Shown here in pieces: positions 1 through 64,000 of a stretch of DNA of 64,000 bases. The stretch spans positions 558,001-622,000 of the forward strand of contig JABSSW010000023.1 of NCBI GenBank assembly GCA_018902385.1, read 5' to 3'. Positions within the stretch are counted from its first letter, which is position 1. Every line of letters starts with the position of its first letter. The notes below the pieces were generated by a model that was not told the DNA's origin, did not search any database, and worked only from the letters and a program-made list of their open reading frames with translations. Source of the stretch: Physcia stellaris (lineage: Eukaryota > Ascomycota > Lecanoromycetes > Caliciales > Physciaceae). The position numbers and the translations under genes were made by a program.

Positions 1-735
1 GCAGATGATCGACTTCAGCTTGTCAAGGCCGAAGAAGTGAAGCGTGTGGGAAGCGATGCTGAGAAAGGCGGGATCAAGACAGTCATTGTAAAGCGGGAGG
101 ATCCTGGAGAAGATACGGACACGGCATGGAAGAATCTACCGTTATTATGCGATGGTGAGCGCCCGAGCTCTCAAGGGAGTATTGAGCCCCTAAACCCTTC
201 GAAGACGAAATCCTCGACAAACAGCCAGCTACCCGCCAGCGTAGCAACCGACACGGGCCATTCTGATCATGGGGCTCACCGTAAGGAAGACTTGAAGTCA
301 TCATCGATTAGCGGATCCACCATTGCCGCTTTAGTGGCCGGGAGTCACAAAGCTCGCAAACGAGAAAGAGACAGCCTGGATGAGACAACGGGAGAGCCCA
401 AAGAGCTTATCGAGTCCCATACAAGTTCTCCGATTGACCACATGGCTGGCCAAGACTCCTCGGTACCAGCACGGCCTTCAAGGCGGCACTCTAGCGTAGT
501 GAAAAGGCCTAATCCAAAGTCATTGGGTGCAACAGCAGCAGATTCTGCAGCTAAAGGAGGAGACCAGAAGAGAGAGAACATGCTAAGCTCAATGGTCAAA
601 GGAGAAGGGCAAGCAGATAATACAATCGAGGCGAGGGGTGTCAAGAGCATTGGTAGGCTCCAGAAGTCAGCACTTGAAATGAATTCGAGCAGAGCCGAGC
701 GATCGGCCAGCCGTAGGAGGAGTATGATGCTATGA
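1..735 (+). CDS. 3' end of a disordered basic protein (possibly shugoshin-like), partial
   Basis: The reading frame is open from the first base of the window to the stop at 735, so the 5' part lies outside. The visible 244 or so residues are low-complexity and rich in Ser, Lys, Glu and Arg, with no membrane segment and no catalytic motif. Near the C terminus is a basic patch containing RPSRRHSS, and the protein ends in ASRRRSMML. Fungal shugoshins, which protect centromeric cohesin, carry an Arg/Ser basic patch late in the protein and, from memory, similar RRRSMML-type ends. The rest of the usual shugoshin C-terminal box is not evident, so that assignment is only a suggestion. The chromatin or kinetochore role is inference; the CDS itself is well supported by length and uniform composition. 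Confidence 0.6.
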   Translation, partial: ADDRLQLVKAEEVKRVGSDAEKGGIKTVIVKREDPGEDTDTAWKNLPLLCDGERPSSQGSIEPLNPSKTKSSTNSQLPASVATDTGHSDHGAHRKEDLKSSSISGSTIAALVAGSHKARKRERDSLDETTGEPKELIESHTSSPIDHMAGQDSSVPARPSRRHSSVVKRPNPKSLGATAADSAAKGGDQKRENMLSSMVKGEGQADNTIEARGVKSIGRLQKSALEMNSSRAERSASRRRSMML

Positions 736-3014
736 GGTTTGGAGATAGACGCTAGTTGGAAAATTGCCCAGTTCGGGACCATTTCAGGCCGTGCAAACAA
801 GTTCGGATTCGAGGTAATTGATTCAAACGTACGGAGATACTCCGTATTCATCCCTTGTTCCCTTAAAGTGAACCACATGTACACTTTGTAGGGTGGGTGG
901 TTTTGAGGTTCGTATTGGAGTTGTTCGCGGGACCCGTTCTTTGAAGAAAGTTTCAAAGGTGGCAAGACTCACTAAACTAACTCGGATCTTACACAATTGA
1001 GTTACCTTGTTAAGTGACATACTTCCTCTGAGGGAAAAAGAGCCGAGGATCTTAAGGGGAGACTGTTTCAGATGAATGCAGTTGAAAGTTGCACCTCGGA
1101 TGGCCCAAGCAGTTAGGAAGTAGCTGCTAGCTAGAGCACACGGGCACCAGGACTGAACTGATCAACTAATGACGACACGATCTTGACTCGGTGAGCTGAT
1201 AGAGTCGCACGCCGCTCCTACTATCTCAGATTGAGCGGAGGTGTCTCCTGACAGGAGATGGCATCAATATATTGTTATTTGACTACTTTGGAATACGGAG
1301 GGTTTCCACCCGCTTCTCGTAGTCCCACGGGAACTCTGAGAATCATGACGCTACGAGTTTCGTCTTATATACCGCAGTCGTCCGCTTTTGCATCCCGCAT
1401 TGGGGCTGGCGGGTGGGGAAAGCGCTCAAGTATACTCAGAGACAGCCCGCCGTCTTTTAAGGAGAGAACGTGCTGTTGCGAGAACTACATACATGTACCC
1501 TATCCACACCACCGCATACGATTACTCCGTCCTGTTATCTTTCCGCGGCTGCAGAGATCACAGTCACCTCCAAAATCTACTATGTTTCAGCGACATGCTG
1601 TGAGAACTCTTGTCCGGCTAACTTGCGCTATTTTTATCGTGATCGAGGATCTCGCCATGACAGCGTGAACACCAGGCCACGGCCCGCTCAGCTCACTCGT
1701 GATCTAAGAGTGGAGACGAAGTAGTGCATATCGAGCCTAGAGATGTTTTAAAGATCCTGCAGCTACCTAGTACCTTAGCATGCCCAAGTTTTTCGCCAAT
1801 CGAACGCTAATAGTTTCTGAGTGAGGACAAGTCGGTCGAAGGAAGCGACAATGAAAAATCCTCCGAACCTGGCCACTTCTTTCGCCATATTATCCATTGA
1901 CGGCCCATGAAAAGCTACTTTTCTCCGTTGGCACTGAAGCAATCGATTACGACACGTTGCGAATTGCAAGTGCTGGCGAAGGCATTACTCGATTCCTCTT
2001 TTTCCTTCCATCCAATTTGAGATCGGAAATTTATCTTCCCTGCACATAGTAGCCAAAGGACGGGGTGCGTCAACGGCCACACTAGAAATAATACGCGGCC
2101 CCATTTGCTCGATCTAGGTGTCCTTGTCTGTGTCAACCTGCTCCTGCATCTGTAGCGTCGGGCCATGCTCAGTTCTACGGCGAAAACGCCCATCCCGACC
2201 AACCTTTGAGTTTGCTAGCAGTGCTCGTCAGAAGGCAAACTTAGAATCGCGGCCAGGAAGAATCTCTGCAGCAAATTCTTTGCTTATTGTTACTCTATTC
2301 GCCAAATTTCCACCTGCGGCTAGTTGCAGAAATTGGAAAGCTGACACTGACAATGACCTGGACTCAAATCTCGTCATCGAGTAGCTAAAATTTGCCGTCC
2401 CTTTCATCGAATCAGATCAACAACTTCCGGCTACCGCCGATTTTCGCCCCGATGCCATTTCACCACCGGCGAGGCTGTGTTACGTACAATAATATATGTC
2501 TAAGTGCGGATGAGACCTTGACGTTTCTGCCAGAACGAGACCCAAATTTGACCCAAGCCAAAAATAAAGGAAGGAGAGCTCAGGCAATGCTGTCGATTGC
2601 GAGGTCAGGCGAGCGGGGGTATCGGTGGTAGACTTTAGTACTTTAGTATATCAACTGGTAGCTCATTGAGTGGTGTTCAAGTGGTCGTGGTCGGCGAGTT
2701 TCCTAACCGAGTCTGCTTCTGCGCCATGGCAGACAGCTCGATCAGGTCGTCATTTGTTCCATCAGAGCCTGTTGATGTTCAGCCTCCTTGAGATATTTAC
2801 ATGTCGTAAAAACAAGGGAAACCCTGAGCCCGCTGAAACCCATCCTATATAGCGCAAATGTGTTGGTGTGTTATTGACAGTGTATCGAGACTGCCAGCCA
2901 AGGCCGATTTTGCCAGATACTATGTGATCCTCTTAACGAAGTGTATAAGCTCAGGTGCCCGCCGGATTCGGCCTACCCAGGCGTTCCATCACCTGGGACT
3001 GGATGGGCTCCGAG
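736..3014. other. Gene-free interval
   Basis: About 2.3 kb between the partial gene and the Ecl1-like gene. Only short overlapping frames on both strands are present, none with a recognisable domain or with splice sites joining them. No tRNA, transposon ends or long repeats were seen. It probably holds the 3' UTRs of the two flanking convergent genes. Confidence 0.5.
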
Positions 3015-3503
3015 TCACGGTGTAGTCATACTTCTGCGCCAATTTCTAATCAGATCAAAAGAGTTCGAATAGCCACGCAGTTCTGTGCGAGCCTGAGCCG
3101 ACACTTGCCAGCTTTGAGACGGCTTGCCGGAGGTGGATGACAGCGATGATCGAGATGATGAAGGGCTTAGGATCTGGTTGGGGCCATCAACGGCAGTGGC
3201 CGGAATTGAGAAGTAGGAAGCCGTGTATTTCGCCTGACTTCGAGCCGAAAGTGACGAAGAGCACAATTTTGGTGTCCTGTGTGCTGCAAAATCGAAAGAT
3301 GGGCTCAGACGGAGGCTTGCGCCTCCGCTTGAGCTCGCCGAAGGTCGGCATGGGTCTGGGGCGGTCGGCGAAGTAGGCTCTAACCCACGAGCAGAGGTTT
3401 CGAGGTCTGCCAGGCGGCAATTCTGGCAGCAATACGCCCCACCAGACGTTTGGTTGTCACAAGTCAGGCAGAAATCTAGTGACCATTCAATCTCAACAGT
3501 CAT
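3015..3503 (-). CDS. Ecl1/2/3-family zinc-binding life-span regulator
   Basis: A single exon encoding 162 aa. The N terminus has the family signature: WSLDFCLTCDNQT followed by AYCCQNCRLADLE, placing cysteines at about 12, 15, 25, 26 and 29 (CxxC then CCxxC), a likely zinc site. The middle is Ser/Pro-rich and probably disordered. The C terminus (ELRGYSNSFDLIRNWRR) matches the conserved end of filamentous-fungal members. In fission yeast the small Ecl proteins extend chronological life span and link nutrient or sulphur limitation to cell-cycle and stress control. The same role here is inferred from family membership. The ATG at 3503 is chosen because it lies just before the conserved Trp-x-Leu-Asp-Phe-Cys start. 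No intron is needed. The paralogue (Ecl1, 2 or 3) cannot be decided. Confidence 0.88.
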   Translation of the reverse strand: MTVEIEWSLDFCLTCDNQTSGGAYCCQNCRLADLETSARGLEPTSPTAPDPCRPSASSSGGASLRLSPSFDFAAHRTPKLCSSSLSARSQAKYTASYFSIPATAVDGPNQILSPSSSRSSLSSTSGKPSQSWQVSAQARTELRGYSNSFDLIRNWRRSMTTP

Positions 3504-6028
3504 GGTGGTGATGCTTCTGCTTCCAATACGAGAGCTGATAAATCAAACCCTAGTCTTCAACAAGTGAAACTGTCCACCTTGACAATGAACAGAAGTGATT
3601 CTGATGACGCTGTATGCGACAGAAGCGTGTAGATCACTGCAAGTCCCAGCTTGAAAAGCCAGTGTATAGGTGGTGTAAGAGACGTCAAGAGAAACAACAG
3701 GAGATGAAGGTAGGCAGCGTCGGTGAACCGGATGTATAATTTAAACGAAAATTGTCACCTTGATGAAGGCAGGCTAGGAAGAGGACTCGGAAATGAAATC
3801 ATTCAGAAGTCGAAGAGGATAGGTAGATGGTTGAACAAACGAAGATAGTGAAATAGTGCAGGAAAAGGAGTTTAATAACGATGCTAGAGATGGAGTTGCA
3901 CCAGTATTACTGACCTTCACGCTCATGCAGGCACGCTGGAATGCAGAAAGCGCTTCCCCCCTCTCCGAACAGTTAATTCCCTGGCGAATGATCATGAGGT
4001 GCAGCGGCGGGTGTGCCGCACCAGTTGCCAATACGGAAAATCACACCAAGCATATCTGGGGATAGATTGCTGCGGAGTCAACCAAGTTAGCTCATAGCCT
4101 CGGGCATCCCTGAGCGATTACTCCAGAATTCTATCGTCAAGATCGCCCTACGCTATGACAGAGCGGTGGTGAGTGGTGGTCGTGGTGACTTCTTATGGCG
4201 CTATCCGCTTGTTGCATGCAGCATTCTTTCGTAGAGGACTACTAGATAGTCTACTGCAAGACAGTGCTCCCGGGTCCAGCAAGCTGTGAAGCGAATTTCT
4301 CCGTTCTATTTACCTGCATAGGTCACCCTGCAAGTTAAAAGACCTAGCGTCTTTGCAATCCCTGCTGCGCACCAGGTACTTCTTCCTTTGTCTCATTTAG
4401 CTCTTCTTCACTGATCTCTGCACAACGAAAGGTGAATATCTACCGTATATTGTAGGTCAGACCATATCGACGGCTTCCGTATTCCTAAGCACTCGGCTCA
4501 GGCAATATGGGAGCCGGAAGGACATTACCGCCGTCCTCCTTCTTAATTATAGTAAAATGTTCCTGAATGATAGGTACTCGGGTTCTCGAGACCGACGAAC
4601 CATAAGACCAGGCTTGCATCGATGATATAATGGTTAGAATATCTGTCTAAACAAGAGAGTTCGGCCTGGGCTGCAGATGTTTATCGTTTTGGTTAGAGTA
4701 AAAATTTCAATTCGAGGCAGTCTATTAGAACTCCACTAGATAATGCAGCGTTTTGGGCGATGCATCGAAAATACCATATGTTACTGCGAACGTTCTCGAG
4801 CGCTTCAAAGGCTTGGTCAAGAACAGTTCGCTTAACATGCCAGAACTGTCTCATCGAGTGCTGCTAATGTCGCTTAGGGAAGTGTTTTGTAATCTGCACA
4901 TGTGACAGCTGCCAAAATACGCTCCGCTACTACATACTACTGTACCTCGTACATTACCTCGCACCGTTCACGGACTACAAGCGGGCGCTAGAGCTGATTT
5001 CCAGTGACGGAGCTTGGTGAGATTTTGACAGGTATGGAGGTACTACTAGTCGTAGATCGCCTAATCGTAGTTCAGTGAAGTAGTAGATGGTACCTCGTAC
5101 AGCTACAGCTAATGATATGCAATAATGATCGGACAAATTAAGTTACATGTATGTATCGACCAGGTGATTCAATTGTTGCACAGTCCCACTAACAGCGCTC
5201 GGACGTTGGACGTTAAACATGGGCCGTGGAAACTGTTGGGGGTTAAGCTCCTTTCGTCCCATTGCATGAGCAATTTGTTAGTGCCCTAAGAGGCATATGC
5301 TTGCGTCTGGGCGGATGTTGCTCGTTATCGCACCTGGCTCGCTAGTTCGTTGTATCATAAAGCCTCACGTCCATCACAAAGGTCTTTTAGACAAGGATCT
5401 TGCAGCAAACCCGACATATGTTCGAGAACAAGTTAAGTCAAGTTCAAGCAATAAAACTCCAACGCGTGGTGATCCCACGGCATTATGGCGTGATAGATTA
5501 GTCTTTCCTTCGTCTTTATGCTGTTGGATGGGCGCACTCAGCACAGCAACTTGTTGAGCTTTGTGTCTGGGATGAATACCTGTTTTATGCCCTTTCAGAG
5601 CACATTGTTATCTTGATCAAATTCATCAGCTGCTGATTTGAAACCCGTACTTTGCATTTCGGTCAATAGGACAGAATCAATGGGACAGCTGTATCTGGCA
5701 TCCCCTGCTAGAGTACAATCAAGACAATATTTGTACCAGGCAGAGGTGTCAACTGGATCTGGAGATTTGTGATGACCAGCCGTGATTCGTTCAAGAGCTG
5801 CTACTCAAACCCGCTCGGGGAAAACACTGACTGATTCATTTCGATGCTTTCCGATTCAGTAGCCGTGATACTTTGCCTAACCCTAATGCAGACCCCCACC
5901 ATACATGGGAATGGAATAATTCTCTCGTCTGGTTACATTAGTTCTAGGTTGTCTCGGGCCGTGTAGCCGTAGAGTGGCAGAGAATGCTGGCTTTTCGACT
6001 ACACAGGGGTCTGAGTACAGTTCCTAAG
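3504..6028. other. Gene-free interval
   Basis: About 2.5 kb with no frame that looks coding. The left end must hold the promoter and 5' UTR of the Ecl1-like gene. A stretch near 4,621-4,690 loosely resembles a degraded tRNA, but the B-box is not convincing. Short TAACCCTAA-like words occur near 5,880 and are too short to be called telomeric repeats. Confidence 0.45.
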
Positions 6029-6223
6029 TACGGAGACCCGCACCAAAAGTCCTGATGTACGTTAAAAATTAGGATGTAATCAGAGGGGGCAGAAGTTTAA
6101 AAACAAAAACGTTGTAGGGGTGTGCCTGAACTGCCAAAGACGAGCTGCTGGGGGCAGCTGTTACTTTTCTAACCCTAAAGAATAATCTTGGCACATCAGG
6201 ACTTTTGGTGCCGGTCTCCGGTA
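6029..6223. mobile_element. MITE-like element 1 with about 28-bp terminal inverted repeats
   Basis: Bases 6,031-6,058 (CGGAGACC then GCACCAAAAGTCCTGATGT) and 6,193-6,220 are near-perfect reverse complements, with one mismatch in the outer part. A TA dinucleotide lies immediately outside the left repeat (6,029-6,030) and one base outside the right repeat (6,222-6,223), consistent with a TA target duplication. The roughly 190-bp element has no coding capacity. Short length, terminal inverted repeats and TA flanks are those of a non-autonomous Tc1/mariner-type DNA transposon. The superfamily is inferred from the TA alone. Confidence 0.7.
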
Positions 6224-6234
6224 GGTACATAAGG

Positions 6235-6367
6235 TACCACAGCGGGTGAATAGTCTCTCTAGCGGCTCAAGGATTACGAATATCCCTCGAGTCCCTGTCA
6301 TAATTTTGGTGAAGCTAACTTCTTGAAGTTAGATGACCCTAAAATGCGCTATTCACCCGCTGTGGTA
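6235..6367. mobile_element. MITE-like element 2 with perfect 17-bp terminal inverted repeats and TA flanks
   Basis: CCACAGCGGGTGAATAG at 6,237-6,253 is the exact reverse complement of 6,349-6,365, and both ends are bounded by TA (6,235-6,236 and 6,366-6,367). The 129-bp element contains a small inner hairpin around 6,315-6,332 (CTAACTT/AAGTTAG) and no coding frame. The structure fits a Tc1/mariner-like MITE of a different family from its left neighbour, which ends only about 12 bp away. It lies about 180 bp upstream of the next start codon and so may contribute promoter sequence. Confidence 0.78.
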
Positions 6368-6546
6368 GGTCTGTATACCTACACAAGCAGCTGATGATAT
6401 GTAGCTTACGCTCTTGTACGAAGTACCCCACTTTACCTTAGCGAGTCTCAGGAAATTACTACCAGGCTGCCTATTCCTTTGTTGCGACAAACGCTATTTG
6501 ATCTAACTTCCAGGCAGCTAATTACGCCAAACCGCCAGCACCTGCT

Positions 6547-7330
6547 ATGGCTACTGTTCCTTTCGATCCGCTTCTACATACTCATGAATCCAACCTTGAG
6601 CTATTCACGTGCCTCTCACAGGAGTCTAGGAAGAGATCCAGACTCCCACCAGAATTGATTTTCCAGATCCTTGCCCTTCCCTCCCGATGGCTGTTGCTTT
6701 CGAGTCACTCATTATGTGCTCCGACAAGTATTAGCAGTACAGAGGGCGAGAGAGTGGTCGTTGGGACGCCTCCTCTGCGTGCTGGACATCTTTCCTTGAT
6801 GCGCAAAATCACCTTCAAATTCACTAGTAAAGATCAAGGATGGAGCTCGTTTCCAGAGGATCTAGGTACCTTTCGGAACAGTTGGACCTGGTTTGAAGTG
6901 GGGATTATCCATAACGGTCAGAAGAAATCGATCGATCAGGACGGCGAGGCGAATCTTCCTGAGCGCGTGTATTTTTTACAACGGAATAAACACGCATGGG
7001 ACGAGTTGGAGTCTTACTGCGTTGAGTTTGAAGCGGGGCACCAGTTATTTGCAGACCTGCAAGAAGGGGATGCGGTCGTCTTGTGGGCCAAGGCTCGCTT
7101 TCCAGGATGGACCAACAATGTTCACAAGGTAGGTGATTTGAGAGATCTCCATGTTGTCGCAATTACCCTGCTTGCGAGATGATTTCACAGATTGAAAGGG
7201 TCAGAAAATCGTCGAGGAAGCAATACTGACTTTAGATGGTTTCTAGGCTACGGTCGATATCTGGTGCGAGGACGATCTACGCGGGCCCCAAGGACTTCTA
7301 GAAGGGAATAATGCCCAAGGAGATTTCTGA
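6547..7330 (+). CDS. Conserved ascomycete protein with an LPPEL (F-box-like) motif
   Basis: Two exons, 6547-7128 and 7247-7330 (intron GT at 7129, AG at 7246, phase 0), giving 221 aa. Near residue 35 is RLPPELIFQIL, the short helix motif seen in F-box proteins and at the start of many fungal proteins of unknown function. The centre (SKDQGWSSFPEDLGTF, then NSWTWFEV) and the end (ARFPGWTNNV, then VDIW after splicing) are hallmarks of a conserved Pezizomycotina family without a known function. Splicing is supported because the second exon restores the conserved W-containing end, whereas reading on gives an unrelated tail. No signal peptide or membrane segment is seen. A role as an F-box adaptor is possible, but a full F-box cannot be shown. 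Confidence 0.78.
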
Positions 7331-8492
7331 GATTGGCCATTGAAGGAGACCTTTCTAGCAGCTTGCACAACATGCTTATACTGATATCGGAATAAACGAG
7401 ATGTATGAACATTGTGTGAGGCTACCAGTCAGCGCACCCCCCTTACCCAGGGAAGCCCCAGGAATTGCTTCCGGAAGAGCTCTCGATCTCCTTCTCCTGC
7501 CAAAATTCGGTTTTGCCATATGAAACAACCTTTTTGTTGAAGACACTCAGTCATCCCAATAAATCATGTAATCTTCCGAGATAAATGCAGAACCAAAGCC
7601 TTGGTAAGATGTTAAAGGTTCATTTTCGGTGGAGTTATCTCTCACATCTCATACTAATTTATCTACTACTAGCTAACTATCGACCTACCTATCTATCCGT
7701 CTGTCTCGGATTTGTCCTACAGTCAAATCGACCAAAAGGGAAGACTTGGAAGCATAGCGATTGCGATACTGATTGATAATTCTCCTGACGACGGCAAGGC
7801 GCTTGATTGTAAAGAATTGCTCGTAGACGGCGATCCAGACCATTACTGAGCCCGGAAATATCGCTATCAATGCGATAGATGACAGAAAAGACTCGAAGGC
7901 TTGAAAATCGGCTACTTATATCGAAACTTGACTGCAAACCCCACGAAAACATGAACACCAAAATGTACGGAGTAGAGAAAGTCGGTATAGCCGCAGGGTT
8001 AGGGTACTGGGGGTGCGAAGGGGGTCTCCAGTGTATTGAGTGGTAGCCTGTTGTAATCATACAGCGTGACTTTATTAGACTGAGCTCGGTGTTTATTTTC
8101 CATATGCTTTGAGGTGTTATACTAATGTTGGATTATGGAGCGAAAGAGCTGTTTACTTTTCCCATGCTTCAAGGTGTCACTTTATTAGAGCACACGAATA
8201 ATAGTAATAATTGTAGTTAAGCCCAGTCAAGTGATGGGGTACTCTTGGCGCTCCAAATCTGACGCTACTTAAGGTATAAGGTAACGCTTTACCCTTGAAG
8301 TATTCAAAGCTCGAGCTAACAAGGTACACACACTCCAATACCTTGTACCTGGTGTCACTCAATAGATTCCTTTCACTTATTTCTATCCTTGGAAGAGGTA
8401 TTCTTTTATGCTTTGCTGCCCTGGCAGGTCAGTCTGTTCACCTGTGAGATCTTTTAGATTAAACACGTCAACGCATCCCATTTTCTCTCAAA
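7331..8492. other. Gene-free interval with an imperfect short duplication
   Basis: No supported gene. Two imperfect copies of a roughly 35-bp block rich in TTTATTTTCCATATGCTTT-like sequence lie at about 8,082-8,119 and 8,147-8,180, flanked by matching ACTTTATTAGA words at about 8,069 and 8,179. The right end contains the BFR1 promoter. Confidence 0.45.
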
Positions 8493-10219
8493 ATGGCAGA
8501 TATCTCCACACCTTCTGCGGCAACGATCTCTACTATCGATGCTGGCTCGGATCGACCAGAGAAGCAACCAAAACCTAGACCAGAAAAACCTGATGAACAA
8601 TTGTACAAGGAAAACCTAGCAAAGGCAGAAAAGGAGCATGCTGCGGCGCAAGAAAAATTAGTCCGTACTCCCTTTTCCTATTGCTGTAGTTCCGGGAAAA
8701 TACTATTCACGTAGGGCTGACCAAAGTTCGTGCAGAATGCTATTAAAACGAGGATAGACCTTGCTCAACCGCAGAACCGGGATTCACCGGCCAGCAAGAG
8801 GCAACAAGAGCTTAAATCGCAATTGCAGTCCATAAAGCAACAACAGTCTAGTTTCAAAACATCCAGGGGTAATATCCAGGAGAAGGTATCCGCTCTAGAT
8901 GCGCAGCTTAAATCGCGCATGGCGGAACAGAAAACCGCCCGGAGCCGGGTGGCCTTCAAGAGCGTAGAGGAGATTGACCGGGAAATTCAGCGCCTGGAGA
9001 AGCAAGTCGACGCAGGAACTATGAAGTTGGTCGATGAGAAGAAGGCTCTCGCGGAGATATCGAGCATGCGAAAACAGCGAAAAGGCTTCGCCGGATTTGA
9101 CGAGGCCGAGAAGAGCATCCAGGATGTCAAAGCACAAATTTCCGAGCTCAAGAAGACACTGGATAACCCGGAGGCCAAAGCTTTAAGCCAGAAATACGAC
9201 GAATTAAATAGGGAGCTGCAGGAGATCAAGGCAGAACAAGATAAAGCATACAGTAGTCTGAGTTCTTTGCGCGACGAGCGTAGCAAACTTCATGGGGATC
9301 AACAAGAAAAGTACTCTGCCATGCGTGATATCAAAGATCAGTTCCACAAGGCCAGACTAGCATACAGAGAATACGAACAAGAGTTGTACCGCCAAAAGCA
9401 GGAGAGACAAAAGGCCGAGCGTGATGCGTACCAAAAAGAGAAACGAAGAGCTATCGCAGCTAGGAAGCTTGAAGAAGCCAGTGAGCCTGCTTACATGGAC
9501 GAAATTTTGACTGCTGAAGGCCTGATCCGTTACTTTGATCCCTCTACCGCAGCTGAAGATGCAAAATCATTACGAGCCCCAAGTGGCTTCGCTGCAGAAG
9601 CTCAGAGGAATGTCGCCGCATCCGACTTCCAGGGAACGAAGGTGTCAAGAAAAGAAGACCGGGAAGAAAATTACTTTATGGGCGGAGGTGGGAAGAAGGG
9701 TAAGAAGGGCAAAAAAGGCAGCACAACTGCATCACCGACACCCTCAACACCTAATGAAGGCAAATTCAATCTCAGTATGGGGGTGATAGAAGAACTAGCC
9801 AAACTTAACGTGGAGCCTCCAATGAATCAAGCAGGTGTGCCGGAGGTGACCGAGAAGCTCAAGGCAAAGCGAGATCAGTGGAAGGCGGAACAGGGAAAAA
9901 AGACTAGGGATGTAAGACTCGCTTGAGACACCGAGAATTGCGTTTGGACGATATGGTCTGACTGATCTTTTCGCAGAATATTGAGAAGGCGCAGAGGGAA
10001 ATCGACCGCCTTGAATCTGAAGCTACAGATACTCAGACTTCAGGAAAATCCTCCTCTAATCGAAAAGATCATGACACTTCCAAGAAGCCGGCTGTAGCGA
10101 ATCAGTCTGTTGATGGAATTGCGTCTGCATCTGCCGAGCCTGTTCAGAAAAAGGATGCTGCTCTCGATGAGACAGTAGAGATCAAGGAAGCACCCATTGA
10201 GGACAAACTAGAAGCGTGA
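8493..10219 (+). CDS. BFR1: BFR1, nuclear segregation / mRNP- and ER-associated coiled-coil protein
   Basis: Three exons, 8493-8660, 8736-9911 and 9977-10219, give 528 aa. Introns are 75 and 65 nt, both phase 0, with CTGAC-type branch sites; the first uses an unusual GTCCGT donor. After a Pro/Lys-rich N terminus the protein is almost entirely charged coiled coil (residues about 40-310), with the family segments AQPQNRDSP, FKSVEEIDREIQRLEKQVD and RKGFAGFD. A YFDP motif, a GGGKKGKKGKKG basic run and an acidic, Lys-rich C terminus follow. Yeast Bfr1 binds polysomes and ER-targeted mRNAs, and its loss affects chromosome segregation and secretion. The same general role is inferred here. Length matches fungal orthologues and the spliced joins recreate the conserved EKL-NAIK and RD-NIEKAQ stretches. 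Confidence 0.93.
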
Positions 10220-12074
10220 GCGCTGATGATGCAAGGGCTGCAACGTTTGAAGTAAATGTGTCCTCAAAAGTCCTGTTTGCTGTAGTTAGAACGGCGCGGC
10301 GTGGCTGACATGGCGTGGCTTATGCCCAATCATGAGACTTCTCAACTCCGATTGCACAAGGCGCGAAGAGCGAAGAGCGGAGGCTTTGAGCTAAGATATG
10401 TACGTTGGCTATCACGAGTTGTCACCGCCCTGTACTAACAAACTACTTCGGGTTCTTCTTTGTTGTGGCAAACACAGCTCGTGTACATGACTGCATATCT
10501 CAGTGCGTGCAATCCGTCAGTTCCCAGCCGCTGGCGGTAGTTACCGGGATTCATCCGTGTCCCGTTGCAATAAAAGCCGGTCAAGATCTGAATGTAATGA
10601 TCCAACATGATGCCGAGTAAGGACGTTGAAAACTCTTATCTTCGAGGTCGCCTAAGTTAGGATTCCAAATGCTTTGCATCTTCTGCCCTTGTTCTAGGTT
10701 TGGCCCATCATCAAACACTGCGCTCCCGTCAACGTTCGAAAACAATAGACAAGCAGAGTATTCTACACTAGGGGTGAATGCTTCGCACGTCGATTTTGCG
10801 TGGTAGTGAATACAGTTCGTACCTTCGTCGGTCGTCGGCCAATACAGTCTGAATTCTTGTTTACGGGTCATTGCAGCCTTGGAATGTTGCAGCCGGTATC
10901 AAGTAATCGAGGGCAACACTTTTACCGTTTGCACTGTATCCTTCCTCGCCTGTTTGTCAGCATTGGTCACTTGCTACCTGGATTACCTAAAGCTCATGAC
11001 AAAAGCTGCGGTCTTTCTGTAATCGATACAGCATACAACGCCAAAATCTCGCAATAAAGTCCTCGACACGGCTCATTACCCGATGGTGCTGTTTGATAAA
11101 CCTAGGGTGGATATGTTAGACGAGTCCAAGTCAGATGTTCGACAGAAGTTTCGCACATGCTTCTTTGTTGAAATGCATTTGAACTTTATGGCTTCCAGTC
11201 CCTTGACCGTCAGGCTCACTGCGCTTGCTACTTTCTTAGCTGCCTCGAAGACCTCGATCAGTTCCAAGGTAGCGTACTAAGTGGATAACTCTTCATTTTT
11301 TCCAATACGCATTATGGCGATGGCCCAATTTCCCTATTTGGAGGCTAAGTGGTTACTCTAAGAAGCTGTTGGACGCATGAACAGGTGTCGTCCAATATCG
11401 ACAGTAGAGATCAAGAAGTGGTCGTTATGTAGCTCTTCGGTCCGTTCTCTATCCTACGGCAAAAGTCTAATGACTCGATCTGAACGGGCCGAAAGGATAG
11501 ACACTACTGAGTGCGATATTGTGCATCGGATGGAGCTAAATAAGACGAGCTGGTTGTGGATCTTGCCCTTTCAGCTGAGGGCTGGAGCGACCCCTTGCGA
11601 ACATTTTCAGAATAATAATTTGAAGGATCAAACCGTCTGATTCGCATGGCAGACCTAGGCATCTGATGATAGCTGAGGACATTGCGAAATGATGAACCTA
11701 AGATAGACATTGTTGGTCGTACCTCAGCCCTGAAAGTTGACTTGGGCAGAGAACTGCACGCTTATACACCGTTTCAGGGAGTACGTCCTGTTTGTAATAT
11801 GACAGAGATATTGACCATTAATGTTGCAGCCCTCTGATGAATCAGTTATTATCTCAGTATCACTTCAACGCTGAGATAGCGAAATAGCGAAATAGCAACC
11901 ATCATCCGGTAACCATGACACCTGTCGAACGCCTTGGGTATGCTTTGTACAGTCGTCCACTAACGCTTACTTCTTATCCTAATTTGGAAAATATATGTAC
12001 CCACCCCCCACATGCTTCCAGTACAAGATGAAAGGCCACCTTAGGCAAGCAAGGGCCCGAACCTGCTGTTTCGT
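10220..12074. other. Gene-free interval
   Basis: About 1.85 kb of normal composition with several frames of 60-96 codons on both strands, none with a recognisable family, start context or joinable exons. A decayed gene cannot be excluded in 10,800-11,710, but nothing specific supports one. Confidence 0.4.
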
Positions 12075-12514
12075 CTAGAATAGGAAATCGATACAGCAGC
12101 AACAAGCTAAAGCGCCCAACAGGCCTGCACAGATCCCTTCTGTAGCCGACGGGCCTCGATCATTGGCATGATAGCCTCCAGGTGGGTGCCCTTGATAACC
12201 TGATTGGGGTCCGTAATACATGCCCTGCTGCTGCTGCGGACCGTAGTATGGCTGTGGTGGCCCGTAGCCTTGACTATAAGGGACTGGAGGTCCATATTGC
12301 TGTTGCGTGTAGGGCTGTTGGTTTTGCTGCGGATAATAGTCAAGGCTCTGATTCGGGCCCCCTGCTTGTGGAGGATGATAAGGCCCAGCATCGAGGTGTG
12401 CTGGTGGCGGGTAATTGGGTGGCGGCGAAGCCGGCGACGGGTCCTGCAGAAGGTCGTTAACTGATTTTGATAGCTGAAGGGATTCGGAGAAACACGGACA
12501 TGCTTCTGGGACAT
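12075..12514 (-). CDS. CYSTM-type cysteine-rich tail-anchored protein
   Basis: Two exons, 12514-12500 (encoding only MSQKH) and 12443-12075, joined across a 56-nt phase-0 intron with a GTCCGT donor (the same donor as BFR1 intron 1) and a CTGCAG acceptor. The product is 127 aa. Residues 6-100 are Pro/Gln/Tyr/Gly-rich (PPPNYPPP, YYGPQQQQGMYYGPQ), typical of a disordered head. The last 20 or so residues, GICAGLLGALACCCCIDFLF, are a cysteine-rich transmembrane module. CYSTM proteins sit in the plasma membrane or other membranes and are associated with stress tolerance in eukaryotes. The tiny first exon is preferred because the long frame has no in-frame ATG, while ATG at 12514 with this intron gives a clean start. 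Confidence in the family is high, in the exact start moderate. Confidence 0.82.
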
Positions 12515-13435
12515 GTTGAAGTGTGAAGCAGGTGTGCTTCCAGTCATACAAGGCTGAATCCCAGCGAGCGACTGGGCGGCTGAAGAGAGAAAGGTTGATG
12601 AGCTGCGCTCACGAGAGCGTACGAGAAAGGCGAGAGCGAGTAAGAAAGTATGAGGAAAGCTTTTAAAGGGAGTAAGCTTCGTAATGAAAAACCGATCATA
12701 CAAATGGTGACAGGTAACGTAGCGCGGCGGCGCGCTTGCGCCTTGAAGTCACTAAATTCTTCAAGTCCCTCGAGCAGCCTCCTGCCTTTTTATGTGCAAC
12801 TTTCCACTACTGCGCGGGTACAAATTCCTTGACTTAGGCTCTGTTGTTTTACATTGTCGGTCTATGGCAAGCGGGACATCGTTTGTTTCCTGATCGTGAG
12901 TCGAGGACAAGCCTAAGTCACCCACTCCCCAGTCCCTGCGGAGGATGCCGGTATTCTCAGAGCCCATCCAAAGGATTTCTTCCATTTCGCTGCTTAAATC
13001 GGTCGGTGGTCATGAAAGCATAATGATACAATTTCACGGAAAATATAAGCATTCGGAATGATTATCTATTGGCGCCCTTGTGGCTTTCAAGACGAATTGG
13101 TATGCATAGTAAATACTTGACCAAGGCAAACTCAGCAAATGGTCACTTGATGTTGACGCCGCAGCACCTTGCTTTTCCCAAAATAAACGCTTACAACGCC
13201 AGGCTCTGCCCGTAAATAGCATCCGCATCCATACAGACCACGAACGCCCTGCTACAGACGGTGCCCCTATGTGTTTGCTTTTCCACGAGCTTGATTGCAG
13301 GCTCCCTATCCACGGACCATATGCAGAAGAATGCTCATCGTCTATTTAGTGGTGAACTCGAAGGTGTAAATCGCTGGATGTACTGCATAGCTCGCCAAAT
13401 AACCGTCGACTGATTTGTATCCTGCCGAACATCGC
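12515..13435. other. Gene-free interval
   Basis: About 0.9 kb between two minus-strand genes, with no coding signal on either strand. It should contain the promoter of the CYSTM gene and the terminator of the membrane protein gene. Confidence 0.45.
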
Positions 13436-14152
13436 TCACCTCCGACTCACTTTCCTCAGCGGCCTATTCCCGCCACCAAACGCTTCGGGATCCACCGTCC
13501 TGTACCCACTCTCGCGGCGGCTTTCCCTTCTCACTCGCCGGGGCGGGCTGTGCTCTTCAATTACCTCAACAATGTCATCTTCTCTCTGTGCCGGTCTCCG
13601 AGTCTCCTCGAGTATCACCGTTTCTCTTCGTGTCTCCCTGCGCGGAGGACTGCGTTGTCGGGATACTTCGATGACCTCGCTATGCGACCTACTCGATGGT
13701 GGCCGCCGTGGCGAGCTCCGGCGGGGCGAGCTCCGGCGGGGCGAACTCCGGCGTGGTGAACGTGACCGCCTCCGAGAAACAACAACTTCCTCCTCAACCG
13801 CCGTCGTGGTCCCACCTTGCGCCATGAATATCGAATATATGAGCCATAGTACCAGGAGAAAGCCGGCGACAGAGCCAAAGACGATGCCGACTACCGTCCC
13901 AGGCGCGGGGCCAGCATCGAGGCCCGAGTAAGTTGTAGGGATGATTGACGACTGGACTTGACGACGGAAAATTGACGCGAACGATCTCGCAAGAGGTTGC
14001 GTCGAGTGAGTTGTCTGCGTAGGGAAGCGAGTAGAGAATGGCGGACTTGAATGTGGGGTGAGTTGTAGGGTTGAGGGTATGAGAGACTGGAGCGAGAATG
14101 GGTGGGATATCGACGTGAACCGCGACCAATCGTGGGGACCGAATGGCGGCAT
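13436..14152 (-). CDS. Conserved single-pass membrane protein with Arg/Ser-rich cytoplasmic tail
   Basis: One exon of 238 aa from the ATG at 14152; a GTG precedes it in frame but is not needed. The N-terminal 65 residues are Ser/Thr/Pro-rich. A conserved IPTTYSGLDAGPAPGTVVG segment leads into one membrane helix at about residues 86-110 (GIVFGSVAGFLLVLWLIY). The tail has four tandem SPRRS-type repeats, alternating basic and acidic stretches (VEVIEEHSPPRR) and the conserved RTVDPEAFGGGNRP near the end. This arrangement is widespread in Pezizomycotina, but no function is known to me. The extracellular head and cytoplasmic basic tail are inferred from the positive-inside rule. The tandem repeats come from a GC-rich 15-bp DNA repeat and could vary in number. 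Confidence 0.8.
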   Translation of the reverse strand: MPPFGPHDWSRFTSISHPFSLQSLIPSTLQLTPHSSPPFSTRFPTQTTHSTQPLARSFASIFRRQVQSSIIPTTYSGLDAGPAPGTVVGIVFGSVAGFLLVLWLIYSIFMAQGGTTTAVEEEVVVSRRRSRSPRRSSPRRSSPRRSSPRRPPSSRSHSEVIEVSRQRSPPRRETRRETVILEETRRPAQREDDIVEVIEEHSPPRRVRRESRRESGYRTVDPEAFGGGNRPLRKVSRR

Positions 14153-14603
14153 CACGCCAAACGCTGAGGGTTTATTTCAGCAGATACACGGCGAACCCTC
14201 TCTCATAGGAGTAGCATGTGCTGCAGTGTTTGACTGTGTAGTATGCCGATAGGGGTTTCGAGAGCGACGGAAATGACGCACAGAGAACGAGTGACGGAGA
14301 AATGAAGGTGGAAGAACAGATGAAGGATGGAAAAGGATGATGGACAAATGGAGGTAGGTCAGTATGACATGATGCTTGATAGACGAGTACTGTAGCAACC
14401 TGACGTCTCGGCTCCAGACTGGAGAGTCGGACACTCGAGGGGCTGGGGGCACCGGGGGCTAATAATAAGATAAGCGACGGCGGGTGGCTGGTGACGACAC
14501 TAGAATACTAGTAGGCTTGGCAGTCACGCTGTCACAATATTAATCTTCATTCTGATCGTACGTAAATTTACCTTCTGCGAATCGTAGTCCATCTTCGCTA
14601 GGT
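14153..14603. other. Intergenic interval
   Basis: About 450 bp between two minus-strand genes. It would carry the promoter of the membrane protein gene and the 3' UTR of the zinc-cluster factor. No further feature seen. Confidence 0.45.
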
Positions 14604-17600
14604 TCAAGCATTTGTTCCTCCAAAAAAGAACCCATCAAACAAATCGACCTGTGGGCCCTCCGCCCATCTGTTCTCGCCACACTCGAACCCAAGATCTATA
14701 CCAGGATTGCCATCATACAGTGTCGTATCATCGTCCATCACCAGAAAATCAAGATCGTTAGATAATATGAAAGGCTCATGGACAGTGTCCGTTGTGGACT
14801 CCGGTGGTGCCCGCGAGTTGGTGTTATAATGTACCGTTGCGGCGGGGTAACTCGGGGTTTGAAGCACTTGGGGTTGCGATGGTGTTGAAAACATTCCAGG
14901 CTGCCATTCGCCAAACGGGGCTTCCAGCGAGTTCCCCTCCTGAAGTTCGGGGAACAGTTCACGCAGATTCATGTCAAATTGAGGGGGTGGCCGTGTCTGT
15001 TTAGCCGGGATTGTCTGAGAGAGTTCTCTTTTCACCGTTTGCTTCAACTCTGTGCTGTGGTAGTCTTGTTGCTTTGGTACCAAGTCCTCGTCATTGCTTG
15101 GCGGCTTCTGTAGAGATTACTGAGTCAGCGTACTCGACTTGAAAGTTTTCATGGAAAGAAAAAAAAAAAAAAATCCAGCAGCTCAGAGAGTTTGCGCTCA
15201 TGGAATGTGACGTCGAAGTAGAACAGCTGTGCAGAAGAGGAGAAAAAGACTTCAAAAGTACATACGAAGCCGGTAGTAGAGATGCTCATCTTGATTGTTG
15301 CTTTACTCATGCGGTCAAAGGCGTCCCTGCAAGCTTCGGCGGGTGGACATACGTCGACAAGGTCAGCAAGCACGGAAGTAGCCGCACGAACTGTGTAGTC
15401 CACATCATCTAGAGTAAGGCGGCTCCTTACAGTAGGGGAGTGCCAAATGGCGTAGAGAAAGGCAATTCCAGCCATGAACAAATGGACAGTCGCAAGGTAA
15501 GTATAATTGACAAGGTGCAACCGATGCAGTTGGCGGTAGAGCTTCAAAACCCGCTGCCCAGCTTCTGCCACTTTCAAGTAAATGTCATCCTCGTTCTCGA
15601 TTTCATTGGTATCAACAGACATCGGGCTAGCTACGTCATCTGAAGGGCTGACTTCGCCGGCTAACGTTGGCGGCACACTCAAGCTCTGACGATATAGCAT
15701 GATGACTGCTTGCCAATAATTCAATTCCAGGAATTGGACAGAGAATTGAACCGTAGTATCTTCTTGGAGCGGCGCACTTTCTTTCCATTCCCAAAGCCTG
15801 CGATCGATATCGTTCCTCCAGGCGTAAAATGAGACGAAGCCTTGTAAAAAGGAAGAAGATAGTCCGGTGTGCATGTACTGATTTCGTCCGTGCTTTTTGC
15901 TGTTGTGCATTCTCTGAGCCTGGCGGTACTGCAAAACTTGTAAAATCTCGGACTGGAGAAGGCGGAGACGGAAGTAATGATGAGCCACTCGCTTATAGCT
16001 CGGTCCTGTGAATCGATCTGGGGGAACAGCAAAGCCTGATCTCGTGATCAGGACATCATCTAAGATGGACGGAAATTCCGTAGTGATGACCTGATCAGTA
16101 ATTCCGAATGGCCGGCCAACACAGGTGCTGGAATTCAAATTTCGTCAGATACAAAGCGCCTTGCGATCACGGCTCATAGGGCGGAGATACCTAACAAGGC
16201 GATCAAATGAGTACACACACCACCACAAGCGCCGACGGAGGTCTCTCATCCATTGTCTGTACCCAAAACTATCTGAACCTGAGCTTTTGGTGGATGTTTT
16301 TGAGAAACTTTGATCGCTCTCATCGGTCTCTGCTCCATCTTGAGAGTGTAGGCCCAGGTCCACGGCCAGCCGTACAGCCACACCGGTTATGTACCACAGT
16401 CCTGGTGCTATATGTCAGAAGCAGATTAGCTTACAGACATGAGCTATTACATCTAGTAGAAGATGCCTTGCAGGAGACTACAGCAATCTGAAAGGGCTGG
16501 ACAAAGCTTCACAATTGCACTGGCACAGCTGGGGCCAAACGTCGTCAAGCTGTAAGAGGAGTCCTCTTCCTTCGTGCGTTAGTTACCAGACAACATGTTG
16601 TCCTGTGCACGTAATACGAGCCATGCTCGCCGCAAAAACTGGGAAAGTTGAAAAACTAATCGCGCAAAGTTCCGACTTACCTACGGGACGGAGTAAAGCA
16701 AAGCCTGCGAGTAGGAGAACGGCCTGTAGCTCTTCCAAGCCACCACCAAAGCCCGCTTGGTCAGGCTCGGGTATGGAGCCGAGGAATGATTCGAGATGTT
16801 GCATTGCAGCAGAATGGTATTCCTCAGGCTGCCTTCTGAAAGCTCCAAGAGTCAGCAATCATACTGGCGGTAAGCTTGAGTATTGACTACATATGTGGAA
16901 GTCTTAATCGTGCGAAACTCACGCTATCTTCCGCCAACCTGCTACAGAAAGGGATTTGCAATGCTTCGGAATCGTGCTTACTGCTGTGTTGGCACGTCGG
17001 CTTTCTGAACCGTAGAGCCACTAGAGTCTGTTCGTCCTGCCCTCGAATCCTCCAGTATGATGCCTGCACCAATGGCAAATACGATATTGAGCATGTATAG
17101 CTCGCGGGCAGACTTCCTCTTTGACGCATATGCACGCTCAAACAGCGACGTAAAATCCCCACGGTGAAGGATGGGAATTTGAGGGTTAGCATGCTGGAAA
17201 TAGAGATCCATTAAATGTCGTGCAATGGTCTCTTCAGGGAAAGGTGCCGGGCTTATGGTGGGCTTTGACTGTAGCCCGAAGAACGAATCACGCATTGAAG
17301 GTCCATTCGTAGCTGTTGCGCATCCACCAGACTTGGGCTTTGCCAAATTCTTCTTCTCAAACAGGGCACCAGGTACGGAACTCCTCACAGCGGCAAAGAC
17401 TACTCTAGCAAAGGAAATACCTGACGTGGAGCCCAGAAAGCGAGGATCCGAAGTGGCCTGTACGGATACCATACCTATATTTGACACCATCCTTTCCAAC
17501 TTATCTGCTTCGTCCTGCTTCTGTTGTCGAGCATGTTTACCAGACGGTTCTTTCACGGGATGACTTCCATGGGCGCTCTTCTGACCAGCGTCGCTCGTCG

Positions 17601-18033
17601 ACCGGTCAATGGACTGATCAGCGACAGGCTTCGCTCCAAGGTCGAATTCCTGGGGCGAACCGAAAGAAATTCCATGGTTTGTGAGAACCGACTCAAGATA
17701 GTCGATGCGGCTTTCAAGGTAATAGACATACGTTCGCGGTATTTCTCTCTTGGTAATGGGGTCGAATCCCGTGCACTTGACACCCACCTTTTCGCACGAA
17801 GAACAAGCGGGCAGCTTCTGATCGCAGCGGTTTTTCCGTACCCTACACCTGTTGCAGGCGGAAACGTTACGGAATGATGAGGCAGAAGCGCTCGAATGGG
17901 AGGCGGATGAAAGCGTAGAACTGTAGGAGCGGAAAGCTGGTGGGGGGCTGCCCTTGCGGGTTTCATCAGCGCTGGTCGTCGAGAGTCGGGCACGCTTGTG
18001 TGGCGTCATTGGTGGGAATTCAACTGTAGACAT
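14604..18033 (-). CDS. Zn(II)2Cys6 transcription factor with fungal_trans middle region
   Basis: Five exons on the minus strand: 18033-16982, 16835-16681, 16407-16191, 16127-15266 and 15107-14604. All introns are GT-AG (146, 273, 63 and 158 nt, longer than usual here) with matching phases, giving 929 aa. Cysteines 60, 63, 70, 77, 80 and 87 form a perfect C-x2-C-x6-C-x6-C-x2-C-x6-C binuclear cluster (ACNRCRVRKNRC). A FDPITKREIPRTYVYYLE linker and a short coiled coil of the dimerising GAL4 class follow. The fungal-specific regulatory domain spans about residues 270-620, with PFPEETIARHLMDLYF, LRRRLWWCVYSFDRL and STCVGRPFGITDQ. The C-terminal 170 residues are acidic and Gln/Pro-rich, a likely activation region. 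It should bind CGG-containing sites as a dimer in the nucleus; its target pathway cannot be read from sequence. CCAAT boxes cluster upstream (see 18,146-18,249). Confidence 0.9.
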
Positions 18034-18145
18034 GGGACAACTTATTGTTGACAGCTATGTGCCAGGTCCTTGTGCTCGGAGCTGCTTCTCGTACGAGAAG
18101 AGGGTGACACAGCTATCATGGTGATCGAGGACGCCTTGTGCCCGT

Positions 18146-18249
18146 TGATTGGCCAATGACGAGCATTGGCCAATCAACGTCGTTCGTTTGCCAATGAACA
18201 GGTATTGGCCAATAAACGCGTTGATTGGCCAATATTCAAATCATTGGCA
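18146..18249. promoter_or_regulatory. Dense CCAAT-box cluster, proximal
   Basis: Within about 105 bp there are ten CCAAT or ATTGG pentamers, mostly fused as the palindrome ATTGGCCAAT and spaced by AACG/CGTT words. The cluster starts about 113 bp upstream of the zinc-cluster start codon. CCAAT is the site of the heterotrimeric HAP/CBF complex in fungi, so control of this gene is a reasonable inference. A minisatellite origin is an alternative explanation. Confidence 0.6.
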
Positions 18250-18604
18250 AACCACCTCGTTCGTTGCCCAACGCACGGAAATGTTGCTGTTTCAACGCAT
18301 GCTGCTTTTGTGACCTGACGTACTAACTGAAGATCAGCTTCTCTGCAGGCCTCCCGCAGATCTTCCGTCGATACTGTGCAACGAAATCCCCTCCCCCTCC
18401 CCGCCCGCAGACCTTCAGCTTACGGCGGCCGAAAATAGGCTTTACATTCGAGTGTTTTGTGAGCAAACCTCAATGAACTTGAATAGACATCAATGGACTT
18501 GACTTGAGTGACGCGACTTCGATTGCAGGTTGCAGAATTTTCATGTCCTCTTTGCCTTAACCCGTATGCGAGGTTCCTGCGGAATAAAAGCAGCAGTAAT
18601 AAAC

Positions 18605-18752
18605 ACGTTGATTTGACAATGAACGAGATGATTTACCAATGACCTGAATATTGGCCAATCAACGCGTTCATTTATCAATCTCTGTTCATTGACCAATAAA
18701 CGCGTTGATTGACGAATGAACGTACGTTGATTGGGCAATGAACTTATTGGTG
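18605..18752. promoter_or_regulatory. CCAAT-box cluster, distal
   Basis: A second, more diverged array of the same roughly 20-bp unit (ATTGGCCAATCAACGCGTT), about 575-720 bp upstream of the zinc-cluster start codon, with about six CCAAT or ATTGG pentamers and several one-base variants. It shares unit structure with the proximal cluster, so the two probably arose by duplication. Confidence 0.5.
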
Positions 18753-19456
18753 TATGAACGGGCACACGCCTCGCAGCTCGCAATGCCGAGAAGGCGTTCA
18801 CCGCAGTATGCTCTTTTACCCTACGGCCGCAAGCCTCGACACCTTTTTGCACACTTTTAGCTTGCATAACATGCAGGGTGTTGATGCTGGGTCAGTGACA
18901 GTTGCCGCGCATTAATAATTGATAAGCCAGGCGCCAACTCCCTGCTACCTTATCTACCAACCCCGCGGCTGAATGGATACATCCACATGCTGATTGCTGT
19001 GAACGGCTATGGCTCAAGTCCGGCTCTCCATATGCAACATGCGATCGACAAGTGCAGTACTTCTTCATCAAGAGAGTCCCTCCTTCTCGAAGACACTCCT
19101 CGCCTCTGTTCAAACCTGTTGTTTTGGAGTGATTGGGGTGCAAAGCCCTTGACACGAGAGTAGCAGCAGATCAAAGAATACATTCGTGGTAACAATACTA
19201 TCATGCCAATTCCGCGTGGAGTAATGTCTAGGATATATAGCCACAGAGTGAGACAAAATCAAATGGCCTCCCATGCCAGACATGCTAGCTTTACCCTGCT
19301 TTCCCCCAAACTCTGTGCTCCTACCGACGCTGTCAACAGGGTGGTATGACCAGCAAAACCAACCGTCGTTAATCGTACGCAGTCCATCCTCTCCGCAAGC
19401 TGGATTCACATTAACCGAAATGGTCGATCGGGCAAACAAGCCATTGGTCCATACGT

Positions 19457-21468
19457 TTAGGATTGAGTTGATGACTTGCCACAGCGATCTTCTCGCCCGC
19501 CAGCGGCAAGAAGCGCCGCGTTGACTGCCAGTGGATTGATTATCCCGTCCTCTTCGGCTGCCTCCACCTCCATATACTCTTGATCCATCCGTCCACCACC
19601 TTCGCCCATCCACATGCTTTCAAAGGCGCCAAGGACAGCCACGAGTCCACTAATCCAGAACGCAAGGCCGTTGTACCCCATTTCAAGACCTGAAGTATAG
19701 ATAAGGCCGGATATTGTGGGCCCGAAGGCACGCATCAGGCTTGCTGTAGATGCCGCTACACCATTAATAACTCCTAAGACGAGCATCGACGGGGCAGAGT
19801 TTGTCAGAAGGATAGCGTTAGATGGATAAGCCAAGACCTGCGAGGTAACCCTCCATAGAAGGCACGCATAGATTCCAATCCATTGATAACGCTTCGGTAG
19901 AAGGACCAGATACGGGACCAAGAGATATAATAACGGCCACGCAATTACCACGCATCTAAATGTCTTCAAGTTTCCAAGGCGACGAACAATGAAAGGAAAG
20001 AGAAAGACTTGCGCTAGCATGGAATACACTCCTTGTAAAGAGAGCATGAAACCAATTGCTTGAGCGGACATTGCAAAGCCTCCCGCAAAGTGAAATGGCA
20101 TTGAACTCGGCTCCCTTGAAACAGGCGTACTGAGAAACAGAGGCATCAAAGTATCAAAAGACATTGTGTGACTAGAGCCAACAAGTAAGCACACCGAATG
20201 GAAGGGTTACAACTGTCACCTACTAGGCCAGAATCCCGTATCCTGCAATGTTCAAGACTACCTGGCGCGTGAATACCTTGCGCGCTTCATTCGGTTTCAG
20301 GTGCAGGCCTTCTTTGTCTCTGCGCTTCGGCCCTAAGGGTGCGTTGGACGGAGACTGTGATCGCGAGACTTGCTGACGCGGGGTGCCATCTGTAGTACGG
20401 TATCCAGGGGGCTCGTCATCTTCAATTAGCAAAGACTCAGCCTCTGCGAGATTTGCATCGCCAGCTTTGTCAGAAAGATGACATAATTCTTGGATCCGGC
20501 ACCGATGTGTGATCCAGTCGCCAATTTCAAGACCTACATCTCTTCTGTATCTCTTCTTTTCATGAGTTTCTTCCAGGAAGAGAATTCCAATCAACACACC
20601 AAGAGCGAGTATTATGGCACAAACGAGGTTAGGGAGGAGAAATGGGAATCGGTCGAAGATCGAGCCACGAGGAAAAAGCGTGGGGTAGCTCTCGCACGGT
20701 TGAGCCAATGCTCCACCAAGAGCAGGACCAAGAATTGACCTTGTACGGTCATTAGCTCAGAGCACAAAAAGCCATGCCCAACATGCTCACCCAAGACACC
20801 AAACGAATGGCATGATTGAGTATGCACGAGCTAGTTTGGGTCAGCTTTGTGACCTAATGGGCATGATCGAAGCATACGCTGGTGCTCTTTGACCGTTACG
20901 ATCTCCGCCACGGTAGTCTGCAAAACTCCAATGTTCCTACCAATTGAAGGTCAGCTTCGGCACGATCGAATTTCCCGGTTTCGCTTTTCTCAAGCCTACC
21001 CATTCAAAAGGCCTCCCAGAGCTCGGCCCAGAAGAGCTACGGGCAGGTTCGGCGCAAACCCAAATACGAGCATGCTCAGCAATGTCCCGGCCAATCCGGT
21101 CAACAAAACCGGCTTTCGACCTATCCTATCGCTCAACTTGCCCCAAATCACACCCGTGGAGAACTCGGCGAAAGCGAAAGCCGAGGTGACCATGCCAGCA
21201 TAGAATGCAACCTGGCGGTCATCTGAGGTTATGCCAAAAGACAAGATCATGTAGTAGATATACGGGAAAATGGACATGAAGGCGATTGGCTCGCAGATCC
21301 GACACATCGCTATGAAAGAAGTATTTGGTTAGCCATGTCTTCCTGTGTTATATCGATGAATACAGAAGAGCGATACTTACCTAGTACAAATAATTGTCGA
21401 GTAGGAAAGGGGATGACTGCGTCTCTAACTGAGCCATGACGATAGCGGGGCCCACGATGAGAGAGCAT
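19457..21468 (-). CDS. Major facilitator superfamily transporter (DHA1-like, YCR023C/ZIFL type)
   Basis: Six exons on the minus strand: 21468-21381, 21309-21000, 20936-20878, 20830-20791, 20739-20224 and 20171-19457. All introns are GT-AG (71, 63, 47, 51 and 52 nt) and keep phase, giving 575 aa. The N-terminal half has FPTRQLFVLAMCRICEPIAF and the MFS motif A GKLSDRIGRKPVLL between helices 2 and 3; a FVWCLGSILGPALGGALAQP stretch follows. A long charged cytoplasmic loop joins the halves and a second set of six helices starts after YHTMSFDTLMPLFLSTP. The C terminus is acidic. Relatives are proton-coupled vacuolar or plasma-membrane exporters of small molecules; the substrate is unknown. The ATG at 21468 is the first in frame before the conserved first helix and gives a normal-length head; an upstream exon cannot be ruled out. 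Confidence 0.9.
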
Positions 21469-24391
21469 AACGTCCGTCTACTCAAAACCGCGATGCAGAT
21501 GGAGGGTTCTGACCGAGTTTGGGGGTTGCTCGAGGGGGCAGTTGCTATAAGGCCAGCAACAAGGCTATGACCTCACCAGTGAATCTTCGAAGCCGCGAGC
21601 AAGTCCGTTGCACAGGAATCAATCAAAGTGAGGCAGCGAGTGATTGAACTCGGCTTCGAAAGCCAGACGGTCATCCGGTGCCCCAGGCCGCCTCGAACCG
21701 CAGTCGTGGTACCAGTGGATGAAGGGAATTGGCGTGATATTATCGTTGCATACGACAGCGATTGGTGAAACCTGAGATGACGAAAGATGGTGGGTTGGGA
21801 CGACGTTGCACAGAAAGGTGGGCAGGTGATTATGAATCCATTTGTCCAGAACGGAGAGCAAACCACCCAACAGAGGTTTGCGGTCGACGATTCAATTTAT
21901 GGATTCATATTATTGGAGACCAGGGGATCACGAGTTTGCGTTCGGCTGCTGCCGGTAGCGAACCCGTCAGTTCCCCGAGCGGTCTCCTGCTTTTTAACTT
22001 TGCTTGCCATTTTGGTTTTCAAGGAGGGTATTCAGGGGGTGCCAGTGCGCATAGATCTGACCTGTAAGATTGGGAGGGGGCGATGATGGAGGATAGCAAT
22101 TTGGAGTGGAACAAGGGGAGAAGGAGAAGGAAGGGAACACCCTGGTCCTTGAGATGCCATGACATTGGGCGATCGCCTTATGGTGCGGTGTGCGAACACG
22201 ACAGGAAGAATTGCAAAAGTGACGCTGGGCCCCTGTCAGGTCAACGGATCGAGGTTCTTAGGCCCAACGATGACATACATCACCCACGTTTGAGAGGCGG
22301 ATTCTGGGTCAATTCTGGGAACCTGTCAAGTGCTGGAAGATGGCCCAAGCCGCTATTTCTTAGCATCGAACCGCTCCTCGGGACTGGGCTAGCTGAAAAG
22401 CTAAGCCCAGCTCAAATCCCGGGGAAACGGGTCAAGGCTCAATTGCCGTCAAACAGTCTATGTGCCCCGCCACCAAGTCGCCAACAGTCCCGTAAGTGCA
22501 AACTCTCGGGGAGCCAATGTCTGGGCGAAGGGTGGAAAAGCCGGTGAAGCAAGCCTTACGGAGTCTGCGCTTGCGGCGCAATGCAGCCTGTCGGCATGGG
22601 CAGGGCGTAATCGGAGAGCCACAAGACAGTGGAACACGTCGGAAAATATATTAAAATGCAACAGTGCGAATCCTAGATTTAGCACAGGTGCGGTGAGCGA
22701 CCAGGCAAAGCTAAGAGTGGCGTCGTTGTTGGACACTGCACCAAATGGCGGTGACAGATTCGTTTCATTCATCAGCATCCTCAGAGAGCCAGACAAGAAG
22801 GAGCATGGAGAAGCACGGCATTTCGGTTGAGGAAGCGTCCCCCATTTTGTCACTTTGTGTTTGGACATGAAGCGACCTAGCTAGCCTCCGATAGTCCACA
22901 GTCCTGCGGAAACAATTACCAAAGAAAATAGAGTAATAAATGTTATCTGTCGGATTGGCCAAACCCCTCGTCCCCTCATTAATACAGCGGTCGTGATTTG
23001 ACTTTCCCTTCCAAGTTCGTTAAAAGGGCCGATCAAGAGCTAGAGAGTACGGGGCAAGAAACCCCGCGGTGTGAGTGAAAAGGCAACCAGTATGCCGTGG
23101 TCAAGAAAGACGGCGCCTGCCATGATGCTTTTGCTATGGTATGTACAGTCAGTGGGTAGGACAAACTAGACAGCCGTGGGTCGAGTGGAATAATCAGAGA
23201 ACCCCTGATGATCACCATGGTCTGGCTGGCATGTCAAATGCTGGAATGCCACGAGGTGTGTCAGGGATCAGGGATAAAGCATTAGTGTGCCCAAAAATTG
23301 TATTGAAACAAAAGTCGGGAACCTACCTACATAAGCTAGTGCTCGTGCCAGAAAACCTAGGTCCTACGAGTCCGCATATTATGATTATTGTTATAGGCCT
23401 CAAGTGCCTAAGCGAGCTAAGTTAGTGTGCCTTCGAATACGTTCTTCAACCATAGAAGTCCTGGTATTGATCGTTTCCATCTCCGGCATTTGTTATTTTG
23501 GCGAACACCCATTGTTCATCATACAGATTACGGCGCAAAGAGTGTTCGTCCCCATCTCACACTACAATCGCTACAAAAGCGCCTTCCTCCTCAGGCTGCT
23601 CTGCTGATTGATCAAGAAGGATGCAAAACCTATCTTACTACTACTCGCGCAAAGCTGGATGAGAAGACACGGGTGACAGACATGCTTCTTGCTATGTGTG
23701 TTCACCCTCATCACAACACATGCGCGACCTGGCAGCTCTCAGCCTTCTATCCTATGCTCTCGTAGTAAGTGGTGCTCTTTTTTTAGGAAACACCGACACA
23801 TCTACGATTGCCCGACTTGGGGCGGAAGCGAAAGATGATGTTTCCTTCATGTCATCTTCATACCGTCTTCATGCCGTCTTCATGCCGTCTTCATATGCTT
23901 TGTGCCAAACACGGGTAAGCGTATTATCATATTGGGTGGGTGTATCGATGGCAATGCATTGGAGGCGGGATAGCACCACACCAGATAAAGGGATACTCCT
24001 TTCAGGCGCATCCAGCGACAAGCATCTCATTGGAAAGCCGAGCTTTCGTTGCAAGTCATAGTATCGGGTCGTACCTATGGCTTAGATTGCAAACAAATTG
24101 GGTCTCAGCCAAGGGAAAGGCCATAAATCTTCAGACACACGATATGGTATTAAGGTGGCAATGTATTGTCATGTTGCAAGCCGGAGCTATTGGGTCCTTC
24201 ACTTGTTGCCCTTGGCTATCTGACTACTTGTTTCCATCTAATCTTGACGCTGTATAATAGCGGCGCAGGAATGGCAGTTGGATTCTCTCGGTTGAACAAA
24301 GACAAAGCTTCCCAAAACAGGCTTGTATTGACCCTCTGACGCCTTGTGCGGAGAAATTGTAGATGCATGTTGATGCATTTGGAATGATGCA
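21469..24391. other. Gene-free interval with a small minisatellite
   Basis: About 2.9 kb. The left half is GC-rich with long overlapping frames on both strands (21,762-22,868) that have no recognisable domain and look like chance openings. A short tandem array of an 11-bp unit (TCTTCATGCCG, four copies, the outer ones imperfect) lies at about 23,849-23,893. No RNA gene seen. Confidence 0.45.
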
Positions 24392-25151
24392 TCATGTTGC
24401 TAATCCGCTATTCTTGCGAAAAGACACTTTTTCAACTCCAACATTTTCAATACCACTTGAATCTGTCTTCAGCTGATACACATAAAGAACAAGCACATCA
24501 CCTTGGACCTATCAAGCCGCATCAGTTGATTCTGAAACTTGAAAAGCGCCCAAAACATGACGTACGTCCATCAGACAGAAGCTTGGGACAGGCTCATCCC
24601 CATCAGTGCACCACCCAGTGCTCACTGCCCCAGTAGCACTTCCCGGATTGACAAAGAACTTCCCTTCCAATTCATATGCCTCGAATTTGTGCGTGCCGCC
24701 CCATAGAAGGACATCGACGTCCATGTGTCTCGCGGCTATCAGCAGACTGTCGGCATCCCCTGGTGGTATTATTGTATGACCGTGAGTGAAGCCGATGCGA
24801 AGGGAGCCATGCGTGACAACCTTGGAGAGTGCTAGATTGGGTGCCTCAACATCGAAATCTCCTTTAACGATCTGAAGATCAGGCGCTATCTGGCGGAGGA
24901 AGTCGTAGCTTTCTTTGTCGGTCAAATTGCCTAAGCAGAGGATCTGACCGATCTTGCCTGGAGCCAGTAGCTTTCGGAACTGCAGCGTAGCTCAGTAACG
25001 TTCCAGGTGGCAGCTAGATGGATTTCGTACTTTGCCCGGTATCTCCTGCCAGACTGATTAGCCTGATGTTGTGGTGAAAGTGAGATCCTCATACTGGTGC
25101 TCGATCAGGAATGAAGAGGTCGCCCAGGACCAGTACTAATCTGGATGCCAT
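24392..25151 (-). CDS. VPS29: VPS29, retromer cargo-recognition subunit
   Basis: Four exons, 25151-25095, 25045-25031, 24979-24566 and 24508-24392. Exon 2 is a 15-nt microexon (EIPGK). Introns are 49, 51 and 57 nt, all phase 0, GT-AG, giving 200 aa. The metallophosphoesterase-like fold is evident: LVLVLGDLFIPDRAP, APGKIGQILCLGNL, IVKGDFDVE, GFTHGHTIIPPGD, LLWGGTHKFEAYE and the C-terminal VQGDVLVLYVYQLK. Vps29 binds Vps35 and Vps26 to sort cargo from endosomes to the Golgi and is thought not to be an active phosphatase. Here the first metal motif reads GDLF where most orthologues have GDLH, removing one ligand. The gene is divergent from the aminotransferase, with 590 bp between start codons. 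Confidence 0.94.
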
Positions 25152-25741
25152 GCGAGAGTTCTTTGATGCTCATTAGGACGACCGTTAGCACCCTTTTGCA
25201 ACGTCAATGGTGATTCGTTCAAAGATACTGGCTTCCACGTTATAATGCCACAACGGATTAAGGGCTGGCGTCATGAGGTCGGCAAAATCGTAAGTTTTCT
25301 CAGATTGGAGGGGGTTTTGGATTTCCAGTGCACGTATATCAGCACGGCATATCGGCCCGGATTGTCTAGCCTAGTTCTGTGTTGGTTTGTTTTCTCGGCC
25401 TTTTTCCACATGTGAAATCGTTGTCAATAAGGTAAGGTATCCATTCCTCCAAGCACAAGAGTCATGTCCGCCTTCACATAATCTCGGATTCAGTCAACAA
25501 GAGCAAAGTTCAACATCATCTGGCGTCGACTCTACATTGTATCGTTTTCACGCAGCCCCGACGGCCGGCTGTCGTCTTGACGTCACTCATTCTGGCCAAT
25601 CCACGGGCGAGACTGAGTCTCATCTCGCGGCACCTAGTGCAGAAAAGTAACATTAATCTGAATACACCGTTTTCGACGGAAAGGCTTGCAAGTAAACAGG
25701 ACGATCTTGAATATCAACCCTCTCGAGGCATAGTACCCAAC
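25152..25741. promoter_or_regulatory. Shared divergent promoter region of VPS29 and the aminotransferase gene
   Basis: 590 bp separate the two start codons, so both promoters and 5' UTRs must fit here. The frame of the aminotransferase is open upstream of its ATG (to about 25,577) but contains no earlier ATG. A non-ATG-initiated extended form is possible but not supported. Confidence 0.5.
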
Positions 25742-27029
25742 ATGGCAAGCAACGTAGATAGTGTCGCTTCAAGCCAACCAGATCATCCAGCACTATTGAT
25801 TCCAGGGCCTGTTGAATTCGACGATGCCGTACTGGGTGCTATGAGCCATTATAGGTGCGACCCGTGGTGGCTCACCTTCCGTGCCTGACGTTGATGATTG
25901 CTTCAGTCAAAGTCATGTGGGCGCACCATTCGTCGCCACGTTTGGCGAAACACTTTCTATGCTTCGAAAGCTCTTTCAAACGTCTAATCCTTCGTCTCAA
26001 CCTTTTGTTGTTTCGGGCAGCGGCACACTCGGGTGGGACATGGTTGCAGCGAATTTGGTGGAGAAAGGGGACGAGGTCTTAGTATTACACACAGGCTACT
26101 TCGCTGATTCGTTTGCGGATTGCTTCGAAACATACGGCGTTACTGCAACCCAGCTTAAGGCGTCTATTGGTGAACGACCCCAACTTCAAGAAATTGAAAA
26201 TGCTCTAAACCAAAAGGATTATCAAATGATTACTGTGACCCACGTGGATACGTCCACTGGTGTCCTGAGTGAAGTCGAGGCGCTTTCAGAACTTGTCCAC
26301 AGAGTCAGCCCCAATACTCTCATTGTGGTCGATGGTGTTTGCAGTGTCGGCTCTGAGGATGTTCAACTGGACAAATGGGGCCTCGATGTTGTCTTGACCG
26401 CGAGCCAAAAAGCCATTGGCTGCCCTGCAGGCCTCTGTATCCTCATGTGCTCCGAACGCGCCATGGCGCATTTTCAGGCTCGCAAGACCCAGCCAGCCTC
26501 CTACTTTGCATCATTCAAGAATTGGCTACCAGGTCAGTCGAAGTCTCTGGCTCCGCCGGGTTGATGATTAATTGACACTATCAAAGTGATGCAGAACTAT
26601 GAAGCGAAAAAGCCATCCTATTTTGCCACTCCTTCGCCGCAATTGATACATGCGTTGCATACATCGCTAACACAGATTCTATCACAGCCCCTCTCGAGGC
26701 GCTTCGCGGCGCACCGCGAAACTTCGCAACGTATCAAATCTGCCCTTATGTCGATGGGTCTGAAGCAGCTGGCCAGCAAACCTGAAAACCAGGCAAATGG
26801 TATGACTGCTATGTATCTACCAGAAGGCGTCAAGGCTTCTGACATCCTACCGAACCTACTCAAAAAGGGCGTGGTTTTTGCTGGAGGGTTGCACAAGGAG
26901 ATCGCCACCAAGTATATCCGATTCGGTCATATGGGTGTGAGTGTAATGGATCCCAACAGACCGGATATCGACAAGGCGCTTGAAGCACTCAAGACTATAT
27001 TGATCGATGTCGGGTTTGTATCGAATTAG
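25742..27029 (+). CDS. AGX1: Alanine-glyoxylate aminotransferase (class V, PLP-dependent)
   Basis: Three exons, 25742-25854, 25907-26532 and 26587-27029 (introns of 52 and 54 nt), giving 393 aa, normal for the family. It starts with the conserved LLIPGPVEFDDAVL. It has the phosphate-binding VVSGSGTLGWD (about residues 73-83), the THVDTSTG substrate loop, the VVDGVCSVG strand with the PLP-ring aspartate near 180, and the Schiff-base lysine in TASQKAIG near residue 206. The C-terminal domain carries IRFGHMGVS. The enzyme transfers the amino group of alanine to glyoxylate, giving glycine and pyruvate, and supplies glycine when glyoxylate is made. No C-terminal SKL-type signal is present (it ends VSN), so peroxisomal import by that route is unlikely. 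Serine-pyruvate activity cannot be excluded. Confidence 0.93.
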
Positions 27030-28874
27030 TCTTCGATAATTGCCTGTTGCAGCGCAAGATTAGTCAATCCTGGCTTGGAAAAGTGTAGAATTTACCTACG
27101 ATCGAGAGAAGCTTTAAGTATATCGCCTTAGACAAGTTCTTCACTCAATCATGAAAAACACCAGCTGGCTACCTTAGCGTGAGACACCTGTCGTTGACGG
27201 TTCCTTGTAGCTCGCAAAACAAGACACGCGGCAAGCGCAGGCGAGCGTCTAGGTACATATTATTGTTGACCCCGTTCCAGTTCAATTGATCAAAGATTAT
27301 CGAGAGGTTCGGGTATTGCATCAACGTCGCTCATGTATCGAAATAGGGGTCCTCGAGTTTGTTAAAGTTACAGTAGGGAGCCCAGTACGAATAATTACAA
27401 GAAGCGCTCACGGAATGCTTAATCGAGTATAGCGATCAGCGAAATGGCATTCATCAATGATCTTGCCAAAGCCCCATTAGTTGCGGGTCCATAAGCAACC
27501 GATCCCCCTTGTGGATCTATGCCGACAGAACAAGTTTTCCTCTCAATTACTTTCACCAAGACATTATTATTGACGTTTGCTGCAACGGTACGTTGCGTTG
27601 GCTTCGGATATGGTAGCGGGGTTGTCCTATTCACACTCGTTTCTCGTAAGACTAACCTCTCCCCAGGGCCATATGGCTCTGATAAAGGACTAAACACGTC
27701 CACAACGAGTCGACTGCCTTATCCACCATCCATATTGCAGGTATACTATCAGCTGGCGTGGGTCGGAAGTGCGCTATCTCGCTTGCAGAGCGTCTTTTGA
27801 TAGGTGTTTGATGGAAGCGCTAACAAGTAGTATCTCTGGAATAATCGATGGCAGAATCATCATCGATCTAATATTGCCATGGTGTAGCCCGCTCTTGTTC
27901 GAGTTGTGTCGCAAACAGCAAGCAGAGGCTAGTATCAAGCTGTAGATATATTGCTGAGCTAGCGTCGTATAGCATGCTGAGCCTCCTACTCATCATGGTA
28001 GAGCAACTGCTTGCAAATACATTGCGCGGATTCTATTCTCGTATGTTCGTAGTTGAGACTGGGTGATCGGGCTCTTTGCAGCTCTGGCTATGCTGCAGTC
28101 AGGTCTGTACGCTTAATCGTTTCACGTGATATCCCACGTTACCTTAGCTCATAGAAATAGGAACAGATCGCTTAGCGGGGCCAGTTTTCAAAGGACTTCT
28201 ACAACGACATCAGGGCAAAAGCCTACTGAAGATCAATTGCTCTAGACGAATACATGCGGCAGAAGGGGAGGAAGAGTGTACACAGAATGCTTCTAGTCAA
28301 ACTCAGAGGCGTAGAGGTTCGGGCTTCCTGGGTCGACCATCTTCCGCAGTCATGTAGATATGTTCTCACAGTGGAGGTACCAAACGGGCTTTGGCTGTTG
28401 CATGCTTACTGTGGTCATGCGGATTTGTGGGTAGCAATCCAGTAAATAATGGTGTTGCTGCCACCAGCTTTAGCCCTTGGCATCGTATTCAATGGTTGCC
28501 CTACTTTGCAGTGCTGATGCGGGCAGAGTTCTTGGCTCTAGCACTACCTCCGGTGTTGGATGATAATCTGTTTCTTACGCTGTATCTGCGTTTTGGTATA
28601 TCTTTCTTGAATCATAGGCCTTGCAGCTCGCAGAAGTACAGATTACTCTCAATGATTGCAGGAGCAGAGATGAGAAATTGAGTGAGAAAGAAGGCATACG
28701 ATGAAGAAATTAGCAGCGTTACTCCTTCCACTTGGCTCAGCCCAGAGCCACCGTTATAGCTTGCCATTTGCCACCCCTCTGTTGGGCGTCGCTAGGTCTA
28801 TCAGTCGTAAAGTTTGCAGACGACTAAAAGTCGTTTCCTCTTTTGCTTTCTTGCCTTACCGCTCATACCTGTGT
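27030..28874. other. Gene-free interval
   Basis: About 1.85 kb with no supported gene. A minus-strand frame at 27,419-27,703 ends in a short hydrophobic tail but has no ATG and no matching upstream exon, so it is not called. Confidence 0.4.
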
Positions 28875-29778
28875 CTATGAAATCATCGTTACAAAGGCTG
28901 CAGTTGATCCTAGAGGCCATATGAGCCTGTCCAAAACACTCTGCGCTCCTGGATGCCGTCTAACCCCTCTACTAATTGCCACCTCCCCAATTTTTGCGCT
29001 CCATGCTGTAGGTTTTCCCCAGGTTCTTTCATCGATGGGCACGTCTTCCCCAGTTCTGCTCGAATCAGCCCATTTAGCACCAGAAATGACAGCTGTTTGT
29101 GTTGGAGCTGGAGCATGGCGAAAAGGATTCTCTGTGGAAGGGATGGCGCCTGCATCTCGTGCATCATCTAAAGGCTGGGAGGGAACCGTAGCTTCTGCCA
29201 GCATCCTTGGTGGAGAAAATTGCGGCTGCACAGCTCGTATCGAACCATGGACGGCGAGTGTCTTATACTCGTACTCAAGACACTGAGACTTAGCACATCG
29301 TAGACCGAGTGGACAGCAGCCACCGTTAAGGGAGGAGGCACATGCAAAAGTATGTAAAGGACAGACTATTGTGGGCGTGACGTGAGAACATCGGACGCTG
29401 GATGGGCAGCACAAAGTCTGCGAGTGAGTGTCGAGGGTTCTGTGGCACGTTGTATTGACTGGACAGCAAATTTCCTGGTTGGCGTCTCAGATCACGAAGA
29501 CAGCCATAGAAGCATCAGTGCAAGCACGGGCTTACTGCATGACCTTGAGCCGCACAATCAGATTGGTCAATGCCGCAAACATAGCCTGTGACTCCACGCA
29601 GCTCTTCGTGAAGGGCCTCTTCTGGTAAAGGCGACAACCTAGAGCTCACCCGAACAGTCGATGTGCTGTTGCCCCGCGCGTTGGTTGGTTCCAGAACGTC
29701 CTGCAGAGATCGATCGCTGCTCCAAGCAGTGTGGCCAAGTATGCAAACGAGCAAGGCGGAAAGTGAGATGTGAGCCAT
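28875..29778 (-). CDS. Secreted or GPI-anchored cysteine-rich protein
   Basis: Two exons, 29778-29536 and 29474-28875, with a 61-nt phase-0 intron (GTAAGC donor, ACCAG acceptor), giving 280 aa. The first 20 residues (MAHISLSALLVCILGHTAWS) form a signal peptide. A conserved LSPLPEEALHEELR segment follows, then a cysteine-rich domain with repeated CC pairs: EICCPVNTTC, TLCCPSSVRC and GGCCPLGLRCAKSQC. The remaining half is Pro/Ser/Thr-rich, and the protein ends in a short hydrophobic stretch that could be a weak GPI signal. This is a common layout among cell-surface proteins of filamentous ascomycetes, of unknown function. The splice site is chosen because it joins the two cysteine-rich halves in frame. 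An alternative donor about 9 nt away would change only a few residues. Confidence 0.75.
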
Positions 29779-31659
29779 AATGTCTCCAGCACCGGTAGCA
29801 GGTAGGTGACATGGAAACTGAAGCAGGATCTAGAAAGCAGTAAAGGTTAGGAGGCCTATTGAAGGGCGCAGCAAGGTCTGGCAAAAGTATTTGAGAAAAA
29901 TAATAATAATGAATACAACTTAAGCATCCTGATACTAGGAAGTATTCAAAGGGTGACTTTGATGGTCTGACAATTGAAGGCAGTACATAACTTCACAGCT
30001 CCAGTAGAGCTTCATAGCTCCTACTTCGCTTATAGATAGTGAAACACAGGTCCGTCGTTACTTCCAGCTAGGACGATCATCTGATGCATTCTTATAATTT
30101 TAAAGTAAAAACTAGACAGCCATGGGCTGGGTACGACCTCACAATCACAATGCAGAGACCTGCATTATGATTCATCCACGGAGAAATGAAGAGTGTTTAT
30201 AGCTTGGAGATTTCACGTGGTCCACCATGGTACTAGTGGTTGGCTTCTACAAAGCGGTAGGAATGCAAGTAGCAAAGGCCGTGCTGGGCATGATTTGACG
30301 AACTCCCCTTGGCTCCATTCATTTTTGCCCTTGTAATCCGCATGAATGACATGGTTGAGGATCTCTCAGATGGCATAATCCATGAACAGGCGTCACGAGG
30401 TATGTTAGCTCTAGCTCGCTTTAATTATCTTCCGTGGCCAAGGTTCTGGAGGTCCAACGGAGTCCCCAATTCTATAATTCAAGTGCAGCTCGAGCAGTAA
30501 AACAGATTGAAACTCTCACATGGAGCTCGTACTACCTGAGAAATCTTCTCATCAATCTGCTCAGCAGCTGAAATCCACGGTGGTTGCTTTGGTTCACCGC
30601 CATCTTGTGCTAGTCTCGGTCAACTATGAAGAAGAACCTACGGAACGAATCGTCAATCATGGTGAGTAGCATTCTTCACATATGGATTTGCAAGTTGTTC
30701 TTATGTATCGAGTTCTCACATACCTAAATCCATACTAGTTTTCGAAGATCTTGATGGGCAGGCTACAGGCATTTGTCTAAACCCCTAGTAAAGGCGGTGT
30801 CTTGGGCCTTAACCCGAAACAACAGTATGGTGAGCGGTTGGTGGTTTGATTCCACTGTCCAATGGGAGGTGCTGACTACAGTCGGCGCTAACTGTTGGCA
30901 AGGTCCTTGGTAGGGTCAACTCATCTGTAGCTAGTGTATTACATTAGCTAGAAATAAAAACAATGCAATACGATATCGTAATGCTGGAATCGTCAATCAT
31001 GCAGGTTAAAGACAGACATAGCGCCGAACAAGCTCCACGTGCAGAATGCCTACAGCTGGGTTAGAACTAATAATAACCAGAGCAAGGATCCGCCTACAGC
31101 TACTACACGTATGATTCTCGAGTAACGTCTGCCAATGCGCCTAGTTCTAACGAAGGATACGCGCGGCTCTGTCGTCAAACGAGCCAACATGATCCCGCGA
31201 TATCTATTCTGGAAACAGAAGGCTGCCAAATTAAGCAGCAAAACATCTTATATGCAGATCGATCGCATCCACCAGAAACGATCAAAGTGCTTTGTCCTTA
31301 CTAAAATCTCCCCACAACTGCGTTACAAAAACTATACCTACACTTTCAGGCCTTTTCTTTGAACCTGCGAAGATGGTATCACCTACCTTTCCACGTCGGT
31401 AGTATGAGTAAGTGGTAGCATTATTTGTGGATCACGCCGCTATAGAGATCTTCTCGGTTTTGTTAAGATGTCGCTTATATCGCCGGCTTTTGGTCTCACC
31501 TCGAAACCCATTATGCGTATGATAGTAACCGCCGTTGACTTCCATGCGCTATGCTGCGATCATATTTGCGCAACCATAACAGGGAAGCAGGGCGAGACAA
31601 CGGGGAGCACAGTGATTATAAAAGGATTAACAGCGATTGAATACGCATCAGCAACAATA
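29779..31659. other. Gene-free interval
   Basis: About 1.9 kb between divergent secreted-protein genes. Only short unsupported frames. A 15-bp word GAATCGTCAATCATG occurs twice, at about 30,648 and 30,989, without other shared sequence. Confidence 0.4.
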
Positions 31660-33132
31660 ATGTCGTCGTCGTCGTATCTTCCGTCATGGTTTACTTTCGG
31701 CAACACGATCCTGGCCTTTCCCCGAAGCATCGAACCATTGGCGCCGGATTTCCATAATTGTGACGCCAGGTATGGGACAAATCTCAAAACTAAGGAGTGT
31801 AAGTGGGCAGTCGCATCTATGCCACGAGCACGAGAGGGTGCAGAAGTCGAATGGGCCGTCAACCATCAGGGCGCGCTATATACACTCCCAATGACCCTCA
31901 ATGGCAAGAAAAAAGGTAATTAGTGTACTATTATCCAGTACTCATAGAAAGAAGTCACCAACGAAATATATAGAGAATTGCGCAGTGTCCATTGAGGCAG
32001 CTGGACCTAAGGCCCACTACGACGTTGGTGTCTACAATCCTCCATTCACGTTAAAAGCATCTCCTTTTCAGCTTCGAGGGCTTGCTGCCAATATTGTCAA
32101 CACTTGTGTGAGAGACAAAATAGGCCGAGACGGAAGACCCATGGAAGGCAGCGGTGGTAAAGGGGGCTTTGCAACGAACCAAATTCAAAATTTGGCTGAT
32201 TACGTTCAAAACACTGATGACCTGTCGACTTACCGTAAGTGATGCCACCGTCACTTTGATCTCATTCCTCTAGCGACGGAAAGGGGCTGCCTACAAGAAC
32301 TAATCCGATCCACAGCTTGGAATTCGACTTACTTGACAGTCACGGTCCATCCCAAAGGTCGAGATCCTCCTCAGGCTGGCAATTACGATCCTTCAGTCGC
32401 TGTCCTTGTTGCAGAATACCTTAAATTTAGGCAGAGGGGTACACCTCGCGATTTGTGGAATAAACTGAACAGAGCCATCGGCGATTTCACGCTACGGACT
32501 CAGAAGATGCATGCCGGCGGCAAGACTACGCCATGGTGGGGGGCAACCGCTGGAATGGCCGATAAGATGTCTTATGAGTGTGACGCTGAACTAAAGGCTC
32601 CTGCGCAAGTTGATTGTGCTCAAGTGGAATGGAGCGAACTAGGTCCAGACGAAGAAGATGTTGCTCTGGGTCCCACGTTATCTAGAATTCTGACCTCCAG
32701 TATGTGTTGCATCAAATTGTTTCTCATTGTCAGGCGACGAGTCAGGTGTACGTCGAACTAGATGCTGACAATCGTTGCTTGTGACAGACACGTGCCAGCT
32801 TGTCATTACCGCTGCGGTAGCCACCGTCGTCAATTGGGGGCAAATTCGTGTAGCCTTGGATACACTTCTCAACGTCTGCGTCGCCAATCCAATCCAGCGA
32901 CCTACCGGGGGTCGAGCGTATGTTGGAACACATGCAGGCGTTAGCGGTGGTATATGGGGACGACAGCTTAACAACATTACGACCGACGCATGGGCAAGCG
33001 GTCTAACAGGTGAGTTTTGACAGAACGAGTCCATGTTCCCATGATTATACAGAAATGTACTCATCCCACTCAGGGTTGAATGCTCTTCCGACTGGAATCA
33101 ATATTACGGTGTCTGCTACACCCCCCGGGTGA
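31660..33132 (+). CDS. Probable secreted protein of unknown function, multi-exon
   Basis: Coding blocks run 31660 to about 31915, about 31955-32234, 32316-32699, 32787-33009 and 33074-33132. The last three introns (81, 87 and 64 nt) are clean GT-AG and keep phase; the junction near 31.92 kb could not be resolved with consensus sites, so the gene may be misread there or non-functional. The start MSSSSYLPSWF leads into a weakly hydrophobic head. Conserved-looking blocks are NCDARYGTNLKTKECKW, SIEAAGPKAHYDVGVYNP, RGLAANIVNTCV, WNSTYLTVTVHPKGRDPP, ALDTLLNVCVANPIQ and LNALPTGINITV. Spaced cysteines suggest an extracellular protein. It resembles hypothetical proteins of plant- and insect-associated ascomycetes, from memory; no function is known to me. 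It is the last gene before the AT-rich border. Confidence 0.65.
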
Positions 33133-33430
33133 TAGCGGTAACCATGGCGCTTGCTTGCTTGGTAGAAGGACGTTGAATCAGCATCCACCCCAATATGGGG
33201 AATTTCGACTATCTGTACCATTCGTGAAGATCATACTGTCGATAGAAAATGCTCAACCCGTTAAAGTATCGCTGGTAGAGCTTTTCTTGCAGATGAACCT
33301 TATTGGCACCTTCATCTTCATGACTTTCTTCTTCTGCTATATACTCGCTCCTGGATGGGGAGGGATCACCAAAGCGTGGAGCTCATCGGACGTTACTGAC
33401 ACTCTCACTAGAAGATAGAAGTGCTTAACG
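33133..33430 (+). other. 3' flank of the secreted-protein gene
   Basis: About 300 bp of normal composition. A frame at 33,080-33,418 overlaps the last coding exon out of phase and is regarded as chance. Confidence 0.4.

Positions 33431-33522
<92 letters not shown>
33431..33522. repeat. (AATC)23 tetranucleotide microsatellite
   Basis: 92 bp of uninterrupted AATC, 23 units, followed by GATCGATATC. It sits exactly at the transition from normal composition to the AT-rich compartment. Confidence 0.95.
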
Positions 33523-33523
<1 letters not shown>

Positions 33524-34886
33524 ATCGATATCTGTGAAACGATAAAACGACAAATTTGATTAATAGAATTCGAAAAACAATAATGTAAATGCAATCGAAT
33601 TGCGAATAATTTGTGATTAACAAACGACAATTCACGTATTATCAACGAATTTCAAAAAAAACGTTTCGACGCGCAAAAACGTTGTCAAATTCGAAATGAT
33701 TTACACGAATTTTATTGTTATCGTTTTAATTTTCAATTTTGTTTACTGATTTTATTCGCATTCAATTAATGAAATTTAACGTATTTTTACGCGATTTTTT
33801 TTTTCATTGCAATTATCATTATTTCATCAAATTTACGTGTATATGTGTATAATTCAATAAAAAATTTCGATAATATATAAACATTCAATAATCGAAATAT
33901 AATTACATTCGAAATTTATTTGAAATTATTAAAATGTTTTTAAATGTTTTTAAACGTTTACAAATTTCATTATTGATTAAAATATTCGTATAACAATTTT
34001 TTCGAATCATGATAATTTTTGAAACATTTATGTAACACGCATAAATTTATTTTATATATTATACAATAATCAAACATTTTACGATTCGAACAATATTGTA
34101 TGTTGACATTTTTGAAAACACATATTTGACGTTTTCGAAATTACGTGTAAGAATTAATCGAACAATTATTTTACACACAATAAATTGATTTAATATATTT
34201 TAACGATTAATATATAATATTTAAATTTCGTAAAAGTTTTGCAATCAATTTTTGAATAAATACACATCGATTTCGATAATTGAAATTTTTTTTGTAATTG
34301 ATAACGATTTCAAACGATGTATACGTTTGTTACGATTAATTTTCACATAAAATTGAAATCAAAATATTTTAATCAAAAAAAATTAAAGTTTTCGCAAAAT
34401 TTCGACACAATTCGTCGAAAAAATATTTCATTGTTTATCGATTCGAAATCGAATCGATTTTGATCAAAACGTTTGAAACGTTTAAAATCGATTTTTAATT
34501 TTTTTGATCATTTTACATAATATTTGAATCAATTTCATGTTCGTAAAACATATTATCAAAAAATTTTAATCGATTTCGAACGCATAAAATTCATGCAATA
34601 ATACATTTTATCGAAAAACGATAAATGTTTTTGTATTATTGTATTATGAATATTATGAATTGAACACATATGAATTTATCGAAACATATTTGTTCGATTT
34701 CATATTATTTTTGCATTTTTTATTCGTTTTATTCAATATTATTTTTAATATTGTCATGAAAAAACGATAACATTGTTTATCTGTATCAATAACAATGTTT
34801 TTAATCTTTAAATAATTGTAAACAAATTTGACGAATTTAACAAATTGTTATTATGTCACGCGCAGTACGCGATTTTTTTTGACGTT
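33523..34886. other. AT-rich, C-before-pyrimidine-depleted DNA without recognisable genes
   Basis: About 1.36 kb of very AT-rich sequence with stops in all frames. The dinucleotides CpT, ApG, CpC and GpG are almost absent, whereas CpA, TpG and CpG remain common. Whatever repeat it came from is no longer recognisable by eye. Confidence 0.6.
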
Positions 34887-34891
34887 TTCGT

Positions 34892-35074
34892 TGTGACGAA
34901 CATATTATGTGTTTGAATTTTGATAAATGTTTGAATTTTTATCTTATCACATCGAAATTCGAATTCGAATTTCGTTATAATCAAATCTTTTACATATGTT
35001 TTGTTCGATTTTCATAATTAGTTTTGCAATTTAGAATTCTGTTCTTTATTCATATCATTGCATGACATTTTACA
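34892..35074 (+). repeat. R1 left (5') LTR
   Basis: 183 bp, starts TGTGACGAAC and ends TTTTACA. The same sequence recurs at 44,465 and, inverted, at 48,316 and 59,847, always 183 bp long. Confidence 0.88.
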
Positions 35075-35758
35075 TTATTTTAAACTTTTACAAACTCAAT
35101 CGAAATATGTTTTCGTACATGTTTCATCATAGTTTGTAGCAAACAATTGAATCGAATATTGCGTATTTCGCAACAGAATTTCGTCGATCAAAATCAAATA
35201 TTTGAATCATCAACGAATTTCGATTTTTCATTTTACACGTTTATTCAAATCAATACATCTATTTATCGCTCGTTTGTAATACGCGAAATTAAACAAACAT
35301 TCACATTTTTTTTCTTCAAAAAATCGATTTCGAAATCTCATATCAAATTTCAGAATCGTCACAATAATTCAGCATTCGAATCATTTATTTGTTTCGAAAA
35401 CTTTTCAAATTCATATTTATTTATTTAGCAAATCAAGACTTATTTTCTGTTTCGATGATAACATCAATAAAATTTCGAATGACAATTTTACGAATCGAAC
35501 TTTTAAACAAAACTTTCTCGAAACATTCAATCAATATTCAATATTTACATCGTCATTTCTATTGAAAAATTTTTCGAAATTTTTATTTATTTTCTTAGCA
35601 AATCGATCGTCTTTTTCAGCTTTCGCGATAAAAAAAATGCATTGTTCAATTTGTCACGTCGATTTTTTTTACAGATTTCACGAATAATTTCTTACAAAAA
35701 CATTATAGTGAATTTTATTTTTGTTTCATAACAATCATGAAAAAACAAATCAAAAAAT

Positions 35759-36531
35759 ATGCACGAAAGCGAAAACATATTAAACAGACAACTCGACAAC
35801 GAACAGAGAAAAAAAAACAAAAGCAAATCGAGCAAAAAAAAAACAGAAAAAAATCGAATTGATTCGTCAAAAAGTTCAAAAACGAACAAATCGCGAAATC
35901 GCGAAAGTCGAAATTCTGAAAATCAAACAACGATTGCAAATTACTCGTCAACGACGAATTCAAAAAAAAAACTATCGAAATTGCAAAATTTATATCAATA
36001 TTTCGTGATATCGATATATTCGATTCAACGTTCGTATGTGATATTTAAAAATTCGAATTGTATAGTCAAATCACGAACTTTTTGCAATATTTCGAACAAT
36101 GTCAACATCAATATCGAAAGTCAAATGTGTTCATTTTGTTATTTGAATGTTTTCGAAAATTTGTTTTCACATGATACAAAATTCAATCAAATTTCATTTT
36201 TTTGCAAAATTTCGACAAAGATTTTGTCAATGCGTTTTCTATTTCGATCGAATTTGAAACAATACAATCGATTTTATCAATTTTTTTGCATATTTCATTT
36301 TAATATCATTTATGCGTCGAATGTTTCGCTCAATTCTCGTTAATGATTCGATTTTTAAAACATATCAAACAAATCAATTGTTCGAAAATGATTTGCAAAC
36401 ATTGTAAACAAAATTTCAATTTTAAAAACAAATTTCACGATCACATACGCGAACATCATTTTCAGAAATTTGTCATTTCGTTTGTCACATCAAAAAATTC
36501 GAATTTTCGATTTTTCGCATCAGAATTGTAA
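35759..36531 (+). mobile_element. R1 gag-like region with a C2H2-type finger
   Basis: The first part is Lys/Ser/Asn-rich and basic. The second carries MICKHCKQNF followed by NKFHDHIREHH, a Cys2-His2-type zinc finger. The equivalent part of R2 (about 49,607-50,365, minus strand) retains the same finger. Related fingers occur ahead of the protease in G1 and G2, which hints that R borrows or shares a nucleic-acid-binding module with the chromoviruses. Fossil; the function is inferred. Confidence 0.55.
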
Positions 36532-36710
36532 CGAGTTGTTGAAGTGTAAAAAGAATGTCATTGATTCTGTGCAGAAAGCACGATATATAAAAAAGTCAAT
36601 TAACTAAATACAGAAAAAGCTAATCAGTCGATCAACAGACAAACAAATGCTAGCAACAGACAAACAGATGACAAAAGTTCTCAAACATCAATAAATCACA
36701 TATCGTGACA
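36527..36710 (-). repeat. G1 LTR, left copy (3' LTR in element sense)
   Basis: 184 bp, matches 43,414-43,597. It keeps more CpT and ApG than the element interior. Confidence 0.88.
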
Positions 36711-36999
36711 ATCTTTTTCGAACAAACAAGTCTAGCAACGTTTTCGTTGTTTCATCTTTCATATCATTGCTGTATCTTACGAGATCTGTCAAAACGACGC
36801 TTGTCAAATGATGTCGATGTTGATTGAGTTGTAATCAATGTCGATGTTGACTGAATTGTAATCGTATTATTTCGTCGCTGTTTTCTGTTTGACATCGTAA
36901 TTTCAATTGTAATTTCATATTGATCGATCAAATTCTTGACATTGTTCAGATTCTTGATACTAATTCATTTGTCGAATTGAAAATCATAATTTTTTCAAC

Positions 37000-39780
37000 G
37001 TGCTAAATATTGTGTCGTTACGTTTTTGTCTTTTTTGATGACACGTTTGTTGAATAATTTGTCAAATTCGAAAAATTTGTACGTCTCGATGTCATTTTTC
37101 ACAAAAACGAAATCGAATTGATTCGATTTAAAGCGATGATAAAAATCGCTGTCAAAAATCGAACAAAATTTCAATTGAATTATAATGAAAATCGGATGCA
37201 AACGTCAGTGATCAAATATTTCAAATTTATAAACGAGTCGATCAATACGTTTTAGCATTTTGAAAAAATCGACATATTATAAATCATATTTTTTGATGAT
37301 GTCAACGATAATTGAAATGCTATATTTTTTGTTCAACTGAAATAACGCTCATTCGTCGACAGCAAAAAATGTCGATTGATGTCGACGATCGTAATGTCGC
37401 TTTTGAAACATTATGACGAAAAAAATGACGTCGACAATTTTTGTTCTGACGATATGCTGATTGATAATTGACGCGTTCAAATTGATAAAATTCAACGATT
37501 GATCAAACGTAAAATCGTAAATAATGTCGTTGATCGATTTATCGATTGTAATTGACGAAACGTTGTTTAATTCGATTTGTAAACGTGATAGCGTGAATGA
37601 TCATTTGTCAGAATTATTCAATGTGACAATAAGATAGCGTAAAATTATCTCGACAATTTGATTGATGATTTCACTTTGATCGTCAGTTTGTGCGTGATAG
37701 ATTGTAAAATACAATAATTTGACGTCAAAATATTTGAAAATTGTAATTCACAATTCAGATAGAAATTTGCGATTTCTATCGAACAAAATGACGCTAAACG
37801 TATTTCAATCTGTCACGTTCAATTTGTCAATGAAAATTATGTTTCATTGAAACGTTGATCACGTGCTTTTTTCGATTACGAAAATGACGCGTTTGTTGAA
37901 TTTACAAATCATCGACATGACGAAATCATATTCGATTTCAATGACTATAAACAATGCGAGAATAAAGTCAATGATAATGATATGAAAAAGCATTGATGAT
38001 TTCTCGATAAACTGTAATGAATCGTAAAATTGATAACGACGTGTTTGATAAACGAGACATTTCGAACAGTGATGTAAATAAACTCGTAAATGTTTGTTCA
38101 AATCACGTATATATCAATTAGCTGACATTTTTTCGAAACATTTGACAAATCTCGAATGATCATTGTTGATATGATCAACGTCAAAAATGTTCTTGATGCA
38201 GTTTTTCGATATGCACAAACGACGATGTTCTGTAAACTTGTCGACATGATAAATTAAAAATCGAGTCGAAAAGTGCTGATTCGTAAAATTAAAATCGCTG
38301 ATATCGATTTTGAACGTTGCACTAGATGACAAAGAAGACGATGACATTGTCTGTGACGAATTGATTCTGATCAACGCAATGAAATGATTCATTGATGATG
38401 ATTTCGTTTGACTAAAATTAATTTTAGCGAATTTCATGAATGTTGTCGACGTAATCTCGCGTTGAAAAAAAATTGAAACGACATTCTCGTCAAATTTCTC
38501 GTTGATTAAAATCTGATTTTTAATTCGTTTTCAAGCTGAGTCATTATCGTAATCATCAAAAAGTTTGTTACGAAATTCATCGCTGAAATGAATCAACGAA
38601 ACGATTGCTTGATAAATATGTAACACATCAAATTCATTTTTTGATTTGAAATGCGCTTCGAAATTGACATTTGACAAACGTGACAACGCGTCAAACACGA
38701 CATGTTTCTTGTTAAATTTGTGACGAATGTCAAAATCAAATCGATTGAAGAATTCTGATGCACGAACAAATCGTAAATTTAGTTTGTCAATGAATGACGT
38801 TGTCAATGTCGATTGTTTAACAATATTCAATGTAATCGCGTGATTTGTATAAATGATTGTTTTCATTGAAACGACATCGTGATTGATGTACAAAATAATT
38901 TTAATTGACGACTCAATCATGTGTCGAATTTTCTTTAGTATTCATACGAATTCGACAATTTTTAGTTTCGTAAATCAATATTTGATTTCGACGATTGTTG
39001 ACAAACGATTGAAAAATAAAATAGACTGAATCGACGATCGACTAAAATAATCATCAATTGATACAATGTCGTCTTTGACGTGAAATATCATGACGTCAAT
39101 ATCGCGCTTTTTTGACGCGTCAAGATTCACGAAAATAAATCGACTAGAATCGTGATACGAAATAACTAAAACGACTCAATAATTTTTGAAAAATATCGAA
39201 AACGATCAATTTTATCGAAAACGACGTTTTTACAGCAATTCGTGTCGAATAAACACGACGTGAATTGTCAAACTTAAACGTCAATTTTAGAAAATTGATT
39301 TTTCGATTTTTGAGCGACTTTTCTATCTGAACGTAATATGATACATATTGACGTAATCAATTCGTCATGTCAAAATAAATTTCGAATTCGCGTAATGTGC
39401 GTGAAAATCGTAACATGCTGATAGTTTTCAGCTTGTCTTCGACAATTGACAAATCGAAAAATCAACGTGCTGATCAAATAGTTGAACATTCGAATAATCA
39501 AAAAACGCTTTATTTGACTTGATGAATATATTCAATTTGACGAATAAATCGAAAACTGCACGTAAATGTGAGACGTGTTTTTCGAACGTCTTAGAAAAAA
39601 TTACGATATCGTCAACGTAAACGCGAACACAATGACGCAATGAACGAAATATTCGATCAATTTGACGTTGTACATAAATCGAACTATTTTTGCAATTCAT
39701 GACAAATACGCAAAACGTTTTTTGCTCACGATGAATAACAACGATGAATTTATGTCTATCATTCGAATGCATTTTTCATT
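37000..39780 (-). mobile_element. G1 reverse transcriptase, RNase H, integrase and chromodomain remnants
   Basis: Recognisable blocks reading leftward: HREQKTFCVFVMNCKNS and YVDDIVIFSK (reverse transcriptase); TDKLNLRF-type and HKFNKKHVVFDALSRL (RNase H); HVDKF ... HHCSKC and IDFILAL (integrase zinc part and core start); a final block resembling a chromodomain. The order defines a chromovirus. Fossil. Confidence 0.85.
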
Positions 39781-40393
39781 GATAAAAAAAAGACGTTGCG
39801 TCAACGACGATAATGTATGCACATTCACGAATTAAAACTATGATGTCGTTTTGTAATGATATGAAATAAACGTCGAGTTCTAATAGTCGATTGAACTCAC
39901 GTATGTCAACAATTGTTCGATTCTTTTTTTCGTCAATAGAAAACGTTTTTCAAACAACAAACATCGAATAATTAAACGACGTTTGTTTGTTTGTTCACAT
40001 AAATCTGTTTTGTTCATGTAATTCGTCAAAAGTTTTATCAACGATCTTCTTATTTTTGTTTTTCAATGAATACATCTTAATTTTGTCGAATGTAATTCAT
40101 TCTTCTTTCAACGATATTCTCATTCATTTTTTTCGTGACAAATCGACGAAATCACGATCTCGTCAAAAATTCGAATAGTCATCGACAATTCGAATGAAAA
40201 TCTCGATTGTCACACTGTCTTCAAAAACATTAACGTCGTTAAACAATGTGATTTTTAGTTTGAACGTTGTTTCTACAACAAATGTGATTGTTAAAACGAT
40301 GATAATATTGACGTTGAATAACGTAATAGTCGATATTACGATCGACATAATGACATCGATAACTGTCAATGCGATGACACAAAATTTTTTCAT

Positions 40394-41506
40394 TCAACTT
40401 GTTTGATATATTGTTTTTGATGACTTAACGACTAAATCGCTATTTTCAATTGCTAAATTGCAGCAATTGTCGTAGCTTAATTCACTGATAATGTCGAATC
40501 TGAATTTTCTTGATAAAAAAATCGATTTATCGATTTCGTTACGTGTCAAAATGACGTTTGTAATGACATTCACGACGTGAACGTAAAATGACAAATTACA
40601 CTCGACAAATTCAAATAAAAAATCACGATTCGATAAGAATTCTTTACTGAAACGTCGAAAAAATATGACAAGCTGTGAGTGAAATGATATTACGATAATT
40701 TTGTCGATTTGTATTATCTGCTTGACACGACGATCTGATGATGTTTGTAATTTGATCGAAATTGTGACGTCGCAATTGTCAATGTTAATTTGACTAAACG
40801 AAATCATGATGTCTATTTGTTTCGATTCAATGATGTTTGTGTCAATAAACATTTTGATTTTCAATTCGTCAATTACATGAACTTCACGAATAATTTTAGT
40901 TATCACAGATTTGTTTTGTTTGTTAAAATCAAACACATGAATTGTGACGACGACATATTCGTTGATTTCGTGTTTGTTGTCGTCGATTCCGATGACGAAT
41001 ATTGACGTTGACTTTGTTTTGACGACTGTAATCGATGATTGTTCTGACAAAAATTGACAATCGACAAAAATAATGTCACAATCGATATTTAAACAAACTG
41101 ACTCGACAAAAACATTCAAGTCGAGCATAATTTTGACAATGATGTAATGTCATTGTCTAAAATCATATTTTTGTTTCACGTTGTTTTTAATAAAAAATTC
41201 GACAATTGACGACTTAACGATGATAATAAAGTCAAAATCGCTAATATCGATTGACTCGTCATGATACGATGTCGAAATCGAAATGTCAATGAATTTGAAC
41301 GATTGACATTCACCTCGAATGTGCTTGTGTAATTGATTATTTGATAAAAAAATCGATTTGCAACGTCGACAAAAATATTTCAATTGCGATGACGAAAAAT
41401 ATTCGTAACTGTCAATCTCATTGTTCGATTGATTTTGACGATTCGAATTGTAATAATTCAAATCGTCAACGAAATAGTTGCTAAATTGTTCGAATTCGTC
41501 TTTCAT
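40394..41506 (-). mobile_element. G1 finger and aspartic protease region
   Basis: A finger block FCRRCKSIFLSNNQLHKHIR is followed by a protease-like block with VCLNIDCDIIFVDCQFL, matching the D-T/S-G strand region of retroelement proteases as a diverged remnant. Fossil. Confidence 0.6.
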
Positions 41507-43413
41507 CGACGACGAATTGTAATCAATTCGTTTTTTCTTTTGTTCGTCATGCTGTTTTTCAATCTGATATGCAAATGATCGATTGCGTCAATTGCTGATG
41601 TTGTAATCGTCACGATTGCTTGAATCGTTTTTTGATTTGTCGTCTCGTTTGACGTTGTAATTGTCAATTTGTTGACGAACATCGTTTTGTCGTTGATTGT
41701 TCTGATTCTGATTTTGCGAATCTGACGCGTTTTCGTTTGTGATTTGTAACGACTGACGAGCGAAAAATAAAATTGACGTTAATGTTGATTTTGACTGATA
41801 GACATTAACAAATCGATTTGAAAAATATTGTTGATATTGATTTCGATTTGATTGATAATTTTGATATGATTGTTTGTCAAACTGATTTTTAAAATATTTG
41901 AAAGTAAAGTCTTGTTGACGATCAAAAATATACTGATCGATTGTTCTGTTGAATCGACTAAGATTGTCAAAACGTTAATTACGTGTCAATTCAAATCAAA
42001 TGCTGATTTTATTGTTCAATTGATTCAAAAAGCTGAATAATGAAATGATGATTGTAAATTCAAATATGTCACGTCGAAATTTTACATCAATGTTGTTTCA
42101 AACGATTGTCAATTGATTGTACATTGACGTCATTTTTGCAATTTTGACGTGACGTAACATTTTTTGAGCAAAAGCACGAAAAAATTTGTCAACTTTGACA
42201 TTTGCAAAAATGTAACGTTCTCGTTGAATATACTGAACGACAATGACTGTACGCTTTTTGAAACGTTTGATAAATATTGCATATCATTGTTCACAAATGA
42301 CAATTCGAAAAAAAATTCGTTTCATGTCGATAAATTCACTGAAATGTCAAATAAAAGTTGTGTTTTTTAGACAGACAATGATAACTTTTTGCATTTTGTT
42401 ATTGTCGCGTCGTGCAATCAGTTTTTTGAATTTATCAACAAAAATGTAAACATCGATGTAAAAGACGTGACGTTCAACGTTAATTACAAAAACATTCGAT
42501 TCATTGATTTCGTAATCAGAATCGAAATAATCAACGTTTTCGATTTTCAAATTATTGTTGTCAATGTTGACGTTGTTATCGTTGTTAAAAAAATCATTGA
42601 CATCGTCGTCATCGTGTGATCGATTCATAAATGTCTGTAAAAATTTTCATTGTTGACGAGTGAATTCGAATTTCTGATAGTTGTTGTCATTGAAATTGAC
42701 ATCGACATTGTCAGCATTGTCAGCGTTGTCTGACATGTTGTTTCGTTTTATTTTTTTCGTCATTGACGTGTTTCTAGTTTGTTGTGAACTGTCGATAAAG
42801 AAATTATCGAAAAAAATGACATCGATGAATGATGAATCGTCAAAAATATTGTTTGATTCAAATATCGTGATCGACGTAAAAATGTTTGCTGAAATAAAAA
42901 TAATTGAATAAAATGTTTGAGCTGATGTTTCGAATCGTTTGACGATTTTTTTGAAAATGAATTTGTCAAAAATTCAATCGCTGAATCAAATACGTGATTT
43001 TTTTTGTGTGTCGATTGAGTCGACTCGAAAACGTTCAAATGATTGTGTCGATGAAAATCGAAAATGTTGACGACAGACTTCGTACAAAACTTTTTGATAG
43101 TAGTGAATACGAATGTTTGATAACTGTGACCGATAACAACGAAGTTTTGTATTTGATGAGCTAAAATGACAATGTCACGAGTAATGTTAATTATCGAAAT
43201 CAACTTGACGATGTTTTGATTAAAGTTGACGTGAATCGTGAATGAGATTGTTGAATGAACAGTCGAAGTACTTTAGACAGAAAAATTACAGCAACGAAGC
43301 AAAAATCGCTTGTCGATTATTCACAGCATTGATTGATGATTCGAAAAATGAATTTGATACGTCAGACGACAATCAATGATGTCGTATTGACGTTGATAAA
43401 TGATGTTATCATT

Positions 43414-43597
43414 TGTAACGAATTGTTGAAATGTAAAAAGAATGTCATTGATTTTGTGCAAAAAGCACGATATATAAGAAAGTCAACTAACTAAATACAG
43501 AAAAAGCTAGTCAGTCGATCAACAGACAGACAAATGCTAACAACAAACAGACAGATGGCAGAAATTTCCAAGCATCAATAAATCACATATCGTGACA
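43414..43597 (-). repeat. G1 LTR, right copy (5' LTR in element sense)
   Basis: 184 bp. Just inside it (43,400-43,412, minus strand) is ATGATAACATCAT, identical to the sequence just inside the 5' LTR of G2, the place where a primer binding site is expected. Confidence 0.88.
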
Positions 43598-44108
43598 AGA
43601 ATTCACGTACAAAATTAACAAAAAAGTAGCAATTTGCTCGTTTGTTTCGTTTGTTTCGTTTATTTTTTTTGCAACATTAAAGTCGATATTCTGTTTTGCA
43701 TCGATATTTGAATCAATATCATCAAGAAATTCGCATTTTTCTATTGCGACATTCAATATTACATCAAGACAAACAGAAATTGCATCAATGTTAATTACAC
43801 GACATTTCACATCAAAACGAATTCAAATTGTCGCATTCAATTGTTCGTTTACATTTTCGATTTCATTTTTTCGAACATTTGTATCGAAATTTTATTTCAT
43901 TATCGATAATTTGATTCGCATATTTCGTAAAAAATTTAAATCATTTGATTTACATTCGCATCAAAAACGTCGTTTTTTTTTTCACGAAATTCTGACATTT
44001 TTTATCAGTCACGAATCATCGTTTATTTTCTGTTTGCATTCAATCAGAAAACGTCAATTAATCAAAATTTGAAAAATTCGAATTCGAAAAATTTTCAACA
44101 ACATACGT

Positions 44109-44405
44109 TTGCGAAATCGATTCGTTTTGTTTTTGTTTTGTCAGAAAAATCGATCTTTTCGTCATACAAAAAGTCAAACATCTTTTATATTTCGTTGTAA
44201 TCAAGATTTTCATTTTTGCAATCAAGATTTTTATCAAAATTTTCATTCGCATCGTTTACGTTTTCGTTTACGTTTTCGTCGTTTTTTCGATTTTCGATTT
44301 CAAATCACGTTTGTTGCATTTGTTTCGATTATTTCAATTTTCGTAATGATTCGTTCAATCATTCATGTTTTAATTAACGATATTTTTCGAATCGTCGATC
44401 GATGA
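44109..44405 (+). mobile_element. R1 small 3' frame
   Basis: A frame of about 99 codons with HFCNQDF repeats, an Arg/Phe-rich run and a hydrophobic stretch (ITFVAFVSIISIF). The equivalent frame is also open in R2. Whether it was ever a protein is unclear, as the composition is strongly skewed. Fossil. Confidence 0.35.
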
Positions 44406-44464
44406 GAAAAATGAAAAAAATAATTAATCGTTTCGAAACGAAACTGAAAAAAAACGAAAAATAA

Positions 44465-44647
44465 TGTAACGAACATATTATGTGTTTGAATTTTGATAAA
44501 TGTTTGAATTTTTATCTTATCACATCGAAATTCGAATTCGAATTTCGTTATGATCAAATTTTTTACATATGTTTTGTTCGATTTTCATAATTAATTTTGC
44601 AATTTAGAATTTTGTTGTTTATTTATATCATTGCATAACATTTTACA
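44465..44647 (+). repeat. R1 right (3') LTR
   Basis: 183 bp; pairs with 34,892-35,074 and is followed by the TTCGT target duplication. Confidence 0.88.
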
Positions 44648-45660
44648 TTCGTAAACGATATATGTTATGATATTATAAAAATACATTTGTCGAATTGTGT
44701 CAATGTTATATCAATATTCAAAAAACGAAATATTGATAAAATAATATCGTAATCGAATTAAAATATTTGAACAATTTTGTAAAATCGAATGAATTTACAT
44801 AATATTGAAAATTACGTTTAATCGTGATTCGTTTTTTGTTTGAAATTTCAAAATGAAAAAATACGACGATTTTTTCAATGATATGTCAATTGATATATTA
44901 TAAACAAATTTGTTCGTAAATTTTTCAAAAAAATTCTCAATCAAATTCATTTTGAATGAAAAAAACAATATTACAATCAACAACATTGACAATACGTAAT
45001 GAATTTACGTGATTGTTGCGTCATTGAAAAACGCATGAAAAATTTTACAATTTGAACAATTTACAATAAATTCAAAAATTGATGATTATCGCGATGCAAA
45101 GTGTACAACAATTGTGTAAACGCAACAATTTTGATAATTGAACGAAAAAAATTTGATAATTTTTCTCTTTAAAAACGTAAATTATGTATTGATTGAATTT
45201 ATCAACTTTAAAAATACGACGTTGAAATTGATTAAAATTTTTCTCGATTGATCATTCGCGTTAAACGAATTTACAAAATATTTTATTATAGAAAAATTCT
45301 ATATATTAATAATATATACAATTGATTTCGTTATCAACAATAAACGTATCAATATAACAAAACACGCGACGATAACAAACGTCATTTATTTTGTTATTTT
45401 GTTATTTTGTTTTTCGTTTCAAAAATTTATATCGCGATCGATATAGTTTAATTTAAAAATTGATAATTCAAATTATTTCAAAACGAAAATTTAATGAACA
45501 ATTTAAATTTATTTTGTCATGTTTTATTCATTTTTTCATGTCGACAAATGTTATTTGATATTGAATTCTGTGTAAAATATTATGCATTGATATAATATTA
45601 ATACATAATTATACGAAATTTTTTAAATAAAAAACAAATACATAAAAATTTGCAAAAACA

Positions 45661-45850
45661 TATGTAAAAATTTGATTTTTCGAATGCGTCAAAACGAATT
45701 TCGATTTTAACATTCGATGTGATAAAATAACGATGTTAACATGATGTTAATTTTGTTTGATATTAAATTCGATACATGTTCGTCACATTATTTTTCGTTT
45801 TTTTTCAATTTTGTTTCGAAACGATTAACAAATTTCTTTTTTCGTAACAA
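45661..45850 (-). mobile_element. R3: decayed fragment of an R-type element
   Basis: Contains CGATGTGATAAAATAA, then GTTCGTCACATTATTTTTCG and an adjacent T-rich run ending in TTTCGAAACGATTAA, the same order as the inner end of the R2 LTR and its adjoining internal sequence (about 48,440-48,540). The partner LTR was not found. A relic older than R1 and R2. Confidence 0.5.
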
Positions 45851-47511
45851 TGAACGTTTGACGCGTGTTAAATGTCTTGTTGAATGACGTTTAATAAAAT
45901 AATTGTTAAAATAACAAAACAAATACGAAATTTTGCGAAATAAATTTCGTTCGCGAAATGAATTTGTTAAAAATTTTCGAAATATCAAATCGATTATATT
46001 ATGAAACAAACAATTTGATGATGTTAACAAAATTAATACAACAACGATTAACGCATCGATATTTAATTTCGTGCAATTTTTGATACGTACATTTTATTTT
46101 GTAAAATGAATATGCGATAAATTTTTTGAAAAATAATTAATTTTGAACAAATTTTACAAATAATTTCGTCGATCATTAATAAACATTTGAAAATTTTGAT
46201 AAAAATTTTGTTAACAAATTCGTATATTGTTTTATTTCAAATTACGCATTTGATTTATATGCATTTATTTTTTATCGTTCAATAAAATTAAACGACAATT
46301 TTTGAAAATGTTTTTGACACGATTCAATTTTTCAAACGTCGTAATTTTTGATTATAAACAATATGAAATCAATAATATTGTAAATTATCGAAATAAATTT
46401 AAAAATGAATATTTTAACGATTTTGACGTCGATATCATGATTTTTGATCGACGATAACATTTTGAAAATCATTGATTAATCATTTCGCAAAATAGATTTT
46501 GTTGTTTTTGAATTGATTTCGTGAAAAATATTCACGTTATTTTGTGCATTTTGAAATTCAATATCGTCAACATAATATCAAATGCGATCGTAAAAATTTT
46601 AATTTAATTATTTGCAACGATATTGTAAACGATAATAATAATATCGAAATTGTAATATGTTATTTAATTTTTATTCGAATATTTCATTTGCGATAACGAA
46701 TTTAAAAAAATCGTTTTGTTGTTTTTTCAATAAATTTTTTGATTTTTTTCTTAACAATCACGAATAAAAAATTGAATAAATGTGTATATCGTCGAACAAT
46801 TTCAATTCGTAAACAAAATTTCGTTTTTTTGATATTTTTATATGAATTCAATTTTTTGTTACGTCGAAAAAAATGTTCGATTGATTTTGACGTTTGGAAT
46901 TTGTTTCGAATCGTTTAATCAAATAATTAAAATCATTGTTTTTTATTGTTTCAAATCAACAACGTTTCGTTAAAAACAAATTTCAAACAATTAAAATTTG
47001 TTTCAAATTGTTCATTGTTGATTCAAAATTTACATTTAAAATATTGAATTGTTTCAAAATGTTTTAAAACGCATTAAATAAATTCATTTTTTTTGTATAT
47101 TTTTTTTGTTTTGTTGATTGTTGTTCGTGCGCATTATGCATTCAAAAAATTATTAAATTTTTTAATAATTTTTTCATTCGTTTCGTTTTTTTGTTTTAAA
47201 CATTCAAATCGTTTTTTACATGTCAAAATCATTGATAATTTGTATTGTTTTTGTCGTATCAAATATTTTTTATTTTTTTCATTTCGCGTATGTTTTGAAT
47301 TTTTTGTTTTAAAATGATTATTAGCGTTATTTTTATCATTGAATTTATCGATTCGTGTTAAATTATTAATTAAATTTTGATTGATTGTTTTTATTAAACA
47401 CGAAATGCAAAGTTTGTATTTAATATATATTAAATTGTTTTCGTAATCACATTTTTGCATCGTTATTGATTTTTCGAAACGTTTTTTATAATTTATTTGC
47501 AATTTTTTTTT

Positions 47512-47599
47512 TATTGAATTGTAATTTTCATTCGTTTTGATAAATCAAAATTTTTTTATTGAATTGTAATTTTCATTCGTTTTGATAAATCAAAATTTT
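47512..47599. repeat. Two-copy tandem repeat, 46-47 bp unit
   Basis: The unit (ATTGAATTGTAATTTTCATT followed by CGTTTTGATAAATCAAAA) is present twice head to tail with almost no differences, suggesting a recent slip or duplication in otherwise decayed DNA. Confidence 0.8.
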
Positions 47600-48315
47600 C
47601 GATACAAAATATATTTAAATATTTTTTCGTTTTGTACATTCATTTTTTTTATATCATGTTTGTCAATTCAAATCGTACGTGAACGTTCATTTTTGATTGT
47701 TTTGTTGTTTAATAAAATAATAAAATTGTTTTTTTTCGACGATTCGATTTTCAAATTTGCGTTTTTAATATTTTGTTATTTATGATTGAACAATAAACAC
47801 ATTGATATTGCATATATAAATTCGATTTATCAATTTTTCGACACGTTTTTCAATTGTTTCGTTTTCGTATTGAATTCGTTTTTTTTCGTTGTTTTTTTTG
47901 TTTTTAATGAATCGATATTCGAATTTTAAACAATTGATGTCACGCGATCATTGTTTGTAAAACATTTGAAAACAAAACGAAAATTCGAAATCGTGTCAAA
48001 TTTTTTTTTCAAAAAACATGATATGATATTGTTATAATTGGCATTAATTTTTCGATTAACGAATTCATCGATTATATTCGAATTATTGATGTCAATTTAA
48101 AAAAAAATTGATGTAAAAACGCATAAAACAATTTTTTTGTTGTTTCGCAAAATTTTGATCGTTTCGATGAAATAATCACATTTCAATGTAATGATTTTTG
48201 AAATTTCATTGTTTTTTGCGTTAATTGTGATTCGATTTTTGATTTTGTTTTAATAATATTTGCAAATTTCGTTTTGAATACGAAAATTCAAATTTGTTCA
48301 AATTAATATGTAAAA

Positions 48316-48498
48316 TGTAAAATGTCATGCAATGATATGAGTTAACAACAGAATTTTAAATTGCAAAATTAATTATGAAAATCTAACAAATCATATGTAA
48401 ATAATTTGATCATAATCGAAATTCGAATCAAGATTTCGATGTGATAAAATAAAAATTCAAACATTTATTAGAATTTAACACATAATATGTTCGTCACA
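48316..48498 (-). repeat. R2 LTR, left copy (3' LTR in element sense)
   Basis: 183 bp, the reverse complement of the R1 LTRs, ending GTTCGTCACA. Confidence 0.87.
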
Positions 48499-48558
48499 TT
48501 ATTTTTCGTTTTTTTTCAATTTCGTTTCGAAACGATTAATCATTTTTTTTCACTTTTT

Positions 48559-48861
48559 TCATCGATCGACGATTCGAAAAATATGATTGATTAAAACGTT
48601 AATAAACGAACAAATCATTGCGAAAATTGAAATGATCGAAACAAATGCAACAAACGTGATTTGAAATCGAAAATCGAAAAAACGACGAAAACGTAAACGA
48701 AAACGTAAATCATGTGAATGAAAATCTTGATTGCAAAAATGAAAATCTTGATTACAAAAATGAAAATTTTGATTACAAAAATGAAAATCTTGATTGCAAC
48801 GAAATGTAAAAAATATTTGACTTTTTGTATGATGAAATGATCGATTTTTCAAACAAAACAA
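48559..48861 (-). mobile_element. R2 small 3' frame
   Basis: Counterpart of the frame at 44,109-44,405, about 100 codons and alike over most of its length. A 20-bp DNA repeat (AAAATGAAAATCTTGATT plus two bases) is present about four times at 48,715-48,801, giving extra HFCNQDF units compared with R1. Fossil. Confidence 0.35.
48715..48801. repeat. About four-copy 20-bp tandem repeat inside R2
   Basis: Units of TGAAAATCTTGATTGCAAAA with single-base changes. The matching place in R1 (about 44,195-44,250) has about two copies, so the array varies between element copies. Confidence 0.8.
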
Positions 48862-49606
48862 AACGACAAAACGATATCGATTTCGCGAACGTATATTGTT
48901 GAAAACTTTTCGAATTCGAATTTTTCAAATTTTGATTAATCGATGTCTTTTGATTGATTGCAAACAAAAAATAAACGATGATGCGAAATTGATATGTGAC
49001 AAATGATCGAACGTCGATGTTTTGCGAAAAAAAACGACGTTTTTGATGTTGACGTAAATCAAATGATTTAAATTTTTCACGAAACATGCGAATCAAATCA
49101 TCGATGATGAAATAAAATTTCTAATGTTTTGATACAAATGTTCGAAAAAATGAAATCGAAAATGTAAATGAATTGATTGATAGTTTTTTTATCGATTTCG
49201 ATGTAATAATGAATGTCGCAATAAAGAAATGTAAACATTTTGATGATATCGATGCAAAACAAAATATCGATTTTGATGTTGCAAAAAAAATAAACGAAAA
49301 AACAAACGAACAATTAAACGTTGCAATTTCGACACGTTTTGATGTAAATTCACGTGTGATTAACATTGTTGCGATTTTCGTTTGCTTTGATGAAATTTCG
49401 TGTAATGCAATCGAGAAATTCGAGCGAATTGATGACATCGATTTGAAAATTGTTGCAAAATGAAATATATGACTTCGTGATGTTGCAAAAGAAATCGACG
49501 AAACAAACGAAATTGACTTTTTCATGAATTTGTACGTAGATTCTGATGTAGAAAATCGAAAATTCGAATTAATATTCGATTTCTGACTATGTTGCTCGCG
49601 AATATG

Positions 49607-50365
49607 CTAGTGAAGTTTGTTTTTGAAATTGAAATCTTGTTCGCAATGTTTGCAAATCATTTTCGAACAACTGACTTGTTTCGTATGTTTTAAAAATCGA
49701 ATTATTGACGAAAAATAAACGAAACATTCAACGCACGAATAATATTGCGACGAAAAATTTGAAATAAAAATAGATAATTTCGATGTAAATTCGAACGAAA
49801 TAGTAAAAAATGCACAAATCAAATTTTTGTCGAAATTTTGTATGATGATGAAATTTGATTGATTTTTGAATCATGCGAATGCAAAATTTCGAAAACATTT
49901 GAACAATAAATCGAACACATTTGATTTCAAATATTGATGTTGAATTTGTTGAAAATTTTGCAAAAAATTCATCATTTTGCTGTATAAATCAAATTTCAAA
50001 ATATCGCATATAAGAATTGAATCGAAAATATCGATATTACGAAATGTTGATTGAATTGTTTTTTTTTGAATTTATTCGATCAATTCAACGTGTTTTTTCG
50101 CTTTTCATTTGATTTGACATTCAGTCAATTTGATTTCACGTTGTGTTTGTTTCTGAATTTTTTGCTCAGTCGATTGAGCTTTTTTTTGCTTGAACAAATC
50201 GCTCGTCAAGATTTTTGCTTTCGTTTGTATATGAGATTGTAATTTTGTTAATTCGATTTCAAATTTGATTTTTTCAATTAACGAACAATCGAAATTGTGA
50301 TACGATTTGTAAATCATCAAAGCAAATTTATGAAAATTAACGCGACAATTTGAGCATTTTATCAA
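49607..50365 (-). mobile_element. R2 gag-like region with a C2H2-type finger
   Basis: Retains MICKHCEQDFNFKNKLH, the same Cys2-His2-type finger as R1, and an upstream basic region with a second Cys/His cluster (IKCSNCRVNFHKF). Fossil; parallels 35,759-36,531. Confidence 0.5.
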
Positions 50366-50936
50366 ATTATGTTTTTGATAAAATTTCGCGTCGATTAACT
50401 CTTGTGATGTAAAATATTTTGAAAATTAATTTTTGATATCGAAAATACGCAATCGTTTTGCAGAGATATCGTGCTTGCTCATCGCGAAAACAAAAAATGA
50501 CAATCGATTTGCTAAAAACTAAATAAAAATTTCGAAAAATTCTTCAATAGAAATGATGATGTAAATATTGAATATTTGATTGAATGTTTTGATTCGTAAA
50601 TTGTGATTCGAAATGTTATTGAAATTATCATCGAAACAAAAAACAAATGTTGATTTGTTAAATAAATAAATAAAATTTTGAAAAATTTTCAAATGTTAAA
50701 AATGATTCGAATGCTGAATTACGATGACGATTTTGAAATTTGATATGAAATTTTGAAATCGACTTTTTGAAAAATGTAAATGCTTATTTAATTTCGCGTA
50801 TCACAAACGAGCGATAAAATAAATGTAATGATTTGAATAAACGTGTAAAAAAAAATCGAAATTCGTTGATTTGATGATTTAGAAATTAAAATCTGATCGA
50901 CGAAATTCTGTTGCGAAATGAAGTTCGCAATGTTCG

Positions 50937-51090
50937 TGTTATGACATTAACTTACTGACATAACTAACTAGATGACTAGTAAATGATTGTTTCGAAATCA
51001 TAATGTCTTGACACGTGTAATATTTAATCAGCAATTTTTTCTAATTAGTCAATTCATTTTTTTTACATCATACAATTCTGTATTATAACA
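50937..51090 (+). repeat. G2 5' LTR
   Basis: About 154 bp, TG...CA ends; ATGATAACATCAT follows immediately inside (51,092-51,104). Confidence 0.88.
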
Positions 51091-52059
51091 TATGATAACA
51101 TCATCGAATTCTGTTTTGCATCATTGATAATTGACAAATCGATTAGAATTTTTTTACGCAATATCAACATTTGTTTGTTAGAACATCAACATCAAAATCA
51201 ACATCAAACGATTCGATTTATTCGATCGATCAATTTCAATTTCAATTTCAATCAATTCGTTCGTTTCGTTGCATTTTCGAATTTCGTATTGCAATCTGAC
51301 TCATTTATTACGATATTTTCACGTAAGTGATTTACGAACTGTTTACATTGATTAATCAGCATCGTCGTCGTTCAGCAATATTAACAATTTGATTTATTTA
51401 TCGCATCAAACATCGAATTTTGCTCAATAAGTGAATGATTATTCATCAATTGAGTGTCTTTTTGCTTTGTGAAACGAGTTTGTCAACAATTTCGTCATTT
51501 TGTGTGCGTATTTTCCGATTATTGATCAGAAAATTTCGCATTTGTTTCACAATGTAACACAGACAATGACAAAGTGAATGATTCAAAGCATTTTTTTTTT
51601 ATTTTTTTTTTCAGTTTTTCATTTCATTTGCAATTTTATCACTCGTTATTTGCTGTATTTGTTGATTTTTTCGTTGCAATTCGCACGTTTGTTGCACGTT
51701 GACATCAATTCGTTGATTATTGTACATTCGTTTGTTTCAATTCATTATTTATTGTACGTTGCAGAACACGCTGATTATCGTACATTTTTTGACGTGCATT
51801 TCGTTTGTTTTTGTATCAATTTTTCAAATTGACATTTTTTTCAATAAAATCGAATATAGTCAGTAAAACGTTCAAACTGTACGATTTCAAAATTTTTGCA
51901 AACGTATTTTGATTATTCGAAGCATTCGAAATCGAAATTACTGTTTTAAACATTGTATTCAATTCAATTAAATCAATTGATTTACGATTTCAATTTTTTC
52001 GATTTAAATTCGATTTCAAGAAATTTATTGATTGATTTTCGAATTAAAAACAGTCTCGT

Positions 52060-53198
52060 GTGTTCGTTAAAGTCGTTCGAAATTTTTGCAACGTCATTAC
52101 AATTTATCGTGATTCGAAGTATTTCAAACAATTGATTAAAATTTCACGACAACATTTTTCGTTTAACAGTTTTGTGACATTTTCGCAAAGTTCAAATACA
52201 TCATCTAAGTCTGAATTGTCACAAGAATTACGAAATTCGTTTGCAAAAGTTTCACGAATATCACGTCGAAACAAATTCATAATTAACATTGAAAACGTTT
52301 CTATTCGTTTCGATTTACGTTTTGTTTCGTCAAAAACATCAAATTATTCGTCTGTAATCAATTCATTTTCTCGACGTGTTACAAGCGTTACGTTTGTTGA
52401 CGAGATTATTCATCACGAGTTTATTGAATTACAATTAACACGAAATATGATCGATTTCATTGTGAAACAGCAACGAATCATTGCAATCATTGTACGAAAA
52501 ACTATTCAAATTATATCTCGTGAACGTGATGATGACGATGATGACGTTAAATCATTTAATTCGTTTAATTTTTCGAATTATTCGATCAAAATGACAATAT
52601 TGACAGCAACATTAAGTGAAATTCGATTAATTTTGATTTTTTCGATTCATATTACGATGACAAATCATTGATTAATGAAATTAATTCTATCGTTAATATT
52701 GAAAAGAATACATATTTTCGCGATGTACATTTGTTCATCGTACGAGCAAAGAAAATGACTTTTACGCGAAACGAACAATTAATTAAAAACAATTTGTGAC
52801 TTAGCTTAAAGAATATTGCGTTGAAATGATGAACAAATAAATTGTTTGACGTCGAACGTCGAATGATTAAAATGATTATAATTGAACAAAAAGAATTGTT
52901 TGAATGAATTAGTTTGTTGCACAACAAATTCAAACAATCTATTAACGTTATTATGAATAATTTAATGCAACAACGTTACACATTGAAAAATGTCGTTGTA
53001 CAGCGTGAATTTCGTGAATACGCACAAAAAATCATTCGATTAATCAAAAATGTTGACATGATCAACGTATTAAATCAATTCGATTTCATTTACAATAACA
53101 TCGATATTGATGTACGAGTTGACACGTTACGTCGTTTCAAAAATAATATCATTATCAACGAAATGCTTAGCGATATGAACGAATTCAAACACGATTGA
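52060..53198 (+). mobile_element. G2 gag region remnants
   Basis: Two blocks with charged helical composition (for example REFREYAQKIIRLIKNVD and DVRVDTLRRFKNNI), upstream of the finger and protease, in the position of gag. Fossil; assigned mainly by position. Confidence 0.5.
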
Positions 53199-54773
53199 TG
53201 AATTAAAGCTGTTAAATTACGCAACAATAAAATATTCAATTATGTAAATTGGCGAGATAGTGTCAGACGCAAACTACGTAACTAAATCTTATACACAAAA
53301 TGCTTTTACACAATAAAAAACTAATTCATCGTTTTTCAAATCACAGAATTTCAACAGAGTTTTTACGTCGAATTAAATTTTGAAGTCACAAAATGTTCGA
53401 TTCTCGACAATATTCATGATTATATATAACGATCAATCGTTTTTTTTTCGCAATTTCAAATTCGACGAATTTCGATTTCGTTTGACAAAACGTCTTCAAA
53501 ATCACAACGTGAATTGTTATGGATTTTTTCAATACTTTTTGATCGAAAATTCGCAACGATGAAATGACGTTTCATCAAGCGATCGATACGTTGTCGTTTT
53601 TTTTCAAGTTTTGCTGAATTTCAAAACGATGTATCGTCAAAATCATCGAAGTTTACAAGCAAATCATTGTTCATTGCGAAATGAAACAGTTCGCTCAGTT
53701 AAATTTCAAGCAACAATGCAAAATACTGATTATGATAATCACTATTTTGTTTGAATGTTCGAAGTCGAAACAATCAAAATTGCAACGAAATCAAATCAAG
53801 CGTCATGAGCTGAACAAAGCACAAACAATCTTCAAGATCTTCGAAAAAGCGAATTCGTTGAAAAGTGAAAATAAAAAAATTTTGAATCATGCTTTGAGAC
53901 TGCGCGCGACGCAAATAAAAGCAACGTTTCGAATTGCTTTGTAATCATGTTGCGAAAAAAGGAAAATCTTAATGGAACTTGACGAAAAAGATGAATTGAA
54001 AGTACATTTGAAATTGACGTTATCGAAATACGAATTTGATGAAGAGCGCTGATATAGAATAGAGATTGCAGATTGTAATGAAAGAAAAAAAATAACAAAT
54101 GTAGAGGTTGATCGTCGTTATGATCATGAGAGTTCTGAGTTCGAGAATTGTCTTGCTATGAGATGTATTCGCAATAGTTGTTATACACAATATGATTGTC
54201 ATTTCTTTTCAGATTCGAACCTCAATATTCAAAATAATCGCATTTAATTATTTAGACAAAACGTTTGTTCACAGCAATTCGATCAATATAACAATAACAA
54301 TCGTCAATCGCAATTTCAACGACAATTATTTCAATTTCAATCGTTTCAGCGACAATTTTTTCAATCTCGTTATTCGAATAATATTTATCAAAATCAATTT
54401 TTTCAATTTCGTCAGAATTATCAGCAAGCAAAATATCAAAATTACAAATCAATTGATTATCAAGTCGATTATTCAAATAATCAAAAAAATCAATATTCAA
54501 ACGTCAACGTTTGCACGTTGTTTATTTTATCGAATCGATTACAAATTACAGTCGATTCAACAAACGTCAACGCGTCAAATTCGAATCAACAGCAATTTAT
54601 GTCATCGCGACAGTTTTTTAAATCGCTTAACAATATTCAACGAGACGATTATAGTGATTACGATGAATATGCACAGCGTTTTCAAACAACGTATCAAATT
54701 AACGTGATTGACGAAACGAATGAAAATAATTACATAAATGATATTAGCGATGCTCATTGATTAGTCGACTATA

Positions 54774-55961
54774 ATGATATTAACGATAACGTATTCGTTT
54801 ACGATGATCAATCAAATTTACTCGATGATTACAATCAGAACGCGAAAATTGCACAAAATGTCAATTTTTTGTCATCAATTACAGAAGTCAGCACTGATGC
54901 ACATATTTGTAATCACTGTAACAATATTTTTACGTTTAGAAATCAATTATTCAAGCATTTACGTAGCGCATGTTGATTTTTTGATACGTTCAAACACGTC
55001 AATCACGCAACATTGCACGATAATTTTATGATGTCGCACGTTAATCACGCTGTATCGATAATAAAATTATCATTTTCGTTTATTTCAAACATTAAGATTT
55101 TTCGCAGAAAGATTTACGAGTTTTCACACGTTTTTTTTTCAGTCAATCGTCGCGTTATTCAGTTTATTGTACGTTTTGACGAAATTAGTTTTGATTACGT
55201 TTTTCGTGAATATCAATACGATCAGACTATCGTTAAATTAGATAATAGCATCGAAAACATCAAGATATGCATCGATATTGATTGTTTTGTTATTATGATT
55301 GATCGCAAATTTCTTCACACAATTATTATTTAATGTATCGATGCAAAAATTAATTTTATTTATATTTGTGCGAAATGTGAATGACAAAATTGTCAAATCA
55401 AACAAGTTCATGTTTGTTAATATGACGTTTGATGAAATGTTCAAATCAAAACACGAAATTATTGACGTTATTGAAATTGAAATGCATTTTATTGATGATT
55501 TTGCAATCAACATATTGTTCGTTAATGATGTTATTTATTCACAAAATATCAAAATAGATTTCGAAAAGCGTCGTTTTATTATAATCAAATATGAAAATCT
55601 TCGTGTGTCAATTGATGTGTTTAATCGAGTTATTTCGCACGTCAAACGTATCATTCGTTTTCGTCAAACATACATTTTACAATTTGATGATTTTGCGAAA
55701 ATACTCGTTACGTATCACGACTTTTCTTTTGACGATAAAGACTTTTTTTTTGAATTTTATTGTCAATACGATTTAGATTACGATGATGACGTGTATGCAC
55801 ACGTTGTGAATAACAATTTATTCAAAATGTTCGTTCGCAACGTTACATTTCAATTTATTACGTTTGCGAAACGTGCACGACTAAATATGATTATTGAATA
55901 CAATCAAATTGAATGTTATTTGACTATGTCAAAAAAATCGTACAAAACAATCAATGATTGA
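54774..55961 (+). mobile_element. G2 finger and aspartic protease region
   Basis: A finger block CNHCNNIFTFRNQLFKHLR is followed by IKICIDIDCFVIMIDRKFL, the diverged protease active-site region, and further protease-linker sequence. Same order as in G1. Fossil. Confidence 0.6.
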
Positions 55962-56623
55962 ATGAACGATCGTTTATGAAAAAAACAATTGATCGTCAAT
56001 TTTGTTATTTTTGTTGCAACGTATGTTACATTAGACACAATTTCGCACGTTTCGCACGAATCGATTACATCGTTGAACGAGTTTATTGTATCGTTCATTT
56101 CGAGCATTCAGCTCGTTGTGTTTATTGTGTCACAAATCGATTTGAGTCTGAAACACGTGTTATCTAGTGACGTTATCGTGTACGAAGTTGAAATGTTCGA
56201 ATTAGTTAATTTAATGAACAATTATCAGAACATATTTCGCGATTTTGACTTGATTGTAAACATTTCTGAAAACGAATAAATGTTTATTAATTTTAAATCT
56301 GAAACTGTATTTAAATTCAACAAAATATATTTTTTAAAAGTCAAGAATCGCAATTTTATTGACGTTATTTTCGACAAATTACATCAACAAAACAAATTGC
56401 ATTGAACGATTCAATTTATTTCGTTCAATTATTCAGTTTTCGTTGTTTGACGCGACATTTTCACAAATAAAAAAAACGTGTAATGATAAACATAAAAAAC
56501 TTAAACGACATCATTGAAAGCGACAATTATTTGTTTTCATTGCAATTTGATATCATAATTGAAATTGTCGATTCATTTTACATTTTTATAATTGATGTTG
56601 TGAATTGATTTCATCAATTCAAC

Positions 56624-59450
56624 GTGCAACGCAAAAATCGTCACAAGTTCACTATTGTGACGCATCGTGAACAAAAAAAATTCAATGTAATTTTTATAAA
56701 TTACAAAAATTCATTTTCATACGTGCAACGTCAAACGAACAAACTATTACGTTCGTACAAACAATTTGTTAAAACGTACGTGAACGATATTATCGTTCAT
56801 TTCAAAATTTTACGAAAACATTTGAAACATTTACGCACGTTTTTTCAAATGTTTCGCACGAAACGCATTAATTTAACTGTCACGAAGTCGTTTTTAGCGT
56901 ATTTTTTTGTTATTTTGTTAAATCAACGAATTGATAGTTTAAACATGTTTATTATTGCTGAAAAAATAATCGTCATTATTTCATTACGTTTTTCATTTAG
57001 TTTGCGTGATTTCGAAATTTTCATAAAGTTTACGAATTAATTACGTTTATCAATATTTCGTTACGCTCAACGTGTGCAATCGTTACAAAAACGTAAAATC
57101 ACGTTCACGAAAAACGTTATTGTCAACGAATTTGCACGAAAAAAACAAACAATTAAGACGCAATTATACGATTTTATTTTCGAAAAACATATCGTTTTTC
57201 GAAACTTGCAGATCGCATTCGTTTCATCAACGTTTTTGATTCATTTCGACAAAAAACGTCGATTTTACATTGATTTGAATATTTTCAAACAATGAAATTT
57301 TGCAACAATAATGTATTACATGCTAAATGATTTATTTAGCGATGTCACGTATTCGCGTACAGTCATTCAATCAATAATGTTTTTTAGTCGATGTTTGAAT
57401 GACGTCGAAAAAAACTATTAATCAACAGAATTGAAAATAATCGACATTGTGTGAATAATTCGTAAAGTCAAACATATGATAAAATCAATTGAAATATTTT
57501 CAGTTATCATTTACATTGATCATTTTGTTGTTGTATTCATTAGTCGACAAAATATTTTCATTATTTTCAATAATGATAAGTTAAATTTACGATTTGTGCG
57601 AATTTCGCAATATTTATTCGATTTTAATTTGTTTGTTAAACACAAAATTGACAAAACGAACGTAATGTCAAATGTTTTATTCAGATTACAGATTGTCGTG
57701 ATTATTATTGACAAAATCGACGTATTCGAATCATTGTACGAACATATTTTGAAATTCACGCAAGCAAATTTGATTTTGAAAACATTTTTGTATTTTTATC
57801 ATGTGACGTTAATAAAAATGTCAAACGATTTCAAAATTCGATTTAAACAAACGTATCAAAATGACGAGCATTGATTCAAAATATTCGTCATTGTACGATT
57901 TGTTGTCGTAATTGACACAATTACGTCAATTACATTTTCGCACGAAATTGTTGTTACGAACGAAACTATATCGACGCACGAAATTATTTTTGTAATCACA
58001 TTTGCTATCGCTTCGCTGAAGATTTACGAGTTTTTTGATTTTCGTGATGTACGCTTTCGATACAAAAATGACTTATTGTATTACATTTTTGATTTCGATT
58101 CGAAACGTTTGTGCATATTCGCAATCATGAAAATTGAAATATTTCAACAAGTTCACGATTTTACACATCACGACGATTTCATGCATACATACGATAAATT
58201 ACGCAATTTTATTTACGTACACTCAATGATTAAACATTTTAAAATTTACATAATTCATTGTTCGAAATGTCAAATTAATTAAATCAAACGTCATTTTGTT
58301 TACGACGAATTCACATTTATAATATCATCAACGATATTTTTTCATACAATAATTATGAATTTCATCGTGAAACTATCGTTTAATCGTGACATGAACGTAT
58401 TGCTTACGATTACGTGCAAATTTTTCAAGAAAATTTTATTGATTTCGAGTCACGATATTTGATTTGCAACTGACTGAACTAATGTAATTATTGTAACGTT
58501 TATGAAGCACGATTGAAATATTTCGCATGTTATTGCATCAAATAGAAATAGCAAATTCATGTCAGATTTTTGACAAACGATGTTCAATAAATTCAAAACA
58601 ATTATATTCATTTTCACAATTTATCATTTTCAAACGAATGATCAATCGAAACGAATCAATCAATTTATCGAAATCGTTTTGCGTTTTCACGTCATCGCAC
58701 ATTTCGATGACGAATGAGTCGACGTATTATCGTTTATACAAGTCGATAACAACAACGTCGTTCACATCATTATTGAATACGTTTCGAACGAATCAGTTTA
58801 TGAATTCAAAATCAATGATACATTAAACATGTTAACAAATTTATCATTTGCAAATTACAATCAATTGCGTCAAATCAAACGAAAAAACGTCGAAGTTGTT
58901 ATGACATTCGTTAACGCTTTGAGCAAAACTCGTTACGATGCAATACACAAGACGTTAAAATTCAAAATTGACGATAAGATGTATTTGCGTTTACATCATG
59001 ACTATACGATATTCGATTTATTTAATCACAAATTGTCGAAACAACGTGTAGAATTTTTTTTTGTCATCGAAAAAATCGACAATTTCGTTTTTCGATTACA
59101 GTTATTTTTTGTCATGAAAATACATTTTGTTGTATTAATTGCACAGCTAAAATCAATTACGCGTGACACGAATTCTTATGATAAAACTGTCGATAAAAAT
59201 TCGTCATCAATTCACGAAAAACAGTTTATTGCATTAATCGAGCAAATTTCGTTGTACGAAATCGAACGTCTGTTGAATCGACGTATCATTTTTACAGATC
59301 GCATCAATTATTTAATCAAATGAAAAAATTACGATTCGAAACACAATGTGTGATATTTTTTGCACGTTCTCGATATTTTCAAAAATCTCGTCGATATTTA
59401 CGATTTACAGCATTTCATTGAGATTGACAAAACAGACGAAACACGTGAAA
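56624..59450 (+). mobile_element. G2 reverse transcriptase, RNase H, integrase and chromodomain remnants
   Basis: Reverse transcriptase block with THREQKKFNVIFINYKNS and TYVNDIIVHFK. RNase H block with NDKLNLRFVRISQY. Integrase zinc part with VHDFTHHDDFMH and IIHCSKCQIN. Integrase C-terminal block with DDKMYLRLHHDYTIFDLFNH. Chromodomain start with YEIERLLNRRIIF. This set marks a chromovirus. Fossil. Confidence 0.85.
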
Positions 59451-59607
59451 AACGCGAAAAACGCGATAGAAATCGTTTTAGAAATAGATTTCGAAAAACA
59501 AGACGCGAATAAATGATTAATGTGTGATATGTTGATCAGAACATGATTATATGTATAGATTAAATGTGTCAGTGAAAGCATTGAGTTTTTTTTTGTTGCT
59601 GTGCATT

Positions 59608-59762
59608 TGTTATGACATTAATTTATTGACATAGTTAATTAAATGATTAGTAAATGATTGTTTCGAAATCATAATGTCTTAACACGTGTAATATTTAATC
59701 AGCAGTTTTTTCTAATTAGTCAATTCATTTTTTTCTATATCATACAATTCTGTATCATAACA
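59608..59762 (+). repeat. G2 3' LTR
   Basis: 155 bp, pairs with 50,937-51,090. Most differences between the pair are CT versus TT or AG versus AA. Confidence 0.88.
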
Positions 59763-59846
59763 GTTCGATTCAATTGTTTGTTACAAATTATGATTGAAAC
59801 ATGTACGAAAACATATCTTTGTTGAATTTGATAAAGTTTAAAATAA

Positions 59847-60029
59847 TATAAAATGTTATGCAATGATATGAATTAACAACAAAATTCTAGATTGCAAAAT
59901 TAATTATGAAAATTTGACAAATCATATGTAAATGATTTGATCATAATCGAAATTCGAATTAAAATTTCGATGTGATAAGATAAAAATTCAAACATTTATC
60001 AAAATTCAATATATAATATGCTCGTCACA
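59847..60029 (-). repeat. R2 LTR, right copy (5' LTR in element sense)
   Basis: 183 bp, followed by the TAAAA target duplication. Confidence 0.86.
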
Positions 60030-60034
60030 TAAAA

Positions 60035-63000
60035 TTCGTAATTGTTTGTTGTATGTTAATAATGTAAAAAATCGAAATAACACGTAATATATTTTTTATC
60101 GTTAAATTTTCGAATATCATGTTTGTTTTTTTATCATTCGCGAAATATTTTTTAATCACATGATGTATAATTGTGATTTCAAAAAATATCATAATAAAAC
60201 GAAATTTATTGAATATGTTTTTGATGTACATTTTAAAATCGAAATCATTTTTGAAATTTTTGAAAAATATGTCGTAAATTGCGATAATTATAATGTCGAC
60301 AATAAATAAAATAAATTACATAACATTTGTTAATTTTTATTGTAATAATTGACACGCATTTATTTATTTTCGATTGAAAAATGTAAAAAACGTAAACATT
60401 GCGTGACTAAAATGTGCGAATAATAATATAAATTGTTATGATAAATGTTAAACACATAATAAAACTAATTGTTAAAATTTACAAAAAGTTCGTGAAATTT
60501 CGAATAATAAATGTAAAAGATAAAAGTTCAGAATTTTCGAAAATGCGATTCGCATTTCGTTAAACAATTCGATTATCGAAATTCGAATGATTTCGAAAAA
60601 ATCAATTTCAATCATTTTACAATTCGATCAACGATAAACTCAACAAATTCATATTGTCAATCGAAATCGATCGAATTCGTACGATTGAATAAATTCGTTG
60701 TGAATAAAAAACAATTGCAAAACGTAATCTGTTTTGTAACGATTAATAAATCAATATATTACATTTCAAATTATACATTTCTGATGTCAATAATTCATTA
60801 AATTATATTATTTCTAATACGAATTTTACAATAAACAAGAAATGCGACAATTAAATTCACAACGTTTTAGCGTTCGTTTGATCGATTTCGTTTCATTACA
60901 ATTTTTTTTAATGATCGATTTTTCGCGTCAATTATCAATGTTTTATAGTATATCAAAAATGTATCGCAACAACGTTGTTTTGTAAATAATTTTGTGCTTT
61001 CGACGTGTAATTTTGAAACATTGTAATTCAATAAATAGAAATAACAATAACAATGTAATGTAATTTCAAATATTGCGTTCGTGTTGTAATATCGAATGAA
61101 TCGCGTCATATGTTGAAAATTGTTTATTTCAAATTTCGAATTCATTTCTTGAATTTTTTTAAACATTTTTATTTTACAACATAATAAATATTTCATTTGA
61201 TTTTTTTTGTTTTTGCGATAACAATAATTATTGCAACAATGATATCAACATGATATATCGTTGTTTGTACAGTTATTACATCGTTTTTACAAATAATAAT
61301 GTTGTCGCAATGACGTTTCAATGACGACGAAATTGATTTTCGAATGTCGACAATGCAATACGTGTGTTAACGATACGATAAATCATAATTTCATTTTTTT
61401 TTTCGTTGTTTGTTACATTTTGCAAAAACACGCAATTTGTTGTTTTTGTTGTAAATGTATTGTAAATAACGATGACGTTGTTGACGCGTGTTAAATTGAC
61501 AAATTTTTTTCGTTTGAATCGTTGAACGCATTCAATACGACAAAAATGTATTTTGATCGCGATATTCGCGATCGCATTGTAATCAAATTCAATAAACAAC
61601 AAAATAAACGTTTACAAACAAACAGCGCTTCATGTAAAATTGAAATTATCGAATATCATCGTTTTTGTCATTTTTATTTGACATTATCGTATCATCATCA
61701 CGATCATCGCTTTGTTGTACGAAACATCACATTGACAATTCACGATTGTACGTTGAGACGTTGATGATTTTGCGTTCGAATATACACATAATTACGTTCG
61801 AATTGCAAAAATCGAACGTTTCGTTTAAGCAATTTTCAGTTAATTTTTCATGAAATTAACATTCTTCATATCATAATATGATATGACATGACGTTGCGAT
61901 ATCAACATGATATACATATATTTTTTTCAAGAATTCTTTTTAGCGTTTTTTTTTTTAACGTCGTTTTTAACTCGTCGCATGTCGCATGTCGCATATTTAT
62001 TGTTTCGAAACTTGCAATTCAACGAAACAACGTATTACGAAATTTGCAATTCAACGAAACAACGTGTTACGAAATCAATTACGAAGTTTGCAATTCAACG
62101 AAACAACGTATATATTACGAGACTTGCAATTCAATGAGACAGCGTGTTACGAAATCAACGTGACAACGTTATCAAATTTTGAGCAATTTCTGATTCAGTT
62201 GCTCAATTTGTATGATAAATTGTATGATTATCAGACAGTTGATTTGAAAATTCTTTCAAGATTTTCGTCGTATTTCGATTTTTAGACTGAATACGAAATA
62301 GACTGTTTCGAAATAAAGTTTATTCGCAAATCGTGTTTTTCACGCTAAAAAATCATTTTTGTATTGAATTAAATACATTCAATTGTTTCAAATCAATATT
62401 AACGCGTAACAGAATCAATTCATTTATAATGTCAACGTTGCGTTCAAAAATTTCGTTATAATTTAAAACACGTTTGCGTTTTTTTTGACGAAAACAAACG
62501 AAACAAATGCAAACTTTGCAACAAAAATTTTCATTATTGTAAAAAAAACATGATTTCAATGAAATTGCAAAACAACGTTCGCATTTTCGTTGTCAAAAAT
62601 AACGACAAAAAATGTTGAAATTGATTTTGAAACATTGAAAAAATAATAGCATGCAATTTTTAATGCGTAACGTGATTAATACGATGCAAATGTCAATCGA
62701 AAAAATTCGTTGTTTTTTATCAAAAAATTTTTCGTAAGATTGCAATGATTGTTACATCAAAATCTGTTGAAAAAAAATTTTTTTTGATAATTGTTTTTGT
62801 TTTTTCGTTCGTTTTCGCGTTGATTCGCAAAAAAATTCGAATTTTTTTGTTTCGTTTTCGATTTTGATTCGTTTTGTTTTGTTTTGTTTTTGATTTTCGT
62901 CATCATCGATTCGATTGCGTCTGTTTCGTTTGTCGATTTCGCGTCGTTTGTTTTTGTATCGCAAACAAATTCGTTTGTTTCGCGTTTGTTTTTGCGTTCG

Positions 63001-64000
63001 ATTTCGACAACAAAATCGCGTAATAAACGATAAACAACATTTCAATTTAAACGCAACGACAATTAACATGACACAATCGAAATAAATTTGATTGTGATAA
63101 TTTGAATTTTGATTGATAAATTTATCGACGCATTAATGTACATTGTGATGTTTTTTTGAATTTAATGATCGTATGATTTTGCTTGTTTTGTGTTTGTTTT
63201 CGTTGAAATGTTAATTTTTGTTGTTTTTGTTGTGATGTGTTGTTTTGTGATTTGTTTGTTAAAATTTACGAATTTCAATACATTTTTATTTGAAATGTAT
63301 GCAAATTGCGCATGTAATCAAAAATAATTCACAATATCATTTTATTGTTTGTGTTTTTGCGTCGCAATTATTGTTATTTTTGTTTTTTAAATCGTTCACG
63401 TTTTTTCAATTTTAAAAATTGACGTGTTTGTTTTTTTGTTGAAAATTTTTCGCTCGATTTCGTTTTGAATTTGTTTGTTTTTCGACGTTTCGCAATTTTT
63501 TCAAATTTGCGTAATTTGCGCGCATTTTCGAATTTGACAATTGCGTTTTTCGCATTTTCGAAATATTTCATTGATTTTCACGAATTTTCATATGACGATA
63601 AATTTATTCATGCAATAAAATATTCAAATTGATTTTTTTTAATGCGTTTGTTTAACATTTGCGATATTTTTCATTTTTTTTTCGTTTTTTATTAATATTG
63701 ATTGCGATTTTGAATTTGCGTCGTCACGATTATATCAAAATTCGAATAAAAAAACATGAAACACAAAATGTATGAATTCATATTGTTTAAACAAATCAAA
63801 CTCGTAAATTTGCGTATTTATTTTTTTGACAATTTCGAAAAAATTCAATTGTTTATGATCAATTTTTTTTTTGAAACGCAATGTGCGTATATTTACATCA
63901 CGCAACAACATTTTTTTCAAATTCAAAATTTTTCATTATATGATTTTCATTATAATATTTGATTTGTTGTTCGAAAATCGTTTTTCACAATTTCATTAAA
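60035..64000. other. AT-rich DNA without recognisable genes, continuing past the window
   Basis: About 4 kb with the same dinucleotide skew. Low-complexity Lys/Arg- or Phe-rich frames (for example 62,752-63,069) reflect base composition. No LTR pair or pol remnant was recognised. A tandem array at 62,005-62,170 is listed separately. Confidence 0.55.
62005..62170 (+). repeat. Imperfect tandem array around TTGCAATTCAACGAAACAAC
   Basis: Four copies of a 33-45 bp unit (TTGCAATTCAACGAAACAAC followed by a TTACGAAA word) beginning near 62,012, 62,044, 62,088 and 62,124. A short GTCGCAT triplet repeat lies just upstream (about 61,974-61,995). Confidence 0.8.

Follow-up and report, generated by a model that had tools for sequence, protein, structure and literature searches.

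Loss of cytosine before pyrimidines in an AT-rich transposon compartment of Physcia stellaris

Introduction

Among the closest described systems is repeat-induced point mutation (RIP), known from Neurospora crassa and further Pezizomycotina, which is triggered by homology in duplicated sequence before meiosis and depends on RID. Under RIP both strands of transposons undergo C-to-T change and the AT-rich compartment has a sharp border with the genes, and both properties are found at the locus described here; an excerpt on Cladonia likewise notes sharp compartment borders (PMC12542154). The preference of RIP, as given in passages of PMC5496416, is CpA > CpT > CpG > CpC in N. crassa, while in T. 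reesei CpA is about equal to CpG, followed by CpT > CpC. Other Ascomycota (Botrytis, Sclerotinia, Magnaporthe, Colletotrichum truncatum, and Anisogramma) resemble our locus in that they carry CpT to TpT changes in transposons, which predominate in some of them. According to the excerpted text of a ten-genome survey (PMC4352252), every genome with a CpA or CpT signature had a RID/Masc1-like gene, and CpT accompanied CpA in each species. Low CpA/TpG indices (0.08–0.14) persist even in those C. truncatum families that are scored as CpT (PMC6180176), and Anisogramma shows both CpA and CpT signatures (PMC10998396). The nearest precedent for CpT without CpA comes from Stagonospora nodorum and its short rDNA repeats, a case that in the authors' view may not be RIP (PMC2621366). 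Context-biased C-to-T mutation also occurs in the Basidiomycota, where it is described in extracts as CpG-type in Microbotryum and the rusts (PMC4352252, PMC8063080). For Rhizoctonia solani AG8, a possible partial precedent for CpC targeting, the extracted SNP spacing is closest at CpC (214 bp), followed by CpG (370), CpA (422), and CpT (491), and the authors there describe the mutation as CpG-biased (PMC4014442). A chemical parallel is SBS11, the O6-methylguanine signature, with C-to-T at CpC and CpT (PMC12556801).

Herein we analyze a 64,000-nucleotide stretch of the P. stellaris genome (the window), in which the order of targets, CpC > CpT >> CpA > CpG, is nearly inverted relative to that of N. 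crassa RIP. Unlike the Ascomycota with CpT signatures, the window mostly keeps CpA, and CpC goes first. Unlike the Basidiomycota, CpG is untouched, and CpT, the rarest target in AG8, is a main one here. SBS11 differs in being the signature of treated cells, not one targeted to transposons.

Results

Composition of the AT-rich compartment and its border

The window comprises a gene side (1–33,400, GC 0.49), which served as the unmutated control, and an AT-rich compartment (33,523–64,000, GC 0.272). All 16 dinucleotides were tallied, the AT-rich part against 200 mononucleotide shuffles and the gene side as observed/expected ratios (O/E) only. In the compartment CpC was counted 6 times against a shuffle mean of 541 (z = −27), about 1% of the expected count, GpG 9 times against 587 (z = −27), CpT 421 times against 1,526 (z = −39), and ApG 450 times against 1,490 (z = −38). 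The near absence of these four dinucleotides had been claimed in an earlier sequence-only reading, and the deficit is far larger than base composition gives. That reading had estimated about 20 CpA, 19 TpG, and 14 CpG, with no CpT, ApG, CpC, or GpG, in the patch at 46,021–46,380; the counts are 21, 20, and 15, and zero for each of the other four. It had also named CpA/TpG as the best-preserved pair, and although CpA (1,941 versus a shuffle mean of 1,432; O/E 1.36) and TpG (2,072 versus 1,586) do exceed expectation, CpG is better preserved (1,691 versus 560, z = +50, O/E 3.01). TpA has an O/E of 0.51, and TpC is kept (1.30) where CpT is lost (0.28). On the gene side all ratios are normal, 0.75 to 1.13. 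In 300-bp windows, the CpY share of all C spans 0.341–0.604 on the gene side (n = 111, every one of them at least 0.341) and 0–0.297 on the AT side (n = 101), such that the two ranges are disjoint. The C-to-T loss at CpY in the AT-rich compartment is thus confirmed as real. By segment, CpA retention is 0.346–0.575 compared to 0.589 on the gene side, while CpG retention is 0.437–0.495 compared to 0.429, so there is no CpG loss. With the targets ordered CpC > CpT >> CpA > CpG, CpA is a slow secondary target.

The change from normal to hypermutated DNA sits at a perfect (AATC)23 array (33,431–33,522), the unit of which contains no CpY and no RpG. Across this array the number of CpY in 150 bp goes down from 35 (bin 33,301) to 2 (bin 33,451), and the sharp edge adjoins an open frame. 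The gene side encodes VPS29, an alanine-glyoxylate aminotransferase, a Zn2Cys6 factor (Zn2Cys6/Fungal_trans domains were detected), and a CYSTM protein; among solved structures VPS29 is matched best by 6h7w, which we take to be of fungal source. A tRNA scan with bacterial settings gave no tRNA, an Rfam scan gave no match, and pattern matches for relatives of the aminotransferase (14 in genome contigs), of VPS29 (46 in genome contigs, 9 in viral contigs), and of the reverse transcriptase described below (2 in viral contigs) yielded none confirmed by tblastn.

Nested elements and the context of LTR differences

The compartment contains four nested LTR elements, each with an exact 5-bp target duplication (TSD). 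Element E1 (34,892–44,647, plus strand; TSD TTCGT at 34,887–34,891 and 44,648–44,652) is split by G1, a Ty3/Gypsy-type retrotransposon on the minus strand (36,527–43,597; TSD AGAAT; RVT_1 E 2.3e-10), and a second E element, E2 (48,316–60,029, minus strand; TSD TTTTA), is split by G2, a Gypsy-type retrotransposon on the plus strand (50,937–59,762; TSD GTTCG) with an Integrase_H2C2 match (E 1.2e-6) and an RVT_1 match (E 1.1e-4) that lies below Pfam's cut-off. Within the window the E elements and the LTRs occur as repeats. The LTRs of one element are identical at insertion. Those of E1 (34,892–35,074 and 44,465–44,647) differ by 7 transitions and 1 transversion, those of G1 (36,527–36,710 and 43,414–43,597) by 17 transitions and no transversion, all 17 at CpY, those of E2 (48,316–48,498 and 59,847–60,029, the edge at 59,847 being fixed by LTR length) by 18 transitions and no transversion, and those of G2 (50,937–51,090 and 59,608–59,762) by 11 transitions, no transversion, and 1 gap. 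The pooled total of 53 transitions to 1 transversion bears out the earlier observation that LTR pairs differ nearly always by transitions, and 8 of the 11 differences in G2 are CT/TT or AG/AA, as had been noted.

Pooled over these four pairs from one window, C/T differences affect 37 of 56 CpY, 16 of 113 CpA, and 0 of 32 CpG sites (CpY versus CpR, Fisher p = 2e-14). Hence CpA is not the favored target as in Neurospora, and the C-to-T changes are not mostly at CpA, with 37 CpY to 16 CpA differences overall. The survival of C before A and G, also claimed from sequence alone, holds at CpG and needs a correction at CpA, which is mostly kept but slowly lost. The pair of G1 is the clearest (17/28 CpY, 0/40 CpR, p = 5e-9), while in E2 the CpA differences (9/31) equal its 9 CpY differences in number. 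Among the 53 of 56 CpY sites that have one unchanged 5′ base, differences follow T in 18/27, A in 12/17, and G in 4/9, and there is no strong 5′ effect. With rough LTR bounds an earlier tally stood at 57 transitions and 11 transversions (CpY 37/56, CpA 18/116, CpG 0/34), and its extra transversions fell outside the LTRs once the bounds were exact. Copy alignments took in the copies inside the window. All 14 self-alignments rank the contexts as the LTR pairs do (CpT 111/147, CpC 2/2, CpA 87/480, CpG 36/314), and they were kept out of the argument as they overlap and include diverged copies (328 transitions, 180 transversions).

CpT retention follows the nesting: it is 0.136 in G1, the least mutated element by this measure, and 0.106 in G2, 0.075 and 0.067 in the hosts E1 and E2, and 0.011–0.038 in other DNA. 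Retention is higher in the LTRs than in the body for G1 (0.291 versus 0.127, p = 3e-6) and G2 (0.200 versus 0.103, p = 0.003), unlike E1 and E2, in which the LTRs are not less mutated than the bodies. The E1 flanks of G1 retain 0.031 and 0.101, compared to 0.291 for the G1 LTRs.

RIP indices, simulations, and codons

With RIP called at TpA/ApT ≥ 0.89 and (CpA+TpG)/(ApC+GpT) ≤ 1.03, none of 59 windows in the AT part is called, nor any of 65 on the gene side, so that indices based on CpA and TpA do misread such DNA, as had been predicted. Over the whole AT part the two values are 0.505 and 1.278, and the composite index is −0.77 versus −0.51 on the gene side, meaning that the mutated DNA is scored as less RIP-like. 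The ratio (CpC+GpG)/(TpC+GpA) separates the two, 0.004 versus 0.828. Forward simulation of CpY-only mutation on gene-side sequence gave GC 0.258 and CpG O/E 3.14 (observed, 0.272 and 3.01), which roughly reproduces the GC content and dinucleotides of the compartment. Simulated CpA-type, CpG-type, and uniform C-to-T models did not fit.

The open stretch of the G1 reverse transcriptase lies at 39,428–39,775 on the minus strand. Within that frame, the central 1,200 codons, a part picked after the map of stops had been seen, contain 16 TGA, 1 TAA, no TAG, no TGG, no CCN, 2 GGN, and 65 CAA/CAG; TGA versus TAA/TAG is 16/1 in this frame and 94/62 in the other two same-strand frames (p = 0.006). The whole G1 frame is less clean (39 TGA and 10 TAA/TAG, versus 168 and 109 in the other frames). 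Pfam scoring of TGA as Trp on the G1 reverse transcriptase piece, with ten residues tried, did not discriminate (W 48.5, L 50.1, F 49.3, C 48.6 bits). The G2 frame is broken, and 3 TGG are kept in one G2 frame.

Discussion

In the window we observe the direction and context of the change, its presence on both strands, its absence from the gene side, and a loss that follows the nesting order. These C-to-T (G-to-A) transitions, which affect the two strands of transposon DNA as RIP does, support the RIP-like process with CpY preference suggested by the sequence-only reading. We propose, as the probable explanation, a RIP-like process that mutates repeats by means of an enzyme recognizing CpY. In this mechanism repeated DNA would be what is recognized, C in either strand of a transposon would become T according to its 3′ neighbor (C > T >> A > G), appearing on the opposite strand as RpG to RpA, and deamination of C or 5-methylcytosine would then be fixed as T, presumably in successive rounds. 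Methyltransferases of the RID/DIM-2/Masc kind select cytosines by their 3′ neighbor, and for this reason a cytosine methyltransferase of that type is our candidate. Against the proposal, the less mutated LTRs of G1 and G2 are not predicted by simple repeat targeting unless edges are spared, and the CpA losses in the E2 LTRs (9/31) could mean that more than one process is mixed. APOBEC/AID-type deamination, which picks C by its 5′ neighbor, is rejected by the contrast of CpT with TpC and by the differences after T, A, and G alike, and UV (dipyrimidine) mutagenesis, in which TpC is lost along with CpT, is rejected by C/(C+T) values of 0.534 at TCA and 0.450 at TCG compared to 0.644 and 0.436 on the gene side.

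If the transposons were methylated at CpY, slow deamination of their 5-methylcytosine, without RIP, would also give a C-to-T loss in the transposon compartment that follows nesting, and an excerpt on Austropuccinia psidii proposes such a route for CpG depletion in transposons over time (PMC8063080). For slow decay, however, 53 transitions against 1 transversion in the LTR pairs is an extreme ratio, and CpG is not lost, which makes this route rather unlikely. We know of no CpY-confined methylation system. Decay of CpG methylation itself, with its CpG depletion and TpG/CpA excess, is rejected by the CpG O/E of 3.01 and the 0 of 32 CpG differences. It is extremely improbable that saturation or composition disguises classical RIP, in which CpA goes first, or CpG decay. 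Alignments in RIP-capable control fungi are dominated by CpT to TpT in the extract of PMC7882544, which could stem from CpA saturation, but CpA, TpA, and CpG O/E here are 1.36, 0.51, and 3.0 while simulated CpA RIP gives CA 0.15, TA 1.38, and CC 1.70, and the dinucleotide and LTR counts refute both processes for this window.

A chemical origin, which we consider unlikely, would have endogenous O6-alkylguanine-type damage accumulate in poorly repaired heterochromatin, where an alkylated G after a purine pairs with T and becomes A, equivalent to C to T at CpC/CpT opposite. O6-alkylguanine damage is not expected to be confined to one compartment, and yet the CpY share stays at 0.341 or more in each of the 111 gene-side windows, none of which is depleted, and CpY per 150 bp drops from 35 to 2 over one array. 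The near elimination of CpC, to about 1% of expectation, and the differences between neighboring DNA by element (E1 flanks versus G1 LTRs), though age alone could explain the latter, also count against it. On the other side, loss follows the nesting order, and the AT part shows the C>T at CpC and CpT that defines SBS11 (PMC12556801). Moreover, NDMA-induced mutations lie at 5′-PuGN, and log-odds rank G above A at −1, in an extract of PMC10041537, matching CpC > CpT. Finally, the AT-rich part might come from another organism through a chimeric join, or be an artefact of assembly, given that the boundary coincides with a perfect array of 23 units and that blastn found no repeat common to both sides of it. 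This is quite improbable, however, because the AT part is coherent, with four nested LTR elements and exact TSDs, and a join would leave the CpY signature itself unexplained.

If the enzyme is RIP-like, its target preference is nearly the inverse of Neurospora's, and the locus would be a natural experiment on context choice in RID/DIM-2-type methyltransferases. It is conceivable, though somewhat unlikely, that the mutations come from a system dedicated to transposons and unrelated to the RID lineage, perhaps one acting on guanine after purine rather than on cytosine; its CpY (RpG) signature would be scored as unmutated by CpA-based indices, and similar systems may hide in genomes listed as lacking RIP. 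Surveys using the usual composite index would miss species with CpY mutation.

The CpY context also determines how coding frames decay. CAA, CAG, and CGA are not made into stops, and frames die instead through TGG to TGA and the loss of Gly and Pro codons. With most new stops avoided in this way, open frames that are still fairly long can persist in dead elements and could be annotated as genes; those in G1 reach 251 codons.

Depletion of cytosine before pyrimidines

The sequence-only reading held that CpT, CpC, ApG and GpG are missing from the AT-rich compartment (33,523-64,000), and the counts bear this out far past chance. Measured against the means of 200 shuffles of this stretch, CC occurs 6 times (mean 541), GG 9 (587), CT 421 (1,526) and AG 450 (1,490), with an excess of CpA, TpG and CpG, the last threefold. 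Dinucleotide counts are normal on the gene side (1-33,400), and in windows of 300 bp the share of all C standing in CpY (CpC or CpT) is 0.341-0.604 for the 111 windows there and 0-0.297 for the 101 in the compartment, ranges that do not overlap. The signature in the window is real and strong.

A simulation that started from gene-side sequence and confined mutation to CpC (rate 5) and CpT (rate 2.5) gave GC 0.258 and observed/expected ratios of 3.14 for CG, 1.42 for TC, 0.14 for AG and 0.35 for TA, against 0.272, 3.01, 1.30, 0.30 and 0.51 observed in the compartment, a fit that is rough because the rates were hand-picked and gene-side DNA is a proxy for unmutated transposons. Addition of CpA at 0.25 repaired TA (0.53) and overshot CG (4.03) and GC (0.228). 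The CpA-type, CpG-type and uniform models that were tried misfit at CC, CG or TA.

The LTR elements and the context of mutation

About 70% of the compartment consists of four LTR elements, each flanked by an exact 5-bp target duplication: E1 (34,892-44,647; TTCGT), interrupted by G1 (36,527-43,597; AGAAT), and E2 (60,029-48,316, minus strand; TTTTA), interrupted by G2 (50,937-59,762; GTTCG). Repeat R of the sequence-only reading probably corresponds to the LTR of E. A reverse transcriptase domain is present in G1, whose top matches among solved structures, once TGA is translated as W, are 4ol8 and 7q5b (Ty3-G Gag-Pol by name); in G2 an integrase zinc-binding domain passes the Pfam cut-off and a weak reverse transcriptase match falls short of it. 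None of four pieces of E searched against Pfam had a match at E 0.1, and with the inserted element removed the E interior (within 34,892-44,647 and 48,316-60,029) is short, roughly 2.3-2.5 kb; on these features E1 and E2 may be non-autonomous.

An element inserts with two identical LTRs, and any difference between them therefore arose by mutation afterwards. In the four pairs taken together, transitions number 53, against 1 transversion and a single gap column, and every transition is a C/T difference preceding Y or A on one strand. Differences occur at 37 of 56 CpY, 16 of 113 CpA and 0 of 32 CpG sites (G1: 17/28, 0/32 and 0/8; G2: 8/14, 3/23 and 0/4; E1: 3/5, 4/27 and 0/12; E2: 9/9, 9/31 and 0/8), the sparing of CpG relative to CpA having a p of 0.02. 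Since CpA is hit while CpG is spared, CpA is a slow secondary target, which corrects the earlier claim that CpA is best preserved. The internal copies of E1 and E2, which are more diverged, also show differences at CpA and at CpG, with many transversions; as these differences may predate insertion, the copies were not used to establish context. Between 62,003 and 62,158 a tandemly duplicated unit of about 76-80 bp shows 7 transitions and 1 transversion between its copies, with differences at 6 of 6 CpT, 1 of 13 CpG and 0 of 10 CpA sites.

Within the G1 coding frame, the middle 1,200 codons contain 16 TGA, 1 TAA and no TAG, no TGG or CCN and 2 GGN, and retain 51 CAA, 14 CAG and 25 CGA, a pattern predicted by mutation at CpY but not by mutation at CpA. 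The whole frame has 39 TGA, 9 TAA and 1 TAG stops, and reading TGA as Trp in G1 gave a family score no better than other residues did.

Uneven loss and its order in time

Retention was computed per segment with element bounds a few bases off. CpC is wiped out in every segment (0-0.006), CpG is flat (0.437-0.495; gene side 0.429), and for CpA the figure is 0.575 in G1, against 0.346-0.534 across the other segments. CpT is best retained in G1 (0.136) and G2 (0.106), with 0.075 for the host element E1, 0.067 for the host element E2 and 0.011-0.038 for the remaining DNA. An inserted element is younger than the host it interrupts, and here it retains more CpT, so the loss appears to accumulate with time, as judged from two nests (G1 in E1, G2 in E2). 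The LTRs of G1 (36,527-36,710 and 43,414-43,597) and G2 (50,937-51,090 and 59,608-59,762) retain about double the CpT of the bodies (0.291 vs 0.127 and 0.200 vs 0.103), which an edge effect would fit, although LTR composition may also account for it; the LTRs of E1 and E2 retain no more than their bodies.

On the coding strand, ApG survives better than CpT in G1 (36,711-43,413; 0.154 vs 0.099) and G2 (51,091-59,607; 0.137 vs 0.071), with the same lean in E1 (0.086 vs 0.071) and E2 (0.089 vs 0.049). This asymmetry could stem from a strand bias in the mutating process or from the codon use that the elements started with; the gene side, where the two strands were not sorted into coding and non-coding, does not serve as a proper control for it.

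Relation to known systems and mechanism

The preference of textbook RIP is nearly the inverse of this signature. In the excerpts of the papers cited here, the RIP order is CpA>CpT>CpG>CpC in N. crassa and CpA~CpG, then CpT>CpC, in T. reesei (PMC5496416), and CpT signatures accompany CpA and a RID/Masc1-like gene in a survey whose three Basidiomycota are CpG-type (PMC4352252). The same excerpts describe alignments that can be dominated by CpT in RIP-capable control fungi (PMC7882544), CpT change exceeding CpA change in N. crassa Tad1 and CpT change without CpA RIP in short S. nodorum rDNA repeats (PMC2621366), closest SNP spacing at CpC in R. solani AG8 (PMC4014442) and CpC to TpT double mutations alongside CpA RIP in Monilinia (PMC8959702). 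Hence CpT or CpC change is not by itself new; the unusual part is that CpA and CpG are kept while CpC and CpT are both erased, a combination of which we found no earlier report in excerpts of open-licence full text. Because tests in the window found neither the CpA preference of RIP nor a RIP call by the standard indices, we would class the process as a RIP-like variant and not as RIP proper.

On both strands the target cytosine is chosen by its 3' neighbour, which does not fit the contexts of APOBEC or UV chemistry. A cytosine methyltransferase-type enzyme would be compatible with such a choice, judging from sequence context. O6-methylguanine mutagenesis predicts the observed context equally, G after a purine, and excerpts of the literature give CpC plus CpT for SBS11 (PMC12556801) and 5'-PuGN for NDMA-induced mutations (PMC10041537), so that sequence context does not separate it from the enzyme. 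A targeted process is favoured by the edge of the compartment and by the absence of the signature from the gene side.

That edge lies at a perfect (AATC)23 array (33,431-33,522), which lies 12 bases beyond the stop codon that ends an open frame (33,080-33,418). The AATC unit has no CpY and no RpG (the same sites on the other strand), so the array would be immune to the mutating process; it would also be the easiest place for a false join. The gene side (1-33,400) carries VPS29, alanine-glyoxylate aminotransferase, a Zn2Cys6 factor with a Fungal_trans domain, a CYSTM protein and a coiled-coil-like open reading frame (8,721-9,926) that may be Bfr1-like.
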